NCBI GenBank assembly: GCA_020002185.1
Contig: CM034533.1
Coordinates: 73,186,805-73,250,804, forward strand
DNA length: 64,000 nucleotides
Direction of reading: 5' to 3'
DNA from: Paraescarpia echinospica
Lineage: Eukaryota; Annelida; Polychaeta; Sabellida; Siboglinidae
The notes under the pieces are model-generated. The model did not search any database, was not told the DNA's origin, and saw nothing but the letters and a program-made list of their open reading frames with translations. A program made the position numbers and the translations under genes. This document shows positions 1 through 64,000 of this stretch, in pieces; the first letter of the stretch is position 1, and the number at the start of each line of letters is the position of its first letter.

Positions 1-620
1 NNNNNNNNNNNNNNNNNNNNNNNNNNNNNNNNNNNNNNNNNNNNNNNNNNNNNNNNNNNNNNNNNNNNNNNNNNNNNNNNNNNNNNNNNNNNNNNNNNNN
101 NNNNNNNNNNNNNNNNNNNNNNNNNNNNNNNNNNNNNNNNNNNNNNNNNNNNNNNNNNNNNNNNNNNNNNNNNNNNNNNNNNNNNNNNNNNNNNNNNNNN
201 NNNNNNNNNNNNNNNNNNNNNNNNNNNNNNNNNNNNNNNNNNNNNNNNNNNNNNNNNNNNNNNNNNNNNNNNNNNNNNNNNNNNNNNNNNNNNNNNNNNN
301 NNNNNNNNNNNNNNNNNNNNNNNNNNNNNNNNNNNNNNNNNNNNNNNNNNNNNNNNNNNNNNNNNNNNNNNNNNNNNNNNNNNNNNNNNNNNNNNNNNNN
401 NNNNNNNNNNNNNNNNNNNNNNNNNNNNNNNNNNNNNNNNNNNNNNNNNNNNNNNNNNNNNNNNNNNNNNNNNNNNNNNNNNNNNNNNNNNNNNNNNNNN
501 NNNNNNNNNNNNNNNNNNNNNNNNNNNNNNNNNNNNNNNNNNNNNNNNNNNNNNNNNNNNNNNNNNNNNNNNNNNNNNNNNNNNNNNNNNNNNNNNNNNN
601 NNNNNNNNNNNNNNNNNNNN
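1..620. other. Assembly gap (N run)
   Basis: All bases are N. The first readable base, 621, lies inside an exon of the tandem array, and by alignment that exon should begin near 595. The array therefore continues into the gap, and its true left edge, the 5' end of the gene and any signal peptide exon are outside what can be read. Confidence 1.
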
Positions 621-3600
621 AGTGGATCGACTGAAGGGTCGACCTCGGAAGCGACAACAGAAGCAGTCGCAACAAGTACGAGTGAAGAAACTACGCAGGC
701 AGCTGAAACAATGATCGAAGGTAAATACCACCCTTCTCTAATTGAAAAAACAATTCCCAATATAAAAAAGTGAATGCACACATGGTATAGATACAGAAAT
801 CAGATATAATATGTAATATTATAATAGTTAATAAAAAAAAAACATTTCTAGAGCATCGCAAAATTTCTTTGTCCGATTTATATATTTTGTACAATTGATT
901 ATATTTTATTCGAACAGTTGATTAGTCTTTAACTATGTGACATTATCTTGATTGCAATACAATTCTTTTTATGTATAAAATGTGTAATGTCATGCAGAGT
1001 AACGACAATAAAAATATTATATTTCTTTAAAAAGTAGACCAAAAATTTCGATGAGTGTAAAATACTATCGTTGTCTTACATGCAGGGCTGTTTCTAATCT
1101 CACATCTATTTAACAGCGTCGGCCACCGCCTCGGTGGACACAACAGGATCGACTGAAGGCTCGACCACGGAAGCGACAACAGAAGCAGTCGCAACAAGTA
1201 CGAGTGAAGAAACTACGCAGACAGCTGAAACAACGAGCGAATGTAAATACCATCCTTTCCTAACTGATAAAACAATTCAAAATATAATAAAGTGAATGCA
1301 CACATGGTATAGTTATAGTAATCGGATATAATATGTTATATTATAATAGTTAATAAAAAAAAACATTTCTAGAGTATCGCGAAAATCTTTGTCCGATGAC
1401 ATGATGTGTAAATAATTGAACTCGATTTTATTCGAACAATTAATTAGACTGAACTATGTGACATTATCGTATCGCAATACAATTATTATAAACGTGTATT
1501 AAGTCATAGTCACGAAAATAAAAGTTTTATTTATCAAAGGTAGACCGTACTGATCAGTGTAAAATATTATCGATGTCTTACATGCAAGGCTATTTTTAAT
1601 CTCACATCTATTTAACAGCGTCGACCACCGCCTCGGTGGACACAACTGGATCGGCTGAAGGTTCGACCTCGGAAGCGACAACAGAAGCAGTCGCAACAAG
1701 TAAGAGCGAAGAATCTACGCAGACAGCTGAAACAACGAGCGAAGGTAAATACCACCCTTTCCTAACTGACAAAACAATTCAAAATATAATAAAGTGAATG
1801 CACACATGGTATAGTTACAGTAATCGGATATAATATGTTATATTATAATAGTTAATAAAAAAAAACATTTCTAGAGTATCGCGAAAATCTTTGTCCGATG
1901 ACATGATGTGTAAATAATTGAACTCGATTTTATTCGAACAATTAATTAGACTGAACTATGTGACATTATCGTATCGCAATACAATTATTATAAATGTGCA
2001 ATAAGTCATAGATTAACGGCAATAACAAAATATTTTATTTTTAAAAAGTAGACCGTACTGACCAGTGTAAAATGCTATCGTTGTCTTACATGAGGGTTGT
2101 TTATAATCTCACATCTATTTAACAGCGTCGATCACCGCCTCGGTGGACACAACTGGATCGACTGAAGTTTTGACCTCGGAAGCGACAACAGAAGCAATCG
2201 CAACAAGTACGAGTGAAGAAACTACGCAGACAGCTGAAACAACGAGTGATAGTAAATACCACTCTTTCCTAACTGATCAAACAATTCACAATATAATCAA
2301 GTGAATGCACACGTGGTATAAATTAAGTAATCGGATATAATATGTGATATTATAATTACTAATAAAAACATTTTTCTAGAGTATCGCGAAGATCTTTGTC
2401 CGATCATATAATGTGTAAATAATTGAACTCGATTTTATTCGAACAATTGATTAGACTAAACTATGTGACATTATCATATCGCAATACAGTTATTATAAAC
2501 GTGTAATAAGTCATACAATCACGAAAATAAAAGGTTTATTTATCAAAGGTAGACCGTACTGATCAGTGTAAAATATTATCGTTGTCTTACATGCAGGGCT
2601 ATTTTTAATCCCACATCTATTTAACAGCGTCGTTGGACACAAGTGGATCGACTGAAGGTTCGACCTCGGAAGCGACAACAGAAGCAGTCGCAACAAGTAC
2701 GAGTGAAGAAACTACGCAGGCAGCTGAAACAATGATCGAAGGTAAATACCACCCTTTTCTAACTGAAAAAACAATTCCCAATATAATAAAGTGAATGCAC
2801 ACATGGTATAGATACAGAAATCAGATATAATATGTAATATTATAATAGTTAATAACAAAAAAACATTTCTAGAGCATCGCAAATTTCTTTGTCCGATTAT
2901 ATATTGTGTATACAATTGGACTAGATTTTCTTCGAACAATTGATTAGTCTTAACCATGTCACATTATCATATCGCAACACAATTACTATAAATGTGTAAT
3001 AAGTCATAGAGTAACGACAATAAAAATATTATATTTTTAAAAAGTAGGCCGTACTGATCAGTGTAAAATACTATCGTTGTCTTACATGCAGGGCTGTTTT
3101 CAATCTCACATCTATTTAACAGCGTCGACCACCGCCTCGGTGGACACAACTGGTTCGACTGAAGATTCGTCCACGGAAGCGAAAACAGAAGTAGTCGCAA
3201 CAAGTACTAGCGAAGAAACTACGCAGACAGCTGAAACAACGAGCGAAGGTAAATACCACACTTTCCTAATTGTCAAAACAATTCACAATATAATAATGTG
3301 AATGCACACATGGTATAGATACAGTAATCAGATATAATATGTTATATTATAATAGTTAATAATAAAAATAATTTCTAGAGCATCGCGACGTTCATTGTCC
3401 GATTATATATTTTGTATACAATAGGATTAGATTTTATTCGAACAATTGATTAGCCTTAACCATGTGACATTATCATATTGCAATACAATTATTATAAATG
3501 TGTAATAAGTGATAGAGTAACGACAATAACAATATTTTATTCTTAAAAAGTAGACCGTACTGATGAGTGTAAAATACTATCGTTGTCTTACATGCAGGGC

Positions 3601-6277
3601 AGTTTCTAATCTCACATCTATTTAACAGCGTCGACCACCGCCTCGGTGGACACAACAGGATCGACTGAAGGTTCGACGTCGGAAGCGACAACAGAAGCAG
3701 TCGCAACAAGTACGAGTGAAGAAACTTCGCAGACGGCTGAAACAACGAGCGAATGTAAATACCATCCTTTCCTTACTGATAAAACAATTAACAATATAAT
3801 AATGTGAATGCACACATGGTATAGATACAGTAATCGGATATAATATGTTATATTATAATAGTTAATAAAAAAAAAACATTTCTAGAGCATCGCGAATATC
3901 TTTGTCCGATGACATGATATGTATATAATTGAACCCGATTTTATTCGAACAATTAATTAGACTGAACTATGTGACATTATCGTATCGCAATACAATTATT
4001 ATAAATGTGCAATAAGTCATAGATTAACGGCAATAACAAAATATTTTATTTTCAAAAAGTAGACCGTACTGACCAGAGTAAAATGCTATCGTTGTCTTAC
4101 ATGCAGGGTTGTTTATAATCTCACATCTATTTAACAGCGTCGACCACCGCCTCGGTGGGCACAACTGGATCGACTGAAGTTTTGACCTCGGAAGCGACAA
4201 CAGAAGCAATCGCAACAAGTACGAGTGAAGAAACTACGCAGACAGCTGAAACAACGAGCGATAGTAAATACCACTCTTTCCTAACTGACCAAACAATTCA
4301 CAATATAATAAAGTGAACGCACACGTGGTATAAATTAAGTAATCGGATATAATATGTGATATTATAATAACTAATAAAAACATTTTTCTAGAGTATCGCG
4401 AAGATCTTTGTCCGATCATATAATTTGTAAATAATTTAACTCGATTTTATTCGAACAATTGATTAGACTAAACTATGTGACATTATCATATCGCAATACA
4501 ATTATTATAAACGTGTAATAAGTCATAGTCACGAAAATAAAAGTTTTATTTATCAAAGGTAGACCGTACTGATCAGTGTAAAATATTATCGATGTCTTAC
4601 ATGCAAGGCTATTTTTAATCTCACATCTATTTAACAGCGTCGACCACCGCCTCGGTGGACACAACTGGATCGACTGAAGGTTCGACCTCGGAAGCGACAA
4701 CAGAAGCAGTCGCAACAAGTAAGAGCGAAGAAACTACGCAGACAGCTGAAACAAAGAGCGAAGGTAAATACCACCCTTTCCTAACTGACAAAACAATTCA
4801 CAATATAATAAAGTGAATGCACACATGGTATATATAGAGAAATCAGATATAATATGTTATATTATAATAGTTAATAAAAAAAAACATTTCTAGAGCATCG
4901 CGAATTTCTTTGTCCGATTATATATTTTGTATACAATTGGATTATATTTTATTCGAACAGTTGATTAGTCTTAACCATGTGACATTATCTGATTGCAATA
5001 CAATTTTTATAAATGTGTAATAAGTGATAGAGTAACGACAATAAAAATATTTTATTTTTAAAAAGTAGACCGTACTGATGAGTGTAAAATACTATCGTTG
5101 TCTTACATGCAGGGCTGTTTCTAATCTCACATCTATTTAACAGCGTCGGCCACCGCCTCGGTGGACACAACAGGATCGACTGAAGGTTCGACCTCGGAAG
5201 CGACAACAGAAGCAGTCGCAACAAGTACGAGTGAAGAAACTACGCAGACGGCTGAAACAACGAGCGAATGTAAATACCATCCTTTCCTAACTGATAAAAC
5301 AATTCAAAATATAATAAAGTGAATGCACACATGGTATAGTTACAGTAATCGGATATAATATGTTATATTATAATAGTTAATAAAAAAAAACATTTCTACA
5401 GTATCGCGAAAATCTTTGTCCGATGACATGATGTGTAAATAATTGAACTCGATTTTATTCGAACAATTAATTAGACTGAACTATGTGACATTATCGTATC
5501 GCAATACAATTATTATAAACGTGTATTAAGTCATAGTCACGAAAATAAAAGTTTTATTTATCAAAGGTAGACCGTACTGATCAGTGTAAAATATTATCGA
5601 TGTCTTACATGCAAGGCTATTTTTAATCTCACATCTATTTAACAGCGTCGACCACCGCCTCGGTGGACACAACTGGATCGGCTGAAGGTTCGTCCACGGA
5701 AGCGAAAACAGAAGTAGTCGCAACAAGTACTAGCGAAGAAACTACGCAGACAGCTGAAACAACGAGCGAAGGTAAATACCACACTTTCCTAAGTGTCAAA
5801 ACAATTCACAATATAATAATGTGAATGCACACATGGTATAGATACAGTAATCAGATATAATATGTTATATTATAATAGTTAATAATAAAAATCATTTCTA
5901 GAGCATCGCGACGTTCATTGTCCGATTATATATTTTGTATACAATAGGATTAGATTTTATTCGAACAATTGAATAGTCTTAACCATGTGACATTATCATA
6001 TTGCAATACAATTATTATAAGTGTGTAATAAGTGATAGAGTAACGACAATAAAAATATGTTATTCTTAAAAAGTAGACCGTACTGATGAGTGTAAAATAC
6101 TATCGTTGTCTTACATGCAGGGCAGTTTCTAATCTCACATCTATTTAACAGCGTCGACCACCGCCTCGGTGTACACAACTGGATCGACTGAAGTTTTGAC
6201 CTCGGAAGCGACAACAGAAGCAATCGCAACAAGTACGAGTGAAGAAACTACGCAGACAGCTGAAACAACGAGCGATA
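621..6277 (+). CDS. Exons 1-12 of the mucin-like array
   Basis: Exons: 621-720 (5' part in gap), 1117-1242, 1619-1744, 2126-2251, 2628-2741, 3123-3248, 3629-3754, 4138-4263, 4638-4763, 5144-5269, 5646-5771, 6152-6277. Exon 5 (2628-2741) is 114 bp: four codons are missing just after the acceptor, so it begins A-S-L-D-T-S-G instead of A-S-T-T-V-S-L-D, and the frame is kept. Exon 6 carries the variant DSSTEAKTEVVA. Exons 2, 7 and 10 end in gaat (junction codon Ser). Exons 4, 8 and 12 end in gata (junction Thr). The rest end in g (junction Ala). Introns here range from 374 to 396 bp. Exon 11 is a hybrid: its 5' half matches exon 3 and its 3' half matches exon 6. Confidence 0.75.
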
Positions 6278-9200
6278 GTAAATACCACTCTTTCCTAACT
6301 GACCAAACAATTCACAATATAATAAAGTGAATGCACACGTGGTGTAAATTAAGTAATCGGATATAATATGTGATATTATAATTACTAATAAAAACATTTT
6401 TCTAGAGTATCGCGAAGATCTTTGTCCGATCATATAATGTGTAAATAATTGAACTCGATTTTATTCGAACAATTGATTAGACTAAACTATGTGACATTAT
6501 CATATCGCAATACAATTATTATAAACGTGTAATAAGTCATACAATCACGAAAATAAAAGGTTTATTTATCAAAGGTAGACCGTACTGATCAGTGTAAAAT
6601 ATTATCGTTGTCTTACATGCAGGGCTATTTTTAATCCCACATCTATTTAACAGCGTCGACCACCGTCTCGTTGGACACAAGTGGATCGACTGAAGGTTCG
6701 ACCTCGGAAGCGACAACAGAAGCAGTCGCAACAAGTACGAGTGAAGAAACTACGCAGGCAGCTGAAACAATGATCGAAGGTAAATACCACCCTTTTCTAA
6801 CTGAAAAAACAATTCCCAATATAATAAAGTGAATGCACACATGGTATAGATACAGAAATCAGATATAATATGTAATATTATAATAGTTAATAACAAAAAA
6901 ACATTTCTAGAGCATCGCAAATTTCTTTGTCCGATTATATATTGTGTATACAATTGGACTAGATTTTCTTCGAACAATTGATTAGTCTTAACCATGTCAC
7001 ATTATCATATCGCAACACAATTACTATAAATGTGTAATAAGTCATAGAGTAACGACAATAAAAATATTATATTTTTAAAAAGTAGACCGTACTGATCAGT
7101 GTAAAATACTATCGTTGTCTTACATGCAGGGCTGTTTTCAATCTCACATCTATTTAACAGCGTCGACCACCGCCTCGGTGGACACAACTGGTTCGACTGA
7201 AGATTCGTCCACGGAAGCGAAAACAGAAGTAGTCGCAACAAGTACTAGCGAAGAAACTACGCAGACAGCTGAAACAACGAGCGAAGGTAAATACCACACT
7301 TTCCTAAGTGTCAAAACAATTCACAATATAATAATGTGAATGCACACATGGTATAGATACAGTAATCAGATATAATATGTTATATTATAATAGTTAATAA
7401 TAAAAATAATTTCTAGAGCATCGCGACGTTCATTGTCCGATTATATATTTTGTATACAATAGGATTAGATTTTATTCGAACAATTGATTAGTCTTAACCA
7501 TGTGACATTATCATATTGCAATACAATTATTATAAATGTGTAATAAGTGATAGAGTAACGACAATAAAAATATTTTATTCTTAAAAAGTAGACCGTACTG
7601 ATGAGTGTAAAATACTATCGTTGTCTTACATGCAGGGCAGTTTCTAATCTCACATCTATTTAACAGCGTCGACCACCGCCTCGGTGGACACAACAGGATC
7701 GACTGAAGGTTCGACGTCGGAAGCGACAACAGAAGCAGTCGCAACAAGTACGAGTGAAGAAACTACGCAGACGGCTGAAACAACGAGCGAATGTAAATAC
7801 CATCCTTTCCTAACTGATAAAACAATTAACAATATAATAAAGTGAATGCACACATGGTATAGATACAGTAATCGGATATAATATGTTATATTATAATAGT
7901 TAATAAAAAAAAAAACATTTCTAGAGCATCGCGAATATCTTTGTCCGATGACATGATATGTATATAATTGATCCCGATTTTATTCGAACAATTAATTAGA
8001 TTGAACTATGTGACATTATCGTATCGCAATACAATTATTATAAATGTGCAATAAGTCATAGATTAACGGCAATAACAAAATATTTTATTTTTAAAAAGTA
8101 GACCGTACCGACCAGTGTAAAATGCTATCGTTGTCTTACATGCAGGGTTGTTTATAATCTCACATCTATTTAACAGCGTCGACCACCGCCTCGGTGGACA
8201 CAACTGGATCGACTGAAGTTTTGACCTCGGAAGCGACAACAGAAGCAATCGCAACAAGTACGAGTGAAGAAACTACGCAGACAGCTGAAACAACGAGCGA
8301 TAGTAAATACCACTCTTTCCTAACTGACCAAACAATTCACAATATAATAAAGTGAATGCACACGTGGTATAAATTAAGTAATCGGATATAATATGTGATA
8401 TTATAATTACTAATAAAAACATTTTTCTAGAGTATCGCGAAGATCTTTGTCCGATCATATAATGTGTAAATAATTGAACTCGATTTTATTCGAACAATTG
8501 ATTAGACTAAACTATGTGACATTATCATATCGCAATACAATTATTATAAACGTGTAATAAGTCATACAATCACGAAAATAAAAGGTTTATTTATCAAAAG
8601 TAGACCGTACTGATCAGTGTAAAATACTATCGTTGTCTTACATGCAGGGCTGTTTTCAATCTCACATCTATTTAACAGCGTCGACCACCGCCTCGGTGGA
8701 CACAACTGGTTCGACTGAAGATTCGTCCACGGAAGCGAAAACAGAAGTAGTCGCAACAAGTACTAGCGAAGAAACTACGCAGACAGCTGAAACAATGATC
8801 GAAGGTAAATACCACCCTTTTCTAACTGAAAAAACAATTCCCAATATAATAAAGTGAATGCACACATGGTATAGATACAGAAATCAGATATAATATTTAA
8901 TATTATAATAGTTAATAACAAAAAAACATTTCTAGAGCATCGCAAATTTCTTTGTCCGATTATATATTTTGTATACAATTGGATTATATTTTATTCGAAC
9001 AGTTGATTAGTCTTAACCATGTGACATTATCTGATTGCAATACAATTTTTATAAATGTGTAATAAGTGATAGAGTAACGACAATAAAAATATTTTATTCT
9101 TAAAAAGTAGACCGTACTGATGAGTGTAAAATACTATCGTTGTCTTACATGCAGGGCAGTTTCTAATCTCACATCTATTTAACAGCGTCGACCACCGCCT

Positions 9201-12200
9201 CGGTGGACACAACAGGATCGACTGAAGGTTCGACGTCGGAAGCGACAACAGAAGCAGTCGCAACAAGTACGAGTGAAGAAACTACGCAGACGGCTGAAAC
9301 AACGAGCGAATGTAAATACCATCCTTTCCTAACTGATAAAACAATTAACAATATAATAAAGTGAATGCACACATGGTATAGATACAGTAATCGGATATAA
9401 TCTGTTATATTATAATAGTTAATAAAAAAAAAACATTTCTAGAGCATCGCGAATATCTTTGTCCGATGACATGATATGTATATAATTGAACCCGATTTTA
9501 TTCGAACAATTAATTAGACTGAACTATGTGACATTATCGTATCGCAATACAATTATTATAAATGTGCAATAAGTCATAGATTAACGGCAATAACAAAATA
9601 TTTTATTTTTAAAAAGTAGACCGTACTGACCAGAGTAAAATGCTATCGTTGTCTTACATGCAGGGTTGTTTATAATCTCACATCTATTTAACAGCGTCGA
9701 CCACCGCCTCGGTGGACACAACTGGATCGACTGAAGTTTTGACCTCGGAAGCGACAACAGAAGCAATCGCAACAAGTACGAGTGAAGAAACTACGCAGAC
9801 AGCTGAAACAACGAGCGATAGTAAATACCACTCTTTCCTAACTGACCAAACAATTCACAATATAATAAAGTGAACGCACACGTGGTATAAATTAAGTAAT
9901 CGTATATAATATGTGATATTATAATAACTAATAAAAACATTTTTCTAGAGTATCGCGAAGATCTTTGTCCGATCATATAATTTGTAAATAATTTAACTCG
10001 ATTTTATTCGAACAATTGATTAGACTAAACTATGTGACATTATCATATCGCAATACAATTATTATAAACGTGTAATAAGTCATAGTCACGAAAATAAAAG
10101 GTTTATTTATCAAAGGTAGACCGTACTGATCAGTGTAAAATATTATCGATGTCCTACATGCAAGGCTATTTTTAATCTCACATCTACTTAACAGCGTCGA
10201 CCACCGCCTCGGTGGACACAACTGGATCGACTGAAGGTTCGACCTCGGAAGCGACAACAGAAGCAGTCGCAACAAGTAAGAGCGAAGAAACTACGCAGAC
10301 AGCTGAAACAACGAGCGAAGGTAAATACCACCCTTTCCTAACTGACAAAACAATTCACAATATAATAAAGTGAATGCACACATGGTATAGATAGAGAAAT
10401 CAGATATAATATGTTATATTATAATAGTTAATAAAAAAAAACATTTCTAGAGCATCGCGAATTTCTTTGTCCGATTATATATTTTGTATACAATTGGATT
10501 ATATTTTATTCGAACAGTTGATTAGTCTTAACCATGTGACATTATCTGATTGCAATACAATTTTTTTAAATGTGTAATAAGTCATAGAGTAACGACAATA
10601 AAAATATTTTATTTTTAAAAAGTAGACCGTACTGATGAGTGTAAAATACTATCGTTGTCTTACATGCAGGGCTGTTTCTAATCTCACATCTATTTAACAG
10701 CGTCGGCCACCGCCTCGGTGGACACAACAGGATCGACTGAAGGTTCGACCTCTGAAGCGACAACAGAAGCAGTCGCAACAATTACGAGTGAAGAAACTAC
10801 GCAGACACCTGAAACAACGAGCGAAGGTAAATACCATCCTTTCCTAACTGATAAAACAATTCAAAATATAATAAAGTGAATGCACACATGGTATAGTTAC
10901 AGTAATCGGATATAATATGTTATATTATAATAGTTAATAAAAAAAAACATTTCTAGAGTATCGCGAAAATCTTTGTCCGATGACATGATGTGAAAATAAT
11001 TGAACTCGATTTTATTCGAACAATTAATTAGACTGAACTATGTGACATTATCGTATCGCAATACAATTATTATAAATGTGCAATAAGTCATAGATTAACG
11101 GCAATAACAAAATATTTTATTTTTAAAAAGTAGACCGTACTGACCAGTGTAAAATGCTATTGTTGTCTTACATGCAGGGTTGTTTATAATCTCACATCTA
11201 TTTAACAGCGTCGACCACCGCCTCGGTGGACACAACTGGATCGACTGAAGTTTTGACCTCGGAAGCGACAACAGAAGCAATCGCAACAAGTACGAGTGAA
11301 GAAACTACGCAGACAGCTGAAACAACGAGCGATAGTAAATACCACTCTTTCCTAACTGACCAAACAATTCACAATATAATAATGTGAATGCACACATGGT
11401 ATAGATACAGTAATCAGATATAATATGTTATATTATAATAGTTAATAATAAAAATCATTTCTAGAGCATCGCGACGTTCATTGTCCGATTATATATTTTG
11501 TATACAATAGGATTAGATTTTATTCGAACAGTTGATTAGTCTTAACCATGTGACATTATCATATTGCAATACAATTATTATAAATGTGTAATAAGTGATA
11601 GAGTAACGACAATAAAAATATTTTATTCTTAAAAAGTAGACCGTACTGATGAGTGTAAAATACTATCGTTGTCTTACATGCAGGGCAGTTTCTAATCTCA
11701 CATCTATTTAACAGCGTCGACCACCGCCTCGGTGGACACAACAGGATCGACTGAAGGTTCGACGTCGGAAGCGACAACAGAAGCAGTCGCAACAAGTACG
11801 AGTGAAGAAACTACGCAGACGGCTGAAACAACGAGCGAATGTAAATACCATCCTTTCCTAACTGATAAAACAATTAACAATATAATAAAGTGAATGCACA
11901 CATGGTATAGATACAGTAATCGGATATAATATGTTATATTATAATAGTTAATAAAAAAAAAAACATTTCTAGAGCATCGCGAATATCTTTGTCCGATGAC
12001 ATGATATGTATATAATTGAACCCGATTTTATTCGAACAATTAATTAGACTGAACTATGTGACATTATCGTATCGCAATACAATTATTATAAATGTGCAAT
12101 AAGTCATAGATTAACGGCAATAACAAAATATTTTATTTTTAAAAAGTAGACCGTACCGACCAGTGTAAAATGCTATCGTTGTCTTACATGCAGGGTTGTT

Positions 12201-15200
12201 TATAATCTCACATCTATTTAACAGCGTCGACCACCGCCTCGGTGGACACAACTGGATCGACTGAAGTTTTGACCTCGGAAGCGACAACAGAAGCAATCGC
12301 AACAAGTACGAGTGAAGAAACTACGCAGACAGCTGAAACAACGAGCGATAGTAAATACCACTCTTTCCTAACTGACCAAACAATTCACAATATAATAAAG
12401 TGAATGCACACGTGGTATAAATTAAGTAATCGGATATAATATGTGATATTATAATTACTAATAAAAACATTTTTCTAGAGTATCGCGAAGATCTTTGTCC
12501 GATCATATAATGTGTAAATAATTTAACTCGATTTTATTCGAACAATTGATTAGACTAAACTATGTGACATTATCATATCGCAATACAATTATTATAAACG
12601 TGTAATAAGTCATACAATCACGAAAATAAAAGGTTTATTTATCAAAGGTAGACCGTACTGATCAGTGTAAAATATTATCGTTGTCTTACATGCAGGGCTA
12701 TTTTTAATCCCACATCTATTTAACAGCGTCGACCACCGTCTCGTTGGACACAAGTGGATCGACTGAAGGTTCGACCTCGGAAGCGACAACAGAAGCAGTC
12801 GCAACAAGTACGAGTGAAGAAACTACGCAGGCAGCTGAAACAATGATCGAAGGTAAATACCACCCTTTTCTAACTGAAAAAACAATTCCCAATATAATAA
12901 AGTGAATGCACACATGGTATAGATACAGAAATCAGATATAATATGTAATATTATAATAGTTAATAACAAAAAAACATTTCTAGAGCATCGCAAATTTCTT
13001 TGTCCGATTATATATTGTGTATACAATTGGACTAGATTTTCTTCGAACAATTGATTAGTCTTAACCATGTCACATTATCATATCGCAACACAATTACTAT
13101 AAATGTGTAATAAGTCATAGAGTAACGACAATAAAAATATTATATTTTTAAAAAGTAGACCGTACTGATCAGTGTAAAATACTATCGTTGTCTTACATGC
13201 AGGGCTGTTTTCAATCTCACATCTATTTAACAGCGTCGACCACCGCCTCGGTGGACACAACTGGTTCGACTGAAGATTCGTCCACGGAAGCGAAAACAGA
13301 AGTAGTCGCAACAAGTACTAGCGAAGAAACTACGCAGACAGCTGAAACAACGAGCGAAGGTAAATACCACACTTTCCTAAGTGTCAAAACAATTCACAAT
13401 ATAATAATGTGAATGCACACATGGTATAGATACAGTAATCAGATATAATATGTTATATTATAATAGTTAATAATAAAAATAATTTCTAGAGCATCGCGAC
13501 GTTCATTGTCCGATTATATATTTTGTATACAATAGGATTAGATTTTATTCGAACAATTGATTAGTCTTAACCATGTGACATTATCATATTGCAATACAAT
13601 TATTATAAATGTGTAATAAGTGATAGAGTAACGACAATAAAAATATTTTATTCTTAAAAAGTAGACCGTACTGATGAGTGTAAAATACTATCGTTGTCTT
13701 ACATGCAGGGCAGTTTCTAATCTCACATCTATTTAACAGCGTCGACCACCGCCTCGGTGGACACAACAGGATCGACTGAAGGTTCGACGTCGGAAGCGAC
13801 AACAGAAGCAGTCGCAACAAGTACGAGTGAAGAAACTACGCAGACGGCTGAAACAACGAGCGAATGTAAATACCATCCTTTCCTAACTGATAAAACAATT
13901 AACAATATAATAAAGTGAATGCACACATGGTATAGATACAGTAATCGGATATAATATGTTATATTATAATAGTTAATAAAAAAAAAACATTTCTAGAGCA
14001 TCGCGAATATCTTTGTCCGATGACATGATATGTATATAATTGAACCCGATTTTATTCGAACAATTAATTAGACTGAACTATGTGACATTATCGTATCGCA
14101 ATACAATTATTATAAATGTGCAATAAGTCATAGATTAACGGCAATAACAAAATATTTTATTTTTAAAAAGTAGACCGTACTGACCAGTGTAAAATGCTAT
14201 CGTTGTCTTACATGCAGGGTTGTTTATAATCTCACATCTATTTAACAGCGTCGACCACCGCCTCGGTGGACACAACTGGATCGACTGAAGTTTTGACCTC
14301 GGAAGCGACAACAGAAGCAATCGCAACAAGTACGAGTGAAGAAACTACGCAGACAGCTGAAACAACGAGCGATAGTAAATACCACTCTTTCCTAACTGAC
14401 CAAACAATTCACAATATAATAAAGTGAACGCACACGTGGTATAAATTAAGTAATCGTATATAATATGTGATATTATAATAACTAATAAAAACATTTTTCT
14501 AGAGTATCGCGAAGATCTTTGTCCGATCATATAATTTGTAAATAATTTAACTCGATTTTATTCGAACAATTGATTAGACTAAACTATGTGACATTATCAT
14601 ATCGCAATACAATTATTATAAACGTGTAATAAGTCATAGTCACGAAAATAAAAGGTTTATTTATCAAAGGTAGACCGTACTGATCAGTGTAAAATATTAT
14701 CGATGTCCTACATGCAAGGCTATTTTTAATCTCACATCTATTTAACAGCGTCGACCACCGCCTCGGTGGACACAACTGGATCGACTGAAGTTTTGACCTC
14801 GGAAGCGACAACAGAAGCAATCGCAACAAGTACGAGTGAAGAAACTTCGCAGACAGCTGAAACAACGAGCGATAGTAAATACCACTCTTTCCTAACTGAC
14901 CAAACAATTCACAATATAATAATGTGAATGCACAAATGGTATAGATACAGTAATCAGATATAATATGTTATATTATAATAGTTAATAATAAAAATCATTT
15001 CTAGAGCATCGCGACGTTCATTGTCCGATTATATATTTTGTATACAATAGGATTAGATTTTATTCGAACAATTGATTAGTCTTAACCATGTGACATGATC
15101 ATATTGCAATACAATTATTATAAATGTGTAATAAGTGATAGAGTAACGACAATAAAAATATTTTATTCTTAAAAAGTAGACCGTACTGATGAGTGTAAAA

Positions 15201-18200
15201 TACTATCGTTGTCTTACATGCAGGGCAGTTTCTAATCTCACATCTATTTAACAGCGTCGACCACCGCCTCGGTGGACACAACAGGATCGACTGAAGGTTC
15301 GACGTCGGAAGCGACAACAGAAGCAGTCGCAACAAGTACGAGTGAAGAAACTACGCAGACGGCTGAAACAACGAGCGAATGTAAATACCATCCTTTCCTA
15401 ACTGATAAAACAATTAACAATATAATAAAGTGAATGCACACATGGTATAGATACAGTAATCGGATATAATATGTTATATTATAATAGTTAATAAAAAAAA
15501 AAACATTTCTAGAGCATCGCGAATATCTTTGTCCGATGACATGATATGTATATAATTGAACCCGATTTTATTCGAACAATTAATTAGACTGAACTATGTG
15601 ACATTATCGTATCGCAATACAATTATTATAAATGTGCAATAAGTCATAGATTAACGGCAATAACAAAATATTTTATTTTTAAAAAGTAGACCGTACCGAC
15701 CAGTGTAAAATGCTATCGTTGTCTTACATGTAGGGTTGTTTATAATCTCACATCTATTTAACAGCGTCGACCACCGCCTCGGTGGAGACAACTGGATCGA
15801 CTGAAGTTTTGACCTCGGAAGCGACAACAGAAGCAATCGCAACAAGTACGAGTGAAGAAACTACGCAGACAGCTGAAACAACGAGCGATAGTAAATACCA
15901 CTCTTTCCTAACTGACCAAACAATTCACAATATAATAATGTGAATGCACAAATGGTATAGATACAGTAATCAGATATAATATGTTATATTATAATAGTTA
16001 ATAATAAAAATCATTTCTAGAGCATCGCGACGTTCATTGTCCGATTATATATTTTGTATACAATAGGATTAGATTTTATTCGAACAATTGATTAGTCTTA
16101 ACCATGTGACATTATCATATTGCAATACAATTATTATAAATGTGTAATAAGTGATAGAGTAACGACAATAAAAATATTTTATTCTTAAAAAGTAGACCGT
16201 ACTGATGAGTGTAAAATACTATCGTTGTCTTACATGCAGGGCAGTTTCTAATCTCACATCTATTTAACAGCGTCGACCACCGCCTCGGTGGACACAACTG
16301 GATCGACTGAAGTTTTGACCTCGGAAGCGACAACAGAAGCAATCGCAACAAGTACGAGTGAAGAAACTACGCAGACAGCTGAAACAACGAGCGATAGTAA
16401 ATACCACTCTTTCCTAACTGACCAAACAATTCACAATATAATAAAGTGAATGCACACGTGGTGTAAATTAAGTAATCGGATATAATATGTGATATTATAA
16501 TTACTAATAAAAACATTTTTCTAGAGTATCGCGAAGATCTTTGTCCGATCATATAATGTGTAAATAATTGAACTCGATTTTATTCGAACAATTGATTAGA
16601 CTAAACTATGTGACATTATCATATCGCAATACAATTATTATAAACGTGTAATAAGTCATACAATCACGAAAATAAAAGGTTTATTTATCAAAGGTAGACC
16701 GTACTGATCAGTGTAAAATATTATCGTTGTCTTACATGCAGGGCTATTTTTAATCCCACATCTATTTAACAGCGTCGACCACCGTCTCGCTGGACACAAG
16801 TGGATCGACTGAAGGTTCGACCTCGGAAGCGACAACAGAAGCAGTCGCAACAAGTACGAGTGAAGAAACTACGCAGGCAACTGAAACAATGATCGAAGGT
16901 AAATACCACCCTTTTCTAACTGAAAAAACAATTCCCAATATAATAAAGTGAATGCACACATGGTATAGATACAGAAATCAGATATAATATGTAATATTAT
17001 AATAGTTAATAACAAAAAAACATTTCTAGAGCATCGCAAATTTCTTTGTCCGATTATATATTGTGTATACAATTGGACTAGATTTTCTTCGAACAATTGA
17101 TTAGTCTTAACCATGTCACATTATCATATCGCAACACAATTACTATAAATGTGTAATAAGTCATAGAGTAACGACAATAAAAATATTATATTTTTAAAAA
17201 GTAGACCGTACTGATCAGTGTAAAATACTATCGTTGTCTTACATGCAGGGCTGTTTTCAATCTCACATCTATTTAACAGCGTCGACCACCGCCTCGGTGG
17301 ACACAACTGGTTCGACTGAAGATTCGTCCACGGAAGCGAAAACAGAAGTAGTCGCAACAAGTACTAGCGAAGAAACTACGCAGACAGCTGAAACAACGAG
17401 CGAAGGTAAATACCACACTTTCCTAAGTGTCAAAACAATTCACAATATAATAATGTGAATGCACACATGGTATAGATACAGTAATCAGATATAATATGTT
17501 ATATTATAATAGTTAATAATAAAAATCATTTCTAGAGCATCGCGACGTTCATTGTCCGATTATTTATTTTGTATACAATAGGATTAGATTTTATTCGAAC
17601 AATTGATTAGTCTTAACCATGTGACATTATCATATTGCAATACAATTATTATAAGTGTGTAATAAGTGATAGAGTAACGACAATAAAAATATTTTATTCT
17701 TAAAAAGTAGACCGTACTGATGAGTGTAAAATACTATCGTTGTCTTACATGCAGGGCAGTTTCTAATCTCACATCTATTTAACAGCGTCGACCTCCGCCT
17801 CGGTGGACACAACTGGATCGACTGAAGTTTTGACCTCGGAAGCGACAACAGAAGCAATCGCAACAAGTACGAGTGAAGAAACTACGCAGACAGCTGAAAC
17901 AACGAGCGATAGTAAATACCACTCTTTCCTAACTGACCAAACAATTCACAATATAATAAAGTGAATGCACACGTGGTGTAAATTAAGTAATCGGATATAA
18001 TATGTGATATTATAATTACTAATAAAAACATTTTTCTAGAGTATCGCGAAGATATTTGTCCGATCATATAATGTGTAAATAATTGAACTCGATTTTATTC
18101 GAACAATTGATTAGACTAAACTATGTGACATTATCATATCGCAATACAATTATTATAAACGTGTAATAAGTCATACAATCACGAAAATAAAAGGTTTATT

Positions 18201-21200
18201 TATCAAAGGTAGACCGTACTGATCAGTGTAAAATATTATCGTTGTCTTACATGCAGGGCTATTTTTAATCCCACATCTATTTAACAGCGTCGACCACCGT
18301 CTCGTTGGACACAAGTGGATCGACTGAAGGTTCGACCTCGGAAGCGACAACAGAAGCAGTCGCAACAAGTACGAGTGAAGAAACTACGCAGGCAGCTGAA
18401 ACAATGATCGAAGGTAAATACCACCCTTTTCTAACTGAAAAAACAATTCCCAATATAATAAAGTGAATGCACACATGGTATAGATACAGAAATCAGATAT
18501 AATATGTAATATTATAATAGTTAATAACAAAAAAACATTTCTAGAGCATCGCAAATTTCTTTGTCCGATTATATATTGTGTATACAATTGGACTAGATTT
18601 TCTTCGAACAATTGATTAGTCTTAACCATGTCACATTATCATATCGCAACACAATTACTATAAATGTGTAATAAGTCATAGAGTAACGACAATAAAAATA
18701 TTATATTTTTAAAAAGTAGACAGTACTGATCAGTGTAAAATACTATCGTTGTCTTACATGCAGGGCTGTTTTCAATCTCACATCTATTTAACAGCGTCGA
18801 CCACCGCCTCGGTGGACACAACTGGTTCGACTGAAGATTCGTCCACGGAAGCGAAAACAGAAGTAGTCGCAACAAGTACTAGCGAAGAAACTACGCAGAC
18901 AGCTGAAACAACGAGCGAAGGTAAATACCACACTTTCCTAAGTGTCAAAACAATTCACAATATAATAATGTGAATGCACACATGGTATAGATACAGTAAT
19001 CAGATATAATATGTTATATTATAATAGTTAATAATAAAAATCATTTCTAGAGCATCGCGACGTTCATTGTCCGATTATATATTTTGTATACAATAGGATT
19101 AGATTTTATTCGAACAATTGATTAGTCTTAACCATGTGACATTATCATATTGCAATACAATTATTATAAGTGTGTAATAAGTGATAGAGTAACGACAATA
19201 AAAATATTTTATTCTTAAAAAGTAGACCGTACTGATGAGTGTAAAATACTATCGTTGTCTTACATGCAGGGCAGTTTCTAATCTCACATCTATTTAACAG
19301 CGTCGACCACCGCCTCGGTGGACACAACTGGATCGACTGAAGTTTTGACCTCGGAAGCGACAACAGAAGCAATCGCAACAAGTACGAGTGAAGAAACTAC
19401 GCAGACAGCTGAAACAACGAGCGATAGTAAATACCACTCTTTCCTAACTGACCAAACAATTCACAATATAATAAAGTGAATGCACACGTGGTGTAAATTA
19501 AGTAATCGGATATAATATGTGATATTATAATTACTAATAAAAACATTTTTCTAGAGTATCGCGAAGATCTTTGTCCGATCATATAATGTGTAAATAATTG
19601 AACTCGATTTTATTCGAACAATTGATTAGACTAAACTATGTGACATTATCATATCGCAATACAATAATTATAAACGTGTAATAAGTCATACAATCACGAA
19701 AATAAAAGGTTTATTTATCAAAGGTAGACCGTACTGATCAGTGTAAAATATTATCGTTGTCTTACATGCAGGGCTATTTTTAATCCCACATCTATTTAAC
19801 AGCGTCGACCACCGTCTCGTTGGACACAAGTGGATCGACTGAAGGTTCGACCTCGGAAGCGACAACAGAAGCAGTCGCAACAAGTACGAGTGAAGAAACT
19901 ACGCAGGCAGCTGAAACAATGATCGAAGGTAAATACCACCCTTTTCTAACTGAAAAAACAATTCCCAATATAATAAAGTGAATGCACACATGGTATAGAT
20001 ACAGAAATCAGATATAATATGTAATATTATAATAGTTAATAACAAAAAAACATTTCTAGAGCATCGCAAATTTCTTTGTCCGATTATATATTGTGTATAC
20101 AATTGGACTAGATTTTCTTCGAACAATTGATTAGTCTTAACCATGTCACATTATCATATCGCAACACAATTACTATAAATGTGTAATAAGTCATAGAGTA
20201 ACGACAATAAAAATATTATATTTTTAAAAAGTAGACCGTACTGATCAGTGTAAAATGCTATCGTTGTCTTACATGCAGGGTTGTTTATAATCTCACATCT
20301 ATTTAACAGCGTCGACCACCGCCTCGGTGGACACAACTGGATCGACTGAAGTTTTGACCTCGGAAGCGACAACAGAAGCAATCGCAACAAGTACGAGTGA
20401 AGAAACTACGCAGACAGCTGAAACAACGAGCGATAGTAAATACCACTCTTTCCTAACTGACCAAACAATTCACAATATAATAATGTGAATGCACACATGG
20501 TATAGATACAGTAATCAGATATAATATGTTATATTATAATAGTTAATAATAAAAATAATTTCTAGAGCATCGCGACGTTCATTGTCCGATTATATATTTT
20601 GTATACAATAGGATTAGATTTTATTCGAACAATTGATTAGTCTTAACCATGTGACATGATCATATTGCAATACAATTATTATAAATGTGTAATAAGTGAT
20701 AGAGTAACGACAATAAAAATATTTTATTCTTAAAAAGTAGACCGTACTGATGAGTGTAAAATACTATCGTTGTCTTACATGCAGGGCAGTTTCTAATCTC
20801 ACATCTATTTAACAGCGTCGACCACCGCCTCGGTGGACACAACAGGATCGACTGAAGGTTCGACGTCGGAAGCGACAACAGAAGCAGTCGCAACAAGTAC
20901 GAGTGAAGAAACTACGCAGACGGCTGAAACAACGAGCGAATGTAAATACCATCCTTTCCTAACTGATAAAACAATTAACAATATAATAAAGTGAATGCAC
21001 ACATGGTATAGATACAGTAATCGGATATAATATGTTATATTATAATAGTTAATAAAAAAAAAACATTTCTAGAGCATCGCGAATATCTTTGTCCGATGAC
21101 ATGATATGTATATAATTGAACCCGATTTTATTCGAACAATTAATTAGACTGAACTATGTGACATTATCGTATCGCAATACAATTATTATAAATGTGCAAT

Positions 21201-24200
21201 AAGTCATAGATTAACGGCAATAACAAAATATTTTATTTTTAAAAAGTAGACCGTACTGACCAGTGTAAAATGCTATCGTTGTCTTACATGCAGGGTTGTT
21301 TATAATCTCACATCTATTTAACAGCGTCGACCACCGCCTCGGTGGACACAACTGGATCGACTGAAGTTTTGACCTCGGAAGCGACAACAGAAGCAATCGC
21401 AACAAGTACGAGTGAAGAAACTACGCAGACAGCTGAAACAACGAGCGATAGTAAATACCACTCTTTCCTAACTGACCAAACAATTCACAATATAATAAAG
21501 TGAATGCACACGTGGTATAAATTAAGTAATCGGATATAATATGTGATATTATAATTACTAATAAAAACATTTTTCTAGAGTATCGCGAAGATCTTTGTCC
21601 GATCATATAATGTGTAAATAATTGAACTCGATTTTATTCGAACAATTGATTAGACTAAACTATGTGACATTATCATATCGCAATACAATTATTATAAACG
21701 TGTAATAAGTCATACAATCACGAAAATAAAAGGTTTATTTATCAAAGGTAGACCGTACTGATCAGTGTAAAAAAATACTATCGTTGTCTTACATGCAGGG
21801 CTGTTTTCAATCTCACATCTATTTAACAGCGTCGACCACCGCCTCGGTGGACACAACTGGTTCGACTGAAGATTCGTCCACGGAAGCGAAAACAGAAGTA
21901 GTCGCAACAAGTACTAGCGAAGAAACTACGCAGACAGCTGAAACAACGAGCGAAGGTAAATACCACACTTTCCTAAGTGTCAAAACAATTCACAATATAA
22001 TAATGTGAATGCACACATGGTATAGATACAGTAATCAGATATAATATGTTATATTATAATAGTTAATAATAAAAATCATTTCTAGAGCATCGCGACGTTC
22101 ATTGTCCGATTATATATTTTGTATACAATAGGATTAGATTTTATTCGAACAATTGATTAGTCTTAACCATGTGACATTATCATATTGCAATACAATTATT
22201 ATAAGTGTGTAATAAGTGATAGAGTAACGACAATAAAAATATTTTATTCTTAAAAAGTAGACCGTACTGATGAGTGTAAAATACTATCGTTGTCTTACAT
22301 GCAGGGCAGTTTCTAATCTCACATCTATTTAACAGCGTCGACCACCGCCTCGGTGGACACAACTGGATCGACTGAAGTTTTGACCTCGGAAGCGACAACA
22401 GAAGCAATCGCAACAAGTACGAGTGAAGAAACTACGCAGACAGCTGAAACAACGAGCGATAGTAAATACCACTCTTTCCTAACTGACCAAACAATTCACA
22501 ATATAATAAAGTGAATGCACACGTGGTGTAAATTAAGTAATCGGATATAATATGTGATATTATAATTACTAATAAAAACATTTTTCTAGAGTATCGCGAA
22601 GATCTTTGTCCGATCATATAATGTGTAAATAATTGAACTCGATTTTATTCGAACAATTGATTAGACTAAACTATGTGACATTATCATATCGCAATACAAT
22701 TATTATAAACGTGTAATAAGTCATACAATCACGAAAATAAAAGGTTTATTTATCAAAGGTAGACCGTACTGATCAGTGTAAAATATTATCGTTGTCTTAC
22801 ATGCAGGGCTATTTTTAATCCCACATCTATTTAACAGCGTCGACCACCGTCTCGTTGGACACAAGTGGATCGACTGAAGGTTCGACCTCGGAAGCGACAA
22901 CAGAAGCAGTCGCAACAAGTACGAGTGAAGAAACTACGCAGGCAGCTGAAACAATGATCGAAGGTAAATACCACCCTTTTCTAACTGAAAAAACAATTCC
23001 CAATATAATAAAGTGAATGCACACATGGTATAGATACAGAAATCAGATATAATATGTAATATTATAATAGTTAATAACAAAAAAACATTTCTAGAGCATC
23101 GCAAATTTCTTTGTCCGATTATATATTGTGTATACAATTGGACTAGATTTTCTTCGAACAATTGATTAGTCTTAACCATGTCACATTATCATATCGCAAC
23201 ACAATTACTATAAATGTGTAATAAGTCATAGAGTAACGACAATAAAAATATTATATTTTTAAAAAGTAGGCCGTACTGATCAGTGTAAAATACTATCGTT
23301 GTCTTACATGCAGGGCTGTTTTCAATCTCACATCTATTTAACAGCGTCGACCACCGCCTCGGTGGACACAACTGGTTCGACTGAAGATTCGTCCACGGAA
23401 GCGAAAACAGAAGTAGTCGCAACAAGTACTAGCGAAGAAACTACGCAGACAGCTGAAACAACGAGCGAAGGTAAATACCACACTTTCCTAAGTGTCAAAA
23501 CAATTCACAATATAATAATGTGAATGCACATATGGTATAGATACAGTAATCAGATATAATATGTTATATTATAATAGTTAATAATAAAAATCATTTCTAG
23601 AGCATCGCGACGTTCATTGTCCGATTATATATTTTGTATACAATAGGATTAGATTTTATTCGAACAATTGATTAGTCTTAACCATGTGACATGATCATAT
23701 TGCAATACAATTATTATAAATGTGTAATAAGTGATAGAGTAACGACAATAAAAATATTTTATTCTTAAAAAGTAGACCGTACTGATGAGTGTAAAATACT
23801 ATCGTTGTCTTACATGCAGGGCAGTTTCTAATCTCACATCTATTTAACAGCGTCGACCACCGCCTCGGTGGACACAACAGGATCGACTGAAGGTTCGACG
23901 TCGGAAGCGACAACAGAAGCAGTCGCAACAAGTACGAGTGAAGAAACTACGCAGACGGCTGAAACAACGAGCGAATGTAAATACCATCCTTTCCTAACTG
24001 ATAAAACAATTAACAATATAATAAAGTGAATGCACACATGGTATAGATACAGTAATCGGATATAATCTGTTATATTATAATAGTTAATAAAAAAAAAACA
24101 TTTCTAGAGCATCGCGAATATCTTTGTCCGATGACATGATATGTATATAATTGAACCCGATTTTATTCGAACAATTAATTAGACTGAACTATGTGACATT

Positions 24201-27200
24201 ATCGTATCGCAATACAATTATTATAAATGTGCAATAAGTCATAGATTAACGGCAATAACAAAATATTTTATTTTTAAAAAGTAGACCGTACTGACCACTG
24301 TAAAATGCTATCGTTGTCTTACATGCAGGGCTGTTTCTAATCTCACATCTATTTAACAGCGTCGGCCACCGCCTCGGTGGACACAACAGGATCGACTGAA
24401 GGTTCGACCTCTGAAGCGACAACAGAAGCAGTCGCAACAAGTACGAGTGAAGAAACTACGCAGACACCTGAAACAACGAGCGAAGGTAAATACCATCCTT
24501 TCCTAACTGATCAAACAATTCAAAATATAATAAAGTGAATGCACACATGGTATAGTTACAGTAATCGGATATAATATGTTATATTATAATAGTTAATAAA
24601 AAAAAACATTTCTAGAGTATCGCGAAAATCTTTGTCCGATGACATGATGTGAAAATAATTGAACTCGATTTTATTCGAACAATTAATTAGACTGAACTAT
24701 GTGACATTATCGTATCGCAATACAATTATTATAAATGTGCAATAAGTCATAGATTAACGGCAATAACAAAATATTTTATTTTTAAAAAGTAGACCGTACT
24801 GACCAGTGTAAAATGCTATTGTTGTCTTACATGCAGGGTTGTTTATAATCTCACATCTATTTAACAGCGTCGACCACCGCCTCGGTGGACACAACTGGAT
24901 CGACTGAAGTTTTGACCTCGGAAGCGACAACAGAAGCAATCGCAACAAGTACGAGTGAAGAAACTACGCAGACAGCTGAAACAACGAGCGATAGTAAATA
25001 CCACTCTTTCCTAACTGACCAAACAATTCACAATATAATAATGTGAATGCACACATGGTATAGATACAGTAATCAGATATAATATGTTATATTATAATAG
25101 TTAATAATAAAAATCATTTCTAGAGCATCGCGACGTTCATTGTCCGATTATATATTTTGTATACAATAGGATTAGATTTTATTCGAACAGTTGATTAGTC
25201 TTAACCATGTGACATTATCATATTGCAATACAATTATTATAAATGTGTAATAAGTGATAGAGTAACGACAATAAAAATATTTTATTCTTAAAAAGTAGAC
25301 CGTACTGATGAGTGTAAAATACTATCGTTGTCTTACATGCAGGGCAGTTTCTAATCTCACATCTATTTAACAGCGTCGACCACCGCCTCGGTGGACACAA
25401 CTGGATCGACTGAAGTTTTGACCTCGGAAGCGACAACAGAAGCAATCGCAACAAGTACGAGTGAAGAAACTACGCAGACAGCTGAAACAACGAGCGATAG
25501 TAAATACCACTCTTTCCTAACTGACCAAACAATTCACAATATAATAAAGTGAATGCACACGTGGTATAAATTAAGTAATCGGATATAATATGTGATATTA
25601 TAATTACTAATAAAAACATTTTTCTAGAGTATCGCGAAGATCTTTGTCCGATCATATAATGTGTAAATAATTGAACTCGATTTTATTCGAACAATTGATT
25701 AGACTAAACTATGTGACATTATCATATCGCAATACAATTATTATAAACGTGTAATAAGTCATACAATCACGAAAATAAAAGGTTTATTTATCAAAGGTAG
25801 ACCGTACTGATCAGTGTAAAATATTATCGTTGTCTTACATGCAGGGCTATTTTTAATCCCACATCTATTTAACAGCGTCGACCACCGTCTCGTTGGACAC
25901 AAGTGGATCGACTGAAGGTTCGACCTCGGAAGCGACAACAGAAGCAGTCGCAACAAGTACGAGTGAAGAAACTACGCAGGCAGCTGAAACAATGATCGAA
26001 GGTAAATACCACCCTTTTCTAACTGAAAAAACAATTCCCAATATAATAAAGTGAATGCACACATGGTATAGATACAGAAATCAGATATAATATGTAATAT
26101 TATAATAGTTAATAACAAAAAAACATTTCTAGAGCATCGCAAATTTCTTTGTCCGATTATATATTGTGTATACAATTGGACTAGATTTTCTTCGAACAAT
26201 TGATTAGTCTTAACCATGTCACATTATCATATCGCAACACAATTACTATAAATGTGTAATAAGTCATAGAGTAACGACAATAAAAATATTATATTTTTAA
26301 AAAGTAGACAGTACTGATCAGTGTAAAATACTATCGTTGTCTTACATGCAGGGCTGTTTTCAATCTCACATCTATTTAACAGCGTCGACCACCGCCTCGG
26401 TGGACACAACTGGTTCGACTGAAGATTCGTCCACGGAAGCGAAAACAGAAGTAGTCGCAACAAGTACTAGCGAAGAAACTACGCAGACAGCTGAAACAAC
26501 GAGCGAAGGTAAATACCACACTTTCCTAAGTGTCAAAACAATTCACAATATAATAATGTGAATGCACACATGGTATAGATACAGTAATCAGATATAATAT
26601 GTTATATTATAATAGTTAATAATAAAAATCATTTCTAGAGCATCGCGACGTTCATTGTCCGATTATATATTTTGTATACAATAGGATTAGATTTTATTCG
26701 AACAATTGATTAGTCTTAACCATGTGACATTATCATATTGCAATACAATTATTATAAATGTGTAATAAGTGATAGAGTAACGACAATAAAAATATTGTAT
26801 TCTTAAAAAGTAGACCGTACTGATGAGTGTAAAATACTATCGTTGTCTTACATGCAGGGCAGTTTCTAATCTCACATCTATTTAACAGCGACGACCACCG
26901 CCTCGGTGGACACAACTGGATCGACTGAAGTTTTGACCTCGGAAGCGACAACAGAAGCAATCGCAACAAGTACGAGTGAAGAAACTACGCAGACAGCTGA
27001 AACAACGAGCGATAGTAAATACCACTCTTTCCTAACTGACCAAACAATTCACAATATAATAAAGTGAATGCACACGTGGTATAAATTAAGTAATCGGATA
27101 TAATATGTGATATTATAATTACTAATAAAAACATTTTTCTAGAGTATCGCGAAGATCTTTGTCCGATCATATAATGTGTAAATAATTGAACTCGATTTTA

Positions 27201-30200
27201 TTCGAACAATTGATTAGACTAAACTATGTGACATTATCATATCGCAATACAATTATTATAAACGTGTAATAAGTCATACAATCACGAAAATAAAAGGTTT
27301 ATTTATCAAAGGTAGACCGTACTGATCAGTGTAAAATATTATCGTTGTCTTACATGCAGGGCTATTTTTAATCCCACATCTATTTAACAGCGTCGACCAC
27401 CGTCTCGTTGGACACAAGTGGATCGACTGAAGGTTCGACCTCGGAAGCGACAACAGAAGCAGTCGCAACAAGTACGAGTGAAGAAACTACGCAGGCAGCT
27501 GAAACAATGATCGAAGGTAAATACCACCCTTTTCTAACTGAAAAAACAATTCCCAATATAATAAAGTGAATGCACACATGGTATAGATACAGAAATCAGA
27601 TATAATATGTAATATTATAATAGTTAATAACAAAAAAACATTTCTAGAGCATCGCAAATTTCTTTGTCCGATTATATATTGTGTATACAATTGGACTAGA
27701 TTTTCTTCGAACAATTGATTAGTCTTAACCATGTCACATTATCATATCGCAACACAATTACTATAAATGTGTAATAAGTCATAGAGTAACGACAATAAAA
27801 ATATTATATTTTTAAAAAGTAGATCAGTGTAAAATACTATCGTTGTCTTACATGCAGGGCTGTTTTCAATCTCACATCTATTTAACAGCGTCGACCACCG
27901 CCTCGGTGGACACAACTGGATCGACTGAAGTTTTGACCTCGGAAGCGACAACAGAAGCAGTCGCAACAAGTAAGAGCGAAGAAACTACGCAGACAGCTGA
28001 AACAACGAGCGAAGGTAAATACCACCCTTTCCTAACTGACAAAACAATTCACAATATAATAAAGTGAATGCACACATGGTATAGATAGAGAAATCAGATA
28101 TAATATGTTATATTATAATAGTTAATAAAAAAAAACATTTCTAGAGCATCGCGAATTTCTTTGTCCGATTATATATTTTGTATACAATTGGATGATATTT
28201 TATTCGAACAGTTGATTAGTCTTAACCATGTGACATTATCTGATTGCAATACAATTTTTATAAATGTGTAATAAGTCATAGAGTAACGACAATAAAAATA
28301 TTTTATTTTTAAAAAGTAGACCGTACTGATGAGTGTAAAATACTATCGTTGTCTTACATGCAGGGCTGTTTCTAATCTCACATCTATTTAACAGCGTCGG
28401 CCACCGCCTCGGTGGACACAACAGGATCGACTGAAGGTTCGACCTCTGAAGCGACAACAGAAGCAGTCGCAACAAGTACGAGTGAAGAAACTACGCAGAC
28501 ACCTGAAACAACGAGCGAAGGTAAATACCATCCTTTCCTAACTGATAAAACAATTCAAAATATAATAAAGTGAATGCACACATGGTATAGTTACAGTAAT
28601 CGGATATAATATGTTATATTATAAAAGTTAATAAAAAAAAACATTTCTAGAGTATCACGAAAATCTTTGTCCGATGACATGATGTGAAAATAATTGAACT
28701 CGATTTTATTCGAACAATTAATTAGACTGAACTATGTGACATTATCGTATCGCAATACAATTATTATAAATGTGCAATAAGTCATAGATTAACGGCAATA
28801 ACAAAATATTTTATTTTTTAAAAGTAGACCGTACTGACCAGTGTAAAATGCTATCGTTGTCTTACATGCAGGGTTGTTTATAATCTCACATCTATTTAAC
28901 AGCGTCGACCACCGCCTCGGTGGACACAACTGGATCGACTGAAGTTTTGACCTCGGAAGCGACAACAGAAGCAATCGCAACAAGTACGAGTGAAGAAACT
29001 ACGCAGACAGCTGAAACAACGAGCGATAGTAAATACCACTCTTTCCTAACTGACCAAACAATTCACAATATAATAATGTGAATGCACACATGGTATAGAT
29101 ACAGTAATCAGATATAATATGTTATATTATAATAGTTAATAATAAAAATCATTTCTAGAGCATCGCGACGTTCATTGTCCGATTATATATTTTGTATACA
29201 ATAGGATTAGATTTTATTCGAACAGTTGATTAGTCTTAACCATGTGACATTATCATATTGCAATACAATTATTATAAATGTGTAATAAGTGATAGAGTAA
29301 CGACAATAAAAATATTTTATTCTTAAAAAGTAGACCGTACTGATGAGTGTAAAATACTATCGTTGTCTTACATGCAGGGCAGTTTCTAATCTCACATCTA
29401 TTTAACAGCGTCGACCACCGCCTCGGTGGACACAACTGGATCGACTGAAGTTTTGACCTCGGAAGCGACAACAGAAGCAATCGCAACAAGTACGAGTGAA
29501 GAAACTACGCAGACAGCTGAAACAACGAGCGATAGTAAATACCACTCTTTCCTAACTGACCAAACAATTCACAATATAATAAAGTGAATGCACACGTGGT
29601 ATAAATTAAGTAATCGGATATAATATGTGATATTATAATTACTAATAAAAACATTTTTCTAGAGTATCGCGAAGATCTTTGTCCGATCATATAATGTGTA
29701 AATAATTGAACTCGATTTTATTCGAACAATTGATTAGACTAAACTATGTGACATTATCATATCGCAATACAATTATTATAAACGTGTAATAAGTCATAGT
29801 CACGAAAATAAAAGGTTTATTTATCAAAGGTAGACCGTACTGATCAGTGTAAAATACTATCGTTGTCTTACATGCAGGGCTGTTTTCAATCTCACATCTA
29901 TTTAACAGCGTCGACCACCGCCTCGGTGGACACAACTGGTTCGACTGAAGATTCGTCCACGGAAGCGAAAACAGAAGTAGTCGCAACAAGTACTAGCGAA
30001 GAAACTACGCAGACAGCTGAAACAACGAGCGAAGGTAAATACCACACTTTCCTAAGTGTCAAAACAATTCACAATATAATAATGTGAATGCACATATGGT
30101 ATAGATACAGTAATCAGATATAATATGTTATATTATAATAGTTAATAATAAAAATCATTTCTAGAGCATCGCGACGTTCATTGTCCGATTATATATTTTG

Positions 30201-33200
30201 TATACAATAGGATTAGATTTTATTCGAACAATTGATTAGTCTTAACCATGTGACATGATCATATTGCAATACAATTATTATAAATGTGTAATAAGTGATA
30301 GAGTAACGACAATAAAAATATTTTATTCTTAAAAAGTAGACCGTACTGATGAGTGTAAAATACTATCGTTGTCTTACATGCAGGGCAGTTTCTAATCTCA
30401 CATCTATTTAACAGCGTCGACCACCGCCTCGGTGGACACAACAGGATCGACTGAAGGTTCGACGTCGGAAGCGACAACAGAAGCAGTCGCAACAAGTACG
30501 AGTGAAGAAACTACGCAGACGGCTGAAACAACGAGCGAATGTAAATACCATCCTTTCCTAACTGATAAAACAATTAACAATATAATAAAGTGAATGCACA
30601 CATGGTATAGATACAGTAATCGGATATAATATGTTATATTATAATAGTTAATAAAAAAAAAACATTTCTAGAGCATCGCGAATATCTTTGTCCGATGACA
30701 TGATATGTATATAATTGAACCCGATTTTATTCGAACAATTAATTAGACTGAACTATGTGACATTATCGTATCGCAATACAATTATTATAAATGTGCAATA
30801 AGTCATAGATTAACGGCAATAACAAAATATTTTATTTTTAAAAAGTAGACCGTACTGACCAGAGTAAAATGCTATCGTTGTCTTACATGCAGGGTTGTTT
30901 ATAATCTCACATCTATTTAACAGCGTCGACCACCGCCTCGGTGGACACAACTGGATCGACTGAAGTTTTGACCTCGGAAGCGACAACAGAAGCAATCGCA
31001 ACAAGTACGAGTGAAGAAACTACGCAGACAGCTGAAACAACGAGCGATAGTAAATACCACTCTTTCCTAACTGACCAAACAATTCACAATATAATAAAGT
31101 GAACGCACACGTGGTATAAATTAAGTAATCGTATATAATATGTGATATTATAATAACTAATAAAAACATTTTTCTAGAGTATCGCGAAGATCTTTGTCCG
31201 ATCATATAATTTGTAAATAATTTAACTCGATTTTATTCGAACAATTGATTAGACTAAACTATGTGACATTATCATATCGCAATACAATTATTATAAACGT
31301 GTAATAAGTCATAGTCACGAAAATAAAAGGTTTATTTATCAAAGGTAGACCGTACTGATCAGTGTAAAATATTATCGATGTCTTACATGCAAGGCTATTT
31401 TTAATCTCACATCTATTTAACAGCGTCGACCACCGCCTCGGTGGACACAACTGGATCGACTGAAGGTTCGACCTCGGAAGCGACAACAGAAGCAGTCGCA
31501 ACAAGTAAGAGCGAAGAAACTACGCAGACAGCTGAAACAACGAGCGAAGGTAAATACCACCCTTTCCTAACTGACAAAACAATTCACAATATAATAAAGT
31601 GAATGCACACATGGTATAGATAGAGAAATCAGATATAATATGTTATATTATAATAGTTAATAAAAAAAAAACATTTCTAGAGCATCGCGAATTTCTTTGT
31701 CCGATTATATATTTTGTATACAATTGGATTATATTTTATTCGAACAGTTGATTAGTCTTAACCATGTGACATTATCTGATTGCAATACAATTTTTATAAA
31801 TGTGTAATAAGTCATAGAGTAACGACAATAAAAATATTTTATTTTTAAAAAGTAGACCGTACTGATGAGTGTAAAATACTATCGTTGTCTTACATGCAGG
31901 GCTGTTTCTAATCTCACATCTATTTAACAGCGTCGGCCACCGCCTCGGTGGACACAACAGGATCGACTGAAGGTTCGACCTCTGAAGCGACAACAGAAGC
32001 AGTCGCAACAAGTACGAGTGAAGAAACTACGCAGACAGCTGAAACAACGAGCGATAGTAAATACCACTCTTTCCTAACTGACCAAACAATTCACAATATA
32101 ATAATGTGAATGCACACATGGTATAGATACAGTAATCAGATATAATATGTTATATTATAATAGTTAATAATAAAAATCATTTCTAGAGCATCGCGACGTT
32201 CATTGTCCGATTATATATTTTGTATACAATAGGATTAGATTTTATTCGAACAGTTGATTAGTCTTAACCATGTGACATTATCATATTGCAATACAATTAT
32301 TATAAATGTGTAATAAGTGATAGAGTAACGACAATAAAAATATTTTATTCTTAAAAAGTAGACCGTACTGATGAGTGTAAAATACTATCGTTGTCTTACA
32401 TGCAGGGCAGTTTCTAATCTCACATCTATTTAACAGCGTCGACCACCGCCTCGGTGGACACAACTGGATCGACTGAAGTTTTGACCTCGGAAGCGACAAC
32501 AGAAGCAATCGCAACAAGTACGAGTGAAGAAACTACGCAGACAGCTGAAACAACGAGCGATAGTAAATACCACTCTTTCCTAACTGACCAAACAATTCAC
32601 AATATAATAAAGTGAATGCACACGTGGTATAAATTAAGTAATCGGATATAATATGTGATATTATAATTACTAATAAAAACATTTTTCTAGAGTATCGCGA
32701 AGATCTTTGTCCGATCATATAATGTGTAAATAATTGAACTCGATTTTATTCGAACAATTGATTAGACTAAACTATGTGACATTATCATATCGCAATACAA
32801 TTATTATAAACGTGTAATAAGTCATACAATCACGAAAATAAAAGGTTTATTTATCAAAGGTAGACCGTACTGATCAGTGTAAAATATTATCGTTGTCTTA
32901 CATGCAGGGCTATTTTTAATCCCACATCTATTTAACAGCGTCGACCACCGTCTCGTTGGACACAAGTGGATCGACTGAAGGTTCGACCTCGGAAGCGACA
33001 ACAGAAGCAGTCGCAACAAGTACGAGTGAAGAAACTACGCAGGCAGCTGAAACAATGATCGAAGGTAAATACCACCCTTTTCTAACTGAAAAAACAATTC
33101 CCAATATAATAAAGTGAATGCACACATGGTATAGATACAGAAATCAGATATAATATGTAATATTATAATAGTTAATAACAAAAAAACATTTCTAGAGCAT

Positions 33201-36200
33201 CGCAAATTTCTTTGTCCGATTATATATTGTGTATACAATTGGACTAGATTTTCTTCGAACAATTGATTAGTCTTAACCATGTCACATTATCATATCGCAA
33301 CACAATTACTATAAATGTGTAATAAGTCATAGAGTAACGACAATAAAAATATTATATTTTTAAAAAGTAGACCGTACTGATCAGTGTAAAATACTATCGT
33401 TGTCTTACATGCAGGGCTGTTTTCAATCTCACATCTATTTAACAGCGTCGACCACCGCCTCGGTGGACACAACTGGTTCGACTGAAGATTCGTCCACGGA
33501 AGCGAAAACAGAAGTAGTCGCAACAAGTACTAGCGAAGAAACTACGCAGACAGCTGAAACAACGAGCGAAGGTAAATACCACACTTTCCTAAGTGTCAAA
33601 ACAATTCACAATATAATAATGTGAATGCACACATGGTATAGATACAGTAATCAGATATAATATGTTATATTATAATAGTTAATAATAAAAATCATTTCTA
33701 GAGCATCGCGACGTTCATTGTCCGATTATATATTTTGTATACAATAGGATTAGATTTTATTCGAACAATTGATTAGTCTTAACCATGTGACATTATCATA
33801 TTGCAATACAATTATTATAAATGTGTAATAAGTGATAGAGTAACGACAATAACAATATTGTATTCTTAAAAAGTAGACCGTACTGATGAGTGTAAAATAC
33901 TATCGTTGTCTTACATGCAGGGCAGTTTCTAATCTCACATCTATTTAACAGCGACGACCACCGCCTCGGTGGACACAACTGGATCGACTGAAGTTTTGAC
34001 CTCGGAAGCGACAACAGAAGCAATCGCAACAAGTACGAGTGAAGAAACTACGCAGACAGCTGAAACAACGAGCGATAGTAAATACCACTCTTTCCTAACT
34101 GACCAAACAATTCACAATATAATAAAGTGAATGCACACGTGGTATAAATTAAGTAATCGGATATAATATGTGATATTATAATTACTAATAAAAACATTTT
34201 TCTAGAGTATCGCGAAGATCTTTGTCCGATCATATAATGTGTAAATAATTGAACTCGATTTTATTCGAACAATTGATTAGACTAAACTATGTGACATTAT
34301 CATATCGCAATACAATTATTATAAACGTGTAATAAGTCATACAATCACGAAAATAAAAGGTTTATTTATCAAAGGTAGACCGTACTGATCAGTGTAAAAT
34401 ATTATCGTTGTCTTACATGCAGGGCTATTTTTAATCCCACATCTATTTAACAGCGTCGACCACCGTCTCGTTGGACACAAGTGGATCGACTGAAGGTTCG
34501 ACCTCGGAAGCGACAACAGAAGCAGTCGCAACAAGTACGAGTGAAGAAACTACGCAGGCAGCTGAAACAATGATCGAAGGTAAATACCACCCTTTTCTAA
34601 CTGAAAAAACAATTCCCAATATAATAAAGTGAATGCACACATGGTATAGATACAGAAATCAGATATAATATGTAATATTATAATAGTTAATAACAAAAAA
34701 ACATTTCTAGAGCATCGCAAATTTCTTTGTCCGATTATATATTGTGTATACAATTGGACTAGATTTTCTTCGAACAATTGATTAGTCTTAACCATGTCAC
34801 ATTATCATATCGCAACACAATTACTATAAATGTGTAATAAGTCATAGAGTAACGACAATAAAAATATTATATTTTTAAAAAGTAGATCAGTGTAAAATAC
34901 TATCGTTGTCTTACATGCAGGGCTGTTTTCAATCTCACATCTATTTAACAGCGTCGACCACCGCCTCGGTGGACACAACTGGATCGACTGAAGTTTTGAC
35001 CTCGGAAGCGACAACAGAAGCAGTCGCAACAAGTAAGAGCGAAGAAACTACGCAGACAGCTGAAACAACGAGCGAAGGTAAATACCACCCTTTCCTAACT
35101 GACAAAACAATTCACAATATAATAAAGTGAATGCACACATGGTATAGATAGAGAAATCAGATATAATATGTTATATTATAATAGTTAATAAAAAAAAACA
35201 TTTCTAGAGCATCGCGAATTTCTTTGTCCGATTATATATTTTGTATACAATTGGATGATATTTTATTCGAACAGTTGATTAGTCTTAACCATGTGACATT
35301 ATCTGATTGCAATACAATTTTTATAAATGTGTAATAAGTCATAGAGTAACGACAATAAAAATATTTTATTTTTAAAAAGTAGACCGTACTGATGAGTGTA
35401 AAATACTATCGTTGTCTTACATGCAGGGCTGTTTCTAATCTCACATCTATTTAACAGCGTCGGCCACCGCCTCGGTGGACACAACAGGATCGACTGAAGG
35501 TTCGACCTCTGAAGCGACAACAGAAGCAGTCGCAACAATTACGAGTGAAGAAACTACGCAGACACCTGAAACAACGAGCGAAGGTAAATACCATCCTTTC
35601 CTAACTGATAAAACAATTCAAAATATAATAAAGTGAATGCACACATGGTATAGTTACAGTAATCGGATATAATATGTTATATTATAATAGTTAATAAAAA
35701 AAAACATTTCTAGAGTATCGCGAAAATCTTTGTCCGATGACATGATGTGAAAATAATTGAACTCGATTTTATTCGAACAATTAATTAGACTGAACTATGT
35801 GACATTATCGTATCGCAATACAATTATTATAAATGTGCAATAAGTCATAGATTAACGGCAATAACAAAATATTTTATTTTTTAAAAGTAGACCGTACTGA
35901 CCAGTGTAAAATGCTATCGTTGTCTTACATGCAGGGTTGTTTATAATCTCACATCTATTTAACAGCGTCGACCACCGCCTCGGTGGACACAACTGGATCG
36001 ACTGAAGTTTTGACCTCGGAAGCGACAACAGAAGCAATCGCAACAAGTACGAGTGAAGAAACTACGCAGACAGCTGAAACAACGAGCGATAGTAAATACC
36101 ACTCTTTCCTAACTGACCAAACAATTCACAATATAATAATGTGAATGCACACATGGTATAGATACAGTAATCAGATATAATATGTTATATTATAATAGTT

Positions 36201-39200
36201 AATAATAAAAATCATTTCTAGAGCATCGCGACGTTCATTGTCCGATTATATATTTTGTATACAATAGGATTAGATTTTATTCGAACAGTTGATTAGTCTT
36301 AACCATGTGACATTATCATATTGCAATACAATTATTATAAATGTGTAATAAGTGATAGAGTAACGACAATAAAAATATTTTATTCTTAAAAAGTAGACCG
36401 TACTGATGAGTGTAAAATACTATCGTTGTCTTACATGCAGGGCAGTTTCTAATCTCACATCTATTTAACAGCGTCGACCACCGCCTCGGTGGACACAACT
36501 GGATCGACTGAAGTTTTGACCTCGGAAGCGACAACAGAAGCAATCGCAACAAGTACGAGTGAAGAAACTACGCAGACAGCTGAAACAACGAGCGATAGTA
36601 AATACCACTCTTTCCTAACTGACCAAACAATTCACAATATAATAAAGTGAATGCACACGTGGTATAAATTAAGTAATCGGATATAATATGTGATATTATA
36701 ATTACTAATAAAAACATTTTTCTAGAGTATCGCGAAGATCTTTGTCCGATCATATAATGTGTAAATAATTGAACTCGATTTTATTCGAACAATTGATTAG
36801 ACTAAACTATGTGACATTATCATATCGCAATACAATTATTATAAACGTGTAATAAGTCATAGTCACGAAAATAAAAGGTTTATTTATCAAAGGTAGACCG
36901 TACTGATCAGTGTAAAATACTATCGTTGTCTTACATGCAGGGCTGTTTTCAATCTCACATCTATTTAACAGCGTCGACCACCGCCTCGGTGGACACAACT
37001 GGTTCGACTGAAGATTCGTCCACGGAAGCGAAAACAGAAGTAGTCGCAACAAGTACTAGCGAAGAAACTACGCAGACAGCTGAAACAACGAGCGAAGGTA
37101 AATACCACACTTTCCTAAGTGTCAAAACAATTCACAATATAATAATGTGAATGCACATATGGTATAGATACAGTAATCAGATATAATATGTTATATTATA
37201 ATAGTTAATAAAAAAAATCATTTCTAGAGCATCGCGACGTTCATTGTCCGATTATATATTTTGTATACAATAGGATTAGATTTTATTCGAACAATTGATT
37301 AGTCTTAACCATGTGACATGATCATATTGCAATACAATTATTATAAATGTGTAATAAGTGATAGAGTAACGACAATAAAAATATTTTATTCTTAAAAAGT
37401 AGACCGTACTGATGAGTGTAAAATACTATCGTTGTCTTACATGCAGGGCAGTTTCTAATCTCACATCTATTTAACAGCGTCGAACACCGCCTCGGTGGAC
37501 ACAACAGGATCGACTGAAGGTTCGACGTCGGAAGCGACAACAGAAGCAGTCGCAACAAGTACGAGTGAAGAAACTACGCAGACGGCTGAAACAACGAGCG
37601 AATGTAAATACCATCCTTTCCTAACTGATAAAACAATTAACAATATAATAAAGTGAATGCACACATGGTATAGATACAGTAATCGGATATAATCTGTTAT
37701 ATTATAATAGTTAATAAAAAAAAAACATTTCTAGAGCATCGCGAATATCTTTGTCCGATGACATGATATGTATATAATTGAACCCGATTTTATTCGAACA
37801 ATTAATTAGACTGAACTATGTGACATTATCGTATCGCAATACAATTATTATAAATGTGCAATAAGTCATAGATTAACGGCAATAACAAAATATTTTATTT
37901 TCAAAAAGTAGACCGTACTGACCACTGTAAAATGCTATCGTTGTCTTACATGCAGGGTTGTTTATAATCTCACATCTATTTAACAGCGTCGACCACCGCC
38001 TCGGTGGACACAACTGGATCGACTGAAGTTTTGACCTCGGAAGCGACAACAGAAGCAATCGCAACAAGTACGAGTGAAGAAACTACGCAGACAGCTGAAA
38101 CAACGAGCGATAGTAAATACCACTCTTTCCTAACTGACCAAACAATTCACAATATAATAAAGTGAATGCACACGTGGTATAAATTAAGTAATCGTATATA
38201 ATATGTGATATTATAATAACTAATAAAAACATTTTTCTAGAGTATCGCGAAGATCTTTGTCCGATCATATAATTTGTAAATAATTTAACTCGATTTTATT
38301 CGAACAATTGATTAGACTAAACTATGTGACATTATCATATCGCAATACAATTATTATAAACGTGTAATAAGTCATAGTCACGAAAATAAAAGGTTTATTT
38401 ATCAAAGGTAGACCGTACTGATCAGTGTAAAATATTATCGATGTCCTACATGCAAGGCTATTTTTAATCTCACATCTATTTAACAGCGTCGACCACCGCC
38501 TCGGTGGACACAACTGGATCGACTGAAGGTTCGACCTCGGAAGCGACAACAGAAGCAGTCGCAACAAGTAAGAGCGAAGAAACTACGCAGACAGCTGAAA
38601 CAACGAGCGAAGGTAAATACCACCCTTTCCTAACTGACAAAACAATTCACAATATAATAAAGTGAATGCACACATGGTATAGATAGAGAAATCAGATATA
38701 ATATGTTATATTATAATAGTTAATAAAAAAAAACATTTCTAGAGCATCGCGAATTTCTTTGTCCGATTATATATTTTGTATACAATTGGATTATATTTTA
38801 TTCGAACAGTTGATTAGTCTTAACCATGTGACATTATCTGATTGCAATACAATTTTTATAAATGTGTAATAAGTCATAGAGTAACGACAATAAAAATATT
38901 TTATTTTTAAAAAGTAGACCGTACTGATGAGTGTAAAATACTATCGTTGTCTTACATGCAGGGCTGTTTCTAATCTCACATCTATTTAACAGCGTCGGCC
39001 ACCGCCTCGGTGGACACAACAGGATCGACTGAAGGTTCGACCTCTGAAGCGACAACAGAAGCAGTCGCAACAAGTACGAGTGAAGAAACTACGCAGACAC
39101 CTGAAACAACGAGCGAAGGTAAATACCATCCTTTCCTAACTGATAAAACAATTCAAAATATAATAAAGTGAATGCACACATGGTATAGTTACAGTAATCG

Positions 39201-42200
39201 GATATAATATGTTATATTATAAAAGTTAATAAAAAAAAACATTTCTAGAGTATCGCGAAAATCTTTGTCCGATGACATGATGTGAAAATAATTGAACTCG
39301 ATTTTATTCGAACAATTAATTAGACTGAACTATGTGACATTATCGTATCGCAATACAATTATTATAAATGTGCAATAAGTCATAGATTAACGGCAATAAC
39401 AAAATATTGTATTTTTAAAAAGTAGACCGTACTGACCAGTGTAAAATGCTATCGTTGTCTTACATGCAGGGTTGTTTATAATCTCACATCTATTTAACAG
39501 CGTCGACCACCGCCTCGGTGGACACAACTGGATCGACTGAAGTTTTGACCTCGGAAGCGACAACAGAAGCAATCGCAACAAGTACGAGTGAAGAAACTAC
39601 GCAGACAGCTGAAACAACGAGCGATAGTAAATACCACTCTTTCCTAACTGACCAAACAATTCACAATATAATAATGTGAATGCACACATGGTATAGATAC
39701 AGTAATCAGATATAATATGTTATATTATAATAGTTAATAATAAAAATCATTTCTAGAGCATCGCGACGTTCATTGTCCGATTATATATTTTGTATACAAT
39801 AGGATTAGATTTTATTCGAACAGTTGATTAGTCTTAACCATGTGACATTATCATATTGCAATACAATTATTATAAATGTGTAATAAGTGATAGAGTAACG
39901 ACAATAAAAATATTTTATTCTTAAAAAGTAGACCGTACTGATGAGTGTAAAATACTATCGTTGTCTTACATGCAGGGCAGTTTCTAATCTCACATCTATT
40001 TAACAGCGTCGACCACCGCCTCGGTGGACACAACTGGATCGACTGAAGTTTTGACCTCGGAAGCGACAACAGAAGCAATCGCAACAAGTACGAGTGAAGA
40101 AACTACGCAGACAGCTGAAACAACGAGCGATAGTAAATACCACTCTTTCCTAACTGACCAAACAATTCACAATATAATAAAGTGAATGCACACGTGGTAT
40201 AAATTAAGTAATCGGATATAATATGTGATATTATAATTACTAATAAAAACATTTTTCTAGAGTATCGCGAAGATCTTTGTCCGATCATATAATGTGTAAA
40301 TAATTGAACTCGATTTTATTCGAACAATTGATTAGACTAAACTATGTGACATTATCATATCGCAATACAATTATTATAAACGTGTAATAATTCATACAAT
40401 CACGAAAATAAAAGGTTTATTTATCAAAGGTAGACCGTACTGATCAGTGTAAAATATTATCGTTGTCTTACATGCAGGGCTATTTTTAATCCCACATCTA
40501 TTTAACAGCGTCGACCACCGTCTCGTTGGACACAAGTGGATCGACTGAAGGTTCGACCTCGGAAGCGACAACAGAAGCAGTCGCAACAAGTACGAGTGAA
40601 GAAACTACGCAGGCAGCTGAAACAATGATCGAAGGTAAATACCACCCTTTTCTAACTGAAAAAACAATTCCCAATATAATAAAGTGAATGCACACATGGT
40701 ATAGATACAGAAATCAGATATAATATGTAATATTATAATAGTTAATAAAAAAAAACATTTCTAGAGCATCGCAAATTTCTTTGTCCGATTATATATTGTG
40801 TATACAATTGGACTAGATTTTCTTCGAACAATTGATTAGTCTTAACCATGTCACATTATCATATCGCAACACAATTACTATAAATGTGTAATAAGTCATA
40901 GAGTAACGACAATAAAAATATTATATTTTTAAAAAGTAGACCGTACTGATCAGTGTAAAATACTATCGTTGTCTTACATGCAGGGCTGTTTTCAATCTCA
41001 CATCTATTTAACAGCGTCGACCACCGCCTCGGTGGACACAACTGGATCGACTGAAGTTTTGACCTCGGAAGCGACAACAGAAGCAATCGCAACAAGTACG
41101 AGTGAAGAAATTACGCAGACAGCTGAAACAACGAGCGATAGTAAATACCACTCTTTCCTAACTGACCAAACAATTCACAATATAATAAAGTGAATGCACA
41201 CGTGGTATAAATTCAGTAATCGTATATAATATGTGATATTATAATAACTAATAAAAACATTTTTCTAGAGTATCGCGAAGATCTTTGTCCGATCATATAA
41301 TTTGTAAATAATTTAATTCGATTTTATTCGAACAATTGATTAGACTAAACAATGTGACATTATCATATCGCAATACAATTATTATAAACGTGTAATAAGT
41401 CATAGTCACGAAAATAAAAGGTTTATTTATCAAAGGTAGACCGTACTGATCAGTGTAAAATATTATCGATGTCTTACATGCAAGGCTATTTTTAATCTCA
41501 CATCTATTTAACAGCGTCGACCACCGCCTCGGTGGACACAACTGGATCGACTGAAGGTTCGACCTCGGAAGCGACAACAGAAGCAGTCGCAACAAGTAAG
41601 AGCGAAGAAACTACGCAGACAGCTGAAACGACGAGCGAAGGTAAATACCACCCTTTCCTAACTGACAAAACAATTCACAATATAATAAAGTGAATGCACA
41701 CATGGTATAGATAGAGAAATCAGATATAATATGTTATATTATAATAGTTAATAAAAAAAAACATTTCTAGAGCATCGCGAATTTCTTTGTCCGATTATAT
41801 ATTTTGTATACAATTGGATTATATTTTATTCGAACAGTTGATTAGTCTTAACCATGTGACATTATCTGATTGAAATACAATTTTTATAAATGTGTAATAA
41901 GTCATAGAGTAACGACAATAAAAATATTTTATTTTTAAAAAGTAGACCGTACTGATGAGTGTAAAATACTATCGTTGTCTTACATGCAGGGCTGTTTTCA
42001 ATCTCACATCTATTTAACAGCGTCGACCACCGCCTCGGTAGACACAACTGGTTCGACTGAACGTTCGTCCTCGGAAGCGACAACAGAAGCAGTCGCAACA
42101 AGTACGAGCGAAGAAACTACGCAGACAGCTGAAACAAAGAGCGAAGGTAAATACCACCCTTTCCTAACTGACAAAACAATTCACAATATAATAAAGTGAA

Positions 42201-45200
42201 TGCACAGATGGTATAGATACAGAAATCAGATATAATATGTTATATTATAATAGTTAATAATAAAAAAAATTCTAGAGCATCGCGACTTTCATTGTCCGAT
42301 TATATATTTTGTATACAATAGGATTAGATTTTATTCGAACAATTGATTAGTCTTAACCATGTGACATTATCGTATTGCAATACAATTATTATAAATGTGT
42401 AATAAGTGATAGAGTAACGACAATAAAAATATTTTATTCTTAAAAAGTAGACCGTACTGATGAGTGGAAAATACTATCGTTGTCTTACATGCAGGGCAGT
42501 TTCTAATCTCACATCTATTTAACAGCGTCGACCGCCGCCTCGGTGGACACTACTGGATCGACTGAAGGTTCGACCTCGGAAGCGACAACAGAAGCAGTCG
42601 CAACAAGTAAGAGTGAAGAAACTACGCAGACAGCTGAAACAACGAGCGAAGGTAAATACCATCCTTTCCTAACTGATAAAACAATTCACAATATAATAAA
42701 GTGAATGCACACTTGGTATAGATTTAGTAATCGGATATAATATGTGATATTATAATAACTAATAAAAACATTTTTCTAGAGTATCACGAAGATCTTTGTC
42801 CGATCATATAATGTGTAAATAATTGAACTCGATTTTATTCGAACAATTGATTAGACTAAACTATGTGACATTATCATATCGCAATACAATTATTATAAAC
42901 GTGTAATAAGTCATACATTCACGAAAATAAAAGGTTTATTTATCAAAGGTAGACCGTACTGATCAGTGTAAAATATTATCGTTGTCTTACATGCAGGGCT
43001 ATTTTTAATCTCACATCTATTTAACAGCGTCGACCACCGCCTCGGTGGACACAACTGGATCGACTGAAGGTTCGACCTCGGAAGCGAAAACAGAAGCAGT
43101 CGCAATAAGTACGAGTGAAGAAACTACTCAGACAGCTGAAACAATGATCGAAGGTAAATACCACCCTTTCCTAACTGACGAAACAATTCCCAATATAATA
43201 AAGTGAATGCACATATGGTATAGATACAGTAATCGGATATAATATGTTATATTATAACAGTTAATAAAAAATATGTCTAGAGCATCGCGAATTTCTTTGT
43301 CCGATTATATATTGTGTATACAATTGGACTAGATTTTCTTCGAACAATTGATTAGTTTTAACCATGTCACATAATCATATCGGAACACAATTATTATAAA
43401 TGTGTAATAAGTCATAGAGTAACGACAATAAAAATATTTTATTTTTAAAAAGTAGTCCGTACTGATGAGTGTAAAATACTATCGTTGTCTTACATGCAGG
43501 GCTGTTTTTAATCTCACATCTATTTAACAGCGTCGACCACCGCCTCGGTGGACAGTACTGGATCGACTGAAGGTTCGACCTCGGAAGCGACAACAGAAGC
43601 AGTCGCAACAAGTACGAGTGAAGAAACTACGCAGACAGCTGAAACAACGAGCGAAGGTAAATACCATCCTTTCCTAACTGATAAAACAATTCACAATATA
43701 ATAAAGTGAATGCACACATGGTATAGATACAGTAATCGGATATAATATGTTATATTATAATAGTTAATAAAGAAAAACCTTTTTAGAGTATCGCGAATTT
43801 CTTTGTCCGATTATATATTGTGTATACAATTGGACTAGATTTTCTTCGAACAATTGATTAGTCTTAACCATGTCACTTCATCATATCGCAACACAATTAT
43901 TATAAATGTGTAATAAGTCATAGAGTAACGACAATAAAAATATTATATTTTTAAAAAGTAGACCGTACTGATCAGTGTGAAATATTGTCGTTGTCTTACA
44001 TGCAGGGCTGTTTTTAATCTTACATGTATTTAACAGCGTCGACCACCGCTTCGGTGGACAGAACTGGATCGACTGAAGGTTCGACCTCAGAAGCGACAAC
44101 AGAAGCAGTCGCAACAAGTACGAGTGAAGAAACTACGCAGACAGCTGAAACAACGATCGAAGGTAAATACCACCCTTTCCTTAATGACAAAACAATTCCC
44201 AATATAATAAAGTGAATGCACATATGGTATAGATACAGTAATCGAATATAATATGTTATATTATAATAGTTAATAAAAAATATGTCTAGAGCATCGCGAA
44301 TTTCTTTGTCCGATTATATATTGTGTATACAATTGGACTAGATTTTCTTCGAACAATTGATTAGTCTTAACCATATCACATAATCATATCGGACCACAAT
44401 TATTATAAATGTGTAATAAGTCATAGAGTAACGACAATAAAAATATTTTGTTTTTAAAAAGTAGACCGTACTGATGAGTGTAAAATACTATCGTTGTCTT
44501 ACATGCAGGGCTGTTTTTAATCTCACATCTATTTAACAGCGTCGACCACCGCCTCGGTGGACACTACTGGTTCGACTGAAGGTTCGACCTCAGAAGCGAC
44601 AAGAGAAGCAGTCGCAACAAGTACGAGTGAAGGAACTACGCAGACAGCTGAAACAACGAGCGATGGTAAATACCACTCTTTCCTAACTGACCAAACAATT
44701 CACAATATAATAAAGTGAATGCACAGATGGTACAGTTACAATAATCGGATATAATATGTTATATTATAATAACTAATAAAAACATTTTTCTAGAGTATCA
44801 CGAAGATCTTTGTCCGATCATATAATGTGTAAATAATTGAACTCGATTTTATTCGAACAATTGATTAGACTAAACTATGTGACATTATGATATCGCAATA
44901 CAATTATTATAAACGTGTAATAAGTGATACATTCACGAAAATAAAAGGTTTATTTATCAAAGGTAGACCGTACTGATCAGTGTGAAATATTATAGTTGTC
45001 TTACATGCAGAGCTATTTTTAATCTCACATCTATTTAACAGCGTCGACCACCGCCTCGGTGGACACAACTGGATCGACTGAAGGTTCGACCTCGGAAGCG
45101 AAAACAGAAGCAGTCGCAATAAGTACGAGTGAAGAAACTACTCAGTCAGCTGAAACAATGATCGAAGGTAAATACCACCCTTTCCTAACTGACGAAATAA

Positions 45201-48200
45201 TTCCCAATATAATAAAGTGAATGCACATATGGTATAGATACAGTAATCGGATATAATATGTTATATTATAATAGTTAATAAAAATATGTCTAGAGCATCG
45301 CGAATTTCTTTGTCCGATTATATATTGTGTATACAATTGGACTAGATTTTCTTCGAACAATTGATTAGTCTTAACCATGTCACATAATCATATCGGAACA
45401 CAATTATTATAAATGTGTAATAAGTGATAGAGTAACGACAATAAAAATATTTTATTCTTAAAAAGTAGACCGTACTGATGAGTGTAAAATACTATCGTTG
45501 TCTTACATGCAAGGCAGTTTCTAATCTCACATCTACTTAACAGTGTCGACCACCGCCTCGGTGGACATAACAGGATCGACTGAAGGTTCGACCTCGGAAG
45601 CGACAACAGTAGCAGTCGCAACAAGTACGAGTGAACAATCTACGCAGACAGCTGAAACAACGAGCGAATGTAAATACCATCCTTTCCTAACTTATAAAAC
45701 AATTAACAATATAATAAAGTGAATGCACACATGGTATAGATACAGAAATCAGATATAATATGTAATATTATAATAGTTAATAAAAAAAAACATTTCTAGA
45801 GCATCGCGAATTTCTTTGTCCGATTATATATTGTGTATACAATTGGACTAGATTTTCTTCGAACAATTGATTAGTCTTAACCATGTCACATTATCATATC
45901 GCAACACAATTAATATAAATGTGTAATAAGTCATAGAGTAACGACAATAAAAATATTATATTTTTAAAAAGTAGACCGTACTGATCAGTGTAAAATACTG
46001 TCGGTGTCTTACATGCAGGGCTGTTTTCAATCTCACATCTATTTAACAGCGTCGGCAACCGCCTCGGTAGACACAACTGGTTCGACTGAACGTTCGTCCT
46101 CGGAAGCGACAACAGAAGCAGTCGCAACAAGTACGAGCGAAGAAACTACGCAGACAGCTGAAACAACGAGCGAAGGTAAATACCACCCTTTCCTAACTGA
46201 CAAAACAATTCACAATATAATAAAGTGAATGCACAGATGGTATAGATACAGAAATCAGATATAATATGTTATATTATAATAGTTAATAATAATAAAAATT
46301 CTAGAGCATCGCGACTTTCATTGTCCGATTATATATTTTGTATACAATAGGATTAAATTTTATTCGAACAATTGATTAGTCTTAACCATGTGACATTATC
46401 ATATTGCAATACATTTATTATAAATGTGTAATAAGTGATAGAGTAACTACAATAAAAATATTTTATTCTTAAAAAGTAGACCGTACTGATGAGTGGAAAA
46501 TACTATCGTTGTCTTACATGCAGGGCAGTTTCTAATCTCACATCTATTTAACAGCGTCGACCACCGCCTCGGTGGACACTACTGGATCGACTGAAGGTTC
46601 GACCTCGGAAGCGACAACAGAAGCAGTTGCAACAAGTACGAGTGAAGAAACTATGCAGACAGCTGAAACAAAGAGCGAAGGTAAATACCATCCTTTCCTA
46701 ACTGATAAAACAATTCACAATATAATAAAGTGAATGCACACATGGTATAGATACAGTAATCGGATATAATATGTTATATTATAATAGTTAATAAAAAAAA
46801 CATTTCTAGAGCATCGCGAATATCTTTGTCCGATGACATGATGTGTAAATAATTGAACTCGATTTTATTCGAACTATTAATTAGACTGAACTATGTGACA
46901 TTATCGTATCGCAATACAATTATTATAAATGTACAATAAGTAATAGATTAACGGCAATAACAAAATATTTTATTTTTAAAAAGTAGACCGTACTGATCAG
47001 TGTAAAATACTATCGTTGTCTTACATTCAGGGTTGTTTATAATCTCACATATATTTAACAGCGTCGACCACCGCCTCGGTGGACACAACTGGATCGACTG
47101 AAGTTTTGACCTCGGAAGCGACAACAGAAGCAGTCGCAACAAGTACGAGTGAAGAAACTACTCAGACAGCTGAAACAATGATCGAAGGTAAATACCACCC
47201 TTTCCTAACTGATAAAACAATTCCCAATATAATTAAGTGAATGCACAGATGGTACAGTTAGAGTAATCGGATATAATATGTTATATTATAATAGTTAATA
47301 AAAAAAACATTTCTTGAGCATCGCGAATTTCTTTGTCCGATTATATATTGTGTATACAATTGGACTAGATTTTCTTCGAACAATTGATCAGTCTTAACTA
47401 TGTCACATTATCAAATCGCAACACAATTATTATAAATATGTAATAAGTCATAGAGTAACGACAATAAAAATATTATATTTTTAAAAAGTAGACCGTACTG
47501 ATCAGTGTAAAATACTATCATTGTCTTACATGCAGGGCTGTTTTCAATCTCACATCTATTTAACAGCGTCGACCACCGCCTCGGTGGACACAACTGGATC
47601 GACTGAAGGTTCGACCTCGGAAGCGAAAACAGAAGCAGTCGCAACAAGTACGAGCGAAGAAACTACGCAGACAGCTGAAACAACGAGCGAAGGTAAATAC
47701 CACCCTTTCCTAACTGACAAAACAATTCACAATATAATAAAGTGAATGCACAGATGGTATAGATACAGAAATCAGATATAATATGTTATATTATAATAGT
47801 TAATAATAAAAAAAATTCTAGAGCATCGCGACTTTCATTGTCCGATTATATATTTTGTATACAATAGGATTAGATTTTATTCGAACAATTGATTAGTCTT
47901 AACCATGTGACATTATCATATTGCAATACAATTATTATAAATGTGTAATAAGTGATAGAGTAACTAAAATAAAAATATTTTATTCTTAAAAAGTAGACCG
48001 TACTGATGAGTGGAAAATACTATCGTTGTCTTACATGCAGGGCAGTTTCTAATCTCACATCTATTTAACAGCGTCGACCACCGCCTCGGTGGACACTACT
48101 GGATCGACTGAAGGTTCGACCTCGGAAGCGACAACAGAAGCAGTTGCAACAAGTACGAGTGAAGAAACTATGCAGACAGCTGAAACAAAGAGCGAAGGTA

Positions 48201-51200
48201 AATACCATCCTTTCCTAACTGATAAAACAATTCACAATATAATAAAGTGAATGCACACATGGTATAGATACAGTAATCGGATATAATATGTTATATTATA
48301 ATAGTTAATAAAAAAAACATTTCTAGAGCATCGCGAATATCTTTGTCCGATGACATGATGTGTAAATAATTGAACTCGATTTTATTCGAACTATTAATTA
48401 GACTGAACTATGTGACATTATCGTATCGCAATACAATTATTATAAATGTACAATAAGTAATAGATTAACGGCAATAACAAAATATTTTATTTTTAAAAAG
48501 TAGACCGTACTGATCAGTGTAAAATACTATCGTTGTCTTACATTCAGGGTTGTATATAATCTCACATATATTTAACAGCGTCGACCACCGCCTCGGTGGA
48601 CACAACTGGATCGACTGAAGTTTTGACCTCGGAAGCGACAACAGAAGCAGTCGCAACAAGTACGAGTGAAGAAACTACTCAGACAGCTGAAACAATGATC
48701 GAAGGTAAATACCACCCTTTCCTAACTGATAAAACAATTCCCAATATAATTAAGTGAATGCACAGATGGTACAGTTAGAGTAATCGGATATAATATGTTA
48801 TATTATAATAGTTAATAAAAAAACATTTCTTGAGCATCGCGAATTTCTTTGTCCGATTATATATGGTGTATACAATTGGACTAGATTTTCTTCGAACAAT
48901 TGATCAGTCTTAACTATGTCACATTATCAAATCGCAACACAATTATTATAAATATGTAATAAGTCATAGAGTAACGACAATAAAAATATTATATTTTTAA
49001 AAAGTAGACCTTACTGATCAGTGTAAAATACTATCATTGTCTTACATGCAGGGCTGTTTTCAATCTCACATCTATTTAACAGCGTCGACCACCGCCTCGG
49101 TGGACACAACTGGATCGACTGAAGGTTCGACCTCGGAAGCGAAAACAGAAGCAGTCGCAACAAGTACGAGCGAAGAAACTACAAAGACAGCTGAAACAAC
49201 GAGCAAAGGTAAATACCACCCTTTCCTCACTGTGAAAACAATTCACAATATAATAAAGTGAATGCACAAATGGTATAGATACAGAAATCAGATATAATAT
49301 GTTATATTATAATAGTTAATAAAAAAAAAAACATTTCTAGAGCATCGCGACTTTCTTTGTACGATTATGTATTTTGTATACAATTGGATTAGATTTTATT
49401 CGAACAATTGTTTAGTCTTAACCATGTGACATTATCATATTGCAATACAATTATTATAAATGTGTAATAAGTGATAGAGTAACGACAATAAAAATATTTT
49501 ATTCTTAAAAAGTAGACCGTACTGATGAGTGTAAAATACTATCGTTGTCTTACATGCAGGGCAGTTTCTAATCTCACATCTATTTAACAGCGTCGACCAC
49601 CGCCTCGGTGGACACAACAGGATCGACTGAAGGTTCGACCTCGGAAGAGACAAAAGAACCAGTCGCAACAAGTACGAGTGAAGAAACTACGCAGACAGCT
49701 GAAACAACGAGGGAAGGTAAATACCATCATTTCCTAACTGATAAAACAATTCACAATATAGTTAAGTGAATGCACACATGGTATAGATACAGTAATCGGA
49801 TATAATATGTTATATTATAATAGTTAATAAAAAATAACATTTCTAGAGCATCGCGAATATCTTTGTCCGATGACATGATGTGTAAATAATTTAACTCGAT
49901 TTTATTCGAACTAATAATTAGACTGAACTATGTGACATTATCGAATCGCAATACAATTATTATAAATGTACAATAAGTAATAGATTAACGGCAATAAAAA
50001 TATTATATTTTTAAAAAGTAGACCGTACTGATCAGTGTAAAATACTATCGTTGTCTTACATGCAGGGCTTTTTTCAATCTCACATCTATTTAACAGCGTC
50101 GACCACCGCCTCGGTGAACACAACTGGATCGACTGAAGGTTCGACCTCGGAAGCGACAACAGAAGCAGTCGCAACAAGTACGAGTGAAGAAACTACGCAG
50201 ACAGCTGAAACAACGAGCGAAGGTAAAAACCATCATTTCCTAACCGATAAAACAATTCACAATATAATAAAGTGAATGCACACATGGCATACCTACAGCA
50301 ATCGGATATAATATGTTATATTATAATAGTTAATAAAGAAAAACATTTCTAGAGCATCGCGAAAATCTTTGTCCGATGACATGATATGTAAATAACTGAA
50401 CTCGATTTTATTCGAACAATTGATTAGATTGAACAATGTGACATTATCGTATCGCAATACAATTATTATAAATGTGTAATAAGTCATAGAGTAACGACAA
50501 TAAAAAAAAAAAAATTAAAGTAGACCGTAATGATGAGTGTAAAATACTATCGTTGTCTTACATGCAGGGCTGTTTTTAATCTCACATCTATTTAACAGCG
50601 TCAACCACCGCCTCGGTGGACACAACAGGATCGACTGAAGGTTTGACCTCGGAAGCGACAACAGAAGCAGTCGCAACAAGTACGAGTGAAGAAACTACGC
50701 AGACAGCTGAAACAACGAGCGATGGTAAATACCACTCTTTCCTAACTGACCAAACAATTCTCAATATAATAAAGTGAATGCACACGTGGTATAGGTTTAG
50801 TAATCGGATATAATATGTGATATTATAATAACTAATAAAAACATTTTTCTAGAGTATCGAGAAGATCTTTGACCAATCATATAATGTGTAAATAATTGAA
50901 CTCGATTTTATTCGAACAATTGATTAGACTAAACTATGTGACATTATCATACCGGAATACAATTATTATAAATGTGTAATAAGTCATACAGTCACAAAAA
51001 TAAAAGGTTTATTTATCAAAGGTAGACCGTACTGATCAGTGTAAAATATTATCGTTGTCTTACATGAAGGGCTGTTTTTAATCTCACATCTATTTAACAG
51101 CGTCGACCATCGCCTCCGTGGACACAACTGGATCGACTGAAGGTTCCACCTCGGAAGCGACAAAAGAAGCAGTCGCAACAAGTACGAGTGAAGAAACTAC

Positions 51201-54200
51201 GCAGACAGCTGAAACAACGATGGAAGGTAAATACCACCCTTTCCTAACTGACAAAACAATTCCCAATATAATAAAGTGAATGCACACATGGAATAGTTAC
51301 AGTAATCGGATATAATATGTTATATTATAATAGTTAATAAAAAATATTTCTAGAGCATCGCGAATTTCTTTGTCCTATTATATATTGTGTATACAATTGG
51401 ACTAGATTTTATTCGAACAATTGATTAGTCTTAACCATATGACATTATTATATCGCAATACAGTTATTATAAATGTGTAATAAGTCATACAGTAACGACA
51501 ATAAAAATATTTTATTTTTAAAAAGAAGAACGTACTGATCATTGTAAAATACTATTGTTGTCTTACATGCCGGGCTGTTTTTAATCTCACATCTATTTAA
51601 CAGCGTCGACCACCGCCTCGGTGGACACAACTGGATCGACTAAAGTTTTGACCTCGGAAGCGACAACAGAAGCAGTCGCAACAAGTACGAGTGAAGAAAC
51701 TACGCAGACAGCTGAAACAACGAGAGAAGGTAAATACCACTCTTTCCTAACTGACAGAACAATTCACAATATAATAAAGTGAATGCACACGTGGTATAGA
51801 TTTAGTAATCGGATATAATATGTGATATTATAATAATTAATAAAAACATTTTTCTAGAAAATCGCGAATATCTTTGTCCAATCACATGATGTGTAAATAA
51901 TTGAACTCGATTGTATTCGAACAATTGATTAGACTGAACTATGTGAGATGATCATATGACAATACAATTATTATAAATGTGTAATAAGTCATAGAGTAAC
52001 GACAATAAAAAATATTTTATTTTTAAAAAGTAGACCGTACTGATCAATGTAAAATACTATCGTTGTCCTACATGCAGGGCTGTTTTTAATCTCACATCAA
52101 TTTAACAGCGTCGACCACCTCCTCGGTGGACACAACTGGATCGACTGAAGGTTTTACCTCGAATGCGACAACAGAAGCAGTCGCAACAAATCCGAGTGAA
52201 GAAACTACGCAGACAGCTGAAACAAAGAGCGATGGTAAATACCACTCTTTCCTAACTGACCAAACAATTCACAATATAATAAAGTGAATGCACACGTGGC
52301 ATAGATTTAGTAATCGGATATAACATGTGATATTATAATAACTAATAAAAACATTTTTCTACAGTATCGCGAAGATTTTTGTCCGATCATATAATGTGTA
52401 AATAATTGAACTCGATTTTATTCGAACAATTGATTAGACTAAACTATGTGACATTATCATATCGCAATACAATTATTATAAATGTGTAATAAGTCATAGA
52501 GTAACGACAATAAAAATATTTTATTTTTAAAAAGTAGACCGTACAGATCATTGTAAAATACTATCGTTGTCTTACATGCAGGGCTGTTTTTAATCTCACA
52601 TCTATTTAACAGCGTCGACCTCCGCCTCGGTGGACACAACTGGATCGACTGAAGGTTCGATCTCGGAAGCGACAACAGAAGCAGTCACAACTAGTTCGCT
52701 CAAAGAAACAACGCAGACTTTTGAAACAACGAGCGAAGGTAAATTCCTCGCATTCATTTCGGTCAAAATCTTAATATATAATTATATAAACATATTTTTG
52801 GAAACATATGCAGGGCTGCATTTAATCTTGTGTGTCTTTAGCAGCGTCGACCACCGCATCAGTGGAGACCATTGGATCGACAGAAAGCTTGTCATCGGAA
52901 GCGAAAACAGAAACATTCTCAACAAGTACGATCGAAGGAACAACGCAGCCTGTTGAAACAACGAGCGAAGGTGAATACCACCCATTCCTAACTGACAACA
53001 AAATTCTCAATATAATGAAGTGAATGCACACGTGGTATAGATATAGTAATCGTATATAATATGTGATATTATAATAATTAATAAAAACTTTTTTCTAGAG
53101 CATCGCGAATATCTTTGTCCGAAGATATAATGTGTAAATAATTTAACTCGATTTTATTCGAACAATTGATTAGACTGAACTGTGTGACATTATCTTATCG
53201 CAATAGAATTATTATAAATGTGTAATAAGTCATACAGTCACGAAAATAAAAGGTTTATTTGTCAAAAGTAGACCGTACTGATCAGTGTAAAATATTATTG
53301 TTGTCTTACATGCAGGGCTGTTTTTAATCTCACATCTATTTAATAGTATTGACCACCGCCTCGGTGGACACAACTGGATCGACAGAAGGTTCGACCACGG
53401 AAGCGACAACAGAAGCAGTCGCAACAAGTACGAGCGAAGAAACTACGAAGACAACTGAAACAACGAGTGAAGGTAAATACCACCCTTTCCTAACTTACAA
53501 AACAATTCACAATATAATAAACGTGAATGCACACATGGTATAGATACAATAATCGGATATAATATGCTGTATTATAATAGTCAATAAAAAAAACATTTCT
53601 ACAGCATCGCGAATTTCTTTGTTCGATGATGTATTGTGTATACAATTGGACTAGATTTTATTCGAACAATTGACTAGTCTTAACGATGTGACATTATCAT
53701 ATCGCAATACAATTATTGTAAATGTGTAATAAGTCATACAGTAACGACAATAAAAATATTTTATTTTTAAAAAGTATACCGTACTAATCAATGTAAAATA
53801 CTATCATTGTCTTACACGTATGGCTGTTTTTAATCTCACATCTATTTAACAGCGTCGACCACCGCCTCGGTGGACACAACTGGATCGACTGAAGGTTCGA
53901 CCTCGGAAGCAACAACAGAAGCAGTCGCAACAAGTACGAGCGAAGAACCTACGCAGACAGCTAAAACAACGAGCGAAGGTAAATTCCTCGCATTCATATA
54001 GTTAAAAAAACTCATTATATAATGATATAAACATATTATTCGATAAATATGCAGGGCTGCTTTTAATATGGTGTGTCTTTAGCAGCGTCGAGCACCGCCT
54101 CGTTTGAGACCAATGGATCGACAGATAGCTTTTCCTCCTCAGCAACAACAGAAGCAGTCGCAACAAGTACGATCGAAGAAACGACACAAGCTATTGAAAC

Positions 54201-56051
54201 TATGAGCGAAGGTAAATACCTCTCGTTCTAGCTGACAAAACCTCTTAACATAATGACGTTAACATATACATTTATTAACGAATTGCTTGGTTATATAGTG
54301 TATAGTAAAAGCAACATATTAACATGAAGTTGTTGGAATATTGTACAAAAGCTTAGATGTTTTTTAAATGCACAACTTGATATATGCCGAAAATTACATT
54401 CAACGATGTTTCTTAAAACAAACTCTGCTAACAAATAAACTAGTTTTCACTCCATACAAGAATAGCTGTGACCGCCATTGACTATTACAAAAGAAACAAT
54501 ATTAAGAGTAAAATGCAGTGTTGATGCCGATTCCTTGTTAAACTGCGATTGTAGCAAGTACTACAACCGACACGACCACTATTTCTGAAGAATCATCTAC
54601 AGCCACGCCATCTACAACCGAATCGATGGTGACCAGTACAATGGAGATAGAAAGTTCGACTGCTTCAGGTAAACACCTGCGATTGTTCTCAGCTTCAGAT
54701 ACGTTTTTATAAGTTACCGACAATTCACCAGTGAATAATCCAACGTGTGCTTCCGTGCATGTTGGGAAGAGTTGTCTACCCACAATTTAGAAAATATACA
54801 ACAGGAGTCATAACGATAGAGAAGCGTATTGACAGTTGGGATTTACATACATGACTTTCATTGTAAAGACACGAAATAGTTGATTTTGCTGACAATAAAT
54901 ATATTATTCAATCAGCAGCTACTTCCGCTTCAACGACTGTTGAGTCGATGAAAACCACCGATGGAGTGACGTCAGCAGAAGCCGTCGTCGAGTGTAGGGA
55001 GATGTATTAAATTACATTGCCATTGAATAGATTAAAAATAAGGGACAATGAATTATTATCGGTCAATATAATGACTTTAAACGTGTAACGATTCATATTG
55101 TAAGGAAAGCGATAGCATATCTAGGAAACGGTGATCTTCATTTCAGCATAAAACATATTATTCGAAACATATGCAGGGCTGCTTTTAATCTGGTGTGTCT
55201 TTAGCAGTGGAGACCATTGGATCGACAGAAAGTTTGTCATCGGAAGCGACAACAGAGACAGTCTTAACAAGTACGATCGAAGTAACAACGCCGCCTGTTG
55301 AAACATCGAGCGAAGGTATATACCACCCTTTCGTTACTAACAAAACAATTCCCAATATAATAATTTGAATGCACACATGGTATAGATACAGTGATCGGAT
55401 ATAATATGCTATATTATAATAGTTAATAAAAAAACATTTCTACAGCATCGCGAATTTCTTGATCCGATTATATATTGTGTGTACAATTGGACTAGATTTT
55501 ATTCGAACACTTGATTATTCTTAAGCATGTGACATTATCATATCGCAATACAAATATTGTTAATGTGTAATAAGTCTTACAGTAACGACAATAAAAATAT
55601 TTTGTTTTTTAAAAGTAGACCGTCCTGATCAGTGTCAAAATACTATCGTTGTCTTACACGCTGGGCTGTTTTTAATATCACATCTATTTAACAGCGTCGA
55701 CCACCGCCTCGGTGGACACAACTGGATCGCCTGAAGGTTCGACCTCGGAAGCGACAACAGAAGCAGTCGCAACAAGTACGAGCGAAGAAACTACGCAGAC
55801 AGCTGAAGCAAAGGATGATGGTGAATTCCTCCTATTCATATGTTTTAAAACTCACTATATAATTATATAAAGATATTCTTCTAAAAATATGCAGGGCTGC
55901 TTTTAATCTGTTGTGTCTTTAGGAACCTCGACCACCGCCTCGTTGGAGACCACTGGACTGACAGAAAGCTTTTCATCGGAATCGACAACAAAAGCTATCT
56001 CTACAAGTACGATCGAAGAAACAACGCAGCCTGTTGAAACTACGAGCAAAG
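621..56051 (+). CDS. Giant mucin-like Ser/Thr-rich protein gene, 113 tandem exons, partial at both ends
   Basis: Seen: 113 exons on the plus strand, each after an AG acceptor (usually ttaacag) and before a gt donor (usually gtaaat). Of these, 107 are exactly 126 bp. The others are a gap-truncated 100 bp, then 114, 114, 75, 108 and 129 bp. All are phase 1-1: the last base of one exon plus the first two of the next make one codon. The joined product is about 4,700 residues with no stop. The consensus 42-residue unit runs from STTASVDTTGSTEGS through SEATTEAVATSTS to EETTQTAETTSE. It has no Cys and is rich in Thr, Ser, Glu and Ala. Family knowledge: such repeats are typical O-glycosylated mucin or mucin-like stalk regions. 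Inference: a secreted or surface mucin-like protein; no signal peptide, anchor or globular domain lies in the window to confirm this. Exons are visibly richer in GC than the introns. No known gene is recognised. Confidence 0.75.
2616..8302 (+). repeat. 4,038-bp offset duplication of a four-unit block
   Basis: Exons 5-8 match exons 13-16 with offsets of 4,038-4,039 bp (3123 to 7161, 3629 to 7667, 4138 to 8177). The same four-type block appears again 6,073 bp further on, as exons 25-28 (6654 to 12727, 7161 to 13234, 7667 to 13740). This four-type order appears to be a basic higher-order unit of the left half of the array. Confidence 0.8.
6654..12350 (+). CDS. Exons 13-24 of the mucin-like array
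   Basis: Exons: 6654-6779, 7161-7286, 7667-7792, 8177-8302, 8679-8804, 9186-9311, 9695-9820, 10195-10320, 10701-10826, 11209-11334, 11715-11840, 12225-12350; all are 126 bp. Exons 13-16 repeat the order of exons 5-8 at an offset of 4,038-4,039 bp. Exon 13 restores the four codons missing from exon 5. Exon 17 is a clear hybrid: it starts as the DSSTEAK type and ends in TMIE, the tail of the exon 13 type. Exon 21 has Pro in QTPETT instead of QTAETT. Exon 22 has the gata end, but its intron downstream switches to the aatgtgaatg type, another recombinant. Confidence 0.75.
12727..16396 (+). CDS. Exons 25-32 of the mucin-like array
   Basis: Exons: 12727-12852, 13234-13359, 13740-13865, 14249-14374, 14749-14874, 15255-15380, 15765-15890, 16271-16396; all are 126 bp. 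Exons 25-28 repeat the four-type order of exons 13-16 at 6,072-6,073 bp. Exon 31 has Glu for Asp in SVETT. Exons 28, 29, 31 and 32 have the gata end. Exons 27 and 30 have the gaat end. Confidence 0.75.
16271..20941 (+). repeat. Tandem 1,515-bp three-unit higher-order repeat
   Basis: Exon starts 16773, 18288 and 19803 are spaced exactly 1,515 bp, as are 17280, 18795 and 20310, and 16271, 17786 and 19301. The intron haplotypes recur in the same order (cacgtggtgtaaa, then accctttt with cagaaatcag, then actttcctaagtg). The final copy is a recombinant, changing type within the unit beginning at about 20,240. Confidence 0.85.
16773..21955 (+). CDS. Exons 33-43 of the mucin-like array
   Basis: Exons: 16773-16898, 17280-17405, 17786-17911, 18288-18413, 18795-18920, 19301-19426, 19803-19928, 20310-20435, 20816-20941, 21325-21450, 21830-21955; all are 126 bp. 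Exons 33-35, 36-38 and 39-41 stand at 1,515-bp offsets. In the first two trios the types run TMIE-tail, DSSTEAK, gttttgacc; the third trio changes type in its later members. Exon 43 has an extra three A bases upstream (about 21,770), in the intron only. Confidence 0.75.
22336..24993 (+). CDS. Exons 44-49 of the mucin-like array
   Basis: Exons: 22336-22461, 22838-22963, 23345-23470, 23851-23976, 24360-24485, 24868-24993; all are 126 bp. Exons 44-46 match exons 50-52 at a constant offset of 3,038 bp. Exon 48 is the QTPETT type. The end of exon 49 is the left breakpoint of the 7,063-bp duplication that follows. Confidence 0.75.
24940..39065 (+). repeat. Tandem 7,063-bp higher-order duplication (two blocks of 14 units)
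   Basis: Block 1 is about 24940-32002 and block 2 about 32003-39065. Thirteen consecutive exon starts keep an exact 7,063-bp offset and the fourteenth 7,062. Rare private variants occur in both blocks: cgacg at the start of one exon, and the 9-bp deletion near 27,822 and 34,885. Both breakpoints fall in a stretch of about 35 bp, identical in both partners, in the second half of an exon, so the fusion created hybrid exon 63 without disturbing the frame. Confidence 0.88.
25374..32056 (+). CDS. Exons 50-63 of the mucin-like array (first copy of the 14-exon block)
   Basis: Exons: 25374-25499, 25876-26001, 26383-26508, 26889-27014, 27391-27516, 27889-28014, 28395-28520, 28903-29028, 29409-29534, 29909-30034, 30415-30540, 30924-31049, 31424-31549, 31931-32056; all are 126 bp. 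Exon 53 has cgacg after the acceptor (Ala-Thr instead of Ala-Ser). The intron before exon 55 lacks about 9 bp near 27,822. Exon 63 is a hybrid: its 5' part has the tctgaagcg type (as exons 56 and 70) and its 3' part the gata end. It is the crossover product at the block junction. Confidence 0.75.
32437..39118 (+). CDS. Exons 64-77 of the mucin-like array (second copy of the 14-exon block)
   Basis: Exons: 32437-32562, 32939-33064, 33446-33571, 33952-34077, 34454-34579, 34952-35077, 35458-35583, 35966-36091, 36472-36597, 36972-37097, 37478-37603, 37987-38112, 38487-38612, 38993-39118; all are 126 bp. Each of exons 64-76 stands exactly 7,063 bp from its partner in exons 50-62, and exon 77 stands 7,062 bp from exon 63. 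Private marks are shared, such as cgacg in exon 67 and the 9-bp intron deletion before exon 69. Only scattered single-base differences are seen, for example caacaatt against caacaagt in exon 70. Confidence 0.75.
39501..46175 (+). CDS. Exons 78-91 of the mucin-like array
   Basis: Exons: 39501-39626, 40007-40132, 40509-40634, 41015-41140, 41515-41640, 42021-42146, 42526-42651, 43028-43153, 43531-43656, 44037-44162, 44540-44665, 45042-45167, 45544-45669, 46050-46175; all are 126 bp. Exons 77-79 also match exons 56-58 at 10,598 bp. From exon 83 on, copies diverge more: STERSSSEA in exons 83 and 91, AVAIST with TTQ or TTQS in 85 and 89, REAVA and TSEGTT in exon 88, TSEQST in exon 90. All stay open. 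Exon 90 begins with Val-Ser because its first bases are tgtcg. Confidence 0.75.
43495..43530 (+). promoter_or_regulatory. Representative 3' splice site region of the array unit
   Basis: Shown for exon 86. The region runs from tgcaggg through a T-rich stretch and ctcacatctatt to ttaacag at 43530. Branch-point-like ttaat or ctaat and ctcac lie about 20-30 bp before the AG. Across the array the segment just upstream exists in four main forms: gcagtttctaatc, gctgttttcaatc, gttgtttataatc and gctatttttaatc. The final tttaacag is almost invariant; the TGCAG about 34 bp upstream is a conserved decoy AG. Confidence 0.6.
43537..43551. repeat. Representative exonic GC-rich inverted repeat
   Basis: CCACCG-CCT-CGGTGG starts seven bases into the exon: 6-bp perfect arms and a 3-nt loop. 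It is present in most A-type exons and encodes part of STTASVD. It is imperfect in the tctcgtt exon type and reduced to 4-bp arms (CCAC..GTGG) in B exon 105. In pre-mRNA it could fold immediately downstream of the 3' splice site. Whether this is selected or only a consequence of the codons is not known. Confidence 0.5.
43741..43759. repeat. Representative intronic inverted repeat, 8-bp arms with 3-nt loop
   Basis: TATAATAT, then GTT, then ATATTATA: the arms are perfectly complementary. The same element recurs in every roughly 380-bp intron I examined, about 90 bp after the donor. The loop varies as GTT, GTG, GTA or GCT while the arms stay constant in nearly all copies. Exceptions are TATAATCT (for example near 9,399, 24,064 and 37,691), TATAACAT near 52,320 and a changed loop near 8,890. 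Confidence 0.7.
46200..49208 (+). repeat. 1,517-bp three-unit duplication in the diverged right part
   Basis: Exon starts 46555, 47062 and 47567 pair with 48072, 48579 and 49083. They share rare marks not seen elsewhere: gcagttgcaac in the first exon, cattcaggg in the second acceptor region, gtacagttagagtaatcgg in the second intron, and tttcttgagc in the following stretch. Separate duplications have therefore occurred locally in this older part too. Confidence 0.82.
46555..52234 (+). CDS. Exons 92-103 of the mucin-like array (diverged right part)
   Basis: Exons: 46555-46680, 47062-47187, 47567-47692, 48072-48197, 48579-48704, 49083-49208, 49591-49716, 50097-50222, 50599-50724, 51101-51226, 51604-51729, 52109-52234; all are 126 bp. 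Exons 92-94 and 95-97 form a three-unit duplication at 1,516-1,517 bp. They share private marks such as Met in TMQTAE, cattcaggg before the exon, and the intron phrase cagttagagtaatcgg. Several copies carry unique substitutions: TSK in exon 97, KEPVA in exon 98, SVNTT in exon 99, SNATTEAVATNPSEE in exon 103. None introduces a stop or frameshift. Confidence 0.72.
52613..52738 (+). CDS. Exon 104, A type, followed by a 106-bp intron
   Basis: The exon is 126 bp, phase 1-1, with the standard ttaacag acceptor. It reads STSASVDTTGSTEGS then ISEATTEAVTTSSLKETT and QTFETTSE, so its second half departs from the main consensus (SSLKE, QTF). Its donor starts an intron of only 106 bp, quite unlike the roughly 380-bp introns to the left. 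That intron contains cctcgcattcat and leads directly to a B-type exon. Confidence 0.7.
52739..52844 (+). other. Short intron of the first A-B exon cassette
   Basis: This 106-bp intron starts gtaaattcctcgcattcat and ends cagggctgc..tgtgtctttagcag. Close relatives are 53979-54085 (107 bp) and 55821-55922 (102 bp). All three join an A exon to a B exon. The 3' part shares cagggctg..taatct with the main array acceptor region, so short and long introns are related at that end but not at the donor end. Confidence 0.7.
52845..52970 (+). CDS. Exon 105, B type
   Basis: The exon is 126 bp, phase 1-1. The acceptor region is tgtgtctttagcag, a NAGNAG site, so three extra bases (CAG) could be included. It reads STTASVETIGSTESLSSEA then KTETFSTSTIEGTT and QPVETTSE. 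The marks SVETI, TESLSSE, TSTIE and QPVETT define a second exon family. The donor is gtgaat. The intron after it (52971-53346) has the sequence type of the main array introns, which ties this exon family to the origin of the 505-bp unit. Confidence 0.7.
53347..53472 (+). CDS. Exon 106, A type
   Basis: The exon is 126 bp, phase 1-1. The acceptor is ttaatag and the first codons are altered, giving Val-Leu-Thr-Thr in place of Ala-Ser-Thr-Thr. It then follows the consensus with GSTEGSTTEATTEAVA and TSEETTKTTETTSE. The intron before it is 376 bp, of the main type. The copy has diverged but kept its frame. Confidence 0.7.
53853..53978 (+). CDS. Exon 107, A type, followed by a 107-bp intron
   Basis: The exon is 126 bp, phase 1-1, close to the consensus, with EEPTQTAKTTSE at its end. 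It is followed by the short intron 53979-54085 and a B exon, so exons 107 and 108 are one A-B cassette. The pair recurs at an offset of about 1.84 kb as exons 112 and 113. Confidence 0.7.
54086..54211 (+). CDS. Exon 108, B type
   Basis: The exon is 126 bp, phase 1-1, with a NAGNAG acceptor (tctttagcag). It reads SSTASFETNGSTDSFSSSA then TTEAVATSTIEETT and QAIETMSE. Its downstream intron (54212-54554) is of a different type from the main array, starting with cctctcgttctagctg. A related sequence follows exon 113. Confidence 0.68.
54212..54554 (+). other. Intron of a distinct type, partly duplicated at 56052
   Basis: This lies between exon 108 and the divergent exon 109. The phrases cattcaacgatg, aacatgaagttgttggaat and atttattaacga are also found after exon 113 (56052-56330). 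Exons 107-108 plus most of this intron were therefore duplicated as one piece at an offset of about 1.84 kb. No open reading frame of note is visible. Confidence 0.6.
54555..54668 (+). CDS. Exon 109, divergent Ser/Thr-rich exon (38 codons)
   Basis: The exon is 114 bp, phase 1-1, so it fits the same reading frame chain. The acceptor is gcgattgtag and the donor ttcag|gtaaac. It reads STTTDTTTISEESSTATPS then TTESMVTSTMEIESSTAS. It is not a copy of the A or B exon but has the same Thr/Ser/Glu bias. It may be a relic of the gene before the exon amplification. Assignment rests on splice signals, phase and composition only. Confidence 0.55.
54919..54993 (+). CDS. Exon 110, short divergent exon (25 codons), tentative
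   Basis: The exon is 75 bp, phase 1-1. The acceptor is atcagcag (NAGNAG). It reads TSASTTVESMKTTDG then VTSAEAVVE. The proposed donor gag-t|gtaggg is weak. The composition and the SASTTVES phrase fit the gene, and the phase is right, but the end could be elsewhere or the exon could be dead. Confidence 0.4.
55208..55315 (+). CDS. Exon 111, B type with shortened 5' end (36 codons)
   Basis: The exon is 108 bp, phase 1-1. The tctttagcag acceptor is followed directly by tggagacc, so six codons of the usual B exon are missing in frame. It reads VETIGSTESLSSEATTETV then LTSTIEVTTPPVETSSE. The donor is gtatat. Unlike the other B exons it is not preceded by an A exon and short intron; its upstream intron runs from 54994 to 55207. 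The following intron (55316-55694) is the main array type. Confidence 0.6.
55695..55820 (+). CDS. Exon 112, A type, followed by a 102-bp intron
   Basis: The exon is 126 bp, phase 1-1, close to the consensus with GSPEGS and an ending AEAKDD. The donor is gtgaat. The intron 55821-55922 is 102 bp and leads to exon 113, making the third A-B cassette. Confidence 0.68.
55923..56051 (+). CDS. Exon 113, B type with 43 codons; last recognised exon
   Basis: The exon is 129 bp, phase 1-1. Here the acceptor is tctttag with no second AG, so the exon starts three bases earlier than other B exons and adds one residue (Gly-Thr-Ser-Thr-Thr). It reads TSTTASLETTGLTESFSSES then TTKAISTSTIEETT and QPVETTSK. The donor is gtaaat. 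No further exon of this gene is recognised between 56052 and the gap at 56859; the 3' part of the gene must lie in or beyond the gap. Confidence 0.62.
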
Positions 56052-56858
56052 GTAAATACGTCCTATTCCGACTCTCAATATAATGACGATGACGTTAACT
56101 TATGCATTTATTAACGAACTGTTCGGATATATGGTGTATAGCAAATGCAAAATATTAACATGAAGTTGTTGGAATATTAACGAACGCTTACATATTGGTT
56201 AAAAGCGAAGTTGGTATATGCGGAAAATTACATTCAACGACGATTTTGCGATATGTTACTGGGGAAATTATGCCTAATCTGTGAAGTTATTGCTAACTTT
56301 TATATTAGTAAAATGGGTTCGGTGTTGTACCTATAAGGAGAGATTTGCCAGCAAAATGTGACCGATTTCAGAAACATTCTATTTTAGTCTTACTTAGTCT
56401 TAAAATATGAAGTCATCGCTTGATTAGCGGTCGTAGGCAGAAGAGTCGGAAAATACAATGCAAGGTCAACTATTCAACCATTCCAACAGTTGTAATAGTA
56501 ATTCAGTTTATAATGATTTGATTTGATTCAATGTGGACAATTGCAATGTGAGTGTAAACACTGACCTCGTCGTCCACGCTAGACTAGTTGACAAAGCCTA
56601 AGGGACAATACCCCATACATTGCCACGGAATTGAGTGACGCACGACCTTTGTACCCGCTACGATGCCACCCGGTGGAAGTCGAGGAGTGATAAGAGAACA
56701 AGATTCACCTATAAATAGACGTGGTCGATTGAAGAACTGAGTCAATATACGTAGGCCCTGTTAGGGTAGGCGTCCCAGTAGCGCCAGAGTAATGTCAACA
56801 ACCGCTAACATCCCAAATCAGACCATTTCCATCCCACAGTTTGATACAAGTTGATATG
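56052..56858. other. Unassigned sequence after the array, with a TATA-like box
   Basis: The first roughly 280 bp resemble the intron after exon 108. The rest is unique in the window. TATAAATA lies at 56710-56717. A stretch from about 56553 (TGTAAAC) to 56800 (GTCAACA) has TG..CA ends, weakly inverted, and a GC content unlike the array. It could be a solo LTR or a promoter fragment; I see no target-site duplication, primer-binding site or coding remnant. No exon of either flanking gene is recognised here. Confidence 0.35.
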
Positions 56859-57858
56859 NNNNNNNNNNNNNNNNNNNNNNNNNNNNNNNNNNNNNNNNNN
56901 NNNNNNNNNNNNNNNNNNNNNNNNNNNNNNNNNNNNNNNNNNNNNNNNNNNNNNNNNNNNNNNNNNNNNNNNNNNNNNNNNNNNNNNNNNNNNNNNNNNN
57001 NNNNNNNNNNNNNNNNNNNNNNNNNNNNNNNNNNNNNNNNNNNNNNNNNNNNNNNNNNNNNNNNNNNNNNNNNNNNNNNNNNNNNNNNNNNNNNNNNNNN
57101 NNNNNNNNNNNNNNNNNNNNNNNNNNNNNNNNNNNNNNNNNNNNNNNNNNNNNNNNNNNNNNNNNNNNNNNNNNNNNNNNNNNNNNNNNNNNNNNNNNNN
57201 NNNNNNNNNNNNNNNNNNNNNNNNNNNNNNNNNNNNNNNNNNNNNNNNNNNNNNNNNNNNNNNNNNNNNNNNNNNNNNNNNNNNNNNNNNNNNNNNNNNN
57301 NNNNNNNNNNNNNNNNNNNNNNNNNNNNNNNNNNNNNNNNNNNNNNNNNNNNNNNNNNNNNNNNNNNNNNNNNNNNNNNNNNNNNNNNNNNNNNNNNNNN
57401 NNNNNNNNNNNNNNNNNNNNNNNNNNNNNNNNNNNNNNNNNNNNNNNNNNNNNNNNNNNNNNNNNNNNNNNNNNNNNNNNNNNNNNNNNNNNNNNNNNNN
57501 NNNNNNNNNNNNNNNNNNNNNNNNNNNNNNNNNNNNNNNNNNNNNNNNNNNNNNNNNNNNNNNNNNNNNNNNNNNNNNNNNNNNNNNNNNNNNNNNNNNN
57601 NNNNNNNNNNNNNNNNNNNNNNNNNNNNNNNNNNNNNNNNNNNNNNNNNNNNNNNNNNNNNNNNNNNNNNNNNNNNNNNNNNNNNNNNNNNNNNNNNNNN
57701 NNNNNNNNNNNNNNNNNNNNNNNNNNNNNNNNNNNNNNNNNNNNNNNNNNNNNNNNNNNNNNNNNNNNNNNNNNNNNNNNNNNNNNNNNNNNNNNNNNNN
57801 NNNNNNNNNNNNNNNNNNNNNNNNNNNNNNNNNNNNNNNNNNNNNNNNNNNNNNNNNN
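56859..57858. other. Assembly gap of exactly 1,000 N
   Basis: The round length suggests a scaffolding placeholder of unknown true size. It interrupts between the end of the mucin-like array (plus) and the 37-bp minisatellite (minus-strand gene intron). The next beta-mannosidase exon and the 3' end of the mucin-like gene may be hidden here. Confidence 1.
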
Positions 57859-59335
57859 CACATTGACTTATACACCTGAAACACACCACAGATAACACAT
57901 TGACTCATACACCTGAAACACACCACAGATAACACATTGACTCATACACCTGAAACACACCACAGATAACACATTGACTCATACACCTGAAACACACCAC
58001 AGATAACACATTGACTCATACACCTGAAACACACCACAGATAACACATTGACTTATACACCTGAAACACACGGCAGATAACACATTGACTTATACACCTG
58101 AAACACACCACAGATAACACATTGACTTATACACCTGAAACACACCACAGATAACACATTGACTTATACGTTTGAAACACACCACAGATAACACATTGAC
58201 TTATACACCTGAAACACACGGCAGATAACACATTGACTTATACACCTGAAACACACCACAGATAACACATTGACTTATTCACCTGAAACACACGGCAGAT
58301 AACACATTGACTTATACACCTGAAACACACCACAGATAACACATTGACTTATACACCTGAAACACACGGCAGATAACACATTGACTCATACACCTGAAAC
58401 ACACCACAGATAACACATTGACTTATACACCTGAAACACACCACAGATAACACATTGACTCATACACCTGAAACACACCACAGATAACACATTGACTTAT
58501 ACACCTGAAACACACCACAGATAACACATTGACTTATACACCTGAAACACACCACAGATAACACATTGACTTATACACCTGAAACACACGGCAGATAACA
58601 CATTGACTTATACACCTGAAACACACCACAGATAACACATTGACTCATACACCTGAAACACACCACAGATAACACATTGACTCATACACCTGAAACACAC
58701 CACAGATAACACATTGACTCATACACCTGAAACACACCACAGATAACACATTGACTCATACACCTGAAACACACCACAGATAACACATTGACTCATACAC
58801 CTGAAACACACCACAGATAACACATTGACTTATACACCTGAAACACACCACAGATAACACATTGACTCATACACCTGAAACACACCACAGATAACACATT
58901 GACTTATACACCTGAAACACACCACAGATAACACATTGACTTATACACCTGAAACACACCACAGATAACACATTGACTTATACACCTGAAACACACCACA
59001 GATAACACATTGACTTATACACCTGAAACACACCACAGATAACACATTGACTCATACACCTGAAACACACGGCAGATAACACATTGACTTATACACCTGA
59101 AACACATGGCAGATAACACATTGACTTATACACCTGAAACACACGGCAGATAACACATTGACTTATACACCTGAAACACACCACAGATAACACATTGACT
59201 TATACACCTGAAACACACCACAGATAACACATTGACTTATACACCTGAAACACACCACAGATAACACATTGACTCATACACCTGAAACACACGGCAGATA
59301 ACACATTGACTTATACATTTGAAACACACGGCAGA
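57859..59335. repeat. 37-bp minisatellite, about 40 copies
   Basis: The plus-strand unit runs cacattgactYatacacctg then aaacacacca and cagataa. Variants are c/t at one site (tcata or ttata) and cca or cgg before cagat. Read on the minus strand, each unit contains ggtgtgtttcag|gtgtat followed by gagtca or aagtca. That is a good 3' splice site followed by codons Val-Tyr-Glu-Ser (or Val-Tyr-Lys-Ser). In animal beta-mannosidases the residues after WGGG are Ile/Val-Tyr-Glu, so the unit is probably derived from the next exon's start. The unit length is not a multiple of three. Confidence 0.9.
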
Positions 59336-59589
59336 TAGTTCACTTACTCATATACCTAAAAATCCTACACAGATAACACCCTGACACAGGATACACCACA
59401 GATAACACTCAAACACTTGGAATACACATCATAGACAACACACTTACTCGTACATTTGGAACACACCACATTTAACACACTCACAAATTTGGAACACATC
59501 ACAGATAAAACACTTAATCATACACCTGGAACACACCGCAGAAAACAAGCATACTCCACCTACTCAACCCCCCTCGAAATGTTGTGTGG
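59336..59589. repeat. Degenerate transition between the 37-bp and 33-bp arrays
   Basis: Decayed 37-bp-like units (acacctggaacacaccgcag, aacacaccacattta) continue to about 59545. A short unrelated C-rich stretch follows, and the 33-bp units start. Sequence divergence is greater here than inside either array, as expected at array edges. No gene is visible. Confidence 0.6.
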
Positions 59590-61206
59590 GGTGATTTACC
59601 CCACAGCCCCGCAGCCTGTGACTTAACCCACCACCCTACACCCTCATCCCGTGATTTATCGTACCTCCCCATGCCCTCAGCCTGTAACTTTCTGTGACTT
59701 ACCCAACCTCCCCACACCCTCACTCTGAGACTTACCCCACCTCCCCACACCCTCACGCTGTGACTTACCCCACATCCTCAGCTGTGACTTACCCCACACC
59801 CTCAGTCTGTGACTTACCCCACCACTTTACACCATCAGCCTGTGACTTACCCCACCACTTTACACCCTCAGCGTGTAAGTTACCCGAATGCCCACACCCT
59901 TAGACTGTGACTTACTCCACCACTTTACACCCTCAGCATGTGACTTACTCCACCACTTTACACCCTCAGCATGTGACTTACTCCACCACTTTACACTCTC
60001 AGCATGTGACTTACTCCACTACTTTACACCCTCAGCATGTGACTTACTACACCACTTTACACCCTCAGCATGTGACTTACTCCACCACTTTACACTCTCA
60101 GCATGTGACTTACTCCACCACTTTACACCCTCAGCATGTGACTTACTCCACCACTTTACACCCTCAGCGTGTAAGTTACCCGAATGCCCACACCCTCAGC
60201 ATGTGACTTACTCCACCACTTTACACTCTCAGCATGTGACTTACTCCACCACTTTACTCCCTCAGCATGTGACTTACTCCACCACTTTACACCCTCAGCA
60301 TGTGACTTACTCCACCACTTTACACTCTCAGCATGTGACTTACTCCACCACTTTACACCCTCAGCATGTGACTTACACTACCTCCCCACACCCTCAGCCT
60401 ATGACTTATCACACTTCTGCACACCCTCAGCCTGTGACTTACCCCACTGCCCCACACCTTTAGCATGTGACTTATCCCACCTCCCCACACCCTCAGCCTG
60501 TGACTTACCACATTTCCGCACACCCTCAGCCTCTGACTTACCCCACTGCCCCACACCTTTAGCATGTGACTTATCCCACCTCCCCACAACCTCAGCCTGT
60601 GACTTACCACAATACGCCACCCCCTCAGCCTGTGGCTTACCCCACCTCCCCACACCCTCAGCCTGTGACTTACCAACCTCCCCATTCCTTCAGCCTGTGA
60701 CTTACCCCACCTCCCCACACCTTAAGCCTGGGATTTACCCCACTGCCCCACACATTTAGCATGTGACTTACCCCACCTCACCACAGCCTGTGACTTACCC
60801 CACTGCCCCACACCCTCAACCTGTGACTTACCCCACCTCCCCACATCCTCAGCTTGTGACTTACCCCACACCCTCAGTATGACTTACCCCACCTCCTCAC
60901 ACCCTCATCCTGTCATTTATTCCACCCCCCACACCCTCAGACTGACTTACCCCACCTCCCTACACCCTCAGTCTGTGATTTACCCCACACCCTCAGTTTG
61001 TGACTTACCCCACAACCTCAGTTTGTGATTTACCCCACACCCTCAGTTTGTGACTTACCACACACCCTCAGTTTGTAATTTACCCACACCCTCAGTTTGT
61101 GACTTATCCCACACCCTCAGTTTGTGATTTACCTACACCCTCACTTTGTGATTTACCCCACACCCTCAGTTTGTGACTTACCCCACACCCTCAGCCTGTG
61201 ACTTAC
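59590..61206. repeat. 33-bp minisatellite made of a splice donor and the end of an exon
   Basis: Read on the minus strand, the unit is gtaagtcacag, then gctgagggtgtgg, then ggaggtggg: 33 bp, or 11 codons, with occasional shorter units of about 25 bp. It matches, base for base in the best copies, the last 21 bases of the beta-mannosidase exon (codons for LRVWGGG) plus the first 12 bases of its intron. A second major form has ccaccactttacac in place of ccacctccccacac. Most units keep a GTAAGT or GTAAAT; some have lost it (ataagt). About 45-50 units lie between 59590 and the true exon edge at 61207. Confidence 0.92.
61201..61206 (-). promoter_or_regulatory. Native 5' splice site of the beta-mannosidase exon
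   Basis: Plus-strand acttac reads gtaagt on the minus strand, directly after the codons for WGGG. It is the first of the repeated donors: the next unit begins 33 bp or less downstream and repeats LRVWGGG plus the donor. Which donor is used in vivo cannot be told from sequence. Using the second one would insert 11 residues ([15 protein letters not shown]) in frame. Confidence 0.7.
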
Positions 61207-61373
61207 CCCACCTCCCCACACCCTCAGCATGTTCATGTTGGCGTCGACGACTGACTGTAGCAGTGAGTGTATGTATGAGGGGGTGACACGCTCCTGGAAG
61301 CTGTCCGCTGGAATCCAGTTGGAACCCTTCATAAACACACGCACACCGTTGATCTTGAAGAAGAACGTCAGAC
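61207..61373 (-). CDS. MANBA: Beta-mannosidase exon (glycoside hydrolase family 2)
   Basis: The minus-strand exon is 167 bp, after acceptor tgtgtag (61374-61380) and before donor gtaagt (61201-61206). It starts in phase 1 (two bases completing a codon) and ends in phase 0 after 55 codons. It reads [19 protein letters not shown], then [19 protein letters not shown], then [28 protein letters not shown] and [11 protein letters not shown] are hallmark stretches of lysosomal beta-mannosidase, near the start of the catalytic barrel. The family enzyme removes terminal beta-mannose from N-glycan fragments in the lysosome. The catalytic Glu residues lie further on and are not in this exon. No other exon of the gene is visible; both adjoining introns are minisatellites. 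Confidence 0.92.
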
Positions 61374-61379
61374 CTACAC

Positions 61380-64000
61380 AAACAAACATCTACAGTCAAC
61401 ACCTGACCCAATACCCAACTCTACACTATGGCAATGGACTAAACATCTAGTCAACACCTGACCCAATACCCAACTCTACACTATGGCAATGGGCCAAACA
61501 TCTACAGTCAACACCTGACCCAATACCCAACTCTACATTATGGCAATGGACTAAACATCTACAGTCAACACCTGACCTAATACCCAACTGTACATTATGG
61601 CAATGGACTAAACATCTACAGTCAACAACTGACCCAATACTCAACTCTACACTATGGCATTGGACCAAACATCTACAGTCAACACCTGACCCAATACCCA
61701 ACTCTACACTACGGCAATGGACCAAACAACTACAGTCAACACCTGACCCAATACCCAACTCTACACTATGGCAATGGACCAAACATCTACAGTCAACATC
61801 TGACCTAATACCCAACTCTACACTATGGCAATGGACCAAACATCTACAGTCAACACCTGACCCAATACCCAACTCTACATTATGGCAATTGTCCAAACAA
61901 CTACAGTCAACACCTGACCTAATACCCAACTCTACACTATGGCAATTGTCCAAACAACTACAGTCAACACCTGATCCAATACCCAACTCTACACTATGGC
62001 AATGGACCAAACATCTACAGTCAACACCTGACCCAATACCCAACTCTACACTATGGCAATGGGCCAAACATCTACAGTCAACACCTGACCCAATACCCAA
62101 CTCTACACTATGGCAATGGACCAAACAACTACAGTCAATACCTGACCCAATACCCAACTCTACATTATGGCAATTGTCCAAACAACTACAGTCAACACCT
62201 GACCTAATACCCAACTCTACACTATGGCAATTGTCCAAACAACTACAGTCAACACCTGATCCAATACCCAACTCTACACTATGGCAATGGACCAAACATC
62301 TACAGTCAACACCTGACCTAATACCCAACTCTACACTATGGCAATTGTCCAAACAACTACAGTCAACACATGATCCAATACCCAACTCTACACTATGGCA
62401 ATGGACCAAACATCGACAGTCAACACCTGACCCAATACCCAACTCTACACTATGGCAATGGACCAAACATCTACAGTCAACACCTGACCCAATACCCAAC
62501 TCTACACTATGGCAATGGACCAAACATCTACAGTCAACACCTGACCCATACTCCAACTCTACACTCATGGCAATGGACCAAACATCTACAGTCAACACCT
62601 GACCCTAATACCTAACTTCTACACTCATGGCAATAATAAACATCTACAACACCTGATCCAAACTCTACACTATGAATGGACCATCTACAGTCAATACCTG
62701 AACTACTCTCTACACTATGGCAATGGACCAAACATCTACAGTCAACACTCACCCAATACTCCAACTCTACACTATGGCAATGGACCAAACAACTATAGTC
62801 AACACCTGACCTAATACCCAACTCTACACTATGGCAATGGGCCAACCATCTACAGTCAACACCTGACCCAATACCCAACTCTACACTATGGCAATGGACT
62901 AAACATCTACAGTCAACACTCTGGACCTAATACCCAACTCTACACTATGGCAATGGACCAAACATCTATAGTCAACACCTGACCTAATACCCAACTCTAC
63001 ACTATGGCAATGGACCAAACATCTACAGTCAACACCTGACCTAATACCCAACTCTACACTATGGCAATGGACCAAACATCTATAGTCAACACCTGACCTA
63101 ATACCCAACTCTACACTATGGCAATGGACCAAACATCTACAGTCAACACCTGACCCAATACCCAACTCTACACTATGGCAATGGACCAAACATCTACAGT
63201 CAACACCTGACCTAGTACCCAACTCTACACTATGGCAATGGACCAAACATCTACAGTCAACACCTGACCTAATACCCAACTCTACACTATGGCAATGGAC
63301 CAAACATCTATAGTCAACACCTGACCTAATACCCAACTCTACACTATGGCAATGGACCAAACATCTACAGTCAACACCTGACCTAATACCCAACTCTACA
63401 CTTTGGCAATGGACCAAACATCTATAGTCAACACCTGACCTAATACCCAACTCTACACTATGGCAATGGACCAAACATCTACAGTCAACACCTGACCCAA
63501 TACCCAACTCTACACTATGGCAATGGACCAAACATCTACAGTCAACACCTGACCTAGTACCCAACTCTACACTATGGCAATGGACCAAACATCTACAGTC
63601 AACACCTGACCTAATACCCAACTCTACACTATGGCAATGGACCAAACATCTACAGTCAACACCTGACCCAATACCCAACTATACACTATGGCAATTGTCC
63701 AAACAACTACAGTCAACACCTGACCTAATACCCAACTCTACACTATGGCAATTGTCCAAACGTCTATAGTCAACACCTGACCTAATACCCAACTCTACAC
63801 TATGGCAATGGACCAAACATCTATAGTCAACACCTGACCTAATACCCAACTCTACACTATGGCAATGGACCAAACATCTACAGTCAACACCTGACCCAAT
63901 ACCCAACTCTACACTATGGCAATGGACCAAACATCTACAGTCAACACCTGACCCAATACCCATCTCTATGGCACCAAACATCTACAGTCAACACCTGGCA
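61380..64000. repeat. 57-bp minisatellite in the intron upstream of the beta-mannosidase exon, about 46 copies
   Basis: The plus-strand unit is ctacagtcaacacctgaccc, then aatacccaactctacactat, then ggcaatggaccaaacat, 57 bp. Common variants are cctaat for cccaat, ctatag for ctacag, and caattgtccaaacaa for caatggaccaaacat. A six-unit (342-bp) super-repeat is visible: cctagtaccc recurs at 63211 and 63553. Because 57 is 19 codons and the unit has few stops, long open frames run on both strands; I treat these as accidents. The array ends close to the acceptor of the exon at 61207-61373 and runs off the window. Confidence 0.93.
62535..62760. repeat. Irregular stretch inside the 57-bp array
   Basis: Units here carry indels: actcatggc for actatggc, cctaatacctaacttct, aataataaacatctacaac and tatgaatggacc. 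Unit lengths are no longer 57. Regular units resume on both sides. It is either an old, degraded segment or an assembly-consensus problem. Confidence 0.6.

Follow-up and report, generated by a model that had tools for sequence, protein, structure and literature searches.

How more than one hundred near-identical short open frames, each set between the same splice signals, come to stand in a row on one strand is the question raised by a locus in the siboglinid annelid Paraescarpia echinospica, and with it comes a second, namely why the row lies isolated between two gaps of the assembly. We analysed a stretch of 64,000 bp, called the window here (C3:73186805-73250804, in an assembly of 1.08 Gb in which C3 measures 76.6 Mb). 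All coordinates are relative to the window, position 1 being its first base and negative numbers lying upstream. The region of interest is the contig piece at 621-56858, which has an assembly gap on either side.

A profile search (nhmmer, one exon consensus) gives 111 exon matches between 621 and 56051, all of them on the plus strand, and two diverged exons (54555-54668 and 54919-54993) bring the total to 113, the number of consecutive exons reported in a preliminary description of this DNA. That description also had every exon open in a single symmetric phase, and this is what we find: the phase-1 frame is open in 111/111 matched exons and in both diverged ones (113/113 phase 1-1), and the other two plus-strand frames contain a stop in 72/111 and 111/111 matched exons. 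Its third point, a length of 126 bp for nearly all exons, is borne out by AG and GT lying exactly 126 bp apart in 107 of the 113; the other complete exons measure 114, 114, 75, 111 and 129 bp, each divisible by three, and one further exon is cut by the gap. The typical acceptor of the array is TTTAACAG and the typical donor GTAAATAC; at the positions expected from the profile, TTAACAG stands in 104/111 and the donor in 105/111. The consensus unit has 506 bp, made up of a 126-bp exon and a 380-bp intron, and some introns at the 3' edge have only about 106 bp (match spacings of 232-233). The core units of the window belong to about ten types, which follow no regular order, and exact duplications reach 1685 bp, with offsets such as 7063 bp. 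The array had further been said to run off both ends. The array is indeed cut at both edges of the piece, and this is because the piece sits between assembly gaps; in the in-place copy described below, the repeats give way on the 3' side to domain exons that are not repeats. The last part of the contig piece (56500-56858) carries a TATAAATAG motif, possibly the end of a mobile element, and the sequence right of the second gap (57859-64000), mostly minisatellite, has a strong C-over-G strand skew of about -0.5. The features are collected in Table 1.

Table 1. Features of the window, broken exons of the upstream copy and domain exons 3' of that copy (coordinates relative to the window)
Feature	Position	Strand	Basis or score
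Assembly gap, remainder of a 1000-N gap starting before the window	1..620		
First visible array exon, A type, gap-cut; donor GTAAATAC	621..720	+	profile match
103 further A-type exons, phase 1-1, 126 bp (one of 114 bp at 2628-2741); introns about 380 bp except the last	1117..52738	+	
F-type exon, preceded by a short (about 106 bp) intron	52845..52970	+	typed via counterpart in upstream copy
A-type exon, acceptor TTTAATAG	53347..53472	+	profile match
A-type exon, then short intron	53853..53978	+	profile match
B-type exon	54086..54211	+	typed via counterpart in upstream copy
C exon, 114 bp, phase 1-1, diverged	54555..54668	+	
D exon, 75 bp, phase 1-1, diverged	54919..54993	+	
F-type exon, shortened to 111 bp, phase kept	55205..55315	+	typed via counterpart in upstream copy
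A-type exon, then short intron	55695..55820	+	profile match
Last visible exon, 129 bp, donor GTAAATAC	55923..56051	+	F type in one typing, B type in another
Start of the next intron, gap-cut	56052..56858	+	
1000-N assembly gap	56859..57858		
Minisatellite-rich contig (37-, 33-, 25- and 57-bp main units), outside the gene fragment	57859..64000		
Broken A exon: in-frame stop, donor missing at its place	upstream copy		
Broken B remnant adjoining the A exon with the in-frame stop	upstream copy		
Two broken D exons: 24-bp-longer stretch including an in-frame stop	-168.5k and -165.4k		
Broken A exon: donor reads GA	upstream copy		
Repeat-like exon, 108 bp, phase 1-1	-94626	+	
Thr/Ser-rich exon, 132 bp, phase 1-1	-91394	+	
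EGF exon, 117 bp, phase 1-1	-82872	+	E 3.1e-6
NIDO, one exon	about -79.3k	+	PF06119, E 3.1e-4, 21.2 bits (Pfam cut-off 25)
AMOP, two exons joined	-78.2k and -77.4k	+	PF03782, E 1.2e-4, 22.7 bits (cut-off 25)
VWD, two exons	-73.3k and -70.2k	+	PF00094, 2.7e-12, above cut-off
EGF exons after VWD	-60.9k, -60.3k, -56.9k	+	PF07645, 5.2e-6 (at cut-off); PF00008, 2.9e-6 and 1.8e-4
Hydrophobic-segment exon, then roughly 80-90 open codons up to GTAAGT	-54.5k	+	exon bounds inferred from frame

The isolation of the piece appears to be a matter of assembly. Its 3' edge (51000-56858) aligns with -102843 to -96998 over 5859 bases at an identity of 99.03%, and the alignment stops at the gap. To the right of the second gap, 57859-66351 repeats, at 97.1% identity, the final 8.5 kb of the contig that precedes the first gap (-8890 to -380). 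Thus one and the same locus stands on both sides of a mucin array fragment, a probable assembly error. The piece is probably one haplotype's fragment, displaced by about 100 kb from its place, and the simplest reading is that the assembly retained both haplotypes and placed the 56-kb fragment of one of them at the join. Two copies on one chromosome sequence, about 100 kb apart, might also be taken for paralogous genes side by side, with the window piece as the second gene copy rather than the other allele. This we regard as unlikely, given that the piece lies between two 1000-N gaps, that the DNA flanking it is a single locus present twice (97.1% over 8.5 kb), and that its 3' edge is 99.0% identical to the other copy over 5.9 kb and ends at a gap.

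Taken as two haplotypes, the copies differ strongly in the interior of the array. An exact counterpart in the other copy exists for 13 of 105 window units, and one with three differences or fewer for 71 of 105. Going back from the 3' end, the copies agree within five differences at each of the first seven positions; beyond them position-by-position agreement is mostly lost, with 18 matches in common order among the last 25 units at five differences. The interior repeat order of the two copies (80 by 83 units) agrees little better than shuffled order: at three differences or fewer, 23 matches can be ordered alike in both copies, where 60 shuffles gave 20.6 on average and 25 at most. At five differences the figure is 33, against a shuffle mean of 27.2 and maximum of 30, and a trace of the interior order may remain. 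Unequal exchange would be expected to leave such a picture, with the centre homogenised and reshuffled and the diverged edge stable. As all units are symmetric, exchange that falls within introns leaves the frame intact.

The upstream copy is longer and has two zones. On the plus strand, its gap-free stretch (-186999 to -67000) has 202 exon matches between -186760 and -94503, and 197 of them fit an open phase 1-1 model. Zone 1 (about -186.8k to -154.6k) consists of blocks of about 2.6 kb with the exon order A, A, B, C, D, E, F, in which the number of A exons varies; zone 2 (about -154.2k to -100.5k) is a single-exon A array like that of the window. Over the full stretch, 12 to 15 copies were matched for each of B, C, D, E and F, including some at the 3' edge. 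Five of the 202 exons are broken, three with an in-frame stop. In the two long D exons the extra piece corresponds to the reverse strand of a B exon, which suggests template switching inside the array. E exons (for example at -183.9k) have doubled acceptor AGs three bases apart; in 4 of 14 aligned E exons the near AG is lost and the far AG, three bases before it, is kept, and use of the far one would add one codon in frame. The modelled exons sum to 24,255 bp over 200 exons, about 24 kb with some broken ones poorly modelled, and the matched exons of this in-place copy would encode about 8,000 residues, the 5' part of the gene lying outside the count. Beyond the gap at -187999 to -187000, a block array of at least 12 kb (-199999 to -187999) with 33 further matches runs on the opposite strand; it is either another fragment or a scaffold error, that is, a mis-oriented contig.

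Whether the array is still coding is harder to judge from open frames, since the copies are related and 113 open frames are not 113 independent facts; distinct changes were counted instead. Two units of the 105 full-length ones (2616 and 55190) were set aside in the substitution count, as a deletion misplaces the exon start (in 55190, one of 15 bp), leaving 103 units, 86 of them distinct. Among these, 99 scorable distinct exon variants comprise 71 nonsynonymous and 28 synonymous changes and no stops, where the intron's own mutation spectrum leads one to expect 5.3 stops in 99 (5.4%; P 0.004). With the F-type unit dropped as well, there are 63 nonsynonymous and 22 synonymous changes and 0/85 stops (P 0.009, ratio 1.14). 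Both probabilities are approximate because variants are shared by gene conversion, and the tests allow for kinship only in part. Indels tell in the same direction: the introns of the 105 units hold 20 distinct events, 17 of them not divisible by three and half in one A-rich run, and the exons hold two, of 12 and 15 bp, neither of which shifts the frame.

These results bear on the possibility of a satellite, decayed or untranslated, in which what was once an exon-intron unit has multiplied as repeat DNA and is no longer spliced. Variation among recent units is what such DNA would show: the nonsynonymous-to-synonymous ratio of the 103 units is 1.01, that is, neutral (pooled dN 0.074 and dS 0.083 within the recent array), exon variants per site equal those of the intron (0.80 vs 0.72 in window units), and the upstream copy contributes its five broken exons. 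Codon-position bias failed as a proof of coding, as all three positions vary alike within the recent array. The 14 aligned B-to-F copies of the 2.6-kb upstream block repeat this even variation, with 65 variants in 591 exon columns (0.110) and 91 in 910 intron columns (0.100). Their introns have indels of 4, 4 and 1 bp and their exons a single one, of 24 bp in D, and the B, C, E and F exons are open in 56/56 real translations. The 49 variants of these exons comprise 36 nonsynonymous and 12 synonymous changes and one stop, the stop arising because each change is placed alone on the consensus, whereas the translations show none; the D exons are in effect outside this count, only the two long D copies being gap-free. 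For older divergence, four B- or F-type exons set against the A consensus give dN/dS of 0.53, 0.42, 0.45 and 0.72, and among themselves the four give 0.43 to 1.2, including 0.83 and 1.2. Splice motifs vary less than random intron blocks at a marginal P of 0.057, suggestive only. We consider the satellite origin very unlikely in view of the 0 stops among 99 window exon variants, the window exon indels that are all multiples of three, the 56/56 open block exons and the domain set that follows the array in phase.

Over the 4611 residues of 110 window exons, the repeat has 33.1% Thr, 18.2% Ser, 16% Glu and 0.3% Pro. It is thus a Thr/Ser-rich tandem repeat as in the PTS domain of mucins, and with so little proline its composition is not the classical PTS one. 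A frame kept while residues drift within a Thr/Ser/Glu composition is the pattern that a glycosylated, unfolded stalk would show. Searches for homologues of the repeat gave one candidate with a single-exon open reading frame as query, none at E<=10, and no hit at E<=0.001 among 7994 candidates scored with a 10-exon chain; a 6-exon chain found no match in Pfam, nor a 2-exon chain in PDB sequences. An exact 30-base pattern occurred in 0 viral and 0 prokaryote contigs, a set that the window genome's own records may lie outside, and Rfam had 0 hits on the window at gathering score.

What points to the identity of the gene is the sequence 3' of the upstream copy. The preliminary description spoke of a giant mucin-like coding chain, and to this the upstream copy adds EGF, putative NIDO and AMOP, VWD, further EGF and putative transmembrane exons on the same strand and in compatible phase. 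Repeats, NIDO, AMOP, VWD, EGF and transmembrane segment follow one another in this order on one strand; VWD and EGF attain the Pfam curated cut-offs, and NIDO and AMOP have significant E-values yet score below them. For AMOP no single stretch passes alone, and CPCQWWQALFDPDY is present; VWD was scored on its two exons end to end, any exon between them left out, and the first carries the GDPH motif WGDPHIVTLDGLGYTYNGLGEYWLI. The list of domain exons is partial, in that some intermediate exons and the last exon were not found, and an assembly gap of 5 kb separates VWD from the later EGF exons. Between the Thr/Ser-rich exon and the first EGF exon lie about 8.4 kb with a LINE-like open reading frame, and the link between array and domains is one of strand, order and phase only. 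The open reading frame has 765 codons on the minus strand (-90999 to -88705) and by eye resembles a LINE reverse transcriptase. By its architecture, not by a tree, the gene may be filed as MUC4-type. That the mucin array and the NIDO-AMOP-VWD gene are two neighbours, as the roughly 11.6 kb with one Thr/Ser exon and the LINE-like frame between the last repeat-like exon and the EGF exon might suggest, is the least probable of the alternatives, since the exons at -94.6k and -91.4k and the EGF exon are all phase 1-1 on one strand and human MUC4 has the same order.

In all likelihood, then, the window piece comes from one haplotype of a giant MUC4-type transmembrane mucin gene and covers part of its repeat region, where each phase 1-1 exon would encode one 42-residue Thr/Ser/Glu repeat. 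As we picture it from the sequence, the exons would be spliced in order into one mRNA, and the repeats would be O-glycosylated into a long stalk displayed on the cell surface. Unequal exchange would make the array grow, shrink and homogenise; a damaged repeat exon could be skipped at little cost, and the array could tolerate a few broken copies. More tentatively, and with rather less than even confidence, we suggest that the locus acts as a dial of length and sequence. Each chromosome would carry hundreds of interchangeable symmetric exons, exchange would reshuffle them so fast that the haplotypes of one animal share little interior order, and broken repeat exons would be tolerated because splicing can drop them. 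Individuals would then have private mucins, and splicing could add length variation within an individual.

With both copies present in one assembly, the extent of reshuffling in such an array can be seen directly. The locus also poses a question of splicing, namely how over 100 nearly identical donors and acceptors pair in order. Genes of this kind are likely to escape gene predictors and short-read assemblies, or to be collapsed by them.

Human MUC4 has its repeats within a single large exon, whereas here each repeat has an exon of its own and an extra EGF exon precedes NIDO. The likeness lies in the Ser/Thr-rich tandem repeats followed by putative NIDO and AMOP domains, VWD, EGF-like domains, and a putative transmembrane segment and short cytoplasmic tail; the human protein, as outlined in PMC5354666, has a signal peptide, repeats, NIDO, AMOP, VWD, three EGF-like domains, a transmembrane segment and a short tail, and the same source calls NIDO-AMOP-VWD unique to MUC4 among membrane mucins. 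Sea anemone mucin4-like proteins are described as carrying NIDO-AMOP-VWD (PMC9080433), and a GDPH site is described for MUC4 (PMC8660890).

The preliminary description held that one repeat per exon sets this gene apart from most giant mucins. As an arrangement it is known, in chicken Muc13 (PMC1552070) and in Schistosoma SmPoMuc (PMC2576457), and it is the scale that we have not found elsewhere. According to PMC1552070, all mucins described before chicken Muc13 had their repeats in one large exon; its near-identical units have one exon each, and the authors proposed that length is controlled by splicing. The chicken gene, as given there, has at least 12 repeats of 20 residues and a SEA domain, whereas the annelid locus has over 100 to 200 exons, repeats of 42 residues, MUC4-type domains and two zones. 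SmPoMuc is reported to consist of tandem genomic units, each of one small repeat exon with flanking introns, with repeat number varying in transcripts (PMC2576457). Its exon is given as 27 bp in units of about 1 kb, up to about 20 per gene, compared with 126-bp exons in 506-bp units here, and the available text of PMC2576457 does not mention MUC4 domains. The PEVK region of titin is likewise a long run of repetitive exons, with 74-109 exons across 41 mammals and a length that varies by alternative splicing, as stated in PMC6469411; it differs in being an intracellular muscle spring and not an array of one near-identical unit. MUC16 (CA125) is, from the account in PMC3431878, also a large mucin whose genomic repeats include introns, and it differs in having five exons per 156-residue repeat and a SEA domain.

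Our literature search, in which subscription journals were thinly covered, found no mucin with over 100 repeat exons. As far as that search goes, the new features are the scale reached in a mucin, the MUC4-type frame, the division of the array into two zones and the presence of two reshuffled copies in one assembly. With the repeat region moved from one large exon to over 100 to 200 exons, recombination within introns, and possibly splicing, could alter the number of repeats.
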